Shown here in pieces: positions 1 to 64,000 of a DNA stretch of 64,000 bases; the stretch's first letter is position 1; each line of letters starts with the position of its first letter. The notes below the pieces were generated by a model. It was not told the origin of the DNA and did not search any database. It saw nothing but the letters and a program-made list of their open reading frames with translations. Origin of the DNA: Clostridia bacterium. Lineage in GTDB: Bacteria; Bacillota; Clostridia; Oscillospirales; Acutalibacteraceae. The DNA lies in NCBI GenBank assembly GCA_017516485.1, contig JAFXCH010000021.1:78757-142756 (forward strand), written 5' to 3'. A program made the position numbers and the translations under genes.

Positions 1-1887
1 CTCCCCCATTTCGCATAAGGCTTCAAGCACATAATACTCCATATACGGGCTTGAATTTTTGGTAGATGTAAGCACGTTTGTTATTACAGCATACTGCTCT
101 TTTTCAGCAAGTCCGGATAAAACCGCAAGTGCATTCGCTCTGTCATCGGGCTTTCTTACGTCTTTGCTCTTGTAGCCATCTTCTGTCCAGAGAGCCTTAT
201 ATCCCTCTTCAACAGCGGCTTTTCTTTCGGCAATAAATGCGATATCCTCATTCTTGCCCAGAATCTCTGCCATTTCTTCTACAGCGGAAAGAGCGTAGTA
301 AACCCAAGCGTTTTCTATTGCCGTCATATCTGCCTTACTGCCCCAGTCAGCCCAATCCCACGAGCCTGCACGGTGCACAACAAGATTATTTTCGCCCATT
401 TCCCAGAGCTTCAGATAATCAAGTGAAGCATCATAAACCTTTTCGATAAAAGCGGTATCGCCTGTATATTCATAATAAGTCAAGAAGCCTACGATTCCTG
501 CAAGCTGCTGTACGGGAAGCTCAAAATAATCGCCGTTTATAGGCACAACCGTCTGCAGCACTTTTGTATCATCAACGTGAGAAAGCATTGCCTCCACGCC
601 CTTCTGATACAGCAGATAGGAATTGCTGTCCATAGAGTACATCGTCATAATCATTTCGCTTGTGACGTCGCCCCACCACTGTGCTCTTTCTCTGTCGGGG
701 CAATCCATAAAGCTGTCACGCATTGTAACATAGAGCGTACGCAGTGACTTCTGCCACAGTGAATTGAGAAATTCGTCATCACACTTAAATTCGCCGCAAA
801 AAGTGCTGTCATATCCCGTTTCGCGGTACATCAGTGAAACCACGGTAACACCATAAGGTATATCGTAAGTAATATGCTCACCGTTGAACCAGCCCAAAGC
901 TTCAAACTCCTGTTCACCGTCTTTGGTAATATATGTAGTCGAAACAGCACCGATTAAAGTGTTTTCCGTTGTTATACGGATTTTTTTACCTGCAGGTGCC
1001 GTAACTTTAAGATAGGGAGTGAGCTGTGCGTTGTAAGGAATATCGACGGTGATTTTTTCACCGAAAGGATTTTTCACCCTATAGTTTTCGTAATCCTTTG
1101 AATTCTCATAATCCTTAAGACCGTAATCTTTGAGAAAAGGTATTCCGCGCGGATAAAGCCTGCCGTAATCACCTTCGCCGCCTGATACATATTCGGTTGC
1201 ATTCTCCCAGGAGGAGGTGTCATAATCCGCACTTGTCCAGTCACCGATATCTTTCCTTGCGTCAAAATAAATGCTGTATTCGGCAATTCTGTAATTAGGC
1301 GGATACAGAGCGCTGTCGATATAAGCCGAATGTCTTTTAACCTTCCAGCTTTGGTCGGAAATTATATTTATATCAGCGTTTACCGCTTCAAAAAGGAAAC
1401 CGCCCTGACCGCTGCCGCAGTAGGAATAGCTTGTTTCATCATCCCAGTACCAGACTAACGCGCAAACTGTGTTTTCGCCCTCTTTGAGGTAAGGTGAAAT
1501 ATCTATACTATCGTAATAACCGCCGTTTTTTTCGGGGCCTCGTTTAACACTTCCCTCAAACACAACGGTTTCACCGTTTATGTAAAGCCAATATTTCGAA
1601 TCCGCAGAAATGTGTGCAATAAGCTCTTCGGGTTTCTTTCCGAGGTTAATTTTTTTACTAAAGCACATCCAGACGTTTTCTGCCATCAGGTTTTCCTTAT
1701 CCCATATCCATTTTGCAGTCCAGTCGGTTTTCTCCTCAGTAGGAATAACGCTGTATTCGGGAATGGTTTCGGGAATCTCATAATCGTTTGTATACGGTAC
1801 AAGGTTAGGCGTGCCCCACGAAAACAGTGAAGTAATAAAGCCTGCCGCTATTACCAGATATGAAATAATTGTCTGAATAACCTGCAT
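1..1887 (-). CDS. GH78-like alpha-L-rhamnosidase (C-terminus beyond window)
   Basis: Open frame of 629 codons without a stop, running off the left window edge, so the C-terminus is missing. The ATG at 1887-1885 follows AGGAGA at a good distance. Residues 1-25 are hydrophobic (signal or anchor). Next comes a beta-sandwich-like N-terminal region with WTAKWIW, ADSKYWLYINGE and DISPYLKEGENT, typical of GH78 alpha-L-rhamnosidases. The distal part (about 1-800) reads like a six-hairpin (alpha/alpha)6 catalytic domain, with WWGDVTSEM and HRAGSWDWADWG. The likely role is release of terminal rhamnose or related sugars from plant or host glycans. Family assignment rests on motif recognition; a related (alpha/alpha)6 family is possible. 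Confidence 0.7.
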   Translation of the reverse strand, partial: MQVIQTIISYLVIAAGFITSLFSWGTPNLVPYTNDYEIPETIPEYSVIPTEEKTDWTAKWIWDKENLMAENVWMCFSKKINLGKKPEELIAHISADSKYWLYINGETVVFEGSVKRGPEKNGGYYDSIDISPYLKEGENTVCALVWYWDDETSYSYCGSGQGGFLFEAVNADINIISDQSWKVKRHSAYIDSALYPPNYRIAEYSIYFDARKDIGDWTSADYDTSSWENATEYVSGGEGDYGRLYPRGIPFLKDYGLKDYENSKDYENYRVKNPFGEKITVDIPYNAQLTPYLKVTAPAGKKIRITTENTLIGAVSTTYITKDGEQEFEALGWFNGEHITYDIPYGVTVVSLMYRETGYDSTFCGEFKCDDEFLNSLWQKSLRTLYVTMRDSFMDCPDRERAQWWGDVTSEMIMTMYSMDSNSYLLYQKGVEAMLSHVDDTKVLQTVVPINGDYFELPVQQLAGIVGFLTYYEYTGDTAFIEKVYDASLDYLKLWEMGENNLVVHRAGSWDWADWGSKADMTAIENAWVYYALSAVEEMAEILGKNEDIAFIAERKAAVEEGYKALWTEDGYKSKDVRKPDDRANALAVLSGLAEKEQYAVITNVLTSTKNSSPYMEYYVLEALCEMGE

Positions 1888-1913
1888 AGGTATCTCTCCT
1901 GTCATTAACCACT

Positions 1914-2720
1914 TTATTTTTTACCAAGCTGATAGAATGCCACTGCAGAAGCGGCAGCAACATTCAATGAATCAACTCCGTGGTACATCGGTATTTTTAC
2001 GGTAAAATCGCAGTCGGCTATAGTATTATCGGAAAGACCGTCGCCCTCTGTGCCCATAAATACTGCGAGCTTCTCTTCTTCCGTCAGCCTCGGGTCATCA
2101 ATAGAAAGTGAATTATCCTTAAGTGCCATAGCTACGGTTCTGAAACCCAGTGCCTTTATTTCGTCGAGGCTGTCATCAGCCAAAAAAGTCCAGTCAATCT
2201 GAAAAACGGTGCCCATACTTACTCTTGCGGCACGTCTGTACAGCGGGTCGGAACAACCCGGAGTAAGGAGCACCGCATCCATACCCAGTGCCGCCGCCGA
2301 GCGGATTATTGCACCTACGTTTGTGGGATTCATAACCCTGTCAAGCACAACTATTCTGCTCTTGTTTTCACACAGCTTTTTTACATCGGGCAAAGGCTTA
2401 CGCTTCATTGCACACAGCATACCTCTTGTAAGCTTGAAGCCTGTAAGCTGAGTCAGAACATCAAACTCAGCACAAAATACGGGAACATCCCCTATTCTTT
2501 CAAGAATCTGTTTGCCCTCGCCCTCAATATGCCTTTTCTCCATCAGGCACGAAACAGGCTCGTACCCAGCATCAAGAGCACGCTCAATAACCTTCGGGCT
2601 TTCTGCAATAAACAAGCCTTTTTCGGGAAACTCTCTGTTAAGCAGCTGCACCTCACTCAGCCTCGCGTATACGTCCAGCTCAGGTGCATTAAAATCTTTT
2701 ATTTCTATGATTTTGTTCAT
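1914..2720 (-). CDS. TrmH/SpoU-family RNA 2'-O-methyltransferase
   Basis: A 268-residue SPOUT methyltransferase that would use SAM to methylate the 2'-O of a ribose in rRNA or tRNA. All three SpoU motifs are visible: NPTNVGAIIRSAAALGMD, MGTEGDGLS and IPMYHGVDSLNVAAA, the last two forming the trefoil-knot SAM site. The N-terminal 110 residues look like an L30e-type substrate-binding domain. The frame is open for 13 more codons upstream, but the ATG at 2720 has GGAG six bases away and gives the usual N-terminus. The exact target nucleotide cannot be told from sequence. Confidence 0.9.
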   Translation of the reverse strand: MNKIIEIKDFNAPELDVYARLSEVQLLNREFPEKGLFIAESPKVIERALDAGYEPVSCLMEKRHIEGEGKQILERIGDVPVFCAEFDVLTQLTGFKLTRGMLCAMKRKPLPDVKKLCENKSRIVVLDRVMNPTNVGAIIRSAAALGMDAVLLTPGCSDPLYRRAARVSMGTVFQIDWTFLADDSLDEIKALGFRTVAMALKDNSLSIDDPRLTEEEKLAVFMGTEGDGLSDNTIADCDFTVKIPMYHGVDSLNVAAASAVAFYQLGKK

Positions 2721-2877
2721 ATTATTCTCCGTTAAAAAATTCAGGCTATATAAATACAAACCTTTTTTACGGTATCATCACCAAGTTTTTTTGATTGCAT
2801 CTCAAACCGTTCCGCTTACACGCAGCTTTACAGCGAAATCAATAACTATATTTCTCTCAGTTAATGTATTTATTATA

Positions 2878-4116
2878 TCAAATATACATTGCAAGATCGG
2901 AGCGTTTGTCAACTCCGGTCTTTTCTTTTGCGGATTTGAGCATACTTTTTACCTGTGATTCGGGCATATCAAGCTGATTTGCTATCTGCTTGTCTGTAAG
3001 TCCGAATACTGCAAGGCGGGCTATCTCGCGTTCACGCAGAGTAAGTGCAACGTTAACCGTTCTTTCAAGAATTGAGTTATGAATAATCGTCCAACCTGTG
3101 TGCAAACGTTTATGCAAATCCTTCACTCGCTTTACAGCGTACGGGTCAACAATTGCAAGTCTTTCATCAAGAATTTTGCCAAGCTGTCTGCGGTGCTCTG
3201 CAAGCAGGCCGAACAAATCGTCTGCAAGGCAGTATTTTATAGCTTTGTCGAGATGATATGTTGCCCTTTCGGTATCACCGCACTGCTGGCATGCGATTGC
3301 ACACATAAGGCGCAAGTATATTTCAGGAATCAGCGTACCACTGTTCTGTGCTGCGGTTATCATCGGTTCAGCTATGAACGGCACACACCTCATCAGACCC
3401 AGACCGCGTATGTTCTGTAATTTCAGCTCACCTGTTGCAAGCTCCTGTGCGTAAACAATAAGGTATTTAAGATAATATACCATAGCCGCAGGGTGAGCAT
3501 CAACCGGAAGGCTTTCAAAGCAGCCTCTTTTGAACCATTCAGGAAAATCTTCCGTTGCACGAATTGCACTGTCAGTTGCAGCAAGTGAAAGTGCAAGAAT
3601 GTCGCGCTCGGTGCTGTTCTTTACAGGTGCTTCGCATATATGCTTCCTTGCACGGCGCCACATATTGATGTCACCCGTCCACATTGCACACAGTGCAAGG
3701 AGCATACCGCTGCCGATAACTGAATACAAACCTGAATGTTTATCAAAAAAGTATTGTACATAACTGTATACACTGTCAATTTCGCCGCGTCTGTATGCTA
3801 TTTCCGCAGAAAAAAGCGCCTGAGCCTCAGGGTTACTCGAAAGAGCAAATATGCACTTGTTTGCCGTGCCGGGCTCAGAATAAAGGTCAGTCATATCGAG
3901 GAAAGGACTTTTACGAGGCATAGGTATATCACGCTGTGCTTCGAGCTTTGCGGTTTTACTTCTGCCGTCAACAGGTCTGATTGCATCTGCAGGTATAATC
4001 CAGTTTGAACCGATACGCTCTGCACCGGGTATTTTGCCGAGTCTGCAGTAATCCTGCACCCTCCTTACGGATATATTCCACTTTTCCGCGGCTTGCTGAA
4101 CTGTTAATTTGTTCAT
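2878..4116 (-). CDS. Two-HTH regulator (MerR/excisionase-like N-terminus, LuxR-type C-terminus)
   Basis: A 412-residue probable transcription regulator. Residues 1-50 (LTVQQAAEKWNISVRRVQDYC, GKIPGAERIGSNWIIP) are an excisionase/MerR-like winged helix. Residues 360-412 (LTLREREIARLAVFGLTDKQIANQLD) are a LuxR/GerE-type HTH. The middle is helical and may be TPR-like. No receiver or ligand domain was recognised. It points away from the Tad operon across a 490-bp AT-rich gap that holds inverted repeats, so control of itself or the pilus genes is possible, but that is inference from position only. Confidence 0.75.
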   Translation of the reverse strand: MNKLTVQQAAEKWNISVRRVQDYCRLGKIPGAERIGSNWIIPADAIRPVDGRSKTAKLEAQRDIPMPRKSPFLDMTDLYSEPGTANKCIFALSSNPEAQALFSAEIAYRRGEIDSVYSYVQYFFDKHSGLYSVIGSGMLLALCAMWTGDINMWRRARKHICEAPVKNSTERDILALSLAATDSAIRATEDFPEWFKRGCFESLPVDAHPAAMVYYLKYLIVYAQELATGELKLQNIRGLGLMRCVPFIAEPMITAAQNSGTLIPEIYLRLMCAIACQQCGDTERATYHLDKAIKYCLADDLFGLLAEHRRQLGKILDERLAIVDPYAVKRVKDLHKRLHTGWTIIHNSILERTVNVALTLREREIARLAVFGLTDKQIANQLDMPESQVKSMLKSAKEKTGVDKRSDLAMYI

Positions 4117-4606
4117 ATTTTAGCACCTCACGCTGTATAATTGTCGTTTCAACGCTGATTGCATTTTTATTATACAGCGTTTATGCGACAAATGCAAGCT
4201 GAATCTATAAAATGTTCATAAACCAATTCTAAACAAATTCTAAAATTTATGCACTGACAGAGGCTTGTTTTGCTTGATATACGATTAAATATACGAAATT
4301 TGCGTAAAAATTGCATATTTCAGTGTATATTCAATCGTAAATTTTGTTTTGTGCAAAAGAGAGAAGAAAATTGCAATTTTTCTTGCATTTAACGGCTTTT
4401 ATTTTAAAAATATTTGTAATAAGAAGGATTGTGTGCAAAGCAGCGTTTTTACGCTAAAAACCCCACTATTTGTGCATTGTGCAATTTGACTAATAGTTTT
4501 CCACATTGTGGAAAACTATTGTTTGACTTCGACAACTGCCGGGTGTACCATAAAGTTGCAAAGAGGAAGCGACAAGCTTCCGAACAAAACCGGGAGGTGA
4601 AAGCTG
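4117..4606. promoter_or_regulatory. AT-rich divergent intergenic region with inverted repeats
   Basis: No gene seen. The region separates the minus-strand regulator from the plus-strand Tad operon. It holds a long-range inverted repeat (TACGATTAAATATACG at 4280-4295 against GTATATTCAATCGTA at 4325-4339), a small hairpin at 4442-4455 (AGCGT-TTTT-ACGCT), a perfect 14-bp-arm inverted repeat at 4492-4520, and a hairpin GGAAGC/GCTTCC just before the prepilin peptidase ribosome site. It is a plausible promoter/leader region for the pilus operon. No clear -35/-10 pair could be assigned. Confidence 0.45.
4492..4520. repeat. Perfect inverted repeat upstream of Tad operon
   Basis: Two 14-bp arms, AATAGTTTTCCACA and TGTGGAAAACTATT, separated by one T. 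It could be an operator or a transcript hairpin. It is not followed by a T-run, so it is not a typical terminator. Confidence 0.7.
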
Positions 4607-5290
4607 ATGGTTGAAACAATTTACGGTGGAGCGCTCGGCACACTCGCGGCACTGGCCTTTAATCGGATAGCAATTTTCCAGATTAAACGACGCACACAGG
4701 AAACCTCAAAAATCGAAGCGGTTAAGAACATAGCTCTGATAGTCACCTGGGTGCTGATCTCGGGAGTTCTGTTTGCGGTAACTTTTCTGAGGTACAGCGA
4801 AACGGCTGCAAGACTCGAAGCGGTTGCTTACATATCAATAGCAATTTCAATCGGCATTGTAGACCTGGATATCAAGAAGATACCGAATTCTTCGGTTCTC
4901 GCTCTTCTGATAATCCGAACCGCAGCAATCGTTTACGCAATCGCAACAGGCACCCCGGTAAAGGAAGCGCTGATTCCTTCTCTGATAGGTCTTGCAGCAG
5001 GCTTCATCCTATATCAGCTGCCGATGCTCATCGGAATACCGATAGGAGCAGGCGACGTAAAATACAGCGCGGCAATCGGCTACTGTCTGGGTGCTTTCGG
5101 ATACCTTCAGGCGGCACTGATAATGGCAGTCGCCTTACTAATCTACCTGGTATACCTGGTAGTAACAAAAAAGGGTTCGCTTAAAACTTCGGTTCCCATG
5201 GGTCCATACCTTTCACTCGGTGCAGTGGTAACGGTTCTCTTCCCGCTGTTCGGCGAACTTTCACAACAGGTTTTCTCATCACTCTTTTAA
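4607..5290 (+). CDS. Prepilin peptidase (A24, TadV/CpaA type)
   Basis: A 227-residue polytopic membrane aspartyl protease that would cleave the leader of the Flp pilins and TadE pseudopilins encoded just downstream. The two catalytic aspartates are visible: SIGIVDLDIKKIPN near residue 87 and GIPIGAGDVKYSA near residue 147 (the GxGD motif). It lacks the N-terminal methyltransferase domain, as is usual for TadV/CpaA. GGAGG lies nine bases before the ATG. It is the first gene of the Tad operon. Confidence 0.92.
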   Translation: MVETIYGGALGTLAALAFNRIAIFQIKRRTQETSKIEAVKNIALIVTWVLISGVLFAVTFLRYSETAARLEAVAYISIAISIGIVDLDIKKIPNSSVLALLIIRTAAIVYAIATGTPVKEALIPSLIGLAAGFILYQLPMLIGIPIGAGDVKYSAAIGYCLGAFGYLQAALIMAVALLIYLVYLVVTKKGSLKTSVPMGPYLSLGAVVTVLFPLFGELSQQVFSSLF

Positions 5291-5350
5291 AATCGGAAAC
5301 AAACCCTTGGTAAGGGTAAAATAAAAAAATTTAAAATGGAGGTAAGCACT

Positions 5351-5545
5351 ATGTTAAGAAAATGGTTTAAAGACGAAGAAGGTCAGGGCATGGTTGAGTA
5401 CGGTCTCATCATTGGTCTTATCGCAATTGTTGTTATCGTTGCTCTTGTAGCACTCGGTCCGAAGATCCGCGATATGTTCGACCAGGTCAATGAAAGCATT
5501 GATAATATCGGCAGCGAAGGCACTACAGCAGGTTCAGGTACCTGA
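5351..5545 (+). CDS. Flp-type pilin 1
   Basis: A 64-residue type IVc prepilin, the structural subunit of the Tad/Flp pilus. A short basic leader MLRKWFKDEEG precedes the cleavage site G|QGMVEYGL, with the required Glu at +5 and Tyr at +6, followed by a hydrophobic helix (LIIGLIAIVVIVALVAL) and a short polar tail. The frame is open five codons upstream, but the ATG at 5351 is the one spaced from GGAGG (5339-5343). It is almost identical to the next gene. Confidence 0.93.
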   Translation: MLRKWFKDEEGQGMVEYGLIIGLIAIVVIVALVALGPKIRDMFDQVNESIDNIGSEGTTAGSGT

Positions 5546-5685
5546 CAGTAAAAATTATCATAACCAAACCTTGCGAAATAAACAGTAGTAAAATTGTTAA
5601 ACTGAAACTGAATAATTAAACAAATTCAACGCAACAGTTAAAGAAAATACAAAAAACTAAATTATATTTCAAGGAGGAAAAAGTT

Positions 5686-5880
5686 ATGTTAAGAAAATGG
5701 TTTAAAGACGAAGAAGGTCAGGGCATGGTAGAGTACGGTCTTATTATAGGTCTTATTGCAATCGTTGTTATCGTTGCCCTTGTAGCACTCGGTCCGAAGG
5801 TACGTGATCTGTTCGATCAGGTCAATGAAAGCATTGATAATATCGGCAGCGAAGGCACAACAGCAGGTTCCGGTACATAA
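5686..5880 (+). CDS. Flp-type pilin 2 (near-identical paralogue)
   Basis: A 64-residue prepilin that differs from pilin 1 by only a few conservative residues (KVRDLF against KIRDMF). It has the same G|QGMVEY processing site and has its own AAGGAGG ribosome site. The nucleotide sequences also match closely, so this is a recent tandem duplication or is kept alike by gene conversion. The two pilins probably co-assemble. A strong hairpin follows. Confidence 0.93.
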   Translation: MLRKWFKDEEGQGMVEYGLIIGLIAIVVIVALVALGPKVRDLFDQVNESIDNIGSEGTTAGSGT

Positions 5881-5939
5881 CAAACCCCGGTAATTAATTC
5901 CTTACTAAAATATAAATATGTAAATAATAAATAAACTCG

Positions 5940-5979
5940 TTAAGGGTAAGTTCGCTCGCGGAGCGAGCTTACCCTTTAA
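5940..5979 (+). terminator. Stem-loop after pilin genes (attenuator or mRNA stabiliser)
   Basis: An approximately 18-bp stem with one bulge and one G-U pair and a GCG loop (arms beginning TTAAGGGTAAG and ending CTTACCCTTTAA). There is no strong U-run. Lying between the pilins and tadE, it could terminate part of the transcripts or protect the pilin mRNA 3' end, keeping pilin in excess over assembly proteins. Confidence 0.7.
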
Positions 5980-6006
5980 TACTTAAAAAGGTGGAGGTGA
6001 CGGAAA

Positions 6007-6426
6007 ATGAAGAAAAGGTTAAGGAAGTTCAAACGCGAAGACGGTCAGTCGATGGTTGAATTCGCACTGATTCTTCCGATTTTTCTTCTTATCCTGTGCG
6101 GCATCATTGATTTCGGATGGTTGTTCTATAATCAGCTTTCGCTAAACAATGCCTGCCGCGAGGGTGCAAGGTATGCCGTAGTTCACACCGCTGAAAACGC
6201 AGATACACAAATCATAATTAATCACATAGAAAATAATTCAACAACGGTTTTTTCAAACGATGGTGTGAATATCAAGGTTACATATTCATCGCCTTCAGAT
6301 CCTACATCAGGAGATGTAACAGTCAATATGCAGGCTGATATTTCATTCTTCACTCCTGTGCTGAGCACCATACTGGGGGAAGAAAAAACGTTGACATCAA
6401 CGGTAACAATGAAAGTAGAATCATAA
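6007..6426 (+). CDS. TadE-like minor pseudopilin
   Basis: A 139-residue TadE-family protein. The basic N-terminus ends in EDG|QSMVEFAL, a prepilin-peptidase site with Glu at +5, followed by one transmembrane helix (LILPIFLLILCGIIDFGWLF) and the family signature LNNACREGARYAVV. TadE pseudopilins are membrane-anchored and are needed for Flp pilus assembly. GGAGGTGA precedes the ATG. Confidence 0.9.
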   Translation: MKKRLRKFKREDGQSMVEFALILPIFLLILCGIIDFGWLFYNQLSLNNACREGARYAVVHTAENADTQIIINHIENNSTTVFSNDGVNIKVTYSSPSDPTSGDVTVNMQADISFFTPVLSTILGEEKTLTSTVTMKVES

Positions 6427-6475
6427 GGGTCGTCGGAACAAATCCGAACACACCCGGGAAAGGTGACTGTCAGTT

Positions 6476-7228
6476 ATGAAAAAAATTTATCTTATAGCGG
6501 TTGTAATCGCTCTTGCGGCAGGCCTTGCAACATACTTTTTTGCAAACGAGCTGAAAACAAGCAAAATCGTAACAGGTGTTGATGAAGCAGTTGTTCTGAT
6601 TGCGCTTCAGGATATAGATGAAAACACAATACTTACAGCCGATATGTTCCAGGAAGTAACAATGCCGGCTTCAGGTGTTTCCTACGGCACGGTAAGCAAA
6701 ACCGCCGATGTAGTCGGCTATATGGCAGGTATGAAAATTCTGAAAGGCGAACAGCTTATGGCAGCAAAGCTGATTCCCGTAGGTGAAAAATCAGCCGAAG
6801 GCAGACTATCGTACCAGCTTGAAAACGGAATGTACGCATACACAATAACCGTAGAAATTGAAGACAGCGTAGCATATTTCATAAAGGAATATGACTGTAT
6901 AAACATTTACGATAAACTTTCGGGAAGCGGAACGCCTGTGCTTGAAAATATTCCTGTAATAAAAATCAGCGACTATACCGCAAATATCCAGCAGGATAAC
7001 GGCACGGAGATAACAAGTTATTCCGTTCTTACGCTCGCGCTTACCAAAGATCAGATTCCGAAGCTTATGTCAATCAACGATTACAGAATAGTTCTTGTTT
7101 CATTTGTAGAGAGTCAAAATATAGCAGATGACATTGCAAACGCCGATATCCCTGAAAACAGAAACGAGAAACCGCAAATAAATCACGGAATGGGCGAAAT
7201 CACAACAGCACCATCCGAAACCGAATAA
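6476..7228 (+). CDS. CpaB/RcpC-like pilus assembly protein (SAF domain)
   Basis: A 250-residue protein with an N-terminal signal/anchor helix (IYLIAVVIALAAGLATYFF) and a SAF-type beta-clip region around residues 40-110 (VLIALQDIDENTILTADMF, ILKGEQLMAAKL), as in CpaB/RcpC. In Gram-negatives CpaB/RcpC works with the secretin. There is no secretin here, so it probably acts on the outer face of the single membrane. It sits between TadE and TadZ in the operon. Confidence 0.85.
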   Translation: MKKIYLIAVVIALAAGLATYFFANELKTSKIVTGVDEAVVLIALQDIDENTILTADMFQEVTMPASGVSYGTVSKTADVVGYMAGMKILKGEQLMAAKLIPVGEKSAEGRLSYQLENGMYAYTITVEIEDSVAYFIKEYDCINIYDKLSGSGTPVLENIPVIKISDYTANIQQDNGTEITSYSVLTLALTKDQIPKLMSINDYRIVLVSFVESQNIADDIANADIPENRNEKPQINHGMGEITTAPSETE

Positions 7229-7252
7229 TATTTGATCGGAGATGAAACGGCT

Positions 7253-8458
7253 ATGGAAAAAATGAATTTACTTGTTTTGTCAGATGACCTTGATTTGAGA
7301 ATTGAGGTAAAGAATCTTGTAGCCGATGAAGCGTTTGCAATCAGCGGTTATTCGGGTTTTACGGCAGAAGGTAAAACGAAAATAATAAACAAATACCCCG
7401 AAATTGTTCTTTGTGCAGTCCGTGGCGAAGTACCCGATACGATGTTCAGCTTTGTTCAGGATTTGCTTGCCGTTGCCAAGGGACTGATAGTAATTCTTGT
7501 AAACGACAACATAACCGTTGACCTTGTAAACAAAGCTGCACAGTACGGCATTCGCAAGGTTCTGCCGATTGACGGAATAAGCTGCGAAGCTTTTTCAGAA
7601 AACATCAAAACAGTTTACACGCTTGAACAGCAGCGTATTTTAGATACAAACGAAGGTAAAAAGGTGCGCTGTAAAGCTCTCGGATTTTTCGGCGGCAAAG
7701 GCGGTACGGGCAAAACAACGCTTGCAATCGGCGTTGCCGCAAGCCTTGCAAAGGCAGGCAAAAGAGTAATGCTGCTTGACCTTGATTTACAGTTCGGCGA
7801 TGTGTCGATGGCACTCGACCTGGACACAAAGAATTCGATTGTTGACCTTGTTCAGGACAGAGGCGGTATCACAATTGAAAATATAAACGGTTTTGCTGTT
7901 GAGCATTCAAGCGGTATGAGCGTGCTTTGCGCGCCCAAAAGCTCGGAATACGCCGAGTTTGTAACACCCACGCATATTGAGAGGATAATTGATATTATGC
8001 GTCCGTATTACGAATACATAATTATTGATTTACCTTCAGCTTTCAACGATGCAGTAATTACAGCCTGTGAAAACTGTGAAGAAATTTTCTTGGTTTACAA
8101 CAACGAAATTCTTTCACTCAACAACGCAAAAGTGTGTTACACAATACTCGACCAGCTTCATCAGTGCGATAAAATCAGGTTTGTGCTGAACAGAATTGAA
8201 AAAAGCCTGATTAAGCCTGAAGATTTCACTGAAATGTTCGGAATGAATATGTTTGCACAGATTCCTGCCGATTACCCTGCCGCACTTACAAGCGTGAACA
8301 AAGGTATGGCAGTAACGGTTGCACAGCCCAAATCAGCACTTGCAAAGGGCATATCCGAACTTGCTCAAAAAATAATTGAAGTACATACGGGCATAGTTCC
8401 CGTAAACAATACTCAGCCGAAGAAGAAAGTTTTCTCGTTACCGAAAAAACAGAAATAA
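7253..8458 (+). CDS. TadZ/CpaE-like MinD/ParA-family ATPase
   Basis: About 401 residues. The N-terminal 120 residues form an atypical receiver-like domain (LLVLSDDLDLRIEVKNLV). A deviant Walker A follows (GFFGGKGGTGKTTLAIG), then the ParA/MinD motif VMLLDLDLQFGDVSMAL and the switch region YIIIDLPSAFND. TadZ proteins position the pilus apparatus at its assembly site. The frame extends upstream to a TTG, but the ATG at 7253 is preceded by GGAG at a usable distance and is preferred. Confidence 0.9.
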   Translation: MEKMNLLVLSDDLDLRIEVKNLVADEAFAISGYSGFTAEGKTKIINKYPEIVLCAVRGEVPDTMFSFVQDLLAVAKGLIVILVNDNITVDLVNKAAQYGIRKVLPIDGISCEAFSENIKTVYTLEQQRILDTNEGKKVRCKALGFFGGKGGTGKTTLAIGVAASLAKAGKRVMLLDLDLQFGDVSMALDLDTKNSIVDLVQDRGGITIENINGFAVEHSSGMSVLCAPKSSEYAEFVTPTHIERIIDIMRPYYEYIIIDLPSAFNDAVITACENCEEIFLVYNNEILSLNNAKVCYTILDQLHQCDKIRFVLNRIEKSLIKPEDFTEMFGMNMFAQIPADYPAALTSVNKGMAVTVAQPKSALAKGISELAQKIIEVHTGIVPVNNTQPKKKVFSLPKKQK

Positions 8459-8472
8459 TGTGAGGTTTTGAT

Positions 8473-9834
8473 ATGGGACTTCTTGACAGAATAGACGGTC
8501 AGAAAAAACTGACGTTACAAAAAGGCGACACAGCTGAGCAAGCTGAAAAAACAAAAGAAAAAGCCGCAACCGAAGAAACGGTTGAAGACCCGTATCTTGA
8601 AACGAAACGCAGAATTCATTTGGCAATTATCGACGAAATGAACAAAAGCGGTCAGACAATAACAGACCGCGATGCAATGTACAAAATCGTTGATGACAAG
8701 GTCAATGAAGACGATTTCCTGATTCCGCGTATTGACAGAGAAAAGGTTGCGACAGATCTTTTTAACGACATTATGGGCTACGGCCCTATTGAAGTACTTA
8801 TTCAGGATCCGTCAATCAGTGAAATTATGGTAAACGGCCCGGATAAGATATATATTGAAGACAAAGGTAAGCTTAAGCTTACCGACCTCAAGTTCAGGGA
8901 TGAAGACCACCTGATGAATATTATCAACCGCATCGTTTCAAACGTCGGCAGACATGTTGACGAAGCAAGCCCTATGGTTGATGCAAGACTTGCTGACGGT
9001 TCCCGTGTCAACGCTATCATCCCTCCCCTATCGCTGATAGGTCCCGTGCTGACAATCAGAAAGTTCGGCAAAAAGCCGATAACGGCACAGCAGCTTTTAA
9101 AGTTCGGTTCACTTAACCCCGATATGCTTCATTTCCTTGAAGCGTGTGTAAAGGGTAAGCTGAATATAGTTGTTACAGGCGGTACGGGTTCGGGAAAGAC
9201 AACACTTTTGAATGTTCTTTCTTCTTACATACCGGAAGATGAACGTATAGTAACAATTGAAGACGCTGCGGAAGTTCAGCTCAAGCAGGAGCACGTAATA
9301 ACACTTGAAGCAAGACCTGCTAACCTTGAAGGCAAGGGTGCGGTTACAATACGTAATCTTGTAAAAAACGCCCTTCGTATGCGCCCCGACAGAATAATCG
9401 TCGGTGAAGTACGTTCGGAAGAAACGCTGGATATGCTGCAGGCTATGAACACAGGTCACGACGGTTCGCTTACAACAACTCACGCAAACTCACCGCGCGA
9501 TACCGTGGCAAGACTTGAAACAATGGTTCTTATGAGTGGTATGGAACTGCCGCTCAAAGCTATCAGAGACCAGATTTCTTCAGCTATTGACCTTATCGTT
9601 CAGCAGAGCCGTCTGCGAGACGGTACAAGAAAAATAACTTCCATAACCGAAGTAATCGGTATGGAAGGCGATGTAGTAAGTATGCAGGATATATTTGTTT
9701 ACGAAACCGACGGCACAGTTGATGCATCGGGCAAATTCGTGGGCAAGTTCCGTGCAACAGGAGTAAGACCGAAATGCCTTAAAAAAATCAAAGGAAACGG
9801 AGTGACGGTCAATAATGAATGGTTTGCAGATTAG
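8473..9834 (+). CDS. TadA/CpaF pilus assembly ATPase
   Basis: A 453-residue type II/IV secretion-family hexameric ATPase that powers Flp pilus extrusion. It shows the Walker [13 protein letters not shown] near residue 236, the Asp box [14 protein letters not shown], the Walker B region [12 protein letters not shown] and the His box [17 protein letters not shown]. The 70-residue N-terminus before the conserved core is charged. It overlaps tadB by 20 bp. Confidence 0.95.
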
Positions 9835-10807
9835 TACAATTATTCTTGCCGTTGCAATAGCTCTGTTCTCTTTCTTTCTCTGGGTCAGCATTATGGGTAC
9901 GGTAACGCAAGGCCGTCGCACTGTTGAAAAACGTGTTAATAAAATAGCGAGTAAAAAAAGCGGCCTGACCTTGCAGATTCAGGAAAAGAAAAAAGAACGC
10001 AAATCCTCAATTTTAAAAAGAGCAATTAACAGTAACGGTAAACATTCGGTACAGCGTAAAAAGCTTATGGATACGATTTTCAACGAGCTTATTCTGGCCG
10101 ATATAATGATGAAGCCCGAAGAATTCACTCTTATATGGATAATGCTTACCTTTGTTCCGGCAGGACTCGCAGCTTTGTTCCGTCTTGGTGTTATGCCTTC
10201 GGCAACGCTTGCGGCAATAGGTGCATTTATTCCGATTATTTTTATCAAAATAAAAAAGGATAAACGCAGAAAAGCCTTTGAAGCACAGCTTGGCGATACG
10301 CTTATAATGATGTGCAACGGCTTGCGCTCGGGTTTTTCATTTAACCAGGTAATGGAAAACGTAGCCAACGATATGCCGCCGCCGATAGGCATAGAATTCG
10401 GCAGAGTCTGTAACGAAATCCGTTACGGTGCAACAATGGAAGAAGCACTCAACAATATGTGCGACCGCGTTAAAAGTGCTGACCTTATGCTTGTAGTTTC
10501 TGCTGTACTTATTCAGCGTACAACGGGCGGTAATCTTTCTGAAATGCTTTCAACAATTTCCCACACAATCCGCGAAAGAATAAAAATCAAAGGCGAAATA
10601 AACTCCATCACCGCTCAGGGCCGAATGTCAGGTCTTATTATCGGTGCCCTGCCAATAGGCATAGCGGCAGTGCTGATGGTAGTAAATCCCGATTATATGT
10701 CTACCTTCTTTACCACAAAGATAGGCAACATAATGCTTGTAGTTTCAGTTGTAATGGAGGTAATCGGATTTTTCGCAATAAGAAAGGTAGTTACCATAGA
10801 CTATTGA
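9815..10807 (+). CDS. TadB-like inner membrane platform protein
   Basis: A 330-residue protein with one N-terminal transmembrane segment, a cytoplasmic GspF/T2SSF domain (RKAFEAQLGDTLIMMCNGLRSGFSF, SAVLIQRTTGGNLSEML) and C-terminal membrane segments. TadB pairs with TadC as the membrane platform on which the TadA ATPase acts. The start lies inside the end of tadA, with GGAGTGACGG upstream. Confidence 0.9.
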   Translation: MNGLQISTIILAVAIALFSFFLWVSIMGTVTQGRRTVEKRVNKIASKKSGLTLQIQEKKKERKSSILKRAINSNGKHSVQRKKLMDTIFNELILADIMMKPEEFTLIWIMLTFVPAGLAALFRLGVMPSATLAAIGAFIPIIFIKIKKDKRRKAFEAQLGDTLIMMCNGLRSGFSFNQVMENVANDMPPPIGIEFGRVCNEIRYGATMEEALNNMCDRVKSADLMLVVSAVLIQRTTGGNLSEMLSTISHTIRERIKIKGEINSITAQGRMSGLIIGALPIGIAAVLMVVNPDYMSTFFTTKIGNIMLVVSVVMEVIGFFAIRKVVTIDY

Positions 10808-10823
10808 TACGGAGGTGAGCTTT

Positions 10824-11747
10824 TTGGAATTTCTCGTTATTGCTTATTCGTTCCTTGCGTTTATTTTAGTAGTGCTTCTGGCATCTCCCGCAGGACAGAG
10901 AATGGATAAAAAGCGAAGCAGGATTGACAGAATCAACAATTCGGTCGGTCAGCCCATATTCAAAGAACTGGAGCTCCCCTTTTACGAAAGAATTCTCGGC
11001 AAGGGTATAAAAAGCGTTTCCGCCAAATTCAGCAAGCTCCTTCCTCAAAAGAAAAGTGCCCGTAAAACAAAGGCACTTGAAGCTATCGGCAAACAGCTTC
11101 GTTATGCCGGCATATTTATGGAAGCTTCCGATTTTCAGTTTATAAAGTATGCTTTTTTAGTCGGCGCTGTTTTTCTGACACTTGTAATTTCACTGGCGGT
11201 AAAAACTCAGGCGCTCATATCCCTGCTTATTATTATGGTGGGTGTACTGATAGGCATCATGGGGCCTACACTGTACCTTCGCTCACGCGTGTCAAGCCAT
11301 CAGAAAGGTATCAAAAGGCAGCTGCCCGACGCAATGGATATGCTTTGTGTATGTATTGAAGCCGGTCTCGGTTTCGACGCGGCACTTTTAAAGGTTTCGC
11401 AAAAGCTCAAAGGACCGTTTATTGACGAGCTTCTGATTGTTTACCGCGAAATCCAGATGGGAAGAACAAGGCGCGAAGCTTTGCAGAATCTTTGCGACGC
11501 AACAAATCTCGACGAGCTTAAAACTTTTGCTTCCGCACTTGTTCAGGCAGAACAGCTCGGTATACCGATTAACAACGTAATGCGTGCACAGTCCGAACAG
11601 CTGCGTACAGAAAGAAGCCAGCAGGCAAAAGAAAAAGGTATGAAAGCTTCTATCAAAATGCTGTTACCGATGCTGCTGTTCATCTTCCCCGTAGTTTTCA
11701 TAATTCTTATGGGCCCGACAGTTCTTAATATAATTGATACATTTTAA
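10824..11747 (+). CDS. TadC-like inner membrane platform protein
   Basis: About 307 residues with the same T2SSF fold as TadB (RQLPDAMDMLCVCIEAGLGFDAAL, ALVQAEQLGIPINNVM) between hydrophobic ends. GGAGGTGAG lies eight bases before a TTG at 10824, which is taken as the start. A GTG at 10815 overlaps the ribosome site itself and is less likely. The stop overlaps the next start as TAATG. Confidence 0.9.
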   Translation: MEFLVIAYSFLAFILVVLLASPAGQRMDKKRSRIDRINNSVGQPIFKELELPFYERILGKGIKSVSAKFSKLLPQKKSARKTKALEAIGKQLRYAGIFMEASDFQFIKYAFLVGAVFLTLVISLAVKTQALISLLIIMVGVLIGIMGPTLYLRSRVSSHQKGIKRQLPDAMDMLCVCIEAGLGFDAALLKVSQKLKGPFIDELLIVYREIQMGRTRREALQNLCDATNLDELKTFASALVQAEQLGIPINNVMRAQSEQLRTERSQQAKEKGMKASIKMLLPMLLFIFPVVFIILMGPTVLNIIDTF

Positions 11748-12112
11748 TGCTTATGAAAAAAATAATAATTATTAACAACAATAAAATAGTTACAAAAAAT
11801 GCAGAACTTGCAGATTCTTTCTTCACCCGTTTCAGGGGGCTGATGTTCCGCAAATCAATAGCTGACGATTATGCGTTGGTTATTACCCCTTGCAATCAGA
11901 TACATATGCTGAATATGAAATTTGCAATTGATGCTGTATACCTTGATAAAGCAAATAAAGTTGTAAAAGTAGAACGCAATATACAACCGGGTAAAATATG
12001 CAAAACGGTAAAGCAGGCAAGCAGTGTGATTGAAGTTAAAGCCTTTTCTGCCGCACAGCTCGGTATACATGAAGGTGACACACTCAAAACAACTGTGGGG
12101 GATGAAAAATGA
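11747..12112 (+). CDS. DUF192 family protein
   Basis: A 121-residue single-domain DUF192 protein with the family landmarks SFFTRFRGLMFRKSI, NQIHMLNMKFAIDAVYLD and AAQLGIHEGD. DUF192 function is not established. Members are often exported or lie near secretion systems, and this one has no signal peptide. It is translationally coupled at both ends: one base shared with tadC and ATGA shared with the next gene. Membership of the Tad operon is clear, its role is not. Confidence 0.85.
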   Translation: MLMKKIIIINNNKIVTKNAELADSFFTRFRGLMFRKSIADDYALVITPCNQIHMLNMKFAIDAVYLDKANKVVKVERNIQPGKICKTVKQASSVIEVKAFSAAQLGIHEGDTLKTTVGDEK

Positions 12113-13101
12113 AAAAAAATAAAAACGAAACCGCAAAAAGCATCGCGCTTGAAGAAACAAAAAACACAGCGAAAAATCCACCCGCACGCGGCAAAGAAAG
12201 CGGAGAAATCGAAACACTTTTTAAAAAAGTGCTTTACGGCTACGACCCTGATGAAGTAGCCTCTTACATAAATGAGCTTAATCATACATATCAAACCGAA
12301 TCGCGTATGCATGAATCAAAGCTTTCTTCGCTCAAAGAAGAACTTGTACTTTCAAACAGAGAGCGTAACCTATACATCGAAAAATATAAAGAGTGTCAGG
12401 CAAAACTTGATTCTCTTGAAACCCCCGACAAAACAGCGGACAGTAAAGAATACGAAAATATTATTGCCGAACTCAAAGCACGCTGTGAACTGCTTGAATC
12501 TGAAAACGCTTCCTTACAGTCAGCCCAAAACAACACTTCCGAAAAAGATTATACGGAAAAAATCTATTCCCTTGAAACTGAAAACGCAGACCTTAAAGCA
12601 ACTGTTGAAGCATCCAAACGCGAAAATTCAGAGCTTTTGAGCAGGCTTCAGAAAAACGAAAATATAACTGAAGAATACAAGACAGTTTTTGCACAGCTTG
12701 AAGCAACTAAAGCACAGCTTGCCGCAAAAGAAAAAGAGCTTGAAGAAAAGAACTCAAGCCTTGAGGAAAAATCGGATAAAATAAACTTCCTACTTACCGA
12801 AACAGAAAAAATCAAAAAGCAAGCTGCAGAGCTTGAAATCAAAAACAGCGTATTAAGTCAGCGTGTCAGCGAAAACGAAGACGAAATTCTCCGACTTAAG
12901 GACGAAAACAAAATAAAGGCATTTGAATACGCAGAAAAAATAAACTCACTTGAAACCGAACATGCCAAGAATAAGCTTGCAATGCAGAAAGAGCTAAAGC
13001 TTTACGGTTACTATGTTGACCGTGCAGAGCTTACCCTCGGCGAACTTAACAAGCAGATAGAACAGCTGAAACAGTCAATAGATTCTGCGCAGAAAGAATA
13101 A
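12109..13101 (+). CDS. DivIVA-like coiled-coil protein in the Tad operon
   Basis: A 330-residue, charged, almost wholly coiled-coil protein. Residues 37-60 (FKKVLYGYDPDEVASYINEL) match the DivIVA/GpsB N-terminal signature, which binds curved membranes. The rest is Glu/Lys/Leu heptads to the end. No membrane segment. A polar or septal scaffold for the pilus machine is a reasonable inference, since DivIVA proteins recruit partners to poles and TadZ also localises. No enzyme motif. Confidence 0.65.
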   Translation: MKKNKNETAKSIALEETKNTAKNPPARGKESGEIETLFKKVLYGYDPDEVASYINELNHTYQTESRMHESKLSSLKEELVLSNRERNLYIEKYKECQAKLDSLETPDKTADSKEYENIIAELKARCELLESENASLQSAQNNTSEKDYTEKIYSLETENADLKATVEASKRENSELLSRLQKNENITEEYKTVFAQLEATKAQLAAKEKELEEKNSSLEEKSDKINFLLTETEKIKKQAAELEIKNSVLSQRVSENEDEILRLKDENKIKAFEYAEKINSLETEHAKNKLAMQKELKLYGYYVDRAELTLGELNKQIEQLKQSIDSAQKE

Positions 13102-13134
13102 AAACGGTATTACCTTTTGAAGGGAGTGCTTGCA

Positions 13135-14883
13135 ATGCTGAGGAACAGGATAAAATCTTTGACAAAAAAAGAAGACGGTGCGGTAATGGTTATTGCGGCA
13201 TTTTGCCTTGTAGCATTTTTATCCGTAGCTTCACTTGTTACGGATATGGGACTTAAATACCACCAGAAAAGCAAACTGCAAAGTGCAATGGACGCTGCAG
13301 CACTTGCCGCTGTACGCTGTATGCCCGATAAGCAGACCGCAAAAGCAGTTGCGCTCGAATACGTTGAAAAAAACGGCTTTACAACCGACAGCGTAATTGT
13401 TGAATTTCCGAGTGATGAAATAGTCCGCGTCTCCGATTCAAGAGAATGTAAAACCATTTTTGCAAGCCTTTTCGATACCGATTCCGTTCAGATAAATGCC
13501 AAAGCTGCAGCACGCTATGTCAACAAAAATATGGCTATAGATTTTGAGTACCTGATGTTCCACGGTGACACTTCACAGTTCAACTTAAACGGCCACTATA
13601 ATATCGGCGGCAGTATTTTCGGCAACGGAAACGTATACGCAAACGGTGGCGGCTGTACAATAACCGGAACAGTTTTTTCAGCTCAAAACGCTGATTATAA
13701 CCAATACAGTGTAACTGTAAATCACCTTGAGGATTATGTAAAAGCTCAGCAAATGCCTGACTTTGATGCAACAATTATGGCTGTTGCTCCTGTTGCAACC
13801 GAAGGAATGTTTCAAAAATATTATGCTCCTGTAAACAAACTCAACTTTTATCTTAACCGTTATTCTGCAGGCGCAACAATAAACTCATCTGTATCAATTA
13901 ACGGTAACACTTACTGCGCAGGCACTCTTTCAACAGGCTATTTTTCTGATGTACTTATTATATACGGTGATTTGTATGTTGAGGGCGATTTCAATCCGCA
14001 GTGTCCTGTTTATGTAAAGGGCAATATGTATTGCGGCGGAAATCTTACCACTACATGGGACAAATCATTTTCCGTCGGCGGCAATTTATATGTAGCCGGC
14101 AACACAACCTTCCAGGGCAACACACAGATTTACGGTAATTATTTTTATACCGGCGGCAACCTTACCCGCGGCTCAAACTACAGCCTGCTGTGCGATTGTG
14201 AAACCTATGCAGGCGGCAACATAAAACTCAACGGCCCCACAACCTTCAACGGTCCGGTTTATTGCCGAGGAATTTTTGATAAACAAGGCAGTGTACAAAT
14301 GAGCGTAAAGGGTAATATGTATGTTTACGATACGCTAAAACTACAAAGCGGAGGCACTACCGTAAACGGCAATATTTACGTCTGGGGTAAAAAAGCAACA
14401 GACGAAGCTCCGGCAACCGATATTTCAGGTCCGTTCACGCTCAACGGAGACCTTTACAACAGAAAAGAAGAGCTGCTGCTTTCGGGACAGGGTGAATATA
14501 AAATAAAAGGTATTATATACAGCGGCGGCAAGCTTTCAACAAATCAAGGCTCAAGCGGCATTACATTGAGCGGCTGTATGATAGCTGAAGACGATATAAA
14601 AATCGGCGGCAGTACGCACACATACAACGAGGCAGGCGGAACGCTTTCTATCTATTCACGCAAAGGTGATATCACACTCTATTCTCAGCAGGGCGGATTC
14701 GATTTGTGGGGTATAATATATGCACCCAAAGGAAATGTCGCACTTGCTTCGGGTGATTTTGATATTCACGGCAGTATCATCGGCAATACTTTAACCTGCA
14801 ACCCCGGCGGTTTGACTATGGGCAGTAATGACCGCGAGCTCCCCTTCTCCCAATCCGTAAAAGCCGCAGTGCTTATTGAGTAA
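13135..14883 (+). CDS. TadG-like protein with long repetitive exported tail
   Basis: About 582 residues. The N-terminus has a basic stretch, KKEDGAVMVIAAF and a hydrophobic helix, then DMGLKYHQKSKLQSAMDAAALAA, the TadG/TadE-like signature. The pilin-type Glu at +5 is absent. Residues 140-560 are Gly/Asn/Tyr-rich short repeats (YVKGNMYCGGNL, LYVAGNTTFQGN, PVYCRGIF) suggestive of a beta-helix related to bactofilin or polymer-forming folds. AGGGAG eight bases upstream supports the ATG at 13135 over the upstream TTG. It is the last gene of the operon and probably a cell-surface component. Confidence 0.75.
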   Translation: MLRNRIKSLTKKEDGAVMVIAAFCLVAFLSVASLVTDMGLKYHQKSKLQSAMDAAALAAVRCMPDKQTAKAVALEYVEKNGFTTDSVIVEFPSDEIVRVSDSRECKTIFASLFDTDSVQINAKAAARYVNKNMAIDFEYLMFHGDTSQFNLNGHYNIGGSIFGNGNVYANGGGCTITGTVFSAQNADYNQYSVTVNHLEDYVKAQQMPDFDATIMAVAPVATEGMFQKYYAPVNKLNFYLNRYSAGATINSSVSINGNTYCAGTLSTGYFSDVLIIYGDLYVEGDFNPQCPVYVKGNMYCGGNLTTTWDKSFSVGGNLYVAGNTTFQGNTQIYGNYFYTGGNLTRGSNYSLLCDCETYAGGNIKLNGPTTFNGPVYCRGIFDKQGSVQMSVKGNMYVYDTLKLQSGGTTVNGNIYVWGKKATDEAPATDISGPFTLNGDLYNRKEELLLSGQGEYKIKGIIYSGGKLSTNQGSSGITLSGCMIAEDDIKIGGSTHTYNEAGGTLSIYSRKGDITLYSQQGGFDLWGIIYAPKGNVALASGDFDIHGSIIGNTLTCNPGGLTMGSNDRELPFSQSVKAAVLIE

Positions 14884-14912
14884 AATCATAAAAAGGTAAT
14901 AACAGAACTTTA

Positions 14913-14959
14913 AACCACTTCAGTCAATACCGATACCGGTAAAGATATGAAGTGGTTTT
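14913..14959 (+). terminator. Terminator of the Tad operon
   Basis: Arms AACCACTTCA and TGAAGTGGTT, 25 nt apart, followed by TT and a T-rich stretch; an inner ACCG/CGGT pairing is possible. It lies 30 bp after the last Tad gene. Confidence 0.7.
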
Positions 14960-15030
14960 GTATTGCTTTTCACATCTCACTATACTATAATTGATTGTAA
15001 TAACAGAGATATGGAAGCTTATTGATTACT

Positions 15031-15393
15031 ATGCCTACAATTAACGAAGCTTTATTGAAATTAAAAGACTCAAAATTCAGGGCAGGATTTCACCTGTCCG
15101 AAAAAGAGAGAGAATATGTTGCCGATAAGGGTATGGACACCGTCAGAAAACACGCGCAGGATTTTATCCGCACGCGTCTTGCTCCTGCATATCCGCCAAA
15201 CGACGGCAAACAGACTCCGATGCGAGGTCACCCTGTATTTGTTGCACAGCACGCCTGTGCCTGCTGCTGCAGAGGCTGCCTTGAAAAATGGTATAAAGTT
15301 CCTCAGGGCAAAGCCTTGTCCGAAATTCAGCAAGAAAAAATCGTGAATCTTCTTATGGCGTGGATAGCGGAAGAAACAAGAAACGAGGATTAA
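15031..15393 (+). CDS. DUF4186 family protein
   Basis: A 120-residue protein matching DUF4186: FRAGFHLSEKEREYV, HAQDFIRTRLAPAYPPNDGKQTPMRGHPVFVAQHA and CCRGCLEKWYKVPQG, with a conserved cysteine cluster that suggests metal binding. Function unknown. An in-frame TTG at 15022 is a possible alternative start. It is followed after one base by the deformylase-like gene, so the two are co-transcribed. Confidence 0.85.
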   Translation: MPTINEALLKLKDSKFRAGFHLSEKEREYVADKGMDTVRKHAQDFIRTRLAPAYPPNDGKQTPMRGHPVFVAQHACACCCRGCLEKWYKVPQGKALSEIQQEKIVNLLMAWIAEETRNED

Positions 15394-15394
15394 T

Positions 15395-15808
15395 ATGGTA
15401 AAAGAACTCATACATGACCCGATTTTGCTCAGCATCAAATCAGAGGTCGCAACAAAAGAAGATTTGCAGGCAGCACAGGATTTGCTCGATACTTTAACCG
15501 CTCATAAAGACGATTGTGTCGGTATGGCGGCGAATATGATTGGCGTGCATAAGCGTATTATAGCTTTTGATAACGACGGCACGTATATGGTTATGTTCAA
15601 CCCCGAAATAATTAAAAAATCGGAACCCTACGATGCAGAAGAAGGTTGCCTTTCTCTGCTCGGCGGACCCCGAAAGTGCAAGCGGTATAAAACAATAAAA
15701 GTGCAGTGGCAGACAGCTGAATTCCAGACCCGTATAAAAACATTTACAGGCTTCCCTGCACAGATAATTCAACATGAAGTTGACCATTGTAACGGAGTAT
15801 TGATATGA
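15395..15808 (+). CDS. Peptide deformylase-like protein
   Basis: A 137-residue short-form deformylase, an Fe/Zn hydrolase that removes formyl groups from nascent peptides. All three family motifs are present: GMAANMIG (motif 1), EEGCLSL (motif 2 with the metal Cys) and IIQHEVDHCNG (motif 3, HExxH). It is shorter than the main housekeeping enzyme (about 150-190 residues), typical of accessory deformylases. The main one is presumably elsewhere. Its end abuts a dehydrogenase remnant. Confidence 0.88.
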   Translation: MVKELIHDPILLSIKSEVATKEDLQAAQDLLDTLTAHKDDCVGMAANMIGVHKRIIAFDNDGTYMVMFNPEIIKKSEPYDAEEGCLSLLGGPRKCKRYKTIKVQWQTAEFQTRIKTFTGFPAQIIQHEVDHCNGVLI

Positions 15809-15827
15809 TAGCTTATACATACAAAAT

Positions 15828-16088
15828 GCGATTGTTACGGTTGTTGCGCTCTACGATAAACCGCAGAGCCTGCCTCTGCCCGATATGTACGGCAAGAATC
15901 TGATTTTCAAAACAGGCGGTGTTGACGGCTGCGACTGCGACGAAATCCTTTCGCTCATCGAGCAGGGCAAGATTGACACAACTCCGCTTATTACCCACCG
16001 CTTCGCACTCAAAGATATAGAAAAAGCCTACGAAATCTTTGAGAATAAGCTTGACGGTGTAATAAAAATAGCAATTACAGGTGTATAA
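15828..16088 (+). pseudogene. C-terminal remnant of a zinc-dependent alcohol dehydrogenase
   Basis: The frame NAIVTVVALYDKPQSLPLPD, then YGKNLIFKTGGVDGCDCDE and AYEIFENKLDGVIKIAITG, reads as the last 85 or so residues of a medium-chain Zn-dependent alcohol/threonine dehydrogenase. The catalytic N-terminal domain and most of the Rossmann domain are missing. No ribosome site lies at the in-frame ATG 15885. A deletion joined it to the deformylase gene; it is probably not functional. Confidence 0.75.
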
Positions 16089-16090
16089 AA

Positions 16091-16129
16091 AACACCGCAG
16101 TTGATACTTTTCGTACCGACTGCGGTGTT
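16091..16129. terminator. Bidirectional terminator
   Basis: Perfect arms AACACCGCAGT and ACTGCGGTGTT with a 17-nt loop, between convergent genes, with A- and T-rich flanks on both sides. Confidence 0.85.
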
Positions 16130-16143
16130 GCTATTTTAATAAA

Positions 16144-17358
16144 TCATTTTTCAAAAGCAGCCATGGCATCTTTTATTGCATAAAATGCAGGCTTTGGATT
16201 TCCGTTGACATCTGTTATTCCCCATGCGGTTTCATAGGGGCAGTCCGACTGTCCGCAGTACCAGCATGCAGGTGAATCCCTCCAGCAAAAAACGAAAAAT
16301 CCTGCAAGACAGTCTATCTTTTTCAAAGCAGGCAAAAGTTCTCTGTAAAACTCAGCCTGACCCTCCGGCGTATGGGTTATACCTGTGAGTGTTTCATCGA
16401 GAAAGCAGTAGAAATGCTTATACATAGCCTCGAAAACTGCATCGCCCCAAGTTGCAGGGTCGGGATACTCCTCATAAACATGATATTTCAGCTCCGCCGG
16501 AAGTTTTGCGACAAAATTCTCAATGTCTGCACGTGCTGCTTCTTCGGAATCATAGCCGTAACGTGCAAGAATTTCGGCACGCTGTGCATCACTTTTCGGC
16601 TCTCCTGCACTGACAAAACCGAATTCTGCCACAATGATCGGCTTTTTAGTTATACTGTTTACCTTGCGGACTGCGGAAACATAGTCGTGCAGCTCGCCGC
16701 CGTACCACGTGCCGTAGTAAAGGTCAACGCCAACAAAATCCATATACTGCAGATAAGGTTTCATAAGGTAGTGCAGCTCTTCCATAACACCTGCGGAGTT
16801 GTAACCAATTATCAGGTCGCCCTTGACTTCGCTGAGTGCCTCTGCCTGAATACCGATAAACTTTGCCGCCTGCTCCATTGTCAGCGGATATGTGAAGTTG
16901 GAAACACCCATCTCGTTTGTTATCTGTATTCCGCCTATAATATCACGCAGGTCATTGCAGAGAAAAACGGCAATTTCCTTTGTGCGCTCTGCATTTTCGT
17001 CAGCTGACGGATCGAAACCGCCTATGTCAAAATATGATCTCGGGTAAGGTGTGATTGCAAGAACCTTGATTCCACGGTCGGCGTATCCCTTTGCTCTTTC
17101 TTTGAACTGAGTATAAGAGGTGCTGATGCTTCCGTCTGCGTTGTACGGGTACGGAATATCAAAACGCACCCAACCAAGACCAAGCTCATCGATGCGCTCG
17201 TAATTTTCATCAGGATGGCAGACTCCGTAAATATATCCGCCCGTCTTTTCTTGAAGCAATTGAGTATCTTTATTTGTGCCGTTAAAGAAACCCGTTATTG
17301 ATGTGAACAGCAAAGAAAATATAAGCAACACGGATTCAAACCATTGAACTATATTCAT
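16144..17358 (-). CDS. Secreted or anchored TIM-barrel glycosidase (clan GH-A-like)
   Basis: A 404-residue protein with an N-terminal hydrophobic signal/anchor (VQWFESVLLIFSLLFTSITGF) and a (beta/alpha)8 domain. WVRFDIPYPYN, the acid/base region GGIQITNEMGVSN, MDFVGVDLYYGTW and the probable nucleophile PIIVAEFGF fit retaining clan A glycosidases. The C-terminus has FVFCWRDSPACWYCGQSDCP, a Cys/Trp-rich loop. The substrate cannot be assigned. The ATG at 17358 gives the signal peptide; the frame stays open for 58 implausible codons upstream. Confidence 0.75.
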   Translation of the reverse strand: MNIVQWFESVLLIFSLLFTSITGFFNGTNKDTQLLQEKTGGYIYGVCHPDENYERIDELGLGWVRFDIPYPYNADGSISTSYTQFKERAKGYADRGIKVLAITPYPRSYFDIGGFDPSADENAERTKEIAVFLCNDLRDIIGGIQITNEMGVSNFTYPLTMEQAAKFIGIQAEALSEVKGDLIIGYNSAGVMEELHYLMKPYLQYMDFVGVDLYYGTWYGGELHDYVSAVRKVNSITKKPIIVAEFGFVSAGEPKSDAQRAEILARYGYDSEEAARADIENFVAKLPAELKYHVYEEYPDPATWGDAVFEAMYKHFYCFLDETLTGITHTPEGQAEFYRELLPALKKIDCLAGFFVFCWRDSPACWYCGQSDCPYETAWGITDVNGNPKPAFYAIKDAMAAFEK

Positions 17359-17443
17359 ACGAAAACCTGCTTTCTGTTTGTTTAAGTTTATAGTAGCAAA
17401 CCCGACCGAAAAAAGCAAGACAAAACTGTATCGTATAAACACA

Positions 17444-17869
17444 TTACGTATGAAATAAATCGAGCACTTTCTTTTGGCTCTTCTCCGCCATCTGTTTAAA
17501 CTCCCATGCACCGCCGAAGTTGCGGGTGACATAGGTTACGACGATATCGGATTTGGTGAGCATCCATTTATTGCGGTAGTTGATGGCGAAACGGCGGGGA
17601 ACGGTTTCTATGCCTTCGGGGAGAATTGAGTGTTCGTCAGATTCATCGTTCTTGCTCGGCATATAGGCAAGGACAACGTAATATTTTATCGGGTAAATCT
17701 TTGACAAATCCTCAAACTGACGTCGTACCATAGCATCAAAATTGCCGTGGTTGCCGACATAAAACACAGTTGCATTTTTATTTTCAATCAAGTTTATCAG
17801 ATTCAGTCGCAAGGCTGGCTCTATTTCTTTTGGGGTATCTCTGTGACCGAAGAAAGTTACGGTTGACAT
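17444..17869 (-). CDS. SLOG-domain protein
   Basis: A 141-residue Rossmann-like protein: STVTFFGHRDTP at the start, then TVFYVGNHGNFDAMVRRQFEDL, VVLAYMPSK, RNKWMLTKSDIVVTYVTRNFGGAWEF. This is the SLOG pattern (nucleotide-ligand sensor or processing fold, related to YpsA/DprA). GGAGTGAT precedes the ATG at 17869. It is divergent from an HTH regulator across a gap with three matching palindromes, so the pair is probably co-regulated. Biochemical role unknown. Confidence 0.75.
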   Translation of the reverse strand: MSTVTFFGHRDTPKEIEPALRLNLINLIENKNATVFYVGNHGNFDAMVRRQFEDLSKIYPIKYYVVLAYMPSKNDESDEHSILPEGIETVPRRFAINYRNKWMLTKSDIVVTYVTRNFGGAWEFKQMAEKSQKKVLDLFHT

Positions 17870-17887
17870 AATATCACTCCAAAACAT

Positions 17888-18001
17888 ATTACCCGTAATC
17901 GGGTAATTGTATTTTACAGGTGATATATTATAAAAGTCAACCCGTATTCGGGTAATAGTTGCAAGATTTGAAGTTATCATAACATTAACCCATAAATGGG
18001 T
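17888..18001. promoter_or_regulatory. Three ACCC-N6-GGGT operators
   Basis: Palindromes at 17891-17904 (ACCCGTAATCGGGT), 17940-17953 (ACCCGTATTCGGGT) and 17988-18001 (ACCCATAAATGGGT), spaced 49 and 48 bp. They fill the gap between the divergent SLOG and HTH genes and are probable binding sites for that HTH protein. Confidence 0.8.
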
Positions 18002-18025
18002 AATTGTTATGATGAGGTGCTTTCG

Positions 18026-18277
18026 ATGGATTACTCTGAAATCTATGTAAAGCGTATCCGCAGCCTCTGTAAACAAAGAGGTATCGCAATAAATAAACTT
18101 GCAACAATGAGTGATGTCAAACAGTCAACACTTGATAACATTGTAAGAGGGTTAACAAAGAATCCCCGAGTAAAAACGCTTCATAAGATTGCTATAGCGT
18201 TTAATATGACTTTAGCCGAATTTCTGGATTTTGATGAACTGAATGATTACTCGTTTGATGACGATGAAGATGATTAA
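18026..18277 (+). CDS. XRE-family HTH regulator
   Basis: An 83-residue protein with an XRE/Cro-type HTH: IRSLCKQRGIAINKLATMSDVKQSTLDNIVRG, KTLHKIAIAFNMTLAEFLDF. The tail is a run of acidic residues (DDDEDD). GAGG upstream supports the ATG at 18026. It probably binds the three ACCC-N6-GGGT palindromes just upstream, repressing itself and the divergent SLOG gene. This is inference from arrangement. Confidence 0.85.
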   Translation: MDYSEIYVKRIRSLCKQRGIAINKLATMSDVKQSTLDNIVRGLTKNPRVKTLHKIAIAFNMTLAEFLDFDELNDYSFDDDEDD

Positions 18278-18302
18278 AGGGCAGACTTTACAGTCTGCCC
18301 TT
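18277..18302. terminator. Bidirectional terminator
   Basis: Perfect 11-bp arms AAGGGCAGACT and AGTCTGCCCTT with loop TTAC, between two convergent genes. Confidence 0.9.
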
Positions 18303-18322
18303 AATCATTTATATTCTAAAAA

Positions 18323-19516
18323 TCAGATATCGTATTTGTCTGCATCATACTTTGTGCAGGGGTAATTTGCTACGCCGTTTTCATCGGGGAAGGGTGAAAG
18401 ATTATCGTTTTCATACTGCTTTCTCTCTTCTTCGTTTGAGAAATCGGGAATCTTATACTCTGCGCCGTTATGAAGACTGCTTCGCCAGCCGAGGATTGCT
18501 ACCGCACTCATTGCGCAGGAACGGTAAGCGTTGAAATAAGGCTGTCTGCCTTCGAGAATACAGCTTAAGAATTCGTGAGCTACATAATAGTCACCGCCGG
18601 AATGGCCGCACTGGCTTGCCTTATCCTTATCAAAGGGGAAACCAACGGTTGAAACCTTTTCGGGCTCAACGCCTTCGGGTACTTCCCAATCGTTATATAC
18701 AATTCGGATTTTTCCGCCGTCGCCTCTTACGGTTTCTGCACTACCCTTTGCACAAGCAAAACGGTACCAGTTGCCATGGCCGCCGAATTTTGCCCAGCCT
18801 GTAATTCTTGCAACTGCACCTCTGCTCATTGTACAGAGCATAATTGATGCAACATCTTTTATAGGCTCACCTTCACGCTCCTGACGCATTCCGTCAGTGT
18901 AAATGCTTCTTGCGTTAACGGAAACAGGAATATCGTTTGTAACTCTCATAAGAGGTGCAAACGAATGGCTCAGGTAGAAGCCGGAAGGCATCTGTGCACG
19001 CCAGTGAGTTGTTGTGGGTGTGTAGTGCACGTATTCCTCGTGACTCATCGGATGAACGTATTCACCCTCGCAGTAAAGAGCCTCGCCAAGAGTACCGCTC
19101 TGATAAATCTCCGTAAGCTTACTGATAACGGCAAAATATGCGTAGTTTTCTGCAAGCATATAAATCGCACCGCTCTTTTCGCTTGCACGGCAGATTTCAA
19201 CACATTCAGCCATTGTAACTGCAGGCATTGTTTCACTTAAAACGTGAATACCCTTTTCAAGTGCCAAAACTGCATATTTTGCGTGCTGGTGGAAAAAGTT
19301 TGTAAGCACGACAGCATCCATTCCGCTTTCTATAAACTCATCAAAATCCTTATAAAACTTTGTTTCTTCACAGCAAAACGGCTTGATATTTTCATAAGTC
19401 GATTCATCGTAATCGCAAACTGCACTGATATATGCTTTATCGGTGAGAGTGAGACCCTGCGCAATTCCGCGACCTCTTCTTACACCGAAAACGCCTATTT
19501 TAAGTTTCTTATCCAT
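18323..19516 (-). CDS. Gfo/Idh/MocA-family oxidoreductase
   Basis: A 397-residue NAD(P)-dependent dehydrogenase, likely acting on a sugar or inositol derivative. The Rossmann N-terminus (LKIGVFGVRRGRGIAQGL, YISAVCDYD) is followed by DAVVLTNFFHQHAKYAVLALEKGIHVLSE, the family EKP-type region with Glu-Thr in place of Lys-Pro, then the alpha/beta C-terminal domain. The altered catalytic motif (SETMPA where SEKP is usual) is notable. It lies between glycosidase genes, suggesting carbohydrate use. GGAGG precedes the ATG. Confidence 0.88.
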   Translation of the reverse strand: MDKKLKIGVFGVRRGRGIAQGLTLTDKAYISAVCDYDESTYENIKPFCCEETKFYKDFDEFIESGMDAVVLTNFFHQHAKYAVLALEKGIHVLSETMPAVTMAECVEICRASEKSGAIYMLAENYAYFAVISKLTEIYQSGTLGEALYCEGEYVHPMSHEEYVHYTPTTTHWRAQMPSGFYLSHSFAPLMRVTNDIPVSVNARSIYTDGMRQEREGEPIKDVASIMLCTMSRGAVARITGWAKFGGHGNWYRFACAKGSAETVRGDGGKIRIVYNDWEVPEGVEPEKVSTVGFPFDKDKASQCGHSGGDYYVAHEFLSCILEGRQPYFNAYRSCAMSAVAILGWRSSLHNGAEYKIPDFSNEEERKQYENDNLSPFPDENGVANYPCTKYDADKYDI

Positions 19517-19711
19517 AGCAAACGACCTCCGTCAAATAATTAATAATTTGATTTTATCACTATCTTAAGTCATAAACAATATTAAATATGAATATTAATC
19601 TATACTTTTTTCAAAAATTAACACTCATTTATATAATATAATCCGATTACTTCATATTGCATCGCATAATAATTTATCGAATTTATACACTTGTGCAACT
19701 GTGTTTTCAGA

Positions 19712-21232
19712 TTATAATTCTACCGTTTCTTTATTGTCACCCCATATAATTTCAACCGTAACAGGCACATTGGATTTCACTGTTACATTCGGCTTTTCGT
19801 CGGGTGAGTTTCTCTCTTCACAGATAAGTGTCAGTTCACCGTCAGTACCAAACGGATACTTTTCGATTCCGTGTTTTTCAAGGCGATTTACATACCAGGT
19901 AATTTTACGGTTTGCCGCATCGGGCTTAATGCCGAAAACGTATTCAAACATAACCGAAATCGGAATAAGTCCCGTCCAGCCGACAAAATCGGGGATAGCA
20001 GGCTTACCCTGCCTGAACTTGCCTTCATCTTTTTCGGGTGCGTAATTTTCAAAAACCGTTCCCGTATCTTTAAACACGCTTACAGCTGCATCGAGATGTG
20101 TGCAGGCAATTTCATAGGCAAGGTCAGCTTTTCCGTAAGCATCAAGGCCTTTGAGAACCATATAGTTTGTCGGAGCCCATACGGAGCCGCACCAGTAGCC
20201 GCCTTTTTCGTTATATTCGGGGTGATCCTTTGAAAGTGTCGGCACTCTGTGCTCGGTTTTGAATTCAGCTTCGTTGTTGAGGTGAGCTATAAAGGCTTCT
20301 TTTCTGCTGTCGGGCACACATTTGGCAAGCAATGCCCAGAAAGCGCCTATATGCTTTACGCCGTTAAATGTATCATCATTTTTAAGGTCATAGTAAAACT
20401 GAGTTTTTTCGTCCCAGAGCTTTTCATTAATTACCTTAAAGAGGTGCTCGCTCTCCTGCTGAAGTTCGGGAATAAATTCCTCTCTGCCGAGTTCCTTTGC
20501 CATTTTTATGAGCAGGTTGCAGGCGTTAAGCTCCTGCATACAGGCATCCACCCACACCATATGGCCGTGGCTGTAGCAGACATGATATTTTTCGTCAAGT
20601 CTCGGACAGTTGTCCATTCCGCAGCCATAGCCCGAAGAGAAATAGGTACCGTCGCGCCATGTAAAATGCTCCTGCATCCACTGGTGATATGCCAGAAGGC
20701 AAGGGAATACTCTTGCCAACCTTTCCTTGTCGCCGAAATTAAGGTAATATTCCCATTCGCACCAGGTCATAACCTCAGGACCTGTTGACGCAGGGTCGTG
20801 GCGGGCAAAAATGTCGTTACCTGTCTCCTCTTCAATCTGGCGGCAGATAAATCCGTCCTTATGCTGATGAGAATAAAAATTATCAAAGGTCTTCTGGAAT
20901 TTGAAAATTCTGTCGGCATATTTTCCGAACATAAGCATAAATGCAGAGTCCCACATAAAAATACAGCCGTTGAACGCAGCATCGATGTAATTTGTTATAA
21001 AGCCTGTACCCTCTTTAGGCTGATAGAGATTTTTAAAAGCAATCTCCCACACCTTCCAGTAGCAGTCAATATAATCCTTGTGGTTTTCCCATATCGGCTG
21101 CGGAAGCTTATCCTTTATCTCATCAAAAAGCGGAACAGGAGTTTTTTCAACCTCTGCACCTATAAAAGAATTTTCTTCCATCAAATCTTTATCGTCGTAT
21201 GTAATCTCGTTGTTCTGCTTAAAGCTTATCAT
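19712..21232 (-). CDS. GH63/MGH1-like (alpha/alpha)6 glycosidase
   Basis: A 506-residue cytosolic protein with no signal peptide. The catalytic barrel shows FMWDSAFMLMFGKY near the start (catalytic Asp region), HDPASTGPEVMTWCEWEYYL, GYGCGMDNCPR and GGYWCGSVWAPTNYMVLKGL, typical of GH63/mannosylglycerate-hydrolase-like enzymes. A beta-sandwich-like C-terminal tail follows. The specific alpha-glucoside or alpha-mannoside substrate is unknown. GAGGTGG precedes the ATG. Confidence 0.82.
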   Translation of the reverse strand: MISFKQNNEITYDDKDLMEENSFIGAEVEKTPVPLFDEIKDKLPQPIWENHKDYIDCYWKVWEIAFKNLYQPKEGTGFITNYIDAAFNGCIFMWDSAFMLMFGKYADRIFKFQKTFDNFYSHQHKDGFICRQIEEETGNDIFARHDPASTGPEVMTWCEWEYYLNFGDKERLARVFPCLLAYHQWMQEHFTWRDGTYFSSGYGCGMDNCPRLDEKYHVCYSHGHMVWVDACMQELNACNLLIKMAKELGREEFIPELQQESEHLFKVINEKLWDEKTQFYYDLKNDDTFNGVKHIGAFWALLAKCVPDSRKEAFIAHLNNEAEFKTEHRVPTLSKDHPEYNEKGGYWCGSVWAPTNYMVLKGLDAYGKADLAYEIACTHLDAAVSVFKDTGTVFENYAPEKDEGKFRQGKPAIPDFVGWTGLIPISVMFEYVFGIKPDAANRKITWYVNRLEKHGIEKYPFGTDGELTLICEERNSPDEKPNVTVKSNVPVTVEIIWGDNKETVEL

Positions 21233-21330
21233 ATTGCCACCTCATAAAATCAAGCCATTATATATCATAGATTATATCATAAATAAATAATGAAAAAAAG
21301 TGCGTTATCGGCAAAATGATATTTTAAATT

Positions 21331-21375
21331 ATTGCAGTTAAGCTTATCCGTCACAAAACGCAAACCTTCTGTACA
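21331..21375 (-). pseudogene. Short relic of a cotJC-like (Mn catalase) 3' end
   Basis: The minus strand reads EGLRFVTDKLNCN, nearly identical to EGLRFVTDKLDCK in the cotJC 3' part at about 23323-23372, with roughly 31 of 40 bases matching. No other catalase sequence surrounds it. A vestige of a duplicated cotJC copy or of rearrangement. Confidence 0.6.
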
Positions 21376-21422
21376 AACTGTTATCAACAAGATGAAAACA
21401 ACTGCACCGAGGTGAACAGCAA

Positions 21423-22988
21423 TCAAACAAACTCTTTTATTAATTCAGGAAGATTGCGAAGATCTGACAGAACCATTATCAATGCCTTGAAAATCCACTT
21501 TATTTTATTCAAAAACTTATTTGCAGCGGAATTATTGATTTGAAGTTCCTGTGTGTTTTCGGCAAAATCTGCTGTTTTTATAAACGTAAAATCACACTCT
21601 GCAGCGGAATGGTCCGATATCACTTTTCCGTTGTCATCACATACTTCAACATATCTGAAATCGCTTACAACAATATCAACACCGCCGCCCGATTTATACA
21701 TAAATCTTTCAACAGAATCCCAGTTACCCCAGGCAGGAAGACCTGATATATGCCAATTGTAAAGATTAAAATAGTCACCGTTGTTGTGATATTCTATCCA
21801 CGCATCCTTTAATCCGCACTGAAGATAAAGATTTTTGTAAAGTGCCCCGTCATCCTCGTGAACATGCATATAATTATTGAAGTCACCCGTTACTATTACA
21901 GGTCTGTCATTTTCAGCAGAGCGTGCCTGAATAAATTCGGCAAGCTGTTTAATTTGGCTTGTTCTTGCAGCGATTGAGCCCTCTCCTCCATAGGCATCGG
22001 CGTGCAAATTATAGAAATCAACATATATTCCGTTGCCGACGTCAATAACCGAATACACAAAGCCTTTAGGGGTAAGTGCATCGGAACCGTCTGAAAGAAT
22101 TCCGCTGGCTTCGTTCCAGCTGACTCTGGTTTCATTATATACAGGCATATTTTTTGTAAAGATATTAAGTCCGTCACCGCCGGGAACACCACCGGTGTGG
22201 TTGGTTACATAATCAAAACCGCTTAAATTATTGATAAGATGCTTGTGATAGCCGAAATCCTCCTGAACAGCAACAATATCAAAATTATTATTTGAAAGAT
22301 ATCGTCCTGCAGCCCTCTGATTGGCAATCACATTTTCACCGTTTAACGCCGAAAAAGGAAGACCAGCAACATTGAAATTAACCGTTCTGACAGTATGTTT
22401 TTCGGATTTATCATAATCATAAAGCTTTATATCGAAGTATTCATTATATTCTTTTCCGTTGCAAATATAGGTGAGTCTCCAATAAATCTTGTCATAATTT
22501 CTGAAGCCCCCAACATCTTTGTCTTTTAATAAATCTCTGTATAATACGCCGTATTCATCTTGTTCCGCAATTGTTTCAATACGCTTAAATGTCACGGGTT
22601 GGCTGTAGTCGATATTGCCGTTTTCATCCTTGAGCCAATACGAAGGGTTTTCTGAATCATTAAGCGAAAATCCGCGCCAATCGGTTTCGCCGTCAAGAGA
22701 AACCTTACATTCAAATTTTGTTGTTCCTGCAGGAAACACAAATGTATATGAAAGGTCATTGAGTTCACGGGATACAGCGTAATCGCCCTGAACACTTTTT
22801 TCTTTGATATTATATGACAAATGGCTCGGAAACTCCATTTGATAAAGGGTTGATTTATAAAGGAACGGCGCAATTTCAACCTGAACACCGTTTTCGGTTT
22901 TAAAGCTTTCGGCGTACGCAACAACACTATTGGTAAAACAACCCAAAGTAATTACAAGCATTAAAATAAAACATAATATTTTTTTCAC
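21423..22988 (-). CDS. Secreted endonuclease/exonuclease/phosphatase-family protein
   Basis: A 521-residue protein. A GTG start gives a clear signal peptide (KKILCFILMLVITLGCFTNSVVAYA). Residues 190-470 are a DNase I-like/sphingomyelinase-like domain: VRTVNFNVAGLPF, DIVAVQEDFGYHKHLI (metal Glu), VDFYNLHADAY, RPVIVTGDFNNY and SDHSAAECDF (catalytic His). It would hydrolyse phosphodiesters outside the cell (nucleic acid or phospholipid head groups; substrate unknown). The first 180 residues are a beta-rich domain of unknown role. Confidence 0.85.
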   Translation of the reverse strand: MKKILCFILMLVITLGCFTNSVVAYAESFKTENGVQVEIAPFLYKSTLYQMEFPSHLSYNIKEKSVQGDYAVSRELNDLSYTFVFPAGTTKFECKVSLDGETDWRGFSLNDSENPSYWLKDENGNIDYSQPVTFKRIETIAEQDEYGVLYRDLLKDKDVGGFRNYDKIYWRLTYICNGKEYNEYFDIKLYDYDKSEKHTVRTVNFNVAGLPFSALNGENVIANQRAAGRYLSNNNFDIVAVQEDFGYHKHLINNLSGFDYVTNHTGGVPGGDGLNIFTKNMPVYNETRVSWNEASGILSDGSDALTPKGFVYSVIDVGNGIYVDFYNLHADAYGGEGSIAARTSQIKQLAEFIQARSAENDRPVIVTGDFNNYMHVHEDDGALYKNLYLQCGLKDAWIEYHNNGDYFNLYNWHISGLPAWGNWDSVERFMYKSGGGVDIVVSDFRYVEVCDDNGKVISDHSAAECDFTFIKTADFAENTQELQINNSAANKFLNKIKWIFKALIMVLSDLRNLPELIKEFV

Positions 22989-23272
22989 TACGCTTACCCC
23001 TGACTATTCATTATTTTTAATTCTATAATATCATATTCTACGCTGAAACTGTTAGCAAACTGTAAACATAATCCTAATTATGGTATTGTAAAGCATCATC
23101 TGTATGAAATAATATTGTTCTTCCAAATCCGTTTGCTTACCATTATCAGCTTCTATATCTTAACAGCCTGATAATCCACCCATACCTCGGAACTCATTGG
23201 TTGTATAAAAAGCGAATTCAGCGCATTTGCCGCAAATCGGTGCACGGATATTTTCCGTACACCGACTCTTTT
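22989..23272. other. Intergenic region with one hairpin
   Basis: No gene seen. At 23238-23264 two 10-bp arms (CGGTGCACGG, CCGTACACCG) pair with one G-U in the minus-strand RNA, just after the cotJC stop. It may end cotJC transcripts, though the U-run is poor. The rest is AT-rich upstream sequence of the secreted phosphodiesterase gene. Confidence 0.45.
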
Positions 23273-23794
23273 TCAGCAACCGCAGTTTTTGTCAAAGGCG
23301 GGATTGCAAGCGTAGTAATTCTTACAGTCAAGCTTATCCGTAACAAAACGGAGTCCTTCACCAAATCTCTGGTAGTGGACGATTTCGCGTGCGCGGAGGA
23401 ATTTGATAACATCATTTACATCGGGGTCATCGGAAAGACGAAGAATATTGTCGTAGGTCTTTCTCGCCTTCTGTTCTGCCGCAAGGTCTTCGCTAAGGTC
23501 AGCAATGACATCGCCCGTAGACTGAATCGTCGCAGCCGTCCACGGCTCACCGCTTGCCGCAACGGGATAAATACCTGTTGTATGGTCGACGAAATATTTG
23601 TCAAAGCCCTGACGCTTGATTTCTTCAACAGAAAGATTTCTCGTAAGCTGATAAACCAGCGTGCATACCATCTCTATATGAGAAAGCTCTTCCGTGCCGA
23701 TATCGGTAAGAAGGCCTTTGAGTTCGCCGTAAGGCATTGCAAAGCGCTGGCTGAGATACCTCATTGAAGCGCCGAGCTCGCCGTCGGGTCCGCC
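23273..23794 (-). pseudogene. cotJC: cotJC 3' part (Mn-catalase-like spore coat protein), separated from its start by the prophage
   Basis: The minus strand reads GGPDGELGASMRYLSQRF, then LLTDIGTEELSHIEMVCTLVYQL and AREIVHYQRFGEGLRF, the CotJC/manganese catalase family. The di-manganese Glu/His ligands in TEELSHIEM and AREIVHYQRF are here, but the first 29 codons, with the N-terminal helix, are absent. Upstream of Gly-Gly the frame runs into the phage terminator and attachment arm. The missing start is at 57762, 34 kb away. As it stands only an internal ATG (23764) could start translation, giving a 163-residue fragment without the first metal-ligand helix. Excision would rebuild a 202-residue protein. 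Confidence 0.92.
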
Positions 23795-23810
23795 AGACTG
23801 TAAAAAGTGA
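23790..23810. other. Left attachment site (core CCGCC plus attP half-arm)
   Basis: Core CCGCC at 23790-23794, then the phage-side arm GTAAAAAGTGA (23800-23810), which is the near-perfect reverse complement of TCACTTGTTAC at 57652-57662 on the other side. To the left is cotJC coding sequence. Confidence 0.82.
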
Positions 23811-23812
23811 GA

Positions 23813-23841
23813 AAGCCGCTCATTTTGAGAATGGGCGGCTT
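23813..23841 (-). terminator. Terminator facing the left prophage end
   Basis: Arms AAGCCGC and GCGGCTT with an inner CATT/AATG pairing. On the minus strand it is followed by TTTCTCACTTTTT. It would stop leftward prophage transcription before the cotJC fragment. Confidence 0.75.
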
Positions 23842-23874
23842 AGCTTTTGCGGATTTTAGTATGTATTAGGGTTT

Positions 23875-24063
23875 TTAAGTGTTTATTTTTTCCCAGCCGT
23901 CGACTACAACTTCTTCGTTTTCGTCGAGGTGGGTAATGATTCTATATTCTCTGCCGCTGTCGCCACGGGCTGTGCCGTCGGCAAAGGCAAGTATTCTGTC
24001 TCCGTTAGACAGGACCGCTGTGTACATATATTGTTCTTTTGTGAATGAAATTTCGGTTAACAT
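23875..24063 (-). CDS. Small protein of unknown function at left prophage end
   Basis: 62 residues, starting LTEISFTKEQYMYTAVL after GGAG at a good distance. Beta-rich, acidic, no membrane segment (SNGDRILAFADGTARGDSG, HLDENEEVVVDGWEKI). No family recognised. It is the gene nearest the left attachment site. Small proteins in such positions can be excision directionality factors, but nothing in the sequence shows that here. Confidence 0.65.
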   Translation of the reverse strand: MLTEISFTKEQYMYTAVLSNGDRILAFADGTARGDSGREYRIITHLDENEEVVVDGWEKINT

Positions 24064-24146
24064 AATCTTTCTCTCCTTTTCGCTTATCGCAAAAGCCATA
24101 GTATTAATCACGACAAACCAAAAGAGGTATTATATATAAATGAAAA

Positions 24147-24169
24147 AAGCCCCGAAAAAATCGGGGCTT
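24147..24169 (-). terminator. Terminator of the sigma-factor operon
   Basis: Perfect 9-bp arms AAGCCCCGA and TCGGGGCTT with an A5 loop. The minus-strand transcript continues into a U6 run. It follows the interrupted secreted-protein gene. Confidence 0.9.
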
Positions 24170-24175
24170 GGAGAA

Positions 24176-24685
24176 TCAGAAAGTCAAGATATTTGAAACG
24201 TTGTCTATTTTCTGTACGGAGAAGAAATTCTTCTTCGCATAGTGAATACAGGTTACACGGTACTGATAACCTGAAGGTACGGTAATTACTTTCGCAAGAT
24301 TGTACATAAACTGATTGATATACAAGTCTTCGTAAACGATATAGTCAGATCACGAAGAGCTACTGTTAGCCCTACGCTGAATTACAACCTCTTTAAATCC
24401 GCTCTTTACAACATCTGCTGTACCGGTTGTTTTGCCGGCAATATACATTTTATTACCGTCTTTGCTTATTGCAATCGAATAAAAATGTATTAAACCGGTT
24501 GCACGCTCATTTTCGTTTGCAGAAAGGTTGTTTGGATTCATTGCAAGAATTGCATTAAATTCTTCATCCGTCAGCTCTACATCATACCATTGTGGCAGCC
24601 CTTCCGGCTCTGCAGCAGAGATGTTAGGCACAAGCATTACAAATGCAAGACAAATAACAAATAACGAACGAAGAGTTTTTTTCAT
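24176..24685 (-). pseudogene. Secreted protein gene interrupted by in-frame TGA
   Basis: From the ATG at 24685 (AAAGGATG upstream) a signal peptide (KKTLRSLFVICLAFVMLVPNISA) leads into a small beta-rich domain (LIHFYSIAISKDGNKMYIAGKT). After residue 111 (RRANSSSS) there is a TGA at 24350-24352. The same frame then continues for 57 sense codons (SDYIVYEDLYINQFMYNL, YRVTCIHYAKKNFFSV) to a TGA at 24176, next to the terminator. Continued coding character implies a nonsense change, possibly TGG to TGA. A truncated 111-residue product could still be made. It is third in the ECF sigma unit; function unknown. Confidence 0.7.
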
Positions 24686-24708
24686 GGTTGAATCATCCTT
24701 TGTATTTT

Positions 24709-25506
24709 TTATTTTATTGACTCGGCAATCTTCATCGCCGTATCAAAATCCGCATTCAACCCTATCTCATACTCAGTGTTTTCGTCAAGATACTTGATAT
24801 AAGATTTTTCATCATAACCAAATACCAATACATCCATTTCTTCAACCTTGATTTGCTTGAAGTATTTATGGTCACCAGGTATATTTCCGAGGCCGACACC
24901 CGGGAAATTCTCATCTTTATACTGTGTAATCCCTATGTTTCCGGAAATACCCATACTCTCATTACTGAAATCAACATAAATTGTTGTCATAAGGTCGTCT
25001 TCCTGTGAAACAACACTCTTGCTGTATTCATCACCGAGTAGCGCCTGAGGCAACACAAGCTGATCCAAGCTTTCAAGAATTAATGTATTTACAATATCGT
25101 CAGGGTTGTTATTTGCAGGTTCGGGAACGTTGTTTCTTAAATCGATTTTGAAGTGATCGTAATAAAAGGCTATAATTTTATCCGACGATTCACCGGGTAT
25201 AAGCTTTGCGCCGACAGGAATTGCAACCAAGCCGAGCAACGCTATAATAGCTGCAACAAGAAGAATCTTGCCAGCTTTTATCTTCCGTTTTGCAGGTTTA
25301 GGTTTATTTGGGGCCTCATTGGGTACCGCATTACTTTCGAGCACTGCAACACACAAGTCAACCAGGTTTGTATTCATTTCTGCGGGAGTTTTTTCAAGCT
25401 CGGCATCCATGAGACTAATTATATCGCCTTTGGTAAATTTCATTTCTTTCTCCTCAAGTATTTCCTTGAGTTTAAGGGTATCAATTTTATCAAGCAAATC
25501 TGCCAT
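24709..25506 (-). CDS. DUF4367-type membrane protein, probable anti-sigma partner
   Basis: 265 residues: an 80-residue cytosolic N-terminus (ADLLDKIDTLKLKEILEEKE), one transmembrane helix (ILLVAAIIALLGLVAIPVGA) and an extracytoplasmic domain ending YEIGLNADFDTAMKIAESIK, the DUF4367 signature. The layout is that of transmembrane anti-sigma factors, and it lies directly behind the ECF sigma gene. No classical zinc anti-sigma (ZAS) motif is present. A candidate sigma-dependent promoter (25529-25555) lies just upstream. Confidence 0.75.
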   Translation of the reverse strand: MADLLDKIDTLKLKEILEEKEMKFTKGDIISLMDAELEKTPAEMNTNLVDLCVAVLESNAVPNEAPNKPKPAKRKIKAGKILLVAAIIALLGLVAIPVGAKLIPGESSDKIIAFYYDHFKIDLRNNVPEPANNNPDDIVNTLILESLDQLVLPQALLGDEYSKSVVSQEDDLMTTIYVDFSNESMGISGNIGITQYKDENFPGVGLGNIPGDHKYFKQIKVEEMDVLVFGYDEKSYIKYLDENTEYEIGLNADFDTAMKIAESIK

Positions 25507-25528
25507 GATGAACTCCTTCTATACTATT

Positions 25529-25555
25529 TATCGTAAAATTCAAAAAAGGTAACGC
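25529..25555 (-). promoter_or_regulatory. Candidate ECF promoter, copy A
   Basis: The minus strand reads GCGTTACCTTTTTT, then ACGATAAAT 15 nt after GTTACC. It shares GCGTTAC(C/T)TTTTT with three other prophage sites (26269, 27167, 54645). It lies between the sigma gene and the DUF4367 gene, so it would drive the anti-sigma and the secreted protein. Confidence 0.5.
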
Positions 25556-25571
25556 TTTTTTTGAAAAATTT

Positions 25572-26090
25572 TTAAATTTTCTTTTTTGCAATCTTTTTTA
25601 TCTTGTTGAACAGCCTGTATTTGCGCTGCTTAACACTGTTTTCGCTCGTTGCGGTCAGCTCCGCAATCTCTTTATACGTTTTGTTTTCATGTATTATGTA
25701 ATAAAGCAACTGCTTTTCGTCAGCAGTGAGTTTCTGCTTTAGTATGCCTTTCAGCTCTTCCAAGGTTTCTTCGTCGAATATTTCGTCTACCATATCATAC
25801 TCGTACGGCAAATCTATTTGAGCATAATTAGCAACAAACGTTACTTTTGCTTTGTTTTTCTCGGTATATTTTTGCTTTATCAGATTATTGAGAGTAGCAT
25901 ACAGCCACGCCTGCGGATATTCCAGGTCGCCGTCCTGGTCAATCTTCTTACACAGGATAAGGAAAGTTTCGGAAAGCACTTCTTCCTTTTCCTCTTCTTC
26001 TCCTACCAATTTAAGATTACACACCTTACGCAGTTGCGGCTCATAAAGCTCCCACAGCTCAGCGCACAACTGCTTTTGCGATTCGTTCAT
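25572..26090 (-). CDS. ECF-type RNA polymerase sigma factor
   Basis: A 172-residue sigma-70 family protein with only regions 2 and 4. Region 2: LWELYEPQLRKVCN, then ETFLILCKKI, PQAWLYATLNNLIKQKY. Region 4: LLYYIIHENKTYKEIAELTATSENSVKQRKYRLFNKIKKI with the DNA-binding HTH. GAGGAGTT precedes the ATG. The prophage also carries four copies of a shared promoter-like element that are its likely targets. The sigma lies at the accessory end of the phage, not among the late genes. Confidence 0.88.
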   Translation of the reverse strand: MNESQKQLCAELWELYEPQLRKVCNLKLVGEEEEKEEVLSETFLILCKKIDQDGDLEYPQAWLYATLNNLIKQKYTEKNKAKVTFVANYAQIDLPYEYDMVDEIFDEETLEELKGILKQKLTADEKQLLYYIIHENKTYKEIAELTATSENSVKQRKYRLFNKIKKIAKKKI

Positions 26091-26268
26091 ACAATAACTC
26101 CTCGTTTCATTAATTTTACACTTTAAAGTAGTTATGTGTAATTATATACAATTCTGAAGAAAAATGCAAATTTTTGTTGCTTGGTGTCGATTATAAAGTT
26201 GTTTACTGTATCAATTTGTGAAAAATAAAGGTGTAAGTTTGTGCATAGTGACAAAATTCGACAAAGTA

Positions 26269-26297
26269 GCGTTACCTTTTTGAGGGTTGGATGATAT
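26269..26297 (+). promoter_or_regulatory. Candidate ECF promoter, copy B
   Basis: The plus strand reads GCGTTACCTTTTT and then GATATAT 16 nt after GTTACC. It would drive the membrane protein gene at 26358. Confidence 0.5.
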
Positions 26298-26357
26298 ATA
26301 CTTACGCGAAACAATTATACTATCTGCTTCGCTAATACATAATTGTTGGAGGAAAAT

Positions 26358-26981
26358 ATGTCCAGTTTTGAAATTATCAGTTTAGTGTTTAGTGGCTTGA
26401 ATTTGCTATCCATTTTCTTTTTTGTTGTGCAAATCGTTTTATCTAGAAAAGGTGAAAGCAACCATTATGAAGAACAGCGCAGAATAATGACGATAAACGT
26501 TATGCACCAATGGAGTTCAGGTTTAAAAAAAGAATTCAAATTAGCAGAAAAAATTGTACATGGATTTAATGAAAACAAATGTAAAGAGTTATATGATTAT
26601 AAACCTATATCTGTTAATGAACAAACACATGATTTGTTATGCCAAATGTGTTCTTTGTCGAATGACACATGCACACACTGCAAAAAAGAAAACAACAACT
26701 ATATAATTTCAGGAGTACCATTAACAGAGTTACGAGGAAATGTAACAAATTATCTTAATGCACTGGAAATAGTAGCAACGGCATGGCAACAAGGAATAGT
26801 AGATAAAGAAGTTCTGGAAACGCAATTTTCATACTTACATACACCTGGAAGCAAATCAGCTTTGCATAACTATAGGAAAGTAGCAGGTGGAGGCAACTCA
26901 TTCCCCATGCTCGATAAGTTCTACCAACAGATTGAATCAAATCACACGTTAAATGTAACACCCAAAAAAACTCAAAAATAA
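26358..26981 (+). CDS. Membrane-anchored protein of unknown function
   Basis: 207 residues with one N-terminal transmembrane helix (FEIISLVFSGLNLLSIFFFVVQIVL) and a soluble helical domain with a Cys cluster CQMCSLSNDTCTHCKK that may bind metal. The topology and helical body resemble DUF4760-like proteins, without certainty. It is the only rightward gene in the left third of the prophage and is AT-richer than its neighbours, suggesting cargo. GGAGG precedes the ATG, and a candidate sigma-dependent promoter lies 60 bp upstream. Confidence 0.7.
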   Translation: MSSFEIISLVFSGLNLLSIFFFVVQIVLSRKGESNHYEEQRRIMTINVMHQWSSGLKKEFKLAEKIVHGFNENKCKELYDYKPISVNEQTHDLLCQMCSLSNDTCTHCKKENNNYIISGVPLTELRGNVTNYLNALEIVATAWQQGIVDKEVLETQFSYLHTPGSKSALHNYRKVAGGGNSFPMLDKFYQQIESNHTLNVTPKKTQK

Positions 26982-27019
26982 AAATATGCCGTCTCCTATA
27001 TAAAAGAGACGGCATATTT
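26982..27019. terminator. Bidirectional terminator
   Basis: Perfect 14-bp arms AAATATGCCGTCTC and GAGACGGCATATTT with a 10-nt loop, AT-rich on both sides. It serves the rightward gene ending at 26981 and any leftward transcript from 27.17 kb. Confidence 0.9.
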
Positions 27020-27075
27020 ATTTTATCTATCTATCCTCATGTTAAATCACCAATTCTTTCTTTTATTTTATTATG

Positions 27076-27105
27076 TTATATAATAAGCTTTTTAGTTATT
27101 TTCAT
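27076..27105 (-). other. Nine-codon ORF with perfect Shine-Dalgarno site
   Basis: The minus strand reads AAGGAGGTGATGAAT, then ATG and MKITKKLII with stop TAA. The ribosome site is fully complementary to 16S rRNA. After the stop the same frame goes on as HNKIKERIGDLT. Together with promoter copy C and the terminator at 26982-27019 it defines a transcript of about 150 nt. It could be a tiny peptide gene or a decayed small gene. Confidence 0.35.
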
Positions 27106-27130
27106 ATTCATCACCTCCTTTATATCCTTC

Positions 27131-27167
27131 CATTATATATATTTTACTGACCATCAAAAAGTAACGC
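27131..27167 (-). promoter_or_regulatory. Candidate ECF promoter, copy C
   Basis: The minus strand reads GCGTTACTTTTTGATGG and, 30 nt from its first base, TATAATG, the same distance as in copy D. It precedes the nine-codon ORF. Confidence 0.45.
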
Positions 27168-27263
27168 ACAAAAGTTAAAAATTCACAAAAAATTAACATT
27201 TTTAAAAAGCCATCCGTATTTTTGAAAACGGGTAGCTTTTACTGTGTTTATCTATTCTGTTTT

Positions 27264-27512
27264 TTAATTCGGCTTATCGTATTTCATTGCTCTGTCGGAG
27301 TCGGAGACACCTTTGGTTGTCGGGTCGACTACGATGCCGAACTGTGCGAGCACTGCGACGAGTGCGAGGAAAAGATTCTGTACTGTGTCCTGCGTGATTG
27401 ACGGCGCAATTCCCACAAGTGCAAGCACTGAATAAACAAAGGTTATCACTACGGGGATTGTCGCAATCCAGAACGAGGGCTGTTTGAGTCTTACCTTCCA
27501 ATTGATTTTCAT
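27264..27512 (-). CDS. phiLC3-family phage holin
   Basis: An 82-residue protein matching the phi LC3 holin family: INWKVRLKQPSFWIATIPVV, two transmembrane helices (IPVVITFVYSVLALVGI and NLFLALVAVLAQFGIVV) and the C-terminal DPTTKGVSDSDRAMKYDKP. It would form membrane pores that release the endolysin encoded upstream. It is the last gene of the leftward late operon. Confidence 0.93.
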   Translation of the reverse strand: MKINWKVRLKQPSFWIATIPVVITFVYSVLALVGIAPSITQDTVQNLFLALVAVLAQFGIVVDPTTKGVSDSDRAMKYDKPN

Positions 27513-27529
27513 AATATCACTCCTTTAAA

Positions 27530-27784
27530 TTACTTTAAAATAAAACTTACGAATGCTGTTGCGGCGGCACCGATGAGGGCAAATACGAGCTTGTCCCACA
27601 TCGTACCGGGTCTGCTCTGCATCTGAATAACGCTTGCCTTCAGCTCGCCGAGGGTAACGAGTATGTTGTCGAGCTTGGTTGTGACCGTTGCAAGCTCCTC
27701 GTTAAATTGGTTTCTGCTCTTAAAAAGTGCCTCGATGTTTTCTTCTGCTTTCAGAAGGCGGTGCTCAATTTCTTCTATCGTCAT
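27530..27784 (-). CDS. XhlA-like lysis-associated coiled-coil membrane protein
   Basis: 84 residues: a coiled coil (IEEIEHRLLKAEENIEALF, ELATVTTKLDNILVTLGEL) followed by a C-terminal transmembrane helix (LVFALIGAAATAFVSFIL). This is the haemolysin XhlA layout seen in phage lysis cassettes, where it works with holin and endolysin. It sits between the two here. Confidence 0.8.
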   Translation of the reverse strand: MTIEEIEHRLLKAEENIEALFKSRNQFNEELATVTTKLDNILVTLGELKASVIQMQSRPGTMWDKLVFALIGAAATAFVSFILK

Positions 27785-27785
27785 T

Positions 27786-28430
27786 TCACTTCACACCCCC
27801 TGCGTAAGCAACAAAGCCTGCTTTGGTTGTGCCGGCGGCAGAGTATGTGACAAGGTAGCAGTTGTCGACTATTGCAACGCAGGTTGCTGATTCTCTCGCA
27901 TCAAGTGAGCCGATGCTGTTCTTGCCTGCCTTGCAGTCTGCAACAGTCTGATAGACCTTTTCGGGTGTGCTGCCGTTCTTCCACGGTTTCGCCATAAAAT
28001 CACCTTCTTTGTCGCTGAATTTCTCCCAGTTAATAACGCTGTTGGGATTGATGAGATTCTTGCCGTAACCCCAAGTTTTGGAGCTTTGCACTTCAATATG
28101 CAGATGAGCACCATAGCTATTGCCCGTGTTGCCCATTCTGCCGAGTATCTGACCGCTGACAATTCTGTCGCCGACCTTTACTGCAGGCTTATCCGCCATA
28201 TGAGCGTAAAGAATACTGCGGTTGTCGTCGGTGCGGAATACAATGTGGTTGCCGTAGCTTGAACCGCAGGAATTGACACGGGTAATCATACCATCTGTGC
28301 AGGCAACAAGTATGCGGCCAGTGTCGCATACTCTGTCAACACCTGTGTGGTAGCCGAGCTTCCAATTGCCTTTCTTCTTGTACTCTGTTGTCTGTCGAGA
28401 TATTGCCCTGAAAGGTGAACGATACATCAT
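27786..28430 (-). CDS. Endolysin, M23 (LytM-type) metallopeptidase
   Basis: A 214-residue zinc endopeptidase that would cut peptidoglycan cross-bridges at lysis. The M23 motifs are complete: YHTGVDRVCD (HxxxD), GNHIVFRTDDNRSILYAHM and GAHLHIEVQS (HxH). The C-terminal 70 residues (KPWKNGSTPEKVYQTVADC, CYLVTYSAAGTTKAGFVAY) form a separate SH3-like cell-wall-binding region. No signal peptide, as expected for holin-dependent release. Confidence 0.9.
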   Translation of the reverse strand: MMYRSPFRAISRQTTEYKKKGNWKLGYHTGVDRVCDTGRILVACTDGMITRVNSCGSSYGNHIVFRTDDNRSILYAHMADKPAVKVGDRIVSGQILGRMGNTGNSYGAHLHIEVQSSKTWGYGKNLINPNSVINWEKFSDKEGDFMAKPWKNGSTPEKVYQTVADCKAGKNSIGSLDARESATCVAIVDNCYLVTYSAAGTTKAGFVAYAGGVK

Positions 28431-28504
28431 CCGAACATCACCTCAAGAATATGAATAAAATATGCTATGTAAAGTGGAAAAACTGTAAATAATGCGTGTA
28501 TCAT
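28427..28504 (-). CDS. Small hydrophobic phage protein (25 aa)
   Basis: MIHALFTVFPLYIAYFIHIL then EVMFG and a stop. It is preceded by GAGGTGACAAT and overlaps both neighbours by ATGA, so it is translationally coupled. One transmembrane helix. It may assist the lysis cassette; no family recognised. Confidence 0.6.
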   Translation of the reverse strand: MIHALFTVFPLYIAYFIHILEVMFG

Positions 28505-28809
28505 ATTGTCACCTCACCTTCTGAATTTTTGTTTCGGGGAATAGCATAAAAGTCTCTCGGGTTTGCGACAAAATCATAATTAGCGGCACAAGTAGCCGTA
28601 TATGTTGACGGTCTAAAGCCAAGAATAATTTTGCCTGTTTCTTCCCAAGTTTCCTCGTCATATTCAGGCATATCACAGTTATTATCGTGCAGAATGTAAC
28701 CGTCGTTTGCTTTAACTGTGTACACTTTGAATACACCGTCAAGCAATTTTTTTTGCATTGTGGTATTTTCAATCAAAGTCGGATTTACATCTTCATAAGT
28801 TATAACCAT
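28501..28809 (-). CDS. Phage protein of unknown function (tail/lysis junction)
   Basis: 102 residues beginning VITYEDVNPTLIENTTMQKK, with GGAG before the ATG at 28809. Contains DGYILHDNNCDMPEYDEE and FRPSTYTATCAANYDF. Position between receptor-binding tail genes and the lysis cassette is typical of small accessory tail proteins. No domain recognised. Confidence 0.75.
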   Translation of the reverse strand: MVITYEDVNPTLIENTTMQKKLLDGVFKVYTVKANDGYILHDNNCDMPEYDEETWEETGKIILGFRPSTYTATCAANYDFVANPRDFYAIPRNKNSEGEVTI

Positions 28810-28822
28810 TTTTAACACTCCT

Positions 28823-29392
28823 TTACATAGACCAACCGATACTGAATACATAATCAATCCAAGTCATACCGCCTGGAGCGGTGTCGCCGTCGGCTTCAAG
28901 TAACGATATCACTTCATTTGATAATGTTGCTGAATAGTAATATTCGTACTCAGTCCCCATATAGTTATATAAGCCTAACAGTATACTTTTAGCACTTTCC
29001 AGAGTTAAGGTTCTCACTTGACACACGAAATTGCATTTTATCGTTTCAGGTACAACCTTTAAATTTTCAAGCTGAGGATTCCAAGTACTCGCCTCTATAC
29101 TATCTGCGGAGCTGAAGTCCAAAGTTTCAATTGTACGCAGTCTGCCGCTTCCTTGCAGCATGCCTGTCCAAGCAATCACGTTTTGAGTGTTTGAAAGATA
29201 TACGCTATTCAGCGCTGCACAAGCACTAAAAGCTCTGTTCAGAGTTTTAAAGCTCTCACAATCCAAGGTAATAGAAGTGATAGTGCTTTTACCCCAAAAA
29301 CTAACGCCTGTTATGTTATCTTTGAACCATTTTATGCCGTTTACCTTTTCGATAAGTCTTTCAACTTTACCTTTTAATGTCGCAAGGCTCAT
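28823..29392 (-). CDS. Phage tail-region protein, leucine-rich-repeat-like
   Basis: 189 residues. The middle shows irregular repeats (ITSITLDCESFKTLNRAF, LNSVYLSNTQNVIAWTGML, IETLDFSSADSIEAST) like BspA-type leucine-rich repeats, which often mediate surface binding. The start overlaps the previous stop as ATGA. A receptor-binding or tail-tip accessory role is likely but unproven. Confidence 0.65.
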   Translation of the reverse strand: MSLATLKGKVERLIEKVNGIKWFKDNITGVSFWGKSTITSITLDCESFKTLNRAFSACAALNSVYLSNTQNVIAWTGMLQGSGRLRTIETLDFSSADSIEASTWNPQLENLKVVPETIKCNFVCQVRTLTLESAKSILLGLYNYMGTEYEYYYSATLSNEVISLLEADGDTAPGGMTWIDYVFSIGWSM

Positions 29393-30183
29393 TCGTCAAG
29401 CACCCCCGATTCGTCAATCATTGCTTCGATTTCGTCAAGTGAGCCGTTGATTGCGGCTGTGACGTAGGTTTCCATTTTGTTTTGCGTTACTCCGAGCGGA
29501 ATAATAATAGGGTCTTTGGGAACTGGTACGCCAAAACCACTTTCATCCGCCGAAAGATTGATTTTTATTTCACTGTCGGTTTTTTCAACGCTCGATATTA
29601 CATCTCCGTCATTGACGTAGCGAAGTTTGAAACCTCTGTGCTTAAGTCTTGTCGAAGCGCTACCGCCACCGGGAATTATAGAGAAACCACCTTCGGGGGA
29701 TTCATATTCATCAGCGTCACAATGAAGATTGTCAAGAGTCTTTTGGTTTTCGTGCGTGTGTATTTTGTCCGTCCAATCCTTTATTTTTGCCCAAATGCGC
29801 GCTAAAAGGTTGGGCCTGGAGTCTGCTTCTACTTCAACTCCGTTGATACTCTGCGTGATAAAACCGCTCACAACGGGAGATTTGGTGATAATTTGAGGCT
29901 CTGCGGTATCATATTCTGTTACGTAACCGACTATCTGAAAAGAAATCGCACCCTCTACCGTAAGCTGATTGGTCAAGAGGATGGAAAATGTGCTGTTTTC
30001 TTCGTTATAGGTACCTTCAATTGGTATCTTATCACCTGCGGCAGTACCGACTTCAGCTGTTAAAAAATCGCACTTCGCCAACTCTGGCGAAAGTGCGAAA
30101 ATAATCTTTGTATTATTATGTTCACCAGATCTACCGACGTTACCAACAGTTGAGTCGGTGAAATCAACATTAATCGTTTTCAG
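29389..30183 (-). CDS. Baseplate/tail-tip protein with BppU-like N-terminus, non-AUG start
   Basis: Coding sense clearly extends upstream of the first conventional start (TTG at 30081): the frame reads INVDFTDSTVGNVGRSGE, then TKIIFALSPELAKCDFLTA, matching BppU-type N-terminal domains. A TAG closes the frame just before 30189. Within it the best start is CTG at 30183, nine bases after GGAGG, or ATT at 30174. About 264 residues. The C-terminal part has LARIWAKIKDWTDKIHTHENQ and a low-complexity tail. It would form part of the tail tip. Confidence 0.65.
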   Translation of the reverse strand: MKTINVDFTDSTVGNVGRSGEHNNTKIIFALSPELAKCDFLTAEVGTAAGDKIPIEGTYNEENSTFSILLTNQLTVEGAISFQIVGYVTEYDTAEPQIITKSPVVSGFITQSINGVEVEADSRPNLLARIWAKIKDWTDKIHTHENQKTLDNLHCDADEYESPEGGFSIIPGGGSASTRLKHRGFKLRYVNDGDVISSVEKTDSEIKINLSADESGFGVPVPKDPIIIPLGVTQNKMETYVTAAINGSLDEIEAMIDESGVLDE

Positions 30184-30364
30184 CGGAAACTACCTCCTCG
30201 CTTATTCTGTTTTCTTCGCATACTGTGAGCAGATGAGCCACCGCCTGGCGTGCGCCGGCAACAGCGTTAAGGTTTGCTTTTGCCTGTTCAACAGCTTTTT
30301 CTGCCGCTTTCTGCTGCGTTTCAAGCTCTTTTGCGTATGCTTCAATATCTGTTTTGTTAAGCAT
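30170..30364 (-). CDS. Small coiled-coil tail protein
   Basis: 64 residues, Ala/Glu/Lys-rich coiled coil (IEAYAKELETQQKAAEKAVEQ) and ALLTVCEEN-like C-terminus. The ATG overlaps the stop of the large tail protein upstream, and its end overlaps the baseplate-like gene. No family assigned. Confidence 0.7.
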   Translation of the reverse strand: MLNKTDIEAYAKELETQQKAAEKAVEQAKANLNAVAGARQAVAHLLTVCEENRISEEVVSAEND

Positions 30365-33057
30365 TATTTTTTCACCTCTGTATCAAATTTGGTTGCAAGC
30401 TCCTGAATAGCTTTCCAAGCCAGAGCTATCATTGAATAAAGGTCTATGTGCTTACCGTCTGAGCTTATAACTTCTTCGGGTGTGTTGTAGCCGTCGCCGA
30501 TAACAAGGCCGTATCGGGGGGGCAGTTCATTTTTTGATTCGTTGCGAAGTTCGGACTTGTAATTGTAAGAATAAATGCCTGATCCACAAACCTTTTCAAG
30601 CATATTTGATGCAGGCTTTATGTTGGTTTTAAGTGACATTTCAGAAGAGCCTTCAATTCTTTCCGCAACAATACCACCGCCCCAATACAACTTATCTGCA
30701 CCTAACTCAAGTCGGCCTGATGTTTCGCTTCCCGCCTTTCCTTGCAAAACTACAAGTGCTTCGCCATCTGACGCGAAACAATCAAGTCTGCACATTATGG
30801 TTTCTTGATCGTCCAATAATTCTAATGCTGCTGTTGGTTTTGCACGACTCTCTTTTATTATTACATTATACCAACCTGCATAAAAATCAGAATGTGCAGT
30901 ATGTGGCTCTACAGCCACACACCACTGTACAGCTCCTTTAGGAATTGCAATATTAGAAAACGTAAATCTGTCATGGTTTTTGCTTTCGTCCCAATAATTG
31001 ACCAACACATAAGACTCTGATGAAATAAGTGGACCGTCTTCTTCGGTAGTATAAGCAAAATAATATTTTGTCCATCCGTATTTTCCTGCTGTGAATTCTA
31101 TAAAAAGCTTTGTTATACCTGACGTATAACGAAGCCTTGAAAGTGGTATCAACTTTTTTTCGTTCATTATCACAACATCATATGTTCTTCCATCAATATT
31201 TTTTTTCGTCGTTGCCAAGTTATTTGAAGCATAATCTACGTTCTCGGTATAAGAAAGATATCCAACACCGGGTTTGAGCATTCCATACATATCGCCTGTA
31301 TATCGTATGTGTCTGTAACCTTCAAACTGATTAGATGATGTTGTTATAATTCCGTTTGCATACAGATTATTTTCAAGTTCGATATCACCGTTATACAGAA
31401 CCAAGTCTCCGATAATACCTATGCTTGTTGAGTTACCCAAAGATGCTGCGCCAATATTTATTGAAACAGTACCATTTTCATTTGACAGGGAAATATTATC
31501 AGATGTGATAGATGTAGTACCGACACCTTCATATTCCCACATTGAAATCGTGGAAAATGTTTTGCCGCTTGAGTTATCCACTTTAATTGAAGCTGTGGCA
31601 TACTCATCAGCATCTGATGCAAAATCTTCATTACTGATTTTGAGCGTTGCTGTATCGGAACCGTTAGCGTTTTTAAACTTTACTTTGATATTACCTGTTA
31701 CACCGAGAGAGCCGTTCTCATCCGTGCCGAAAATCATTTCTTCAGATTTGTCGAAAATCTGAATCATACCGTTGTAAATCTTAACACCTTCGGCAGAAAT
31801 GCTCGTTACGTGCTCGATATCCAAATGATCAGGGTCGTAGAGATCTTCAAACTTGAGGTCGATTTTATCGCTCAATGCTTGTATCGTTGTTCTCATACCG
31901 TCGGCATCTTCAACGATGCCGCGTATCAAACCAGCCTGATAATCAACCTCGAGTGCAAGCTTTTTCATTTGTTTTTTTGTTGAGCCTGCAATAGTGAAAT
32001 TGGTTTCACCTTGCGTCTGCGTAGCAGCACCGATGTTTGACCTTATTCGGGAATTGGAAGAGATGTTGAGGATAACAGTTTCAAACGTGCTGCCGTCTTT
32101 TTTCTCGACCGTTATAACATCACCGAGGTCGTATATGTAATCGTCAATGAAATCTGTTACGCTGAACGGGATAATTGACCTACCGATTATGTTCTGTGCA
32201 ACGTCGGCGATTATATCTGCTCTTATTGCAGGTGTGCCGGCAGCGTTGGCAATAGCACCGTCGACAAAGGGGTTATCGTCAATGCGCCAATTTACAGCCG
32301 AATCCGTCGCACCTTCAGGGTAAACGATATCATCAGTATAAGTTGAGTGTCCGAGTGTAACAGCTGTTATTTCGCCGAATTTCGGTTCTTGAGATACTGT
32401 TTTATAGTACCATTTACTTACGGTCTTGCCGGTGCTTTCGGGCTTGAATATTCTCAAGCCGCCCTCACGTGATATAACTGCAAGACAGCCGCTCAATTCT
32501 GCAATGCGTGCGATAATCTCTCTGTCGCTTATACTTGCAGCTGAATTCGGTGCAGAGAGTAAAGTTTTGTTCGCAAACGGAAACGATGTCGTCTCGAGTT
32601 CGACACCGTGCCGCTCACATATATGTTGGACAAAATTCAGGATTGTGCACGGATAATCAATATCATTAACAAATGACGTATCGAAGCGAGATGAACGGTC
32701 AGTTCCTTTGAATTTGATTGTACGTTTTGTCAGCTCATTGGTGATGTTATCATCCGTGGCCGAGAAGATACCCATAGGTACCCACTCGGTTTCGCCGTCG
32801 ATTTCAAAACCTCTGTATACGGTTATCTCCCTGCCATTGAGTGAAATATTGCTGTCACGATTGAGCAGCTCAAACTCACACGTTTTTGCCGGGAATACAC
32901 CTATCAGCCGCTCAGCAGAATGACTGATTTTTGGAAATGACATAAGGGCGGTTTCACCCGTATAGGTTACGCCGCCCACTACTATTTTGGATTTAGGTCG
33001 CCTGACTATTGAGTCGGCAATATGTGCTGTGTATTTATCGGAAACATTGTTGTACAT
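30364..33057 (-). CDS. Large tail-associated protein with C-terminal S74-like chaperone
   Basis: 897 residues from the ATG at 33057 (GGAGG upstream). The N-terminal 350 residues read as a tail-tip/tail-associated hub (VVGGVTYTGETALMSFPKI, IVYPEGATDSAVNWRIDDNPF). A central region has beta-rich receptor-binding sequence. The last 100 residues (SSEMSLKTNIKPASNML, then HIDLYSMIALAWKAIQEL) resemble the intramolecular chaperone/peptidase S74 domain, which trimerises and cuts itself off; the Ser-Lys pair SxxxxKxxI is visible. It is likely the host-recognition fibre. Confidence 0.78.
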   Translation of the reverse strand: MYNNVSDKYTAHIADSIVRRPKSKIVVGGVTYTGETALMSFPKISHSAERLIGVFPAKTCEFELLNRDSNISLNGREITVYRGFEIDGETEWVPMGIFSATDDNITNELTKRTIKFKGTDRSSRFDTSFVNDIDYPCTILNFVQHICERHGVELETTSFPFANKTLLSAPNSAASISDREIIARIAELSGCLAVISREGGLRIFKPESTGKTVSKWYYKTVSQEPKFGEITAVTLGHSTYTDDIVYPEGATDSAVNWRIDDNPFVDGAIANAAGTPAIRADIIADVAQNIIGRSIIPFSVTDFIDDYIYDLGDVITVEKKDGSTFETVILNISSNSRIRSNIGAATQTQGETNFTIAGSTKKQMKKLALEVDYQAGLIRGIVEDADGMRTTIQALSDKIDLKFEDLYDPDHLDIEHVTSISAEGVKIYNGMIQIFDKSEEMIFGTDENGSLGVTGNIKVKFKNANGSDTATLKISNEDFASDADEYATASIKVDNSSGKTFSTISMWEYEGVGTTSITSDNISLSNENGTVSINIGAASLGNSTSIGIIGDLVLYNGDIELENNLYANGIITTSSNQFEGYRHIRYTGDMYGMLKPGVGYLSYTENVDYASNNLATTKKNIDGRTYDVVIMNEKKLIPLSRLRYTSGITKLFIEFTAGKYGWTKYYFAYTTEEDGPLISSESYVLVNYWDESKNHDRFTFSNIAIPKGAVQWCVAVEPHTAHSDFYAGWYNVIIKESRAKPTAALELLDDQETIMCRLDCFASDGEALVVLQGKAGSETSGRLELGADKLYWGGGIVAERIEGSSEMSLKTNIKPASNMLEKVCGSGIYSYNYKSELRNESKNELPPRYGLVIGDGYNTPEEVISSDGKHIDLYSMIALAWKAIQELATKFDTEVKK

Positions 33058-33068
33058 ATTCCGCCTCC

Positions 33069-33443
33069 TCAATTTGGTATTGTCTGGATGAATCGCAGCT
33101 CAAAAGAATCACATACAAATTCGCCGTTTACCAGCATGTGTGCTTTGATTGCATCTGCTACAGGGTACATAGTCTTAGTAAGTCTTTCGCCCGCTCGCAG
33201 GTCATAAAAATTAACCGTACATTCGTCAAGTGCTCTGACAGCGAGAATCGTGCGAATTTCAGCCTCTGTTTTCCCTTTTTCAAAGCGTAGAGTAATTTTA
33301 TCTCTTTCGGGCAAAACCTCGCGGAACATAACGTTTTCATCTGTTGCACCGCTTCCTGCACCGTCGGTCTGCGGATATTCCCAAGACATACCGTCAGCGA
33401 CAAGCGTTATATTGCCGTTGATAACAACTTCATATTTTTGCAT
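33069..33443 (-). CDS. Phage tail protein, probably distal-tail-like
   Basis: 124 residues, beta-rich: YEVVINGNITLVADGMSWEY, ITLRFEKGKTEAEIRTIL, NFYDLRAGERLTKTMYPV, FELRFIQTIPN. It lies between the tape measure and the tail hub, the usual place of a distal tail protein, though it is shorter than classic Dit. Family not firmly recognised. Confidence 0.65.
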   Translation of the reverse strand: MQKYEVVINGNITLVADGMSWEYPQTDGAGSGATDENVMFREVLPERDKITLRFEKGKTEAEIRTILAVRALDECTVNFYDLRAGERLTKTMYPVADAIKAHMLVNGEFVCDSFELRFIQTIPN

Positions 33444-33446
33444 ACG

Positions 33447-35792
33447 TTATACCTCCAATAAGATTTTACCCTCTTCGAGTTGAGCCTGATTAATCTGCTT
33501 GATGATTCGTCTGCCGTCAGGATAGTTGACAACAACCTCAATCATAAGTTTCACATCTCTGGCTATGTTCTTTGCCTTTTCTACTGCCTCGGTAATTTTG
33601 CTTTCAGGTGCGATAATCTCACCCTCTCGACGGTTATCACCGACGATTGCAAGCTGAGGGTTGTTTGCCCTTACCCATCCGCCTTCAGCAAGCATAGGTA
33701 TCTGAGGAACGGTAGCTCGCCATGTTAACCAACTGAACGGTTTTATTTTCGCAATCTCAATCGAGGATATTTTATCGAGTACTGTATTAAGACCCTCGAA
33801 AGGTTTTTTAACCACAGTATTTATACCCTTAATCAGTGCGTTTACGACTGTTTTAAATGAGGTTACTATACCATCTTTGATACCGTCGAAAACCTTGCCG
33901 CCGGCAGAGAATACATTCTTTACAGCGGTCCAGGCGCTGGTGAAAGTAGTTTTAAAAAACGTAGATACGCTCGAAAACGTATTTTTTATGCCTGACCAAG
34001 CTTGAGAAGCGCCGTTTCTTAAAGAGGTCCAAGCGTTTGAGGCCGATAATGAAACGCTGGACCATAATCCGGTAAAAAAGCTGCGTATCGGTACAACAAC
34101 ATTATTGTTAAACCAATCTTTTGCTTTTTGCCAAGCTTCTTTTGTTTTTTCCCAAGCAGCAACTGCTGCCGCTTTAATTTCATCCCAGTGCTTCACGCAT
34201 ACTATAATGATTGCTACCAGTGCTGCTATAGCTGTTACAACCAATCCAACGGGATTGGCGTTCATTACTGCGTTTACTATTGCTTGTGCTGCCGCATATG
34301 TTTTAGTTGCAGCCGTTGCCGCAAATTGAACGGTTTTATATGCCGCCCACGCTGCTGTAACTATACCTATAGTGTATGCAATACCCTCAAGTATAGGCTT
34401 ACCGTCGGTTTTTAACCATTCAAGTGCGTCGTTTACGGTATCCATCTGTTGGCTAAGACTCGACAGGTCTGCAGAAATTGCAGGAGCTAACCATTCAATA
34501 ATATCGGCATACAATTCGGAAATATATCCAATTACTATAAGTATTATTTCAGCTATATTACCGGCTATATTTTTAAGTGAAACAAAAGCATCACGTCCGC
34601 CGTTTTCCCAAATTTGCTTAATAGATTTTGTAACTCGTTGTGCCGAATTTGAAATCTTTTCGAAGTGGCTTGCTATAGCATTGGCAAACGACTGCGTTTC
34701 TTTACTTATGCCTTCATAATCTACACCTGTATTGAATGTAGAATTTGAAGTGATGCCAGTGCTTAAAGCACCCGATCCTGCAGAAGAATTTGAGCCTGAT
34801 GAAAGAACGTTGATTTCATCATAAGCGGCAAAGGCTCGCTTGATTTTTTTTGCTGCAGCTGTAGCTGCACTGCCTGTGTCAGCTATAGAATCAGCTGCAA
34901 TAGATGCGGCATTACCCGTAGCCGTAATTGACGACACCGTTTCAGTTTTCTTACCGAAAAGTGAAGCAATAGCAGATGCCGCTTTATTTGCTGCCGTCAT
35001 TATGCGGTTGAGCATCTGAAGCAACGGTGCAAGCACCTGAATAATTACTGCACCAAGTGTCGCCTTGAGTGAATCGAACTGAAGCTTCAGTATTTTCGTC
35101 TGGTTTGCCCACGAATTAGATGTACGGGAAAAGTCACCCTGTGCATCGGCTGTGACACTCATCAGGTAATTGTAACGCAACAGAGCCTGATTCGCCTGGG
35201 TCATGGAATTGTACGACTGCGTAATACCCTGCGAGAGTGCATACGCCTCAAGGTTAGCAACCGACATATTGATACCGAGCTGTCTCAAGGGCATTATTTC
35301 TCCTGATATGCCTGAACGAATTTTTTCAAAAGCTGTTTCTACATCAAGGTTGTAAAATGATGCTATATCGCCTGCAAGCTCAGTTAAAGACGTTGACATA
35401 TCATAGGCAGAATCAGTACCTAATCCCATTGATTTAAACATCGCACCCATGGTACCAGAAAATTGCTTTGCGTGCAGCTCCGATACACCGAATGCTTTTG
35501 CAGTAGTTTTAGCCCATGCATTGATTTTCGGTGCAGAATCGCCGAATGTTACATCAACAACATTCTGCACCTCGGTAAGGTCCGAGCCAAGCTCAACACA
35601 TTCCTTTGCAAAGGCTGTAACTACTTTAACAGAAAAGGCCGCCGCAACAGCTGCGCCGACCTTTTTCATTGCTCTACCCATAATGTTTTGGGCAGAGTTA
35701 CCTGCTGATTTTACTTGTTTTGTGAAGGCGCCGCTGTTTGACAAGATATCAAACGACACGGCACCTACGTTAGTAGCTGATATTCCTGTCAC
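33447..35792 (-). CDS. Tail tape measure protein
   Basis: 781 residues. Conserved start VGAVSFDILSNSGAFTKQVK, the TMP core FSGTMGAMFKSMGLGTDSAYDMSTSLTE, split here by nothing, hydrophobic helices (IVTAAWAAYKTVQFAATAA, LVVTAIAALVAIIIVCVKHW) and Trp-rich repeats (AWTSLRNGASQAWSGIKN). It sets tail length and is later injected. The predicted start is GTG at 35792, overlapping the previous stop; the ribosome site overlaps it, so the true start may be a few codons on. Confidence 0.9.
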   Translation of the reverse strand: MTGISATNVGAVSFDILSNSGAFTKQVKSAGNSAQNIMGRAMKKVGAAVAAAFSVKVVTAFAKECVELGSDLTEVQNVVDVTFGDSAPKINAWAKTTAKAFGVSELHAKQFSGTMGAMFKSMGLGTDSAYDMSTSLTELAGDIASFYNLDVETAFEKIRSGISGEIMPLRQLGINMSVANLEAYALSQGITQSYNSMTQANQALLRYNYLMSVTADAQGDFSRTSNSWANQTKILKLQFDSLKATLGAVIIQVLAPLLQMLNRIMTAANKAASAIASLFGKKTETVSSITATGNAASIAADSIADTGSAATAAAKKIKRAFAAYDEINVLSSGSNSSAGSGALSTGITSNSTFNTGVDYEGISKETQSFANAIASHFEKISNSAQRVTKSIKQIWENGGRDAFVSLKNIAGNIAEIILIVIGYISELYADIIEWLAPAISADLSSLSQQMDTVNDALEWLKTDGKPILEGIAYTIGIVTAAWAAYKTVQFAATAATKTYAAAQAIVNAVMNANPVGLVVTAIAALVAIIIVCVKHWDEIKAAAVAAWEKTKEAWQKAKDWFNNNVVVPIRSFFTGLWSSVSLSASNAWTSLRNGASQAWSGIKNTFSSVSTFFKTTFTSAWTAVKNVFSAGGKVFDGIKDGIVTSFKTVVNALIKGINTVVKKPFEGLNTVLDKISSIEIAKIKPFSWLTWRATVPQIPMLAEGGWVRANNPQLAIVGDNRREGEIIAPESKITEAVEKAKNIARDVKLMIEVVVNYPDGRRIIKQINQAQLEEGKILLEV

Positions 35793-36130
35793 CTCCCAGC
35801 AAGTGAGCTGAGAATCTGTTGCAGTTGATTGACAGACATTGTGGGCTTTGTTTCTTTGAGCATTTTTTGTGCTTTAAAAGCCTGCCAATCGGAACGGATG
35901 CGTTTCTCTGTCACGGTCATATTCGCAATCCGCTCACGGTCTGTTTCAGCTCTTATCTGCACTACTTCGCCCAAAGGAGTATCTGCCATAAGTCCGCCGA
36001 GGAGCTTGAGATACTCGCTCACAGAAATATCTTCCTGAAGGAGCCTGATACCGTATTGCTTGGCAAAGCTCGCAATAATCAGAGCTTCGTCAAACTCAGG
36101 GTCATACCAGGTCTCCGTACTTAGTTTTTT
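35789..36130 (-). CDS. Tail assembly chaperone, -1 frameshift extension (gpT-like)
   Basis: This frame reads TETWYDPEFDEALIIASF, AKQYGIRLLQEDISVSEYL, then the 77-residue piece LGGLMADTPLGEVVQI to the stop. There is no start codon near 36120, but the slippery heptamer A AAA AAC at 36130-36124, in phase in the preceding ORF, would shift ribosomes into it. The fusion would be 217 residues, the gpGT form needed with the tape measure for tail assembly. An internal GTG at 36022 is not a convincing independent start. Confidence 0.85.
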   Translation of the reverse strand, partial: KKLSTETWYDPEFDEALIIASFAKQYGIRLLQEDISVSEYLKLLGGLMADTPLGEVVQIRAETDRERIANMTVTEKRIRSDWQAFKAQKMLKETKPTMSVNQLQQILSSLAGR

Positions 36131-36441
36131 GCTGTTGCCTCTTTCTTCAGGGTCTCATAATCCTGACCTGTGATAGCCGCCATAACGTAGAAAGTAAGAT
36201 TCTGGAAACCTTCAAACGTGATACCGCCTTCGGCTTCCATAATCTCTTTAAGCTGCTTCTTACCAAGGGCAAGCTCGAGAGCCGCCATATTGGTATCTTC
36301 AATGTTGGGGTCTGCCTGAACGGCCTGAATCTTATCCCACGTGCTTTTGCGGTCATCAACCGTGTAGATTTTATCACCGATTTTGAGTGACGGATGATTG
36401 TCGCCTGTAAGAATAGAGCCTTTTGTGTCAATAATTTTCAT
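36121..36441 (-). CDS. Tail assembly chaperone (gpG-like), frame 0
   Basis: 106 residues: KIIDTKGSILTGDNHPSLKIGD, MAALELALGKKQLKEIME, NLTFYVMAAITGQDYETLKK, ending ATAKN and TAA. GGAGG precedes the ATG. It is the short product of the tail chaperone pair; the slippery A AAA AAC sits at its last two codons. It lies between the tail tube and tape measure genes as in lambdoid and Firmicute siphoviruses. Confidence 0.88.
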   Translation of the reverse strand: MKIIDTKGSILTGDNHPSLKIGDKIYTVDDRKSTWDKIQAVQADPNIEDTNMAALELALGKKQLKEIMEAEGGITFEGFQNLTFYVMAAITGQDYETLKKEATAKN

Positions 36442-36468
36442 TTTTTATTCCTCCGTTATTTGTTTTTG

Positions 36469-36909
36469 TTATGCATTTTTAGGTTCGAAAGTAGGCTTGC
36501 CGTTTGAAACGCAGTCAAAGGTAAGGGGTGCTACATTGGTTGCGTCGCCGCCCATAAAGTCCTTAACCTGCAATACAACGGGTGCCGTAAAAACCGCACC
36601 GTCAGGGAAAGTAAGCCTCAGCTTTGAATCGCAATCCCTGCCGTTTGCAAGTGCTTTGCTTGCAATATAATCATTGCCGGCATCGCCGATATTACGCTTA
36701 CCGCTGAACGATGCAACAAAGGACTTCGCAGTTGCGAGAGCTCTCTGCCAGCCATCTTCGGTAAGTGAATTCCAGGTTTCAACACCTGTTTCAATGGAAA
36801 GGCCCATGCTCTCCATATCCGCAACTGTTGCATAGGTTTCGGCTGCACCGCCTGACGTCTCGACTTCAATAGTGATATCGTAGACGGGGAAAACACCTGA
36901 AAAACTCAA
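36469..36909 (-). CDS. Major tail tube protein
   Basis: About 146 residues: VYDITIEVETSGGAAETYATV, ETWNSLTEDGWQRALATAKS, FVASFSGKRNIGDAGNDYIA, DFMGGDATNVAPLTFDCVS. This is the TP901-1/phi13-type tail tube layout (regular beta fold, GGD...APLTFD end). AAGGAG lies eight bases before a TTG at 36909, which is preferred to the GTG at 36918 that overlaps the ribosome site. It would polymerise into the tail tube. Confidence 0.85.
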   Translation of the reverse strand: MSFSGVFPVYDITIEVETSGGAAETYATVADMESMGLSIETGVETWNSLTEDGWQRALATAKSFVASFSGKRNIGDAGNDYIASKALANGRDCDSKLRLTFPDGAVFTAPVVLQVKDFMGGDATNVAPLTFDCVSNGKPTFEPKNA

Positions 36910-36914
36910 AAAAA

Positions 36915-37304
36915 TCACTCCTTGTTAATGTAAAAATCTAACTCAATGGAGTACTCGCACACACCTTTATCATCACTGCCCAAATCAACGGGATAGTCAT
37001 AACGGGATATAACGAATACTCTCTTGTTTTCTATGACGAAGGTCTTTTCGTCAAAAAAGTCGTAAAGCTCCTGTGCTTTTTCAGCCGCCTTTATGGGGCT
37101 GTTGGTAAAACGCAGGAGCACTGTTACGGGGAGCCGCTCAAAGCTTTTGTTTGCCTTGCCGCCGAGAGCTGTAATTTTAGGGGCGGCATGCTTCGAATTA
37201 TAGAAGCATACAGCCCTGTCACTGTCCTTATCGATACGACCGACGGATATGCTGTCCGTCCAACCGTATTCTGTCTGAAAAAAATCTCTTATTGCTTTAA
37301 GCAC
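36915..37304 (-). CDS. Minor capsid/tail terminator-like protein
   Basis: 129 residues: LKAIRDFFQTEYGWTDSI, TALGGKANKSFERLPVTVLLR, AAEKAQELYDFFDEKTF, VCEYSIELDFYINKE. It matches the small phage family named Minor_capsid_3, equivalent in place to tail terminator proteins. It overlaps none of its neighbours by more than a few bases and lies just before the tail tube gene. Confidence 0.75.
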   Translation of the reverse strand: MLKAIRDFFQTEYGWTDSISVGRIDKDSDRAVCFYNSKHAAPKITALGGKANKSFERLPVTVLLRFTNSPIKAAEKAQELYDFFDEKTFVIENKRVFVISRYDYPVDLGSDDKGVCEYSIELDFYINKE

Positions 37305-37307
37305 CGC

Positions 37308-37685
37308 TCAACCTCCCAGACTCTTACGCATAAACACCGCAAAAACCTTTTTGGCATAGTCCTTTTTCGTACCGTTGATATAAGGCTCAAACCAGCCCGC
37401 TCCTGCATTTGGATTATCACGAGTGCTGAATTTATACTCAGGATGGAAATACAGTCGCCTTGCATATGGCGTATCGGATACGACAAACACCTTGCCCGAA
37501 TCAACCTCGGAATCATCAACAAAGGTCGAACGATTCTGAAGCTGACCCGTATCAAACGGCATTGTTTGCGACTGTTGCAAATCTGTTTTGACCGCATCAG
37601 CAGTCTTAATCAGTGCTTTACGTATATCAGACTCTATACGGTTAATATTTGCTGTGTTATACGTTACCTTTGGTGTCAGCTTCAT
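37308..37685 (-). CDS. Minor capsid protein 2-like (HK97-gp10-type position)
   Basis: 125 residues: IRKALIKTADAVKTDLQQSQTM, PFDTGQLQNRSTFVDD, VVSDTPYARRLYFHPEYKF, NAGAGWFEPYINGTKKDYAK. PFDTG and YARRLYFHPE with the aromatic GAGWFEP are family landmarks of the Minor_capsid_2 group. It would act in head-tail joining. Confidence 0.82.
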   Translation of the reverse strand: MKLTPKVTYNTANINRIESDIRKALIKTADAVKTDLQQSQTMPFDTGQLQNRSTFVDDSEVDSGKVFVVSDTPYARRLYFHPEYKFSTRDNPNAGAGWFEPYINGTKKDYAKKVFAVFMRKSLGG

Positions 37686-38029
37686 ATCAGCTTAAAGACG
37701 GTGTGATGCACCGTACCGTCGGGATTTTTAGGCCTTGCAGCTTCGTGTATATGCATTACACGCTTACCGATTTGCACGGTACCCGAAGATATTTCGGGCA
37801 TATTCGGTGCAATATCGCCCTTGACGATGACCTGACCGCTCAGTATTACCTGCTTGCCGTCAGCGGTATAAACACGCTTTGTATGCTCTGACCACATACA
37901 TTTTGTGCTTATCGGCTTCGCCTTTTCGGGCTCACCGTCTTTATTGAGACCTTTTACATCGAGAGTTATGGTGCAAGGTGTTACAAGCAGATGATCGGGG
38001 AACGGTAACTTTTTGACTTTTGTTGCCAT
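37682..38029 (-). CDS. Minor capsid protein 1-like head-closure protein
   Basis: 115 residues: LPFPDHLLVTPCTITLDVK, TKCMWSEHTKRVYTADGKQV, KGDIAPNMPEISSGTVQIG, MHIHEAARPKNPDGTVHH. It fits the Minor_capsid_1 family (beta-barrel head-tail stopper position). It overlaps the next gene by four bases and its start abuts the connector gene stop. Confidence 0.82.
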   Translation of the reverse strand: MATKVKKLPFPDHLLVTPCTITLDVKGLNKDGEPEKAKPISTKCMWSEHTKRVYTADGKQVILSGQVIVKGDIAPNMPEISSGTVQIGKRVMHIHEAARPKNPDGTVHHTVFKLI

Positions 38030-38409
38030 TATAAAGCCCTCCTCATAAGTCCTGTTTGCTCAAGCAGTTTATATGCCAGCGTTGCCATACCGGCACGCTC
38101 TGCGGCGGTTTGTTTGCCGCTCACACTCACACTGATATCGAGTACGCTGTAACTTTCAATCTGCGGTTCACCGTCGGTATAACCGCCATATTCCTGAATG
38201 TAATCAGCTTGGACACACACGGCTTTTCTCACCTTATCTTTTTGAAATTCGGTGAGAGTGTCAAAACCGATACCTCTGATACGATTAAAAGTGACCTCGT
38301 CGACTTTCATCTCGGCGAGGTCAAGCAATTCTCTTATATCTTTGATGCAATCTTCATCAGGCTCACTGCTCTTGCGGTTGGCTATGTAGTAGTCAATATC
38401 GACGTACAT
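38029..38409 (-). CDS. Head-tail connector/adaptor protein
   Basis: 126 residues, largely helical: VDIDYYIANRKSSEPDEDC, IKDIRELLDLAEMKVDEVTF, KVRKAVCVQADYIQEYGG, AGMATLAYKLLEQTGLM. It lies directly after the capsid gene, the standard position of the gp6/gp15-like adaptor that docks on the portal. Confidence 0.8.
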   Translation of the reverse strand: MYVDIDYYIANRKSSEPDEDCIKDIRELLDLAEMKVDEVTFNRIRGIGFDTLTEFQKDKVRKAVCVQADYIQEYGGYTDGEPQIESYSVLDISVSVSGKQTAAERAGMATLAYKLLEQTGLMRRAL

Positions 38410-38413
38410 AGCA

Positions 38414-39361
38414 TCAGCCCTCTACATCAACATAGAGGCTGTCAATTTTGCCGGACTTGCCGTTGGGGAAGGTGAAAACGTCAGAAAGCTCACGCTCCTG
38501 GTAGAGGTAACCGTCACCTTCAGTATGTGCACCGGGATTGAAGTAATAAATACTTGAAATCTTGGGCACAAACTTTGTAGTAAGCGGAGAAGCGATAAGA
38601 ACGTTGAGGTGCTTGGATGCTTCAACGCCGTCGCCTGCCTCTACAGGTACGAAGCCGCCGTCTTCGGAATCAAAGTTGAAGCTGTCATAGAACACTTCAT
38701 CGTCGATAACCTCAAAAACAGGTACGCCGTCAACTTTTGCAACACGTGTCTCGATACCTGCACCGCCCTCGGCAATCTGAGTCATCTCGATTGTCTTGGA
38801 AATTTCGGCAGACATTTCGAGAAGATCCATAATCTCACTGCGGACATAGACGATAAGGGCACCCTTGGCTCTGTAGATACGAAGCTTACCTGCGGCAATC
38901 ATAGCCTTGAGCTTTGAAAGCACGTTTGCTTTTGTCCACGAGCTGAGTGCACTTTCTGACCAGTAACCCTCCTGCTCTTTTGCAAGTGCGGCACACTTCG
39001 AGAAGAAAAGAGCGTTCTTTTCGGGTGTTGACTGTGTGCGTGTGAATACCTTGGCGATATTCTGAATGGATGCGGTTGCGTTGCTCTCGCTTACTTCTGC
39101 CTTATCGACAAGGAAGGAAATATCACGGTCATGCTTGAGGGTGAAAGCTACATCCGTCTGATTGATTGAACCTCTGTTCCAACCGCCGTTGCGGCTGTGG
39201 CTCTTAAAGCCGGTAGTGCTCATCTGTGTGAAGTGGAAGGTCTTACCATCCTCCATAAATTTCACGTTGTTGGTGATGAACGGAGAAATAAGACTCTCCT
39301 GCATAAAGATTTCAAGAAGCTCGGGCTCCCATCTTTCAGCATAGTTTACATTGTTAGGCAT
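38414..39361 (-). CDS. Major capsid protein
   Basis: 315 residues. NYAERWEPELLEIFMQESL at the start, FHFTQMSTTGFKSHSRNGGW, KHDRDISFLVDKAEVSES, ARVAKVDGVPVFEVIDDEVF-like core, PKISSIYYFNPGAHTEGDGY near the end. This is a capsid of the Gram-positive phage type that follows a GP20-like scaffold, with an HK97-type fold expected. GGAGA precedes the ATG. Preceded by the scaffold and followed by connectors. Confidence 0.88.
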   Translation of the reverse strand: MPNNVNYAERWEPELLEIFMQESLISPFITNNVKFMEDGKTFHFTQMSTTGFKSHSRNGGWNRGSINQTDVAFTLKHDRDISFLVDKAEVSESNATASIQNIAKVFTRTQSTPEKNALFFSKCAALAKEQEGYWSESALSSWTKANVLSKLKAMIAAGKLRIYRAKGALIVYVRSEIMDLLEMSAEISKTIEMTQIAEGGAGIETRVAKVDGVPVFEVIDDEVFYDSFNFDSEDGGFVPVEAGDGVEASKHLNVLIASPLTTKFVPKISSIYYFNPGAHTEGDGYLYQERELSDVFTFPNGKSGKIDSLYVDVEG

Positions 39362-39381
39362 TTGTTTTTTCTCCTTACATA

Positions 39382-39990
39382 TTAGTTGAATCTGTTCCAG
39401 CTCTTCTGCTTGGGCTTATCTGCCGGGGCAGGAGCTGTGTTTTGCTGACCGTCGCCGCCGATTGCAAAACCGACTGTTTTGCCGTCAGCCTTTTCGGCAA
39501 GTTCGGGCCATTCTTCAAACAGCTTTTTGACAGCTTCGGTAGCTTTATCACGGCTGAAATTGCCTTCGTCATCAAGACAATCCGCACGGTCGATAAGCTT
39601 GACCGCCCTTGCAACCTTCTCTGCTTTGACGTGCTGCGAGAGCATAATGTTCTCAAGCACAGAGTTTTCAAGGCTTGCTGTCAGCTCGGCAACTTTTGTA
39701 TCATCCTGACCGACGGACTGACTTGCACCCTCTGCCGCTGCAGCTTCTGCGAGGATCTTCTTCGCCTTCTCTTTGTCGGTGATACCCAGCTCTTTGAGGA
39801 GCTTGTTTACTGCCTTTTCGCTGTTTTTCTTGCTGATGTTGTTCACATCGTCGTCTGTGTACTTCTTTTCAGGCTCGTTTGTGGGCGGTGTTGTGTTGGG
39901 CGGTGTTGTGTTGGGCGGTGTTGTACCGCCTTCGGTACCGTCTCCCGGTTCCTGAGCGTCAAGTACAGTTTCTTTGTTGTTTTCTGCCAT
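39382..39990 (-). CDS. Capsid scaffolding protein (GP20-like)
   Basis: 202 residues, acidic and helical: KKYTDDDVNNISKKNSEKAV, LLKELGITDKEKAKKILAEAA, EDLASLENSVLE-like coiled coil, WNRFN end. The N-terminal 40 residues carry a Pro/Thr/Asn repeat (TTPPN units) encoded by a 15-bp tandem repeat. Phage scaffolds of this type guide procapsid assembly and leave before DNA packaging. Confidence 0.85.
   Translation of the reverse strand: MAENNKETVLDAQEPGDGTEGGTTPPNTTPPNTTPPTNEPEKKYTDDDVNNISKKNSEKAVNKLLKELGITDKEKAKKILAEAAAAEGASQSVGQDDTKVAELTASLENSVLENIMLSQHVKAEKVARAVKLIDRADCLDDEGNFSRDKATEAVKKLFEEWPELAEKADGKTVGFAIGGDGQQNTAPAPADKPKQKSWNRFN
39883..39924. repeat. 15-bp tandem repeat in the scaffold gene
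   Basis: GGGCGGTGTTGTGTT repeated 2.8 times in perfect register, encoding NTTPP units in the scaffold protein. It may vary in copy number between phages. Confidence 0.9.
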
Positions 39991-40067
39991 TTTGTCTCCT
40001 TTTTACGGATAAGGTCATCCGCTCCCCGTTTATACGCACACGGGCAAACGTATTTTGATATGAAAAA

Positions 40068-40095
40068 AGACACCCTGCAAAATTGCAGAGTGTCT
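40068..40095 (-). terminator. Terminator inside the head operon
   Basis: Arms AGACACCCTGCA and TGCAGAGTGTCT with one mismatch, loop AAAT. The minus strand continues with T6. It separates the portal/minor-head genes from scaffold and capsid, so a second promoter or partial read-through is expected. Confidence 0.8.
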
Positions 40096-40114
40096 GAATT
40101 CAACTGTATAAAAT

Positions 40115-40294
40115 TTATTCGGCTATAAAGCCCTCAAAATGAGTAGCAGCATTGCAATCGCTACACTTAAAAAACAAGGTTTTTCTTTGACCGTGATTCA
40201 ATTCTTCAACTTCAATACTTTTGCTACTGCATTTAGGGCAAATTCCCTTTTCTTTATTCTTTTCATAAGATAACAGATTTTTCGTCCAATCCAT
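40115..40294 (-). CDS. Small zinc-ribbon phage protein (59 aa)
   Basis: DWTKNLLSYEKNKEKGICPK, CSSKSIEVEELNHG, RKTLFFKCSDCNAATHFEG: two CxxC pairs form a treble-clef/zinc ribbon. GGAGGG precedes the ATG, which overlaps the previous stop as TAATG. Unknown role; it follows the minor head gene. Confidence 0.82.
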   Translation of the reverse strand: MDWTKNLLSYEKNKEKGICPKCSSKSIEVEELNHGQRKTLFFKCSDCNAATHFEGFIAE

Positions 40295-41643
40295 TATAAT
40301 TTGCCCTCCTTTCTAAGGCTTTCGACAAACGTATCTTCAGCTTCATAAGCCAGTTTTTCAAATGCACCAAGATTGTTTTGTACATATTCCGTACCGAATT
40401 CTTTAAATTGTTTTACATGCTGTAATTCATGATAAAGAGTTCTCAGCAAGGTTTCCTTATCTCTAAAAGCATTTGGAAAGAATGTAATACCACCAACAGA
40501 TTCACTATCCGCTCTACCAGTATAAGCTAAACTCAATAATTCCTCATTGAAATCAATGTTTAAACTTATTCCTGTCAAATCAATATCGTATTCTTTTGCA
40601 AGCTCACGAATTCGCTTTTTGCTCATTCTTTCGACAAGTCCGGAAAAAGCACCTTTGTTGGCTCTTTTTCTTAACATTTGCTTCGGCTTTATTATATCAC
40701 TTTTTTCAGATTTTGCAATATCTGAATTATTGATTTTATATTCATTCAGCTTGTTATCCTCTGTCTCGTAACCGTTGATATCCTCTAATTCGGGGTAGTA
40801 TGTACCGAGGCCGTGACGGCAACGTGGATGATAGAGCCCTTGTGCCATTGCTTCACTGAGTAGCATATAATCGCCGTCTTCCTGTGTACCGCCCGAATAG
40901 ACATCATCAATCAGCACTTTACCCTCAAACGGCTTGCAGAGGTCGCACGAGGTTGAATGGCGGGAAATTATGACAAGTGTTTCACCTATCGACTTACGGA
41001 ACTCGCCCTCGCCGACCATATAAGCACGCTGATTTGCTGTACGCACCGCCATTGATGCATAATCGGCAATATTTACACGCCTGCCGTCCTTATACTCAAT
41101 GCAATTGAGACCTTTTTTCTCAAATTCCTCAACAGCCTTTTTAACAGCCTGCTCTTCGGTATAAACACCGTTAGAGACAAACATACCTGCTTTGAAGATT
41201 GTCTGACGGTACTGGTCGTTCATCATACGCAGTACGGCAGAGTTGGCACGGGCAAGGTCGTTATTGAGGGCGTTAATCAGCCCTTGCACCTTCCTATCGT
41301 CGATATGGAAGAAGCTGTCCTTCATCACCTTTGCGGACTTATAGCCTTTTTTGAGTGCTTTACGGTAACGCCTGAGCTCGTGCTTTGAGCCCTGATTGAG
41401 CTCATCAATCATCTGCCGGCTCACTTCTTCGGGCAGGCCGCTCAGCTTTTTACCCATAATCCGCTCATTCTCACGCTGAAAACGCATAAGCTCCTTGAGC
41501 TTGATTGCCTGCCACTGCGGATATTTCAGCCCTGTAAGGGCTTCCTCTGCCTCGTGCAGACCGAGGTTGCGTTTCATTGAAGCGATAAGCTCAGCTTCCA
41601 TTTCACGGTAAATATCGGCAATATAGCCGTCGAAATTCTCCAT
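40294..41643 (-). CDS. Phage minor head protein with C-terminal HExxH domain
   Basis: 449 residues. The first 290 are a minor head (SPP1 gp7/MuF-like, Phage_min_cap2) protein: IADIYREMEAELIASMKRN, IEYKDGRRVNIADYASMAVR, RHSTSCDLCKPFEGK, LYHPRCRHGLGTYYPE. After a linker, residues 330-449 form an extra domain with TLYHELQHVKQFKEFGTEYV, a zinc-metallopeptidase-like HExxH. MuF proteins often carry C-terminal toxin or effector domains packaged into virions, so this could be a virion-delivered enzyme. The zinc site is inferred from motif only. Confidence 0.82.
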   Translation of the reverse strand: MENFDGYIADIYREMEAELIASMKRNLGLHEAEEALTGLKYPQWQAIKLKELMRFQRENERIMGKKLSGLPEEVSRQMIDELNQGSKHELRRYRKALKKGYKSAKVMKDSFFHIDDRKVQGLINALNNDLARANSAVLRMMNDQYRQTIFKAGMFVSNGVYTEEQAVKKAVEEFEKKGLNCIEYKDGRRVNIADYASMAVRTANQRAYMVGEGEFRKSIGETLVIISRHSTSCDLCKPFEGKVLIDDVYSGGTQEDGDYMLLSEAMAQGLYHPRCRHGLGTYYPELEDINGYETEDNKLNEYKINNSDIAKSEKSDIIKPKQMLRKRANKGAFSGLVERMSKKRIRELAKEYDIDLTGISLNIDFNEELLSLAYTGRADSESVGGITFFPNAFRDKETLLRTLYHELQHVKQFKEFGTEYVQNNLGAFEKLAYEAEDTFVESLRKEGKL

Positions 41644-43121
41644 TATTCAGTCGCAAAGCCAAGCGGAGTTTTATTTACTGCAGGCTCTTCAACAACTTCG
41701 ATGCCGCGTTCCTCTTTGATACGTCGCACCTCAGCTGCTTTCCAATTTTCATCCTTGCTGTCACCGTACAGTTCATCAACCTGGGTTTTGATTGACATAA
41801 TGCCGTTTTGCGAAGCCTTACCGATTGTTTCAACCTGTGCCTCAAAGCTCGGGTTTGCATAACCGCCGAAAGAAACGTCAACATTGACATCCTTATATTC
41901 AACACCGTTTATCGCATCGCAGAACATAAGTGTTGTTTTAACAAGGGTTTCGAGCGTTGCTGTGAGCACGCTTACGATATTATCACGGGTGTAGAGCGTT
42001 GTTTTTTCCTTCTCTCGCTGAGCCTCTGCATTGTCAAGCTTTTTGACGTCGATGCCAAGCGTTGACGGAGAAATTATACCCTGCAGGCAAAGGTCGAGTA
42101 CTGTACAGTAAGTCGAAAGCAGTGCCTCGTGTTGTATCTTACCCTGAGTAGTGGTTATCTTTTTGGTATCACCCTCAGCCATAGAATTTTCAATCTGAAA
42201 ATAATCGTTGTCAAAATCGCTTCCTGCTAAGACTTCACCTGTTTCGTTGTCTCTGGGAAGCAGGTCAAGCGGAATATAAGTTTTAATCTGACCTTTGCGT
42301 ACTGCCAACATCCATTGCGATACGATTTCGTCGAACGCATCAAAGTTGTCGTGCTTGCCGTCAAATATGCTCTTGCCCCTGCCCGGATGAACGACTGACG
42401 CTCTGAATCTCATAGGTACGGCAGGAATAAAATCGGAATGATTGTTAATTTCCCTATATGACTCAAAACCTGTAACAGATGTTATATCGTACTGCTGACC
42501 GTGCATATCCTCAAGACCGTAAGAAATACCACTACGGCGGTAATACTCTTTGAGAACATACATTTTACCACCCGACTCTTTTCGGGTTTTGAACACTATA
42601 CCCTTAACTCTGCCGCGAGTATATTCATATTCAACACGGTCAGCCTCAAAAAACTCAATAATCGGATGCTTTGAAATGTTTTCATCATACGAAAGCTTGA
42701 AAACACCGTCTCCGAAAACAAGCACATCACGCACAGCAGCGGATACAAGCTTATCAAGATCGTTTTCAGTAGCTATAGCATCCCATTCACTCTGCCGCTC
42801 AGAGAGCTTTATATCGTTAAGGTCGCCGACACTTACATTAGTCAGCGTATCAACGATAAGACCGGGCAAGCCTGTATGTATTTTTCTTATTCGCATGCCT
42901 TTTGTCGGACTGCTCGCCCAGAAATGATTATTGCCGATGCTGTCGTTAATATTGCTATACAGATTATGCAGCTCATTTGCCTTGCCTCTATACCATATTC
43001 GATTGACAAAACACTCTGCATCGAAGCTGAGAAGCTGTTCGATATTGACCGACAGACCATGATTTACATCTATATCGAGAAAATCACGGATTTTCTGCTT
43101 TATTTTATCGCTCATTTTCAT
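41643..43121 (-). CDS. Phage portal protein
   Basis: 492 residues, SPP1 gp6-like: IWYRGKANELHNLYSNIND, IRKIHTGLPGLIVDTLTNV, VFGDGVFKLSYDEN, IIEFFEADRVEYEYTRGR-like, GIISPSTLGIDVKKLDNAEAQ, GYANPSFEAQVETIGKASQ. It forms the dodecameric DNA gate. GGAG seven bases before the ATG; overlaps terL by four bases. Confidence 0.92.
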   Translation of the reverse strand: MKMSDKIKQKIRDFLDIDVNHGLSVNIEQLLSFDAECFVNRIWYRGKANELHNLYSNINDSIGNNHFWASSPTKGMRIRKIHTGLPGLIVDTLTNVSVGDLNDIKLSERQSEWDAIATENDLDKLVSAAVRDVLVFGDGVFKLSYDENISKHPIIEFFEADRVEYEYTRGRVKGIVFKTRKESGGKMYVLKEYYRRSGISYGLEDMHGQQYDITSVTGFESYREINNHSDFIPAVPMRFRASVVHPGRGKSIFDGKHDNFDAFDEIVSQWMLAVRKGQIKTYIPLDLLPRDNETGEVLAGSDFDNDYFQIENSMAEGDTKKITTTQGKIQHEALLSTYCTVLDLCLQGIISPSTLGIDVKKLDNAEAQREKEKTTLYTRDNIVSVLTATLETLVKTTLMFCDAINGVEYKDVNVDVSFGGYANPSFEAQVETIGKASQNGIMSIKTQVDELYGDSKDENWKAAEVRRIKEERGIEVVEEPAVNKTPLGFATE

Positions 43122-44479
43122 TTCCTGTCTCCTTTACCTATCTGCTTACGGTACGGTATCCACGCATACTGAGAAGAGTTAACCGTATGGTCGTTTGCAT
43201 CCTCAGGCTCGTTATCCCTGCCCTCTTTCCACGAGTAGGCTTCGAGCTCCTTGATATGCTCACCGCACGTATCACAAACCAAATAATGCCCGGAATGAAG
43301 CCATCCGAGCATAAAGTTGATACGGTCAATTATTGCAACCTTTTTGTATGAATCGTTGAAGCTGTATACACAAGGATGATTACGCTTGTATTTATTCAGC
43401 TCTGTTATGGTCGCCTGGTCAGCCGAATCCACAAACACATTACGGGCTATGCCCCACTCCCTGCCGTTACGGTTGAGAAAATCAACAAAATTCACGGCTG
43501 TATCAGATGGAGCTATCGGAGTATCGAGAGAAGCGTTGTTATACACCTTTTCGTCAAGGTATATCACCTGCCGCTCAGCGGTTATGCCCATAAAGCTCAT
43601 AGCAATTGTATCGGGCGATTTTGTCGAATAAGCCGTATCAAGTCCTGCAGTGAAGCTGACAAATTTCATCTTGTCGTCCTTCACCTTTTGCCGCAGCTCA
43701 TCACGCTTTATAATGTGCTTGCTTCGGCTGAAATTCGGAAACACAAGGCCTGTTGCTCTTCCACGCAGACCAAGAATCTTGTTTTTATGCAACTTTGTAC
43801 CGGGCGGAACATTCTCGATAATCTGTGCCCTTTTCTTGTCAGTAAGTGCTGCGTTATGGTCAAAGCTGAAATACCACCACACCCAGCCTGCTTTCGCATC
43901 TTCATCGAGCATACTGCGAAGCTCTGCAGGTGCGTCATTATCGTATTCGGGCAAAGGCCGTGCATGGTTTATGTATTCGGAATATATCGGCAATGACGGT
44001 GTATCGGGATTAAGAGTTGCCATAAGATAATCACAACGCATAGCAGCCTCACGCACATACTCCATATCAGCGATATTTATCTCATCAATGTAAAGGCAGC
44101 CATACTGACCGCCAAGAGCTTTTTTCCATCGGCTTTGGTTATCATAACCGAGGATATATATAATCTTCGTACCGTTCGGCGTACTGTATGCAATATGCGG
44201 CAATCTGTGTTCTCCCTTACCTGACGGATTGTATTCGACCAAATCGCCGAACACATCAAGGATTCCGCAATCTTTATTGATGATGTTTTTCTCAATCGTA
44301 CCGGTATCAAGTCCGCTGAGAACATGGAGCTTTTTCGGGCTGGCAGCAACCTTGAGCATATATTTAATGACGCCGACAGTTGTTTTGCCTGCAAAGGTCG
44401 TGCCCTCGAGGAATTCAACTGCGGCGTCTGTGCGGAGGAATACCTTGTATTTATCACTGAGAATAATCTCTTCACTCAT
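43118..44479 (-). CDS. Terminase large subunit
   Basis: 453 residues. ATPase: variant Walker A FLEGTTFAGKTTVGVIKYML and Walker B YGCLYIDEINIADMEYV, motif LMATLNPDTPSLPIY. Nuclease domain (RNase H fold): FTAGLDTAYSTKSPDTIAMS, FVDSADQATITELNKY. It cuts and pumps DNA into the procapsid. Start overlaps the small subunit stop as ATGA. Confidence 0.95.
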   Translation of the reverse strand: MSEEIILSDKYKVFLRTDAAVEFLEGTTFAGKTTVGVIKYMLKVAASPKKLHVLSGLDTGTIEKNIINKDCGILDVFGDLVEYNPSGKGEHRLPHIAYSTPNGTKIIYILGYDNQSRWKKALGGQYGCLYIDEINIADMEYVREAAMRCDYLMATLNPDTPSLPIYSEYINHARPLPEYDNDAPAELRSMLDEDAKAGWVWWYFSFDHNAALTDKKRAQIIENVPPGTKLHKNKILGLRGRATGLVFPNFSRSKHIIKRDELRQKVKDDKMKFVSFTAGLDTAYSTKSPDTIAMSFMGITAERQVIYLDEKVYNNASLDTPIAPSDTAVNFVDFLNRNGREWGIARNVFVDSADQATITELNKYKRNHPCVYSFNDSYKKVAIIDRINFMLGWLHSGHYLVCDTCGEHIKELEAYSWKEGRDNEPEDANDHTVNSSQYAWIPYRKQIGKGDRK

Positions 44480-45138
44480 CGCTTCAACTGCTCCATTATG
44501 CTTTTAAGTTTACCGTCACCTTTTTTACCACCCGCAGGATTTTTGCCGGCAAGCTTTGCCTCAAGCTCTTTTTCGCGAAGTGCAATCATACGGTCGTCAA
44601 TACCCATCTGATGCAAAGTTTGTATGCTTTTTGACATAGCAGACTGAATACGTGTCAACGCATCCTCTGCCTTGACTAAAGCCTCAAAATTGCCGTTTGT
44701 GCCCGGCTTTTCTGATTTAAATTTTTCTATATACATAAAGACACGCCGCTCACGGATCTTTTGCAGAGCCACTTCTTCAAGCAGCATATTCCGCTCACTG
44801 CGTTCCTGCTCGTTTTCAATGAACTCACGTTCTTCTTCGGTAAGAAAATCAAGCGAAATCGAGCTATAACCGCCGTGAGTCTGGCTGTTTGTATTGCCAA
44901 TCGGTGCACCGCCACTGTTACCGACAGAATTGACATTTCCCTTCTGTCCGCCACGCTTCTTTGTCTCGGTTTCTTCCGTTCGGGTGTTCGGGTCGTCGGG
45001 ACGCTCCCATTTGTAGGTGCTTTTCCATCGGCGGAGCGTTCCTTCTGGGATATCCAGCCTTTTAGATATTTTTTCATATGACAGCCCTTTTTGCCACAGC
45101 GTTTGGGCTTTAAACCTTTTTTCGTTAGGCTTGGACAT
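44476..45138 (-). CDS. Terminase small subunit
   Basis: 220 residues with an N-terminal HTH (KAQTLWQKGLSYEKISKRL, IPEGTLRRWKSTYKWERP), a Gly/Asn-rich linker (GAPIGNTNSQTHGGYSS) and a helical C-terminus. It recognises the phage pac site. GAGG eight bases before the ATG at 45138; an upstream GTG (45144) is less likely. Confidence 0.88.
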   Translation of the reverse strand: MSKPNEKRFKAQTLWQKGLSYEKISKRLDIPEGTLRRWKSTYKWERPDDPNTRTEETETKKRGGQKGNVNSVGNSGGAPIGNTNSQTHGGYSSISLDFLTEEEREFIENEQERSERNMLLEEVALQKIRERRVFMYIEKFKSEKPGTNGNFEALVKAEDALTRIQSAMSKSIQTLHQMGIDDRMIALREKELEAKLAGKNPAGGKKGDGKLKSIMEQLKR

Positions 45139-45263
45139 TTTCACGACCTCTCTTTAGTGATTCGAGTTGTTTCGCAGCAAAAGCTGAAGGAAAGCTGCTT
45201 TTGTGTTTGCTACTTTCCTCAGTTTACACTTTATCACACATCTATCGGGAATGTCGGGAAAAT
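45139..45263. promoter_or_regulatory. Gap upstream of the packaging/late operon
   Basis: No gene. AT-rich with an AGCAAAAGCTGAAGG/GCTTTTG imperfect repeat. It is a likely site for a late promoter controlled by the ArpU-like protein encoded just upstream; no consensus -35/-10 could be assigned. Confidence 0.35.
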
Positions 45264-45716
45264 TTATTTTTGGGCTTTCCAAAAACGGTCCATCTGCTTA
45301 CGCTGTGTGGACCCGTCACCTGCAATATCGAGAGTTTCGCAGACATCCTCCCACGACAAACCCATAATGTAATGCAACCGAATAAGACTGCGGATGTTAG
45401 GATCTGCAACCTCATCAAGCCAGAGCTCAACAGCGGCTCTTTGCCGCTCAAGCTCCAGTTTCTTTTTATAGATCTTTGCTTTTGTCTGCTGCTGCAACCG
45501 CTTTATCTTGTCGACAGCTTTCGTATCTTCGGGTGCAACGCCGCTCACCTTAATCGTCATAGGCAGATACGGGAACTGCTCACTGCTGCCCTTTACTGTA
45601 TCAGTCTGATGCAACTTCATTTCATCTTTTTCAAGCTTATCAAGATATTTTTCCAACACAGCGATTTCTGTTACACCTGCACGGTAACTCTCGAGCATAT
45701 ATTTTGTCACTTTCAT
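45264..45716 (-). CDS. ArpU/DUF1492-like late transcription regulator
   Basis: 150 residues: a coiled-coil N-terminus (ISVLEKYLDKL-like, VDKIKRLQQQTKAKIYKK) and a sigma region 4-like HTH at the end (DPNIRSLIRLHYIMGLSWED, VCETLDIAGDGSTQRKQMDRF). Proteins of this type sit just before terminase genes in Firmicute phages and switch on late transcription. GGAGG lies seven bases before the ATG at 45716. Confidence 0.78.
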   Translation of the reverse strand: MKVTKYMLESYRAGVTEIAVLEKYLDKLEKDEMKLHQTDTVKGSSEQFPYLPMTIKVSGVAPEDTKAVDKIKRLQQQTKAKIYKKKLELERQRAAVELWLDEVADPNIRSLIRLHYIMGLSWEDVCETLDIAGDGSTQRKQMDRFWKAQK

Positions 45717-45728
45717 CTGCATACCTCC

Positions 45729-46655
45729 TTAACATACATCATCAAGCCAATCATCGTAAGCACCGGGGTTAACAAGCGGTTCACCGGTACCGGCTTTAAC
45801 CATTATCACACTTACATACCAATTGAGATTGAATTCGTTGAACTTCTTTACAAGCTTAACAAAACGGTAGCCTTTGAATTTCTTCTCCCAGAAGTCTTTA
45901 TCATCAACACGCTCGCGTGCAATCCGCTCAACATATCTTTTTGTAACTCTGCCGTCTTTGGGCTCAAGCACAGTCGGTTGAGTAAGATTCTTCGAATATG
46001 CAAAGCTCTTACTTCCGCAGGGGTCCTTTGCTATATACTTGGCAGCCGCTTCGAATCCAAACTTCTCAGGCTGATAGCGGTTACAGTTGATACGGTACGG
46101 CCACATAGCCTCTACTGTCTCCGCATCAAGTCCGCCGCTCATAAACAAATGAAAGTGCCAATTGAGCTGACCTTTACGTGCTCCGCTCTTATACTCCTGA
46201 CGCTCCATTACGTATATGTACTTAAAAGGCTCAGCGAGCTTGCTGACCTTGTGCCTGAGCTTGTCCAGGCGAACGGCAAGAAATTTACTCTCACTTTCTT
46301 TACAAACTTCTTCAAGCTCTGACAATTCAGCGCTGACCTTTTTCAGCTCGCTTTTTCTTTTGGTTTTGATTCGGCGTAGGTAGTTGACTATATCTTTACG
46401 TGCCTGCTCTTCAGTCTGAGGTGCCTGAAAGTCCTCGTATGTCGGATGCACGAAGAAATCAGTATTATCGAAATTTGCATTGACGAGGCGTACTATCTTC
46501 TTTTTTGCCTTTGCACGGTTGTATTTCTCCTGAGCTTCGGTTGAAGGCTTTGTTTTTGGTGCCCTTGTCGGCACACGGCGACCGTCATCGAATATCGGAT
46601 AGTAATCCACCTCAAGCATTTTGCCGCTTATCGTCTTTTTGTTTCGGATTTTCAT
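45729..46655 (-). CDS. HUH Rep-like replication protein
   Basis: 308 residues. Residues 150-180 hold YIYVMERQEY, then LNWHFHLFMSGG with the HUH metal motif HFH, and residues 200-215 FGFEAAAKYIAKDPCG with a catalytic Tyr context as in rolling-circle initiators and plasmid Rep proteins. The N-terminal part is basic. It may nick phage DNA to start replication. Rep-like HUH proteins are less common in tailed phages than DnaD/helicase systems, and no other replicase or helicase was found in this prophage. Confidence 0.75.
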   Translation of the reverse strand: MKIRNKKTISGKMLEVDYYPIFDDGRRVPTRAPKTKPSTEAQEKYNRAKAKKKIVRLVNANFDNTDFFVHPTYEDFQAPQTEEQARKDIVNYLRRIKTKRKSELKKVSAELSELEEVCKESESKFLAVRLDKLRHKVSKLAEPFKYIYVMERQEYKSGARKGQLNWHFHLFMSGGLDAETVEAMWPYRINCNRYQPEKFGFEAAAKYIAKDPCGSKSFAYSKNLTQPTVLEPKDGRVTKRYVERIARERVDDKDFWEKKFKGYRFVKLVKKFNEFNLNWYVSVIMVKAGTGEPLVNPGAYDDWLDDVC

Positions 46656-46659
46656 TGTT

Positions 46660-47058
46660 TCAGCCTCCCCAATCCGTTAACACCTGATTGAGCAAATCCA
46701 GCTCCATATCCTCGGGTGAGTTATAAAGTGTTGTCCTCATCCATTCGTGCGGATTTTGTACTCTATCTTTTTGGGCTCGGTATTTTTCTGCCACCCACTC
46801 TATCTCTGCACCAGTCAGCTTTTCATATACTGCCTGAACATCACCGGCGTATGTCGGCATTTTGTTTATGACAATATAGCACTCCGGCGGAATTATCATT
46901 ACTTTAGCTATCACACCGCATATAGCACGGTAAAGCTTCAGCTTCTCTTGATCACGTGCAAGACACGTTATCTCAAACTTTTTTTCAAGCCCTGCGGCAA
47001 TTTCACTCACTGACGGACGTACTGACCGATTCTTGTATGCATACTGCTTTGAATTCAT
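46660..47058 (-). CDS. Phage early protein of unknown function
   Basis: 132 residues from the ATG at 47058 (GGAG upstream; the frame runs on without a better start). VRPSVSEIAAGLEKKFEIT, VIAKVMIIPPECYIVINKM, EYKLTGAEIEWVAEKYRAQ-like, NPHEWMRTTLYNSPEDMELD. Its stop overlaps the ribosome site of the Rep-like gene, suggesting a paired role in replication. No domain recognised. Confidence 0.72.
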   Translation of the reverse strand: MNSKQYAYKNRSVRPSVSEIAAGLEKKFEITCLARDQEKLKLYRAICGVIAKVMIIPPECYIVINKMPTYAGDVQAVYEKLTGAEIEWVAEKYRAQKDRVQNPHEWMRTTLYNSPEDMELDLLNQVLTDWGG

Positions 47059-47231
47059 TTCTTTTCTCCTTCTCTTTTTTCGTCGATGAAATACTATACA
47101 ATACAAGGCCGCCAAGCGAGCCTGACTCGCCTTGTTTTTTTGCCGCAATACTGCGATAGATAATGTATTTATATATAAGGTATTATATAGTCCTCACGGC
47201 TCCGCCGCATTTGGCAGAGCCGCTCAATGAA
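47059..47231. other. Short gap with hairpin
   Basis: No gene seen. CGGCTC/GAGCCG form a hairpin at about 47197-47222, preceded by an AT-rich stretch TTTATATATAAGG. A possible internal promoter or processing site. Confidence 0.35.
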
Positions 47232-47318
47232 TTATTTCATATATCTCAAGTTGCTGATTATTACTAAAGCGATTAAAGTTACACAAATAATCAATGTAAT
47301 TTGTACTGCCGGTGTCAT
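47232..47318 (-). CDS. Small phage membrane protein (28 aa)
   Basis: TPAVQITLIICVTLIALVII followed by SNLRYMK. One transmembrane helix. AAGGAG lies about ten bases before the ATG. No family; small membrane peptides are common in phage early regions. Confidence 0.6.
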   Translation of the reverse strand: MTPAVQITLIICVTLIALVIISNLRYMK

Positions 47319-47351
47319 GTCTTCTCATCTCCTTAATCGTATTGGGTAATA

Positions 47352-47915
47352 TCACTGTTGGTTATCAGTTGTTTGGTTATGTAGGCTTGCCTCACAGAGT
47401 GCAGCGAAAGCATCCATTTCTTTTACAAAAGCTTCATCGATTACACGCATAGGAAAGATGATAGCTACAATAAGCAATCCCTGTTTAACCGCAAAGTACT
47501 TGTTACCGTTGTCGGTAATCCTCTCAAAGAAAAGTAAACCTTGGTCGGATATATCCGAAAGCGGTTTCAGGTATTCACCATTTATAAACTCAATACCTTG
47601 AGATGTTACAATAGGTTTCAGCCATTGTCCTTTGTAATTCAATTCCATAGGACCTTCAACAACCTGTTTTTCGTTCTTTGCTGCATCTGAAAAGTCAATT
47701 CCCTCCGGCAAAGCAGGATATCTTGAAATAACCATAGATGCCGCTTTTTTTATGTTGATATCATAAGCAAGGCAAATTGTCTCCTCTGTAAAATCAGGTA
47801 ATTCAAACAGCGGATACACTGCACTACCATCGCTTAGCCACTGCCCGTCATCGCTGTCGTAAAGTCTGATAATGTTTCGCTTTTTACATATATCAACTGC
47901 TTTTTTTACTTTCAT
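47352..47915 (-). CDS. Phage early protein of unknown function
   Basis: 187 residues with an excellent AAAGGAGG site. Begins KVKKAVDICKKRNIIRLYD, DGQWLSDGSAVYPLFELPDF, then a second part ITDNGNKYFAVKQGLLIVAI and FVKEMDAFAALCEASL. The first part reads like a small winged/mixed alpha-beta domain. Family not recognised. Confidence 0.72.
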   Translation of the reverse strand: MKVKKAVDICKKRNIIRLYDSDDGQWLSDGSAVYPLFELPDFTEETICLAYDINIKKAASMVISRYPALPEGIDFSDAAKNEKQVVEGPMELNYKGQWLKPIVTSQGIEFINGEYLKPLSDISDQGLLFFERITDNGNKYFAVKQGLLIVAIIFPMRVIDEAFVKEMDAFAALCEASLHNQTTDNQQ

Positions 47916-48039
47916 TTTGAATTACCTCCTTTTTAAACTCGCACTCCATTGCGCAAAAGCGGCAATCAAGTTGCTCACCGCTGCGCTCCATGTGCAGAAT
48001 GTTTATTGTGCAGTTGACATTAGTAATTTCCCCAAGCAT
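47893..48039 (-). CDS. Small Cys-rich phage protein (48 aa)
   Basis: LGEITNVNCTINILHMERSG, EQLDCRFCAMECEFKKEVIQ: a CxxC...C cluster suggests zinc binding. AAGAGG precedes the ATG at 48039. It overlaps both neighbours, as in dense phage early operons. Confidence 0.65.
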   Translation of the reverse strand: MLGEITNVNCTINILHMERSGEQLDCRFCAMECEFKKEVIQNESKKSS

Positions 48040-48151
48040 TGTCATACCTCTTATTAAAATCTTTTTGCATTGCTTTAAACTTCTGCCTTGTGTTTGACCA
48101 CCGGCGGTGTTTCCACAGCCATCTGATGCAGAAGAGATAGTATTTAATCAT
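48020..48151 (-). CDS. Small basic phage protein (43 aa)
   Basis: IKYYLFCIRWLWKHRRWSNT, RQKFKAMQKDFNKRYDNAW. Basic and aromatic. Its ATG overlaps the upstream stop as ATGA after GGAGTG. Function unknown. Confidence 0.62.
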   Translation of the reverse strand: MIKYYLFCIRWLWKHRRWSNTRQKFKAMQKDFNKRYDNAWGNY

Positions 48152-48453
48152 TTGTTATCACTCCAATCTAAAGCCTGTCCGCACCATTGACAATGCGGAA
48201 AATGTTTATCATCACAAAATGTAACAACAGAATTGTGACAGTTCCGACAGCGGTAATGAGGAACACTGTGCAAATCTCCGTTTGGTTTTACAGGTATCTG
48301 CTTTTTCATAGCTTTTTCATAGTCGGATTTGTTTTTGAATGCCGGGCATTCTTTTTCGACACCCTCAGAATAAATGCCATCATCGTCTATATATTCGCCA
48401 ATATGCCTGCCGCTGTCACAAACTTCAAAATGAAAACAATCTTTACAAGTCAT
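48148..48453 (-). CDS. Zinc-ribbon phage protein
   Basis: 101 residues: TCKDCFHFEVCDSGRHIG, YRCRNCHNSVVTFCDDKH, FPHCQWCGQALDW. Three Cys pairs form two zinc-binding units. GGAAAGG precedes the ATG at 48453. Such proteins are frequent in phage early operons; specific role unknown. Confidence 0.78.
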   Translation of the reverse strand: MTCKDCFHFEVCDSGRHIGEYIDDDGIYSEGVEKECPAFKNKSDYEKAMKKQIPVKPNGDLHSVPHYRCRNCHNSVVTFCDDKHFPHCQWCGQALDWSDNK

Positions 48454-48758
48454 TTTTCTTTCCTTTCCGTCTGCTTCATTTTGGCACCGCAATACGGACA
48501 AAACAAAGCATCTGCTTTTGAATATTTAAAACACTTATTACAGCTTTTTGGAGACGGTCTCCAATGAACAGTATCATCAGGCGCATTAACCTCAAGAAAC
48601 TCGCACAGAGCTGGCAAACAATCATCACAAACCGAACACATTATTTTGGGTGAAGGTACGGAAGTGTGTCCATAAGCTAAATAAATCTTGTTCATATCTC
48701 TTTTTGGACTTCTTTTACCGCATACGGCACAACACTCCGTATAATATACATATTTCAT
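48450..48758 (-). CDS. Zinc-ribbon phage protein
   Basis: 102 residues: KYVYYTECCAVCGKRSPKR, IMCSVCDDCLPALCEFLEV, SCNKCFKYSKADALFCPYCG. The C-terminal CPYCGAKMK is a classic zinc ribbon. GAGGTGAAGGTA precedes the ATG. Overlaps the next gene by ATGA. Paralogous in style to the gene at 48148. Confidence 0.78.
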   Translation of the reverse strand: MKYVYYTECCAVCGKRSPKRDMNKIYLAYGHTSVPSPKIMCSVCDDCLPALCEFLEVNAPDDTVHWRPSPKSCNKCFKYSKADALFCPYCGAKMKQTERKEK

Positions 48759-48763
48759 TACCT

Positions 48764-49009
48764 TCACCTCTTTAGCTGTATCGGGTAATATCCGCACAGC
48801 ACAAGCCGCTCAAAACTGAGCCTTTCATCGTGTGATATAGGCAGATGTTTCGGCTGACCTATCATTTCTTTGTAAGCTTCGTAATGCGGCTGTATTTCCG
48901 GATGATTAACCCTTATCTGATATCCGTATTTGTGAGGTTGAGTCGTGTAAATGGTGTTTTTCGCATTGTTGGTCTCATATAACGTCGGCTTGTACGGCTT
49001 TTTTGTCAT
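48764..49009 (-). CDS. Phage early protein of unknown function
   Basis: 81 residues: KPYKPTLYETNNAKNTIYT, HKYGYQIRVNHPEIQPHYEA, LSFERLVLCGYYPIQLKR. GGAGGC upstream supports the ATG at 49009. It overlaps the previous gene by 35 bp. No domain recognised. Confidence 0.7.
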   Translation of the reverse strand: MTKKPYKPTLYETNNAKNTIYTTQPHKYGYQIRVNHPEIQPHYEAYKEMIGQPKHLPISHDERLSFERLVLCGYYPIQLKR

Positions 49010-49391
49010 CAGTACCGCCTCCGCTTTTACGTTTAAAAATCTCCGATGCCGCACGTGCATTCTCTGTGCGTTTTCTGTTGATTTTACATTTCATATTCCT
49101 TATTGCAGTTTCACTGCGCTTGAAATGTTCCGACAGCATTTTATCCGTCATTCCGTTAGCAACAAGATATAACAGCTGTACCATTTCCTCTATTGTCCAG
49201 GGCTTATATGGCTCGGACCGATGCTGAACAACGCGAGGACCGACGGGCTCTATACCGTTACGCTCAAGCACATCTCTTATTTCTTTCTCTGTACAGATGT
49301 TGAGTTGTGCAAGAATTCGAATCTGCTCTTTTGGATTAGCGGCATGACGGTACATATCGCATATATCCTTATCACTTTGCCATATTGCCAC
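48975..49391 (-). CDS. Phage HTH protein
   Basis: 138 residues from a GTG at 49391 (GAGGTGAGGGCA before it). The N-terminal part has IRILAQLNICTEKEIRDVLE, the C-terminal part PWTIEEMVQLLYLVANGMTD, SEHFKRSETAIRNMKCKIN, a Myb/SANT- or HTH-like fold. Possibly a DNA-binding early regulator. The GTG lies within the end of the preceding gene. Confidence 0.7.
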   Translation of the reverse strand: MAIWQSDKDICDMYRHAANPKEQIRILAQLNICTEKEIRDVLERNGIEPVGPRVVQHRSEPYKPWTIEEMVQLLYLVANGMTDKMLSEHFKRSETAIRNMKCKINRKRTENARAASEIFKRKSGGGTDDKKAVQADVI

Positions 49392-50040
49392 TGCCCTCAC
49401 CTCTCTCTTTGGTGATTTTCTTGCCGCAGTTTTCACAGTATTTCACACTGCCGACAAATACGTAGCCGCAATTACAGCACTTATAAAACGGATGATTCAG
49501 CCAATCATCCACCCACTCACACTCGGTCGTACCGGGTGAGTGCTTTACTTTTTCAGCAATGTACATCGCTTTGTAAACTTCCCAACAGTTGAGCTCATCT
49601 ACTCCGTTGTTTCGCATACCGCAGAAAGCATCGCAGCAGGGACAATTTGTATCACTGCCGATAACAAAGTGCTCACCGCATGCATAACCGATTTTAACCG
49701 TACGGTCACATTCGGGGCAGTAATTATCCTCTTTAAACTCTGTACGCATAACCGCATATGGCTTGTCCACATAGTTGCAATAGTCAAGCTCGAGCTGACA
49801 GCCTTTGCTGTCACTCATATTGTCTTGAAATACGACAATATCCGCACTGTCTATCATTGAGAGACAAATACGTGCATAGTCCGCACTGCTCATACCATGC
49901 GGAAGTGATGCAGGATTAATAACAACTGCATTCGGGTATACTGTCTTGAGCCATTTCATTACATTTGCAAACTGCAGTTTGTAAAACTTGTTACCGGTAA
50001 TCTTACCGGCTATGTATACTTTGATAGGGTCGGTTATCAT
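49372..50040 (-). CDS. DUF4406/SLOG-like protein with zinc ribbons
   Basis: 222 residues. The N-terminus (KVYIAGKITGNKFYKLQF, VVINPASLPHGMSSADYAR, SADIVVFQDNMSDSKGCQLE) is DUF4406, related to nucleoside 2-deoxyribosyltransferases. The C-terminal half has several CxxC pairs (YCPECDRTV, CPCCDAFCG, KCCNCGYVF, YCENCGKK). The fusion suggests nucleotide sensing or modification with nucleic acid binding. Activity unproven. Confidence 0.78.
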   Translation of the reverse strand: MITDPIKVYIAGKITGNKFYKLQFANVMKWLKTVYPNAVVINPASLPHGMSSADYARICLSMIDSADIVVFQDNMSDSKGCQLELDYCNYVDKPYAVMRTEFKEDNYCPECDRTVKIGYACGEHFVIGSDTNCPCCDAFCGMRNNGVDELNCWEVYKAMYIAEKVKHSPGTTECEWVDDWLNHPFYKCCNCGYVFVGSVKYCENCGKKITKERGEGSGNMAK

Positions 50041-51068
50041 AAGGACTTCACCTCAAAATCTCTCGCAAAGGATTTAACAAGTGCCTTCATAGCTTCCTGC
50101 AGGTTGCTTCCGCAATCAGCATCTTTTGTAAAAATGTTGTCAAGCGTACTTCTGAGCTTCATCATCTCTTCCTGCACGTTTTTAAAATGCACTTTAAACT
50201 CTGCAATATCAGGGTTGCTCATCTGCAGCTGCTTCTGCAGGTCCGCTGCGGTCTGTTGTGCTTTCGCCGCTTCTCTTTCGGCGGCCTGCTTTGCGAGATT
50301 TGCCGCTTCAATTCTGTCGTTTGCTTCGGCAATCTTCTTTTCTATCTGTTCAGACGCTTCTGCTGCGGCCTTCGCTTCTGCTGCGGCCTTGAGTTTATCT
50401 GTCACTTCCTGCGGAATTTCAGGGTTTTCTTTTAATTCCTTGAGCTTTGCCTTCGCCTTTTTCTCGGCTTCTTTGGCTTTTTCATATTTCTCTTTGTAAG
50501 CAACAACATCTTTGCTCAGCGAATCCGCCTGTTCAGAAAGCTGCTGTGCACGCTGAAGCTGATACTCTGCCGCTTTTTCGGCATTTTCCTTTTCAGTCTG
50601 CAAACCTTCAGCAGCATCTGCTCTTGCAATTGCATCGTCACGCTCTTTAATGATTCTCTCAAGCTCTCGTGCAGAGATATCATTCACGTTGTTCTGTTCA
50701 ACAAACTGCTCACGTTCATCCTCGGGGATAGCAAGCAGCTTGAGAGCCTTGGTATACGGCAAATTCATAATCGTTTGTGAATTTGAAACGAACAAACTTT
50801 CCTGACTGTCACCGTATTCTTCATAGAGCTTCATAAAATTGATAGCGGTTGACTGTGAATAGTTGACACGTTCTTTCAGCCAATTGCCCCATTCACCGTG
50901 TGGCAAAAGAGCCTTCGCTTCAGTCAGATATCCACCGATTTCAATGGCGTATTCAAGAGCAATACGCTGAGCCTGCTGTGTTTTGCGTATAATTTTATTG
51001 GCAAGTACCTCAACTTCGTCGTTATGCGACAGCTGCTGTACGGTCTGATTTACGAGTGCGTTTTCCAT
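50037..51068 (-). CDS. DUF3102-like phage protein
   Basis: 343 residues. The first 120 (YAIEIGGYLTEAKALLPHG, EWGNWLKERVNYSQSTAIN, LKLLAIPEDEREQFVE) match DUF3102, often found in phage and plasmid early operons. The rest is a long Ala/Glu/Lys coiled coil (AEKAAEYQLQRAQQLSEQAD) of about 150 residues. It overlaps the PcfJ-like gene by 47 bp. Function not known. Confidence 0.8.
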   Translation of the reverse strand: MENALVNQTVQQLSHNDEVEVLANKIIRKTQQAQRIALEYAIEIGGYLTEAKALLPHGEWGNWLKERVNYSQSTAINFMKLYEEYGDSQESLFVSNSQTIMNLPYTKALKLLAIPEDEREQFVEQNNVNDISARELERIIKERDDAIARADAAEGLQTEKENAEKAAEYQLQRAQQLSEQADSLSKDVVAYKEKYEKAKEAEKKAKAKLKELKENPEIPQEVTDKLKAAAEAKAAAEASEQIEKKIAEANDRIEAANLAKQAAEREAAKAQQTAADLQKQLQMSNPDIAEFKVHFKNVQEEMMKLRSTLDNIFTKDADCGSNLQEAMKALVKSFARDFEVKSL

Positions 51069-52716
51069 TCTTCTTGACATCCTTTCCGATTTTGTTGGTT
51101 TTCAAATATTCGATCCACTTCTTCTCAAAAGATTCAACTTCAGGTGTACGGGCACAATTTCTCAAGCCTCTGTTTTGGCGTACCCTATATGTTTTTTCAT
51201 CAAGCTCAAGAGTAAAGAAAGGCTCATCCGGCTTGTCCGTATGACGAATAAAAAATATTGCCGTATTGCCTTGAGCGTGAGACTTAGCATATGTAGCAAC
51301 GCAATGATGAAGTGTTTTACCTTCTTTTATAAGCTGCGATTCATCCGGACAGACAAATATCATAAGCCCGGTTTCTTCATCAGCAAAAGCAAAAGGTGTG
51401 AGTTTTTCTGCTCTCTTTGCAAATGCTTCAAGCAGCTCCTTTTGCCGCTCAAATTCTGCAAGCTCTACAAGTTGGTCGTGCTTTGCGATAAGATTTTGAG
51501 GATACCTTTCAATAGGTTCTCCCGTTTTCGCAGAGCGTGTTTGCGCCATATTCCAATAGTCGAGCAAAGTTTTTATTTCTATGCGGTTTGTAAAATCGGG
51601 ATATTTTTTCTCTTGTTTTGCAATATAGTTGCATACTTTGACAAGCGATTCGCCGCTGTTCTGCACCTCTCCGTAACGTTGCCCTATTGTTTTTCGAATC
51701 AATGCTACATTATCCGGTGTAACACAGTGATCATATTCTCTGTATAAAACCAAGTCTTCAATCAGCGATAACGAAAGCTTATTTTTTATCGCTCCGAGAT
51801 AGTCCTCTTTTGAAAGCTTCAACATTTCATGCGGTCTGGCTTTTTTGAAATCAAATGCAGTTACATTTGTACTTCCGCGCCAGTTGCTGTAGTTATACCC
51901 TTTTGAGAGACTTGCAGCTTTTAACAGAGCTTCATTGACAAGGCTTGCATGTCCCTGCATTACAAGGTTTTCTATATTCGGGTGTTTTTGCCACAGTCGC
52001 AAATAGCTGACAAGTGATATTTCTTCCGTTTGTGCGAACAATTCCAGCTTGCTGTTCTCACACGACGTACCTATAATCACTTCTTCTCCGAAGGGTAACA
52101 GTGTCTCTTTTTTTACTCTACCAAGACAATCGTCAAATCTCTTGGTCTGCATCCAGCTGCTATATATCTGATAGCTGTTGAAATACCTCCGCTGACCCGA
52201 ACAGCGAATCATCTTTTTACCGTCAGCAATGTAAGCTTCATTACGGTACCAATCGAAAGATATTTTTCCTTTTTTATCTGCCTCTTTGTAAATCTCCCAG
52301 GAAATAATACACACTTTGCTTTCGATATTTTTTACTTCCGTAAAGAGGGCTCTGCCAAGTGAATATGTATTGCGATACATATCTGAAATAGATATAACCC
52401 TTACGGGTGCACCACATTCAGGGCAGAGTGTATTGCTTCCGCTGCTTATATACTCATTGGTTCTTGTGTTAAAAAAGCCATATTTTGTGCGAGACCAATA
52501 ACAGCTACCGCCACTCTTATAATCACAGTAAAAGGATCCTTTGCAGGCTGTGCAATGGCAATGCACAACTTTATTTTTCTGCTGAGTAAGCGGGTCATTT
52601 ATGTAATCGACGCTCATAACAATTGCATTGGTTTCCGCCCAATACTTTTCCGCCATATCTAAAAGCTCTTCCGAAGGAGATGAAGGCAGAATCTCGGCAT
52701 AATTTGTTTCCGGCAT
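51022..52716 (-). CDS. PcfJ-like protein
   Basis: 564 residues. The N-terminal half carries zinc-binding Cys (HCHCTACKGSFYCDYKSGG, TLCPECGAPVRVI). The C-terminal third is the PcfJ domain: GLMIFVCPDESQLIKEGKTL, HHCVATYAKSHAQGNTAIFF, DKPFFTLELDEKTYRVRQ-like. PcfJ was first seen on conjugative plasmid pCF10 and is common next to PcfK in prophages. No confirmed biochemical function. The next gene upstream is PcfK-like, so the pair is kept. Confidence 0.85.
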   Translation of the reverse strand: MPETNYAEILPSSPSEELLDMAEKYWAETNAIVMSVDYINDPLTQQKNKVVHCHCTACKGSFYCDYKSGGSCYWSRTKYGFFNTRTNEYISSGSNTLCPECGAPVRVISISDMYRNTYSLGRALFTEVKNIESKVCIISWEIYKEADKKGKISFDWYRNEAYIADGKKMIRCSGQRRYFNSYQIYSSWMQTKRFDDCLGRVKKETLLPFGEEVIIGTSCENSKLELFAQTEEISLVSYLRLWQKHPNIENLVMQGHASLVNEALLKAASLSKGYNYSNWRGSTNVTAFDFKKARPHEMLKLSKEDYLGAIKNKLSLSLIEDLVLYREYDHCVTPDNVALIRKTIGQRYGEVQNSGESLVKVCNYIAKQEKKYPDFTNRIEIKTLLDYWNMAQTRSAKTGEPIERYPQNLIAKHDQLVELAEFERQKELLEAFAKRAEKLTPFAFADEETGLMIFVCPDESQLIKEGKTLHHCVATYAKSHAQGNTAIFFIRHTDKPDEPFFTLELDEKTYRVRQNRGLRNCARTPEVESFEKKWIEYLKTNKIGKDVKKNGKRTRKSDRTAAVA

Positions 52717-52727
52717 TTCCGCTCACC

Positions 52728-53066
52728 TCACATAAAATCTGCCAGATCAATAAGATCCGGCTGTTTTGCAGGTGTAGAGTCATCAGCGGTCGGAATACCG
52801 TAAAACTCACGGATAATTCCGTCGGCAACACCTGGAGGACAACAACCACTGTTACCGCTTTTATGATTCCGGGCATATTCCTCTATTTTCCGCTCGCACT
52901 TCTCAATTGACATATCCGGGTTGTCCAGGTCCGTACTGACAATATCAGCATTGTGTGCACTCTCGCGACATATTTCTTTGAGCTGCTCGCCGACATACCA
53001 TACTGCGGTACCTTTCTTCCCCTGCTGTTGGGCTTCTATTTTGGAAATAGCATTATCTGTACTCAT
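52728..53066 (-). CDS. PcfK-like protein (family that includes AcrIIA9-type Cas9 inhibitors)
   Basis: 112 residues: KGTAVWYVGEQLKEICRES, MSIEKCERKIEEYARNH, GVADGIIREFYGIPTADDS. Arrangement and motif fit the PcfK-like family that lies beside PcfJ; anti-CRISPR AcrIIA9 was reported from the same family. Whether this copy inhibits Cas9 is unknown. The ATG at 53066 follows AAGGG; a GTG at 53081 is an alternative. Confidence 0.62.
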   Translation of the reverse strand: MSTDNAISKIEAQQQGKKGTAVWYVGEQLKEICRESAHNADIVSTDLDNPDMSIEKCERKIEEYARNHKSGNSGCCPPGVADGIIREFYGIPTADDSTPAKQPDLIDLADFM

Positions 53067-53331
53067 TTTTATTCCCTTCACCTTTCTTTGGATATGATTC
53101 TTCTTTATCCAATATTGCGAGAGCTTTTTCGATGCAGCAAACAGCTATGCCTATTTTGCACTTGCGGTACTTTATGTATATCATTGCAGCAATATAGCCT
53201 ACACGGTCACAGAATCGATTGTAAACTTTTGCCACAGCAGCAACAAACTTATCGTTATTCCATAAAGGTATACCGCATAACACTATCAGTGAACACAGTA
53301 ACAGCACGTTTGCGATTATATAGATTTTCAA
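53053..53331 (-). CDS. Small phage membrane protein
   Basis: 92 residues from a TTG at 53331 (AAAGGA upstream). KIYIIANVLLLCSLIVLCGI is a transmembrane helix, and IGYIAAMIYIKYRKCKIGIA-like sequence is partly hydrophobic. Overlaps the PcfK-like gene start. Function unknown. Confidence 0.65.
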   Translation of the reverse strand: MKIYIIANVLLLCSLIVLCGIPLWNNDKFVAAVAKVYNRFCDRVGYIAAMIYIKYRKCKIGIAVCCIEKALAILDKEESYPKKGEGNKNEYR

Positions 53332-53351
53332 TTTTAAACGTCCTTTCTTTT

Positions 53352-53531
53352 TTACAGTCTTGCAAATTCATCCGGGTGATTTGAGTAATACTCCGAAAAA
53401 GCAGCAGCCATACGCTGCCCCCAAAGAATTGCAAGCCGTTCCTGTTCCTCGGGCGGCAACTCTTTCAGGTTCTCCACTCTTCCGTCCGGATACTCAACCA
53501 TACAGGTGTATGTATACTGTTTTTTCGCCAT
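53352..53531 (-). CDS. Small phage early protein
   Basis: 59 residues: AKKQYTYTCMVEYPDGRVEN, LKELPPEEQERLAILWGQR, AFSEYYSNHPDEF. GAGGTGAGAGCA precedes the ATG at 53531. Similar short proteins occur early in many Firmicute prophages. Unknown function. Confidence 0.7.
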   Translation of the reverse strand: MAKKQYTYTCMVEYPDGRVENLKELPPEEQERLAILWGQRMAAAFSEYYSNHPDEFARL

Positions 53532-53634
53532 TGCTCTCACCTCTTTACATTTGTACTTAAATGGTTGGTTGTCTTATGATTTTTACTTGGTCATTGGTGG
53601 ATTGTGCTTTTGGTCGTTGGGGGGTGTTTTGTAA

Positions 53635-53651
53635 TTTCACGAAATGTGCAA
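53635..53651. promoter_or_regulatory. Outlying repressor operator
   Basis: TTTCACGAAATGTGCAA fits TTTCAC-N5-GTGAAA/GTGCAA, as at the main operators 250 bp away, but lies past the 3' end of the Cro-like gene. Confidence 0.55.
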
Positions 53652-53654
53652 TTT

Positions 53655-53861
53655 TTAGGTAAAAAATAAAGACTGTACTGTAGTCTTGTAATAATCGGCA
53701 AGTGCAATTTTAACATCGTCTCTCGGTATACGCTCACCACTTTCATACATAGATAGTGCTGATATGCTAATGCCCACCGCTTCAGCAACCACCTTAAGTT
53801 CGCGTTTACCTCTTAACTTACTCAAACGCTCACCAATTCTCTGAGGGTTCATTTTAAACAC
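53655..53861 (-). CDS. Cro-like XRE-family HTH regulator
   Basis: 68 residues: IGERLSKLRGKRELKVVAEA, VGISISALSMYESGERIPR, DDVKIALADYYKTTVQSLF, a standard XRE fold. AGGAGG lies eight bases before a GTG at 53861. It is the first leftward gene, divergent from the S24 repressor, the usual Cro position in the lysis-lysogeny switch. Confidence 0.88.
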   Translation of the reverse strand: MFKMNPQRIGERLSKLRGKRELKVVAEAVGISISALSMYESGERIPRDDVKIALADYYKTTVQSLFFT

Positions 53862-53885
53862 TGTTGCAGCCTCCTTTCAATCAAA

Positions 53886-53995
53886 TTTCACATATCGTGC
53901 AATTTGATATTAGCACCAATTTCACGCCGTGTCAAGCATAATTTTACAATTTGTGAAAAAACTTTCTTGACATTTCACACAAAGTGAAATATAAT
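53886..53995. promoter_or_regulatory. Lysogeny switch: operators and repressor promoter
   Basis: Operators of the form TTTCAC-N5-GTGAAA: 53886-53902 (TTTCACATATCGTGCAA), 53942-53958 (TTTTACAATTTGTGAAA), 53973-53989 (TTTCACACAAAGTGAAA) and a weak one near 53920. The rightward promoter is full consensus: TTGACA at 53967-53972, a 17-bp spacer made entirely of the third operator, TATAAT at 53990-53995. The repressor should therefore shut off its own promoter. Confidence 0.85.
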
Positions 53996-54015
53996 GCAAT
54001 TATAGAGGTGATTTT

Positions 54016-54639
54016 ATGGGCTCATTTGGTAATGTTTTGCGCAGGCTTAGAAAACAAGACGGATTAACGCAAACCGAATTAGGTAAAGCTTTAGGTCTTT
54101 CGTACAGTACAATAAGTATGTATGAAAGAGGCGAAAGAGAGCCTGACTTTGAAACGCTTGAAGTCATTGCAGATTATTTTAATGTATCTATGGACTATCT
54201 TCACGCCAAAGAATCAAAAAAAGCTTTCGCTGATAATTATATTCCTGCAACCGCTATGCTTCCAATCTACGGATGTATTCCTGCAGGCCTTCCTGCTCTT
54301 GCAGAAGAGTGTATAGAGGGTTACATGCCAACATCCGTCCCCAATCCGGACGAATATTTTTATCTGAGAGTAAAAGGCAACAGTATGGTTGGTGCAGGTA
54401 TCATTGATGGATGCAAAGTACTTATACATAAGCAAAGCACAGCTGATGACGGTCAGATCGTCGCATGCCGTGTCAATGGTGACGAAGCAACACTCAAACG
54501 CTTTAAACACCACGGCTCCGTTATTCTTCTCAAACCGGAGAACTCTGCTTACGACGAACGCATTGTACCTGCGGAAGATTTTGAAAACGGTTCCGCTCAA
54601 ATTATCGGTGTAGTTAAACAAATTGTAATTGATATGTAA
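54016..54639 (+). CDS. CI-like repressor with S24/LexA-type autocleavage domain
   Basis: 207 residues. HTH: VLRRLRKQDGLTQTELGKALG, LSYSTISMYERGEREP. The S24 domain has the self-cleavage Ala-Gly in IPAGLPALAEE, the nucleophile Ser in VKGNSMVGAGI and the Lys in EATLKRFKHH. DNA damage and RecA should trigger cleavage and prophage induction. GAGGTGATTTT precedes the ATG. Confidence 0.93.
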   Translation: MGSFGNVLRRLRKQDGLTQTELGKALGLSYSTISMYERGEREPDFETLEVIADYFNVSMDYLHAKESKKAFADNYIPATAMLPIYGCIPAGLPALAEECIEGYMPTSVPNPDEYFYLRVKGNSMVGAGIIDGCKVLIHKQSTADDGQIVACRVNGDEATLKRFKHHGSVILLKPENSAYDERIVPAEDFENGSAQIIGVVKQIVIDM

Positions 54640-54644
54640 TTTTT

Positions 54645-54681
54645 GCGTTACTTTTTTACACTTTTCGACATATATATAATG
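54645..54681 (+). promoter_or_regulatory. Candidate ECF promoter, copy D
   Basis: GCGTTACTTTTTT and 30 nt from its start TATAATG, with CGACATAT between, just like copy C. It lies between the repressor and the T5orf172 gene. A small hairpin AGCCC/GGGCT follows at 54683-54701. Confidence 0.45.
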
Positions 54682-54729
54682 AGCCCTTTTATATCGGGCT
54701 GAATTTATCCGAGAAGGGATGTATTAACA

Positions 54730-56040
54730 ATGGCAAAATGTAAAAGATGCGGCGGTGGCGGTCTTTTCCAAAAGCTTAACGCAAACGGACTTTGCAACGA
54801 ATGTGAAGTCGCTGAAATGAGCCGACAAATCTCGGAGCTTTCTTCTCCTGAGTATCAAAATCTCGAATTACTCCGCAGTAAAATTGCGCAGGCACAGAAT
54901 GAACTTGCCCAAGTGAACAAATTAGTAATGGACCAAAAGATGGAATACAACAGTGTTCATAGTGCTGTACAGCAGAAACGCAGTGAATTAATTGAGCTCG
55001 ACGACGAAATACTCCTTCAATCATTCGGACTCTATAAGCCTAAATTTGATTTTGTAACTGTTGAAAAATATAAACTTGCACTCGACCAGGTCCGTGAGCA
55101 GCAAAAAGCAATGATTAAAAATCAGACCGCTGTTACAGGTGTACAAACCTGGCAGGTAAACGGCAGTGCCGCTCAAGGCAAGAAAATGGTTAACGATATG
55201 CAGAAGCTCTTACTCAGAGCTTTCAATACCGAATGTGATGAGCTTGTTGCCAAGGTAAAATATAGCAACCTCGAAGCAAGCGTGAAACGAATTCAAACCT
55301 CCTGCGATGCAATAAGCAAGCTCGGTAAAATAATGCAGATTTCCATATCCCCCGCTTATATGAATCTGAAAATACAGGAGATTTACATAGCCTTTGAATA
55401 CGCTCAAGCAAAGCAAAAGGAAAAAGAAGAGCAAAAAGAACTTCGTGCACAAATGAGAGAAGAAGCTAAACTTCAAAAAGAGCTTGAAGCAGAGAGGCAA
55501 AAACTCATCAAAGAACAAACTCATTACGCTAATATGATTGCTAAACTCAAGGTACAATTATCCACTGACCCTGATAATACCGCCGCTCAAGCGAAACTCG
55601 CTGAATACGAGGTACAATATGCCGAAACTGAAAAAGGCATCGCCGATGTTGATTACCGTGCCGCCAACCAAAGAGCGGGATATGTTTATATTATTTCAAA
55701 CATCGGATCATTCGGTGAAGGCGTATATAAAATCGGCATGACACGCCGCCTTGATCCTACTGAGAGAGTTGATGAACTTGGTGACGCTTCCGTTCCGTTT
55801 GATTTTGATATACATGCTATGATTTTTTCAGAAGATGCACCTGCTCTTGAAGCGTCCTTGCACAAAGCATTTGAAAATAAAAAGCTCAATTTGGTGAATC
55901 ACCGCCGTGAGTTTTTCAAAGTAACTCTTGATGAAATCAAAGCAGAGGTTCGGAAAAGCCACGACAAAACCGTTGAATTTATTGACACGGCAGAAGCTGA
56001 ACAATTCAGAGTAAGCCAAAAAATGAGAAATATCAACTAA
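54730..56040 (+). CDS. DUF4041/T5orf172 (GIY-YIG-like) protein
   Basis: 436 residues. Residues 3-30 are a zinc ribbon (CKRCGGGGLFQKLNANGLC). Residues 40-320 are coiled coil. The DUF4041 region leads into the C-terminal T5orf172 domain, a GIY-YIG relative: AGYVYIISNIGSFGEGVYKI, GMTRRLDPTERVDELGDAS, HKAFENKKLNLVNHRREFF. Such genes sit in lysogeny modules and may act in phage-phage exclusion, but no mechanism is established. It lies between repressor and integrase, expressed in the lysogen. Confidence 0.85.
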   Translation: MAKCKRCGGGGLFQKLNANGLCNECEVAEMSRQISELSSPEYQNLELLRSKIAQAQNELAQVNKLVMDQKMEYNSVHSAVQQKRSELIELDDEILLQSFGLYKPKFDFVTVEKYKLALDQVREQQKAMIKNQTAVTGVQTWQVNGSAAQGKKMVNDMQKLLLRAFNTECDELVAKVKYSNLEASVKRIQTSCDAISKLGKIMQISISPAYMNLKIQEIYIAFEYAQAKQKEKEEQKELRAQMREEAKLQKELEAERQKLIKEQTHYANMIAKLKVQLSTDPDNTAAQAKLAEYEVQYAETEKGIADVDYRAANQRAGYVYIISNIGSFGEGVYKIGMTRRLDPTERVDELGDASVPFDFDIHAMIFSEDAPALEASLHKAFENKKLNLVNHRREFFKVTLDEIKAEVRKSHDKTVEFIDTAEAEQFRVSQKMRNIN

Positions 56041-56050
56041 AATAAAAAAG

Positions 56051-56077
56051 CTCCCCGGTGCTACCAACACCGGCGAG
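56051..56077. repeat. Hairpin after the T5orf172 gene
   Basis: GCTCCCCGGTG and CACCGGCGAGC pair with a 7-nt loop. U-run only on the minus strand (T6), so it could act leftward; its effect on the plus-strand gene is uncertain. Confidence 0.6.
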
Positions 56078-56141
56078 CGTAAAGCACAATCCGCCAACGA
56101 CCAAGTAAAGCAGACTGCAATATTATTTTAGCACTCTGCTT

Positions 56142-56161
56142 AAGGTTTTGCAACCTTTTTT
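56142..56161 (+). terminator. Terminator before the integrase gene
   Basis: AAGGTT-TTGC-AACCTT followed by T-run to 56161, nested inside a larger CTGCTT/AAGCAG pairing. It separates the integrase from the T5orf172 gene. Confidence 0.7.
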
Positions 56162-56225
56162 ACAAGCAGGGTGATATTTTTTGCAAAAAATCGCCCTTAC
56201 AGGAATAAATAATAGGGGTGATACT

Positions 56226-57647
56226 ATGAAAACAGCTGCAGCTTACATCCGTGTATCTGATGAACGACAGGACGAATATTCTCCCGATTCTCAGCTCAAG
56301 CTCATAAACGAATACGCAAAAAAGAACGGTTACTATGTGCCGCAGGAGCTTGTATTCTACGATGACGGTATCTCAGCCAAGACTGCAAAAAAGCGACCCG
56401 AATTTAACCGTATGATCGCATTCGCAAAAGAAAAAAGCTCTCCGTTTGAAGCAATACTCGTCTGGAAGTTCAGTCGATTTGCACGCAACCAGGAAGAGAG
56501 CATTGTATACAAAAACATTCTCCGAAAAAAAGGAGTGCAGGTTATCAGCATATCTGAACCGATAATCGATTCCCCTTTTGGCGAACTCATTGAGCGTATC
56601 ATTGAATGGATGGATGAATATTACCTTATCAACCTCTCTGCCGAGGTAAAAAGAGGTATGCTCGAAAAAGCAAGCCGAGGCGAAGCTATGTGTGCCCCTG
56701 CAATCGGCTACGACCTTGTCGGTAAGAAATACATACCAAACGAACAAGCTGTTCATGTGCGGCAAATATTCAACGACTACCTCAACGGTATGACTCTGCG
56801 GCAAATTGCTCAGAAGCACGCTGCTGCAGGTCTCAAGACACGTAGAGGCAATCCTATAGAATCCAGAGGCGTACAATACATATTATACAACCCTGTATAT
56901 ATCGGTAAAATCCGTTGGTCTACCGGTGATAAAACATTTGCCAAAAGTCGCAATTTCGACGACCCGAGTATTCTCACGGTAGACGGTGAGCATGAGCCGC
57001 TCATAGATATGGACACGTGGAATGCTGTACAGGAAAAGCTTCAAAAGAAAAAGCAAATGTACGGCAAGTATCAGCGACCGGACCAGCCCTGTGAATGGAT
57101 GCTCAAAGGTATTATGAAATGCGGCACCTGTGGTGCTTCACTTGTCCGCTCACAAGAAAACTATATTCAGTGCCACCAATACAGTAAAGGCCGCGACTGC
57201 ACTGTTTCTCATTGCATCAGCATAAAGAAGTTGGATGAAATCATAATCGAAGCTTTACAAGACTGCATCCGCACTTGCAATTTCAATATCGAGCAACGTG
57301 AAGAACCACACGATGTTATAGATTACACGGCTCTGATAAAGCGTGAGCAGGCAAAACTTGAAAGAGCAAAAGAAGCTTACCTCGCAGGCATTGATACAGT
57401 CGAAGAATACAAAGCCAATAAAAACGCTGTCACTAAGGCCATTGCCGCTATCGAAAAGCAACGTACCGAAAACACAGCGAAAAAGGTTGACCTTAAGGAG
57501 TTCTCTAAAAAGGTTGAAGAGGTGTTGCAAACAGTCACCTCCTCTACCGCCACAACTCAAGCGAAAAACGAAGCTCTCCGCTCAATTCTATCCAGGATTA
57601 CCTTCCATAAACCACAGAATTCCTTCACTTTATTTTTTTACACTTGA
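56226..57647 (+). CDS. Large serine recombinase (prophage integrase)
   Basis: 473 residues. Catalytic domain with the nucleophile Ser in AAAYIRVSDERQDEYSPDSQ, FYDDGISAKTAKKRPEFNR, LVWKFSRFARNQEES. The recombinase domain follows (IGYDLVGKKYIPNEQ, MTLRQIAQKHAAAGLKTRRG), then the zinc-ribbon domain with GIMKCGTCGASLVRSQEN and a coiled coil (REQAKLERAKEAYLAGID). It would carry out integration into and, with a directionality factor, excision from cotJC. AGGGGTGAT precedes the ATG. Its stop is only 4 bp from the attP arm. Confidence 0.95.
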   Translation: MKTAAAYIRVSDERQDEYSPDSQLKLINEYAKKNGYYVPQELVFYDDGISAKTAKKRPEFNRMIAFAKEKSSPFEAILVWKFSRFARNQEESIVYKNILRKKGVQVISISEPIIDSPFGELIERIIEWMDEYYLINLSAEVKRGMLEKASRGEAMCAPAIGYDLVGKKYIPNEQAVHVRQIFNDYLNGMTLRQIAQKHAAAGLKTRRGNPIESRGVQYILYNPVYIGKIRWSTGDKTFAKSRNFDDPSILTVDGEHEPLIDMDTWNAVQEKLQKKKQMYGKYQRPDQPCEWMLKGIMKCGTCGASLVRSQENYIQCHQYSKGRDCTVSHCISIKKLDEIIIEALQDCIRTCNFNIEQREEPHDVIDYTALIKREQAKLERAKEAYLAGIDTVEEYKANKNAVTKAIAAIEKQRTENTAKKVDLKEFSKKVEEVLQTVTSSTATTQAKNEALRSILSRITFHKPQNSFTLFFYT

Positions 57648-57651
57648 TTTA

Positions 57652-57675
57652 TCACTTGTTACCATTCAGCCCGCC
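57652..57675. other. Right attachment site (attP half-arm plus core)
   Basis: TCACTTGTTAC (57652-57662), eight bases, then core CCGCC (57671-57675). It faces the left arm GTAAAAAGTGA across the circular phage junction, giving an imperfect palindrome with CC at its centre. Confidence 0.82.
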
Positions 57676-57762
57676 GAACTGAGTTATAATTACCTGTGCA
57701 AGCTTTGCGTTAGGTGTTGCAACCTTAACGGGATACTGGAGCTTTTTTTCGTACAAAAACAT
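57652..57762 (-). pseudogene. cotJC: cotJC 5' part, truncated by the prophage
   Basis: The minus strand starts ATG at 57762 (overlapping the cotJB stop as ATGA) and reads MFLYEKKLQYPVKVATPNAK, then LAQVIITQFGG, the typical CotJC N-terminus. After Gly-Gly the frame enters phage DNA, reads LNGNK and stops. The remaining 172 codons are at 23273-23791. Only a 36-residue stub can be made in the lysogen. Confidence 0.92.
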
Positions 57763-58010
57763 CAGCAATCACACCAGCCTTTCTCCCACGGCCACGGGTC
57801 TTTAAGCCATTCTACGCCCTGAGCATTTCTTGCCGAGAGCTTGCCGCAGGTTGACTCGTACTCTTCGCGGAGCATCATATATTTTTTGTAATACTTATTG
57901 TAAAGCCCTACCGCTGCAAGGTCGCCGGGATGTGTATCGAGATAAAGATGCAAATCCCAGAGTGCGAACTCGACCGCAGAAAGTTTTTTGAGAAGATCTG
58001 TTTTATTCAT
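57762..58010 (-). CDS. cotJB: Spore coat protein CotJB
   Basis: 82 residues: NKTDLLKKLSAVEFALWDL, HLYLDTHPGDLAAVGLYNKY, REEYESTCGKL, VEWLKDPWPWEKGWCDC. The LYLDTHP and DPWPWE motifs are diagnostic of CotJB, a small inner-coat protein of endospores. It lies between cotJA and cotJC as in Bacillus. A GTG at 58019 is a possible alternative start. Confidence 0.93.
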   Translation of the reverse strand: MNKTDLLKKLSAVEFALWDLHLYLDTHPGDLAAVGLYNKYYKKYMMLREEYESTCGKLSARNAQGVEWLKDPWPWEKGWCDC

Positions 58011-58228
58011 GACCTGCACCCTCTCATAAAGGGCTTATCAAGCACGACAAAAAGTGTGCCCTCGCAAAGTGCTTTCATCTCATCATAAACGGTAGTGTCG
58101 GTCTGCACCGGCACATACGACATTGCTACGCTGTAATTTTCGGGAAACGGCAGCTCGCTGTGGCGAAACTGTACTTCCTGCCGCTTGCACATTTCACAGT
58201 TCATGCTCTGTCTGTCGTTCATGCGCAT
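58007..58228 (-). CDS. cotJA: Spore coat protein CotJA
   Basis: 73 residues: NCEMCKRQEVQFRHSELPFP, YSVAMSYVPVQTDTTVYDEM, ALCEGTLFVVLDKPFMRG. The AMSYVPVQ and GTLF..LDKPF motifs fit CotJA. GGAG precedes the ATG at 58228. First gene of the cotJ operon, presumably transcribed by mother-cell sigma E; the promoter was not identified. Confidence 0.88.
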   Translation of the reverse strand: MRMNDRQSMNCEMCKRQEVQFRHSELPFPENYSVAMSYVPVQTDTTVYDEMKALCEGTLFVVLDKPFMRGCRS

Positions 58229-58307
58229 AAAGCATTTCTCCTTTACAGTATACTCAAGCGGCCGCAAACAAACTGCCGCTCTTGTACATTCTATGCAGAC
58301 AATAAAA

Positions 58308-58341
58308 AAGCTGTGAAAGCCCAGAAAAGGCTTCACAGCTT
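58308..58341 (-). terminator. Terminator of the acyltransferase transcript
   Basis: Arms AAGCTGTGA..AGCC and GGCTTCACAGCTT with one bulged base; the minus strand continues with T6. It separates the lipase/acyltransferase pair from cotJA. Confidence 0.88.
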
Positions 58342-58344
58342 AAT

Positions 58345-59394
58345 TTATTTGATTTTTTTAGGTCTGAATAACAGCTTATCAACCTGTGTAAGCAGTTTTG
58401 AAAACAGGAAGCTGATAACAAATGTTGCAACAAGCGATGCAATAACATAGATGTAAAGGTTGAAACTTTTAACGCCCAATTTGCCGAAAACAATCATCGG
58501 CACACGCATAAGGATATAAATTTCAAATGTATACTTGCCCATCCAGATAAGTGCTTTGTTTTTGACTGAAACCTTGAGAGAAGCGGCCACAAAAAGCAGA
58601 GCAAACATCAAAGCTTCTAAGATTCGCAAACCAACAAAAAGGTTTTGTCGGCGATGAGTATGCCACCAGCCGAGAGCCAGCACTACCACGATAACAGCCC
58701 AGATAACATTATTCTTTGTCAGCAAGCTCTCAATCTTATCTTTGAAAAGCGAATACCAGAGGCCTGCTACATAGCAAAGCACGGTGTCATACCACCAATA
58801 TTCTTTTACGAAATACATAACAACGACATACGCTGCTGTAAGCGCGGTCACAACCGCTGCGGCAGCAATCTTGTTGTTTTTGAAAAGTGTAAAAGCAATC
58901 CACGTAATGATATACAGTGCAATAACGGCAAAAATATACCAGTTGCTGTTGCCGATGTTTTCCCAGCCGATAAACGAAAGCAGAGTACGGTCTACAGGAT
59001 ATTCTTTGCCGATAATCAGGTTGAGCACAAAGAATACAAATACGCCTGCCGCAAAATGAAGCCACGTTTTGAGCACTCGGTTAGTCGGGAATGATTTTAT
59101 GTATGCGCTACCCTTTCGTTTTACGGATTCGCCGATTCCGTAGCCTGAATAGAACATAAACATTACAACAATCATCTGGCCGAGAATCTTAGATATTTTT
59201 CCGCCCCAAACATCTATTGTTTCGGTATAAGTATAATACTGCATCAAATGGCTTAAGAATACAAGCATTATAAAAATACCGCGCACGGCGTTTGTAGAAT
59301 CCATTGAAAGATATTCTTTTGTATTGAACGATTTTATACTGATTTTAGCTCCGATAAGAGCCAGCACAAACAGTGCCGCGTATGCAATAATCAA
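58345..59394 (-). CDS. Acyltransferase 3 family membrane protein
   Basis: 349 residues with about ten transmembrane helices. STNAVRGIFIMLVFLSHLMQ with the catalytic-type His, MFMFYSGYGIGESVKRKG and GWWHTHRRQNLF fit the acyltransferase 3 (OafA-like) family, which acylates cell-surface sugars or lipids. Start is TTG at 59394 with GGAG upstream. It is in the same direction as, and close behind, the patatin-like gene. Confidence 0.85.
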   Translation of the reverse strand: MIIAYAALFVLALIGAKISIKSFNTKEYLSMDSTNAVRGIFIMLVFLSHLMQYYTYTETIDVWGGKISKILGQMIVVMFMFYSGYGIGESVKRKGSAYIKSFPTNRVLKTWLHFAAGVFVFFVLNLIIGKEYPVDRTLLSFIGWENIGNSNWYIFAVIALYIITWIAFTLFKNNKIAAAAVVTALTAAYVVVMYFVKEYWWYDTVLCYVAGLWYSLFKDKIESLLTKNNVIWAVIVVVLALGWWHTHRRQNLFVGLRILEALMFALLFVAASLKVSVKNKALIWMGKYTFEIYILMRVPMIVFGKLGVKSFNLYIYVIASLVATFVISFLFSKLLTQVDKLLFRPKKIK

Positions 59395-59416
59395 AGTTTT
59401 TTCTCCTTAACACAAA

Positions 59417-60259
59417 TCAATTAAACAGAGCCTTTATCTGCTCCATATTCTCCATAGCTACATCGTATCCGTATTTATAAATCCGCTCAAGTTTTTGCAT
59501 ATCACTCTCAAACGATGAAATCTGAACTTCTTCGCTCGGACGGAGAATTACAGCCTTACCCTCACGCTCAAGCTGATTGCAGAATTCAACCTCTTTGTTG
59601 TAGCGTATATGCCTTGTAAGAATCAGCTCGGCAATTTTCGGATACTTGCGCTTAAGAATTGCCGCCGCAACTTTATATGCCTTTGACTCGGTTTTAACAT
59701 AGTCTTTGGTGCGTGTAAGCACAATAAGCATTTTTTCGTTACCGTCGTCAAGAGCTTTCTTTGCGGGTATCGAGTCAACAAGGCCGCCGTCATAATACTG
59801 CTTATCTTCATAGATTATTGGCGGAAAAACAATAGGCAGGGCACAGGTTGCCTGAAGCAGTTTAAAGCCGTTTACAGGGTCTTTTCTGTCCAGATATTCC
59901 ATCTCGCCCGTTTTGGCATTTGTAACACCGACAACATATTTTGCAGGGTTAGAAAAGAAAGTATCATGGTCAAACGGTATAAGCTCCTGCGGTATTGTTT
60001 CGTAAATAAACTTTCTGCCGAAAATTGATTTATCTGTAAAAATATTTCTGAAGCCGACATATCGCTTATCGTTACGGTATTTCTGCAGAATCACAAGATT
60101 TCTGCCCGTCTGCTTTGAGAGATAAGAAACAGCATTTGAAATGCCGGCAGAAACACCGATAACGTATTCAAACTCAACTCCGCTGTCGAGCAGTGCATCC
60201 ATTACTCCGCACGAAAAAGTCGGGCGGAAAGTACCGCCTTCAAGTACCAACGCAGGCAT
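59417..60259 (-). CDS. Patatin-like phospholipase
   Basis: 280 residues: oxyanion loop LVLEGGTFRPTFSCGVMDAL, nucleophile elbow YVIGVSAGISNAVSY (GxSxG), catalytic Asp in YYDGGLVDSIPAKKALDD. A Ser-Asp lipid acyl hydrolase of the bacterial patatin (YlbK/RssA) group, cytosolic. AGGGG precedes the ATG. Probably co-transcribed with the acyltransferase. Confidence 0.93.
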   Translation of the reverse strand: MPALVLEGGTFRPTFSCGVMDALLDSGVEFEYVIGVSAGISNAVSYLSKQTGRNLVILQKYRNDKRYVGFRNIFTDKSIFGRKFIYETIPQELIPFDHDTFFSNPAKYVVGVTNAKTGEMEYLDRKDPVNGFKLLQATCALPIVFPPIIYEDKQYYDGGLVDSIPAKKALDDGNEKMLIVLTRTKDYVKTESKAYKVAAAILKRKYPKIAELILTRHIRYNKEVEFCNQLEREGKAVILRPSEEVQISSFESDMQKLERIYKYGYDVAMENMEQIKALFN

Positions 60260-60480
60260 AAAATCAACCCCTGATATAATTAATGACTTAATATAAAAAG
60301 TTTAACATAAAAAAGAAAAAAAGTAAACAATACATTGTAATGTTAAGGTTGTATTACTACAAAGAAAAACTGCTCCATCTCTCTCAACAAGTCGTATGCA
60401 ATGATTTCAATGCCGAGACCTGCAGATATTGACCGTAATAACACCTTATTTTTAATTATAAACAAGCTGTAAGATATAGC
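60260..60480. other. Intergenic region
   Basis: AT-rich and without a convincing gene; likely holds the promoter of the patatin gene. Nothing else seen. Confidence 0.5.
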
Positions 60481-60510
60481 GTTGTGTAAAGTGTATACAC
60501 TTTACACAAC
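60481..60510. repeat. Perfect 30-bp palindrome
   Basis: Half-site GTTGTGTAAAGTGTA and its exact reverse complement with no spacer. Outside a known gene context; operator-like or a cruciform/hairpin site. Confidence 0.9.
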
Positions 60511-60511
60511 T

Positions 60512-60691
60512 TATTTCATCGCATATACAAATACAGATGAATTTAACGAAATCGCCAAAAAACGCCGCAAATCCGCAATATATAGTGGTGCACAAATAAT
60601 TTCAACCGATTATCCGCCCGAAGATAATTTTACACCGAATAGCCACACAGTTACATTTGACAACGGCAAAACCGCAAGCAAAGTAAAGTGA
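60512..60691 (+). pseudogene. C-terminal remnant of Ca2+-dependent PI-phospholipase C
   Basis: The frame reads TDEFNEIAKKRRKSAIYSGA, QIISTDYPPEDNFTPNS, TVTFDNGKTASK. SGAQIISTDYP followed by a short VxFDNG segment resembles the end of Ca2+-dependent phosphoinositide-specific phospholipase C. The catalytic N-terminus is missing and the frame begins at the palindrome without a ribosome site. Confidence 0.55.
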
Positions 60692-60715
60692 TACAGCTTT
60701 ACACATATGCTGATT

Positions 60716-60740
60716 ACTGCTGAAAAGCAGCAGTTTTTTT
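60716..60740 (+). terminator. Terminator
   Basis: CTGCT and AGCAG arms with a GAAA-type loop, followed by CAG and a T7 run. Confidence 0.8.
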
Positions 60741-60850
60741 GTTGCCTGAATGTCCGCTTAATGGCACACAAACCCCATAAATTGTGGTATTTTGTAGCAA
60801 ACGAGACTATTTTAACAAAATATTGTGTTTTTTTTGTATATAATACCATA

Positions 60851-60879
60851 TTGACACTATATATATTGTGCCGTATAAT
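60851..60879 (+). promoter_or_regulatory. Consensus sigma-A promoter of nrdDG
   Basis: TTGACA (60851-60856), 17-bp spacer, TATAAT (60874-60879): a perfect vegetative promoter. An NrdR-like box lies in the spacer. Confidence 0.88.
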
Positions 60880-60916
60880 GTGAGTACACGACATTTGCGG
60901 CACAATATATAGTGTG
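60854..60916. promoter_or_regulatory. Two NrdR-like boxes
   Basis: Box 1 ACACTATATATATTGTG at 60854-60870 (two bases longer than usual) and box 2 GCACAATATATAGTGTG at 60900-60916, close to the NrdR consensus acaCwATATaTwGtgt. Each box also pairs with the other as an inverted repeat. NrdR represses ribonucleotide reductase genes when dATP is high. Confidence 0.8.
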
Positions 60917-60977
60917 CCACTTTACAGAGATAAAAAAGCAACGAATAACGAAAATAAAAGAAAGTGAGACAATCGGT

Positions 60978-63152
60978 ATGAGGATTATCAAAAGAAACGG
61001 TGCCGAAGAGAATTTCAACGAAGAAAAAATTCTCATCGCTATTACCAAAGCTAACGAATCCGTTGACGAAGACATCCGTATGACCGACCTGCAGATCAAA
61101 CGAATCACAGAGTCGGTTGTTATTTCGTGCGAGGCACTCGGACGCGCACCCACAGTTGAAGAGATTCAGGACCTTGTTGAAAAGAAGATTATGGCTCACG
61201 GTGCATTTGAGGTAGCCAAGAACTACATCACCTACAGATACACCCGTTCACTTGTACGTAAGAGCAACACAACTGACGACAAGATTCTTTCTCTCATCGA
61301 GTGCAACAACGAAGAAGCAAAGCAGGAAAACTCCAACAAGAACCCCATAGTCAACTCCACACAGCGTGACTATATGGCAGGTGAAGTATCCAAGGATATT
61401 ACCAACCGTATCCTCCTCCCCAAGGAGATTGTTGATGCACACAATGAGGGTATTATCCACTTCCACGATTCTGACTATTTTGCACAGCATATGCACAACT
61501 GCGACCTCGTCAACCTCGAGGATATGCTGCAGAACGGTACAGTAATCACAGGCACACTTATTGAGAGACCGCACAGCTTCTCAACAGCCTGCAACATCGC
61601 TACACAGATTATCGCTCAGGTTGCTTCAAACCAGTACGGCGGTCAGTCAATTTCGCTTACTCACCTCGCTCCCTTTGTTCAGGTTTCACGCGAGAAGATC
61701 CGCAAAGCAATCATCGAAGAGATGAAGGAAATCGATGTTGAACTCAGTGAAGAAAAGCTTGTTGAAATGACAGAAAAGCGTCTGCGTGACGAAATCAGCA
61801 GAGGTGTACAGACAATACAGTATCAGGTTGTAACACTTCTCACTACCAACGGACAGGCTCCCTTCGTCACCGTATTTATGTACCTTGGCGAAACAAAGAA
61901 CGAGCAGGAGAAGAAGGACCTTGCCCTCATCATCGAAGAAGTACTGCTTCAGCGTTGCAAGGGTGTCAAGAACGAAAAAGGCATTTGGGTAACACCTGCA
62001 TTCCCCAAGCTCATCTATGTGCTTGAAGAAGATAACATTCACGAGGATTCTCCCTACTGGTACCTCACTGAGCTTGCTGCAAAATGCACAGCAAAGCGTA
62101 TGGTACCCGACTACATCTCCTAAGAGAAGATGCTTGAACTCAAGGTTGACAAAAACGGTGACGGCCACTGCTACACATGTATGGGTTGCCGCAGCTTCCT
62201 TACTCCCTATGTCGATGAAAACGGCAAGGCAAAATACTACGGCCGTTTCAACCAGGGTGTTGTTACAATCAACCTTGTTGATATCGCTCTTTCATCCGGA
62301 GGCGATAAAGAGAAATTCTGGAAGATTTTTGAAGAGCGACTTGAGCTTTGCCATCAGGCACTCCTCTGCCGCCACGAAAGACTTAAGGGCACACTTTCCG
62401 ATGCCGCTCCCATTCTCTGGCAGCACGGTGCACTTGCAAGACTCGACAAGGGCGAGCCTATCGATAAGCTCCTCTTCGGCGGTTACTCAACAATCTCACT
62501 TGGCTATGCAGGCCTTTACGAGTGTGTTAAGTATATGACAGGCAAGAGCCACACAGACCCCGAGGCAACTCCCTTTGCACTTGAGGTTATGGACCTTATG
62601 AATGCCGCTTGTAAGGTATGGAAGGCAGAGCACAATATTGACTTCTCACTTTACGGCACACCGCTTGAGTCAACAACCTACAAGTTTGCTAAGTGTCTCC
62701 AGCGCCGTTTCGGTATCATTCCCGGCGTTACAGACAAGGGCTATATCACAAACAGCTACCACGTTCACGTAACGGAAGAGATTGATGCTTTCGAGAAACT
62801 TCGCTTCGAGGCACAGTTCCAGCATCTTTCACCCGGCGGTGCAATCAGCTATGTCGAGGTGCCCGATATGCAGAACAACATCGAGGCTGTTCTTCAGGTT
62901 ATGAAGTTCATTTATGACAACATCATCTATGCCGAGCTCAATACAAAGTCCGACTACTGTCAGGAATGCGGCTTTGACGGCGAAATCGAAATTGTCGAGG
63001 AAGACGGCAAGCTCATCTGGAAATGCCCCAACTGCGGCAACACAGACCAGGATAAGATGAACGTTGCGCGCCGCACCTGCGGTTACATCGGCACACAGTA
63101 CTGGAACCAGGGACGCACACAGGAAATCAAGGAAAGGGTGCTCCACCTGTAA
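60978..63152 (+). pseudogene. nrdD: nrdD, anaerobic (class III) ribonucleotide reductase, interrupted by in-frame TAA
   Basis: It makes deoxyribonucleotides by glycyl-radical chemistry under anaerobiosis. The ATP cone is at the start (RIIKRNGAEENFNEEKILIA). The barrel follows (THLAPFVQVSREKIRKA). At 62121-62123 a TAA replaces a codon in VPDYIS-stop-EKMLEL, and the same frame continues MLELKVDKNGDGHCYTCMGC with the thiyl-radical Cys, then the zinc site CQECGFDG...CPNCGNTD and the glycyl-radical end RRTCGYIGTQYWNQGRT. Full length would be about 724 residues. One base (TAA from GAA) would restore it. Both halves hold essential parts, so separate products are unlikely to work. ORF halves: 60978-62123 and 62130-63152. 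Confidence 0.9.
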
Positions 63153-63153
63153 T

Positions 63154-63687
63154 ATGTATTACGGACAGATTAAGAATTGCGACATTGCCGACGGCGAAGG
63201 GGTGCGTGTCACCCTCTTCGTGTCGGGTTGTACAAACAGATGCGAGGGTTGCTTTCAGCCGCAGACCTGGGATTTCTGCTACGGTCAGGAATTCACCGAA
63301 GACACCGAAGAGCAGATAATTAAAATGCTCGCACCCGACTATATCAACGGGCTTACCCTGCTTGGCGGTGAGCCGTTTGAGCCGGAAAACCAGCGTGCGT
63401 TGCTCCCGTTTGTAAAAAAGGTAAAAGAGACTTACCCCAACAAAAACATCTGGGCTTTCACAGGCTTTACTCTTGAACAGCTTCAGACTAAAGAGCCTCA
63501 CCCGAGATGTGAGGCTACAGACGAGCTACTGAGCCTTATCGACATACTTGTCGACGGAAGATTTGAAAAGGATAAGAAAAACCTTATGCTCAAATTCCGT
63601 GGCTCCGAAAACCAGAGAATAATCGACCTGCCTAAAACATTGGCATCAGGCGAAATTACTCTTTGGGATAAGATTGATAAGAGATAA
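63154..63687 (+). CDS. nrdG: nrdG, class III ribonucleotide reductase activase (radical SAM)
   Basis: 177 residues from the ATG at 63154, one base after nrdD. YYGQIKNCDIADGEGVRVTL, FVSGCTNRCEGCFQPQTWDF with the radical-SAM CxxxCxxC cluster, LTLLGGEPFEPENQRALLP. It uses SAM and a 4Fe-4S cluster to make the glycyl radical on NrdD. The frame runs 30 codons further back inside nrdD without a better start. Confidence 0.95.
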   Translation: MYYGQIKNCDIADGEGVRVTLFVSGCTNRCEGCFQPQTWDFCYGQEFTEDTEEQIIKMLAPDYINGLTLLGGEPFEPENQRALLPFVKKVKETYPNKNIWAFTGFTLEQLQTKEPHPRCEATDELLSLIDILVDGRFEKDKKNLMLKFRGSENQRIIDLPKTLASGEITLWDKIDKR

Positions 63688-63752
63688 TAAACAGCAGTAA
63701 AAAACTATGAGTTTTGAACAGGTCCAGTAAAAACGGACAATGAAAAAAAGAG

Positions 63753-63789
63753 CCCCCTATGGTAGAATTAAAGAAACTACCATAGGGGG
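63753..63789 (+). promoter_or_regulatory. Hairpin hiding the transposase ribosome site
   Basis: CCCCCTATGGTAG and CTACCATAGGGGG, perfect 13-bp arms, 11-nt loop. The GGGGG of the right arm is the Shine-Dalgarno site seven bases before the ATG at 63797. Confidence 0.8.
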
Positions 63790-63796
63790 ATTTTGT

Positions 63797-64000
63797 ATGC
63801 CAAGAGAATACAGACACATAAGTCAATATGAAAAAGAAATAGTAGCATTACGAAATGAAGGATTCACATTTAAAGAAATAGGGGAAAAATACGGTTTCAC
63901 ATTCAAACAACTACATAACTTTTTCACAAGATACAACAAAAAGCAAGAAATGCTTAAGGCAGGAATGGCATTAAAACGCAAAGGGCGCCCACCGAAAGAC
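63797..64000 (+). CDS. IS3-family OrfA-like transposase subunit (partial)
   Basis: 68 codons, open to the window end. PREYRHISQYEKEIVALRNE, GFTFKEIGEKYGFTFKQLHN, LKRKGRPPKD. An HTH of the IS3 OrfA type that binds the terminal repeats; OrfB is usually reached by -1 frameshift further on. Codon use and high A content differ from the nrd genes. Confidence 0.8.
   Translation, partial: MPREYRHISQYEKEIVALRNEGFTFKEIGEKYGFTFKQLHNFFTRYNKKQEMLKAGMALKRKGRPPKD

Follow-up and report, generated by a model that had tools for sequence, protein, structure and literature searches.

A prophage that splits the spore-coat gene cotJC belongs to a recurrent group of codon-31 elements with a candidate excision factor

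What becomes of a spore-coat gene when a phage settles inside it: is the gene given up, or is it put back together when the cell makes a spore? The window, a stretch of 64,000 nucleotides from a Clostridia genome, raises this question for cotJC. We conclude that the element is probably removed when the cell makes a spore.

A prophage at codon 31 of cotJC

The first-pass annotation had proposed that a prophage splits cotJC at this locus, and a recheck of the letters confirms both its coordinates and its reading. The gene is interrupted at the codon for Gly31 by a complete-looking prophage of 33.9 kb. The 5' piece, codons 1 to 30, lies on the reverse strand at 57673..57762, with cotJB (57765..58013, reverse strand; Pfam E 2.2e-24) and cotJA (58007..58336, reverse strand; Pfam E 4.9e-14) directly upstream; cotJA is an open frame whose true start is probably internal, and a CATA-type promoter-like sequence upstream of it is conserved within the genus. 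The 3' piece runs from the third base of codon 31 to the stop (23273..23789, reverse strand) and matches Pfam Mn_catalase (E 1.2e-37). Comparison of the flanks with the uninterrupted cotJC of a genus relative (G001) places the element, 33,879 bp at 23792..57670 (33,881 bp with one copy of the core), inside the coding region of this sporulation gene. Joined, the flanks would read ...VIITQFGGPDGELGAS... and encode, as predicted, a CotJC of 202 amino acids in frame and without a stop.

The exact point of crossover has shifted slightly. CCGCC had been noted at both junctions and is indeed shared in this genome, but comparison of four genus elements narrows the shared core, in our reading, to GCGG. 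Viral relatives, through their attP sites, indicate a single GG as the crossover. On the evidence of the four elements and the centres of the viral attP palindromes, this putative core lies at 57671..57672 at the integrase-side junction and at 23790..23791 at the other (both reverse strand, which is the coding strand), and it forms the first two bases of the Gly31 codon.

The description of the prophage as complete holds up well, with PHROGs matches that span packaging, head, tail, lysis, replication, repressor, and integrase. Small and large terminase, portal, minor head, scaffold, major head, and connector proteins are all matched, as are tape measure, tail, endolysin/peptidase, replication initiation, and a CI-like repressor with HTH and S24 peptidase domains (54016..54639, forward strand; Pfam and PHROGs). 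The serine recombinase that the proposal placed beside the junction is there too: a large serine integrase of 473 aa stands at the end of the element (56226..57647, forward strand, with a longer ORF from 56181; Pfam Resolvase, Recombinase, and Zn_ribbon_recom; phrog_95 integrase), and its stop codon ends 23 bp short of the crossover core. Near the cotJC 3' piece lies cargo (24709..26090, reverse strand) with a sigma-factor-like gene (Pfam; PHROGs, sigma factor) and a gene that we read as anti-sigma-like; homologues are also found in the 4.2-kb element of G003.

Could unrelated contigs simply have been joined? The genome is a draft of 65 contigs, 90.7% complete, and a misjoin had been named as a concern. 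However, one contig of 142,756 bases spans both junctions, and the arrangement is repeated in many separate assemblies and in G063, G181, and G316 (one contig each). An artefact of assembly is therefore refuted in practice, and we give it a negligible probability.

Recurrence in other genomes

Once one short fragment had been dropped, the genomic relatives of the integrase comprised 93 distinct sequences at 98% identity, two of them at contig ends, leaving 91 with sequence past the integrase. A cotJC piece broken at codon 31 abuts the integrase in 87 of these 91, and placement in cotJC is thus not a matter of chance. By contrast, of 26 other serine recombinases in the genus (three further matches without a locus are excluded), one has cotJC within its locus, and there at another site. 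Other elements at the same place in cotJC, and uninterrupted copies of the gene in related genomes, were comparisons to which the first-pass annotation attached weight, and both exist. Among ten genus relatives, six carry an intact cotJC and no clade integrase (G001, G004, G005, G006, G007, and G009), three have the gene split, and one (G008) has neither split cotJC nor clade integrase; clade integrase and split cotJC occur together in G000, G002, G003, and G010.

Other serine recombinases break cotJC at two more sites, near residues 64 and 175, which leaves some copies of the gene in three pieces. Both ends are available for 13 elements, and in all 13 the frame runs on across the join at codon 31. 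The rejoined gene is 198–205 aa long in nine of them and is broken again further downstream in four (G002, L096, L151, and L132). In the L132 3' piece, likeness to CotJC ends after residue 147, which matches none of the three sites. Split cotJC shows low dN/dS (0.008 for G000 against G001, 0.026 for G003 against G005), to which we give little weight since it mostly reflects the time preceding insertion, and the G002 values are inflated by a joined frame that breaks again at residue 175. Dispersed CotJC tails also occur and were considered as possible gene-restoring elements, but an ORF listing read by eye gave no recombinase in their surroundings.

Some of the codon-31 elements are far smaller than a phage. 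Mini-elements of 2.0 kb (L096), 3.2 kb (L147), 4.2 kb (G003), and 4.7 kb (G316) were found, together with one of 4.5 kb in the record of a named isolate, Faecalispora jeddahensis JCD (L165), and those of 8.6 and 9.9 kb in G063 and G181, which are one shared element with integrases 91% identical. A PHROGs scan of 20 cargo proteins from the mini-elements and L151 gave no structural, packaging, or lysis family. What the mini-elements retain is the integrase, the att sites, and a small gene; by ORF calls, the 2.0-kb element consists of the integrase and this small divergent gene only.

We lean, with some reserve, towards seeing cotJC as a landing pad with three sites (at about codons 31, 64, and 175) for different serine recombinases. 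Its occupants would include full phages at one extreme and, at the other, an integrase with its excision factor in 2.0 kb; the L151, L096, and G002 hosts would have two elements each. If this is true, the smallest element would in effect be an intron at the DNA level, which the mother cell removes, and those three hosts would have to excise two elements per sporulation for one coat enzyme.

A candidate excision factor and its upstream motif

Which gene might direct removal? Our candidate recombination directionality factor is the small gene at 53352..53540 (reverse strand), whose product of 59–62 aa belongs to a family of unknown function (phrog_26314); we read it as the excision factor from its co-occurrence with the integrase and its presence in mini-elements. 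Among genomic elements with 6 kb or more of upstream sequence, 37 of 40 have the family; for viral loci with that much sequence upstream the figure is 39 of 58, and none was found in the other 19. All four genus elements have it (G010 through its longer record, L092). The gene is divergent from the integrase in 93 of 93 cases. Its profile finds no match in G063 and G181, where a protein of 93–96 aa is linked only via ~25% identity to the G316 copy. The small protein has no convincing relative in PDB or Pfam and no similarity to SprB. A 78-aa ORF at 23875–24111, in a sprB-like position beside the att site, was dropped as excision factor in favour of the phrog_26314 family; of six sources compared, only G003 has it again.

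A mother-cell-type −10-like motif, CATAAGACA, stands 47 nt upstream of the start codon (ATG) of the candidate factor (53570..53578, reverse strand), and motifs of this type are enriched in the family. The search was for a sigma-E/K-like −10 alone, in a textbook and a refined pattern. The textbook motif, applied when the upstream DNA of the window and of G003 had already been inspected, precedes the small gene in 29 of 93 cases (mean 5.5 and maximum 11 after shuffling) and the integrase in 8 of 93 (7.6 after shuffling). The refined motif, framed after some of these sequences had been seen, precedes 26 of 93 small genes, compared with 51 of 1216 for the other mechanical ORFs (p 6e-13); the remaining 67 small genes lack it. 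Among the integrases, 4 of 93 have it. With near-duplicates removed, the textbook motif is found before 24 of 87 small genes (shuffled 6.0, maximum 15) against 9 of 87 integrases, and the refined motif before 24 of 87 (shuffled 4.0, maximum 11) against 4 of 87. A sigma-E/K promoter before the integrase was also considered and rejected, as none is seen upstream and the motif has no enrichment there. The same type of motif lies upstream of SPbeta sprB, an annotated excision factor.

Developmental excision, its alternatives, and known systems

Taken whole, the following account strikes us as probable. A clade of large serine integrases that is widespread in gut Clostridia would use codon 31 of cotJC as its dedicated attachment site, and the window's temperate phage would have entered by recombination of attP with attB, crossing over at GG, as the comparison supports. 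In vegetative cells cotJC would stay split. During sporulation, a sigma factor of the mother cell may switch on the small phage gene in that cell, whose product, as directionality factor, would act with the integrase to excise the element precisely and, to judge by the sequence, restore the 202-aa CotJC, while the element would be retained in the forespore line. In other lineages, decay of the phage would have left mini-elements that keep the integrase, att sites, and small gene.

It might instead be that these are ordinary temperate phages and islands for which a dispensable, conserved coat gene is a safe attB; lysogens would then be cotJC-negative, and excision would follow SOS induction only. 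The window prophage does look complete and does carry a CI-like S24 repressor, the host encodes another Mn catalase (36% identical), which means that CotJC may be dispensable, and according to two papers C. difficile or B. subtilis lacking such proteins had no marked coat defect. However, elements without phage structural genes still keep the integrase, att sites, and small gene; the 5' pieces of cotJC stay open from their start codon as far as Gly31 in all 55 loci (near-duplicates kept in the count) and the 3' pieces to the C-terminus or to the two later break sites in 59 of 64; and the sigma-E/K-type motif precedes the small gene, not the integrase. We therefore consider such a use of cotJC quite unlikely. 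It is also unlikely that the small divergent gene belongs to the early lytic genes and has another role, and that excision, perhaps still developmental, depends on another factor or on the integrase alone. Its place next to cro/CI-like genes in the window would suit that role, as would the lack of a sequence link to any known factor, but it is the sole non-integrase gene found in the 2.0-kb element and is kept in other mini-elements.

Developmental excision would have good company, and the idea that cotJC is host to a skin- or SPbeta-like intervening element is supported. SPbeta in spsM of Bacillus subtilis, for which regulated excision is reported in the available part of PMC4191935, is likewise a phage in a sporulation gene with a terminal serine integrase, a small excision factor, and a motif of like type before the factor gene; the host gene differs, and its integrase is 24% identical to the window's over 328 residues. 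The window phage thus does not have the SprA/SprB-type recombination genes by which SPbeta phages are recognised. For the skin element in sigK of C. difficile, PMC5025042, in its available part, describes a constitutive recombinase and a small, sigma-E-controlled, mother-cell factor that limits excision; the cotJC elements show the same division of motifs between factor and recombinase genes, in another host gene. The gin element in gerE of Bacillus cereus ATCC10987 resembles the cotJC mini-elements in its lack of phage genes, but as described in the part of PMC5595907 at hand it is 28.6 kb long and has three serine recombinases and an additional factor, whereas they have one recombinase and go down to 2.0 kb. 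The yin element in yabG of Clostridium botulinum is prophage-like, with an excised circle, and also sits in a sporulation gene, though a different one (PMC10747680, available part). Finally, phi027 of C. difficile has an attachment site adjoining a coat Mn-catalase (CotJC-family) gene; the available portion of its description places it beside that gene and does not mention a split.

Is cotJC then a new host gene, as had been claimed? The interrupted genes named in the available part of PMC10747680 are sigK, spsM, spoVFB, gerE, and yabG, with cotJC not among them, and spoVR is also named in that of PMC5025042. Our search of the open-access literature found no description of a cotJC-splitting element, and within that scope the claim stands. 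It is strengthened beyond its first form by mini-elements without phage structural genes, by a candidate excision factor, and by the sporulation-type motif before it. New to the phenomenon are the host gene, the integrase clade, and the candidate factor family. As far as the sources available to us go, gene-intervening elements have so far been documented in a few genes from species of the Bacillus and Clostridium type; our survey suggests that they are common in uncultured gut Clostridia. With the minimal two-gene form, it becomes directly testable why bacteria retain elements in sporulation genes.

The att sites may prove useful in themselves. The element ends bear att-like palindromes, recognised by sequence only, and viral relatives hold the joined attP: 36 of 45 without cotJC have a palindromic attP, with GG or CC at its centre in 30 of the 36 (23 of 26 in an earlier, selected viral set). 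The predicted attP sites of the window phage and the G002 phage were absent from the viral collection searched. A palindromic crossover permitting both orientations is ruled out because the viral centres are GG or CC, and orientation is thus written in attP. On the integrase tree, orientation is near random, with 26 changes against a shuffled mean of 29.3, and these natural attP variants of both orientations may serve as recombinase tools.

An integrase clade specific to one site in cotJC

In the window, cotJA, cotJB and codons 1-30 of cotJC (minus strand) end at 57673, and the rest of cotJC lies at 23789-23273 on the same strand. The first-pass annotation claimed that the two pieces rejoin in frame and that a complete prophage separates them. 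Both claims hold: the joined frame spans 202 aa and is stop-free, and the intervening 33.9 kb resembles a complete temperate phage by PHROGs. The integrase is of the large serine type (473 aa), its stop codon 23 bp off the inferred core. Ahead of it, an inverted repeat GGGTGAT...ATCNCCC (56169-56226) is conserved, also at the equivalent place in G002 and G010, two genomes of the same genus; this repeat could form an alternative pairing with the ribosome-binding site, GGGTGAT.

Both kinds of relative that had been proposed for a search were found. cotJC is uninterrupted (202 aa) in 6 of the 10 genus relatives, including G001, whose gene is 98% identical, and split in three (G002, G003 and G010); one relative has no cotJC match. 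Within the genus, relatives of the window's integrase (“the clade,” 71-80% identical) are confined to exactly the split-cotJC genomes, where they directly adjoin the cotJC 5' piece.

The clade is specific for its integration site in cotJC. In the wider family, where few candidates were scored per genome, at least 53 of 398 genomes have a clade integrase (E <= 1e-80), and loci were obtained for 30 matches. Within 400 bp beyond the 3' end of the integrase gene, cotJC was present in 4/4 own-genus loci and in 23 of 26 other family loci (two without it, one at a contig end). Among the best 80 loci of each collection, cotJC adjoins the integrase in 75 from genomes (three not, two at contig ends) and 17 from viruses (45 not, 18 at contig ends); the locus sets overlap. 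When genomic integrases are collapsed at 98% identity, with one short fragment left out, 87 of 93 adjoin cotJC, four do not and two run off the contig. By tblastn, the break falls at cotJC residues 22-31 in nearly all loci; the exact codon was verified in 55 5' pieces and in elements with both ends. Among other serine recombinases of the genus (29 matches, 26 with a locus), one has cotJC there, at a different site. We infer that the hosts are a family of gut Oscillospirales-type Clostridia.

The window comes from a draft genome (65 contigs, 90.7% complete; its own contig, number 34, is 142,756 bases). Misassembly as a general cause of the splits is counted against by three wider-family genomes with such elements, G316, G063 and G181, each of which is listed as one contig. 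The novelty of cotJC splitting is judged against the open-access literature, including PMC11222575, PMC12122855, PMC10747680, PMC5595907 and PMC5025042.

The crossover and element orientation

The only sequence common to the four genus elements at the break is GCGG. A joined attP, its core flanked by palindromic arms, is seen in many of the 45 viral loci that lack cotJC. A first automatic search of these loci assigned GGNGG to 9, CCNCC to 13 and “neither” to 12, the other 11 having no good palindrome; the exact palindrome centre was GG or CC in 23 of 26 (the 22 GGNGG/CCNCC loci and four chosen from “neither”). In a second search, run without selecting on the core, 36 of the 45 loci had a palindrome, centred on GG in 15 and CC in 15 (30/36), the remainder being TG (2), CA, TT, GA and AA. 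The two halves of the window attP, compared by eye, appear to mirror one another about the core; the predicted attP of neither the window phage nor the G002 phage was found in the viral collection.

As GG forms bases 1-2 of the Gly31 codon, codon and frame survive recombination with any third base. Whether attP carries GG or CC sets the orientation of the element, and orientation changes 26 times on the integrase tree, versus 29.3 with shuffled labels, so flipping is frequent. Closely related integrases sit in opposite orientations within cotJC at L155/L156 and at L111/L112/L115.

A candidate excision factor and its putative promoter

A small gene of the window (53352-53540) belongs to phrog_26314, a family without assigned function. 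The family is present in 4/4 genus elements and divergent from the integrase in 93/93 copies. Seeded with the G003 copy, an iterative profile search detected it in 50 of the 90 elements whose integrase has at least 400 bp of upstream sequence; many of those lacking a match have just ~1.5 kb of flank. With at least 6 kb upstream, it was found in 37/40 genomic and 39/58 viral loci, and not in L121, L130, L143 and 19 viral loci. In a Pfam scan, no family was matched by more than one member, with a best E of 0.02; the closest PDB match scored E 0.07, and similarity to SPbeta SprB is not detectable. Known recombination directionality factors lack significant mutual similarity, according to PMC5025042, so dissimilarity to SprB is no argument against the small gene. 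We regard it as a candidate excision factor.

Across the genus, the region upstream of cotJ conserves a CATA-type -10 and, upstream of it, AC, as expected for mother-cell sigma factors. Scored on the -10 element alone, the textbook sigma-E/K pattern occurs upstream of cotJA in 24/46 (shuffled mean 4.3), the small gene in 29/93 (5.5) and the integrase in 8/93 (7.6). A refined pattern, framed after the textbook output, matched 26/93 small genes, 4/93 integrases and, among the remaining mechanically called ORFs at these loci, 51/1216. With near-duplicates removed, small genes versus integrases gave 24/87 versus 9/87 (textbook) and 24/87 versus 4/87 (refined). The motif reads CATAAGACA before the small gene in the window, CATAGGACA in G002 and CATAACACA in G003; as a yardstick, SPbeta sprB has CATATAATA just ahead of its start. 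This split, with the integrase not enriched, agrees with the skin element of C. difficile, whose factor is sigma-E-controlled and whose recombinase is constitutive, as described in PMC5025042.

Mini-elements and further sites in cotJC

Mini-elements also occur. The smallest, at L096 (2.0 kb), comprises the integrase and one divergent 56-aa gene, with no further ORF of at least 55 aa except one starting inside cotJC; other genes separate cotJB and cotJC there. L147 has 3.2 kb. The G003 element (4.2 kb) carries sigma-factor-like and secreted-protein genes, L165 (4.5 kb; record titled Faecalispora jeddahensis strain JCD) an alpha/beta hydrolase, 1-Cys peroxiredoxin and TspO (Pfam), G316 (4.7 kb) cupin and PdaC/DUF3298 proteins (Pfam), and L151 (8.2 kb) what we read as transketolase-like and PTS-like cargo. 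G063 (8.6 kb) and G181 (9.9 kb) carry one common element (integrases 91% identical). A PHROGs scan of 20 of their cargo proteins (L096 1, L147 2, G003 3, L165 3, G316 2, L151 4, G181 5) matched none to structural, packaging or lysis families; the hits fell in sigma factor, esterase, peroxiredoxin, regulator and unknown-function families, plus a transposase in G181.

Sigma-factor-like, anti-sigma-like and secreted-protein genes are common to the window prophage (24176-26090) and the G003 mini-element (L028, 6304-8276), the secreted-protein gene being in two pieces in the former and one in the latter. At L165 (7039-9487), the peroxiredoxin and TspO protein are carried within a catalase gene.

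cotJC is also broken elsewhere. Among 64 cotJC 3' pieces adjoining a clade integrase (not de-duplicated, classed by alignment end with no recombinase required), 28 reach the C-terminus, 24 end at ~residue 64, seven at ~175, two at a contig end and three elsewhere. At L151, cotJC is cut into three: a 2.9-kb element lies at residue 64 and carries a second serine recombinase (Pfam). The third site of L096 holds, in addition to the 2.0-kb element, an 8-kb element with another serine recombinase. Both site 1 and site 3 are occupied in G002, with a serine recombinase at the second break; the C-terminal piece of its cotJC is unplaced. For the site-2 recombinase, relatives adjoin a cotJC break in 7/30 loci (32 matches), and for the site-3 recombinase in 11/20 (35 matches), those without cotJC being mostly more distant. 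On viral contigs L318, L319 and L320, the cotJC match ends near residue 65-69, and these are probably prophages at the second site. The 3' piece at L132 diverges from CotJC beyond residue 147, which is none of the three sites.

Stray CotJC C-terminal coding ends, starting near the third site, occur in the window (21327-21369, minus strand), at three places in G002:C7, and in G007:C16, G006:C6 and G007:C15. Five of them (the three in G002, G007:C16 and G006) share the 5' extension TTTGATTGTAACGG(T/A). These ends are possibly solitary relics of attachment sites.
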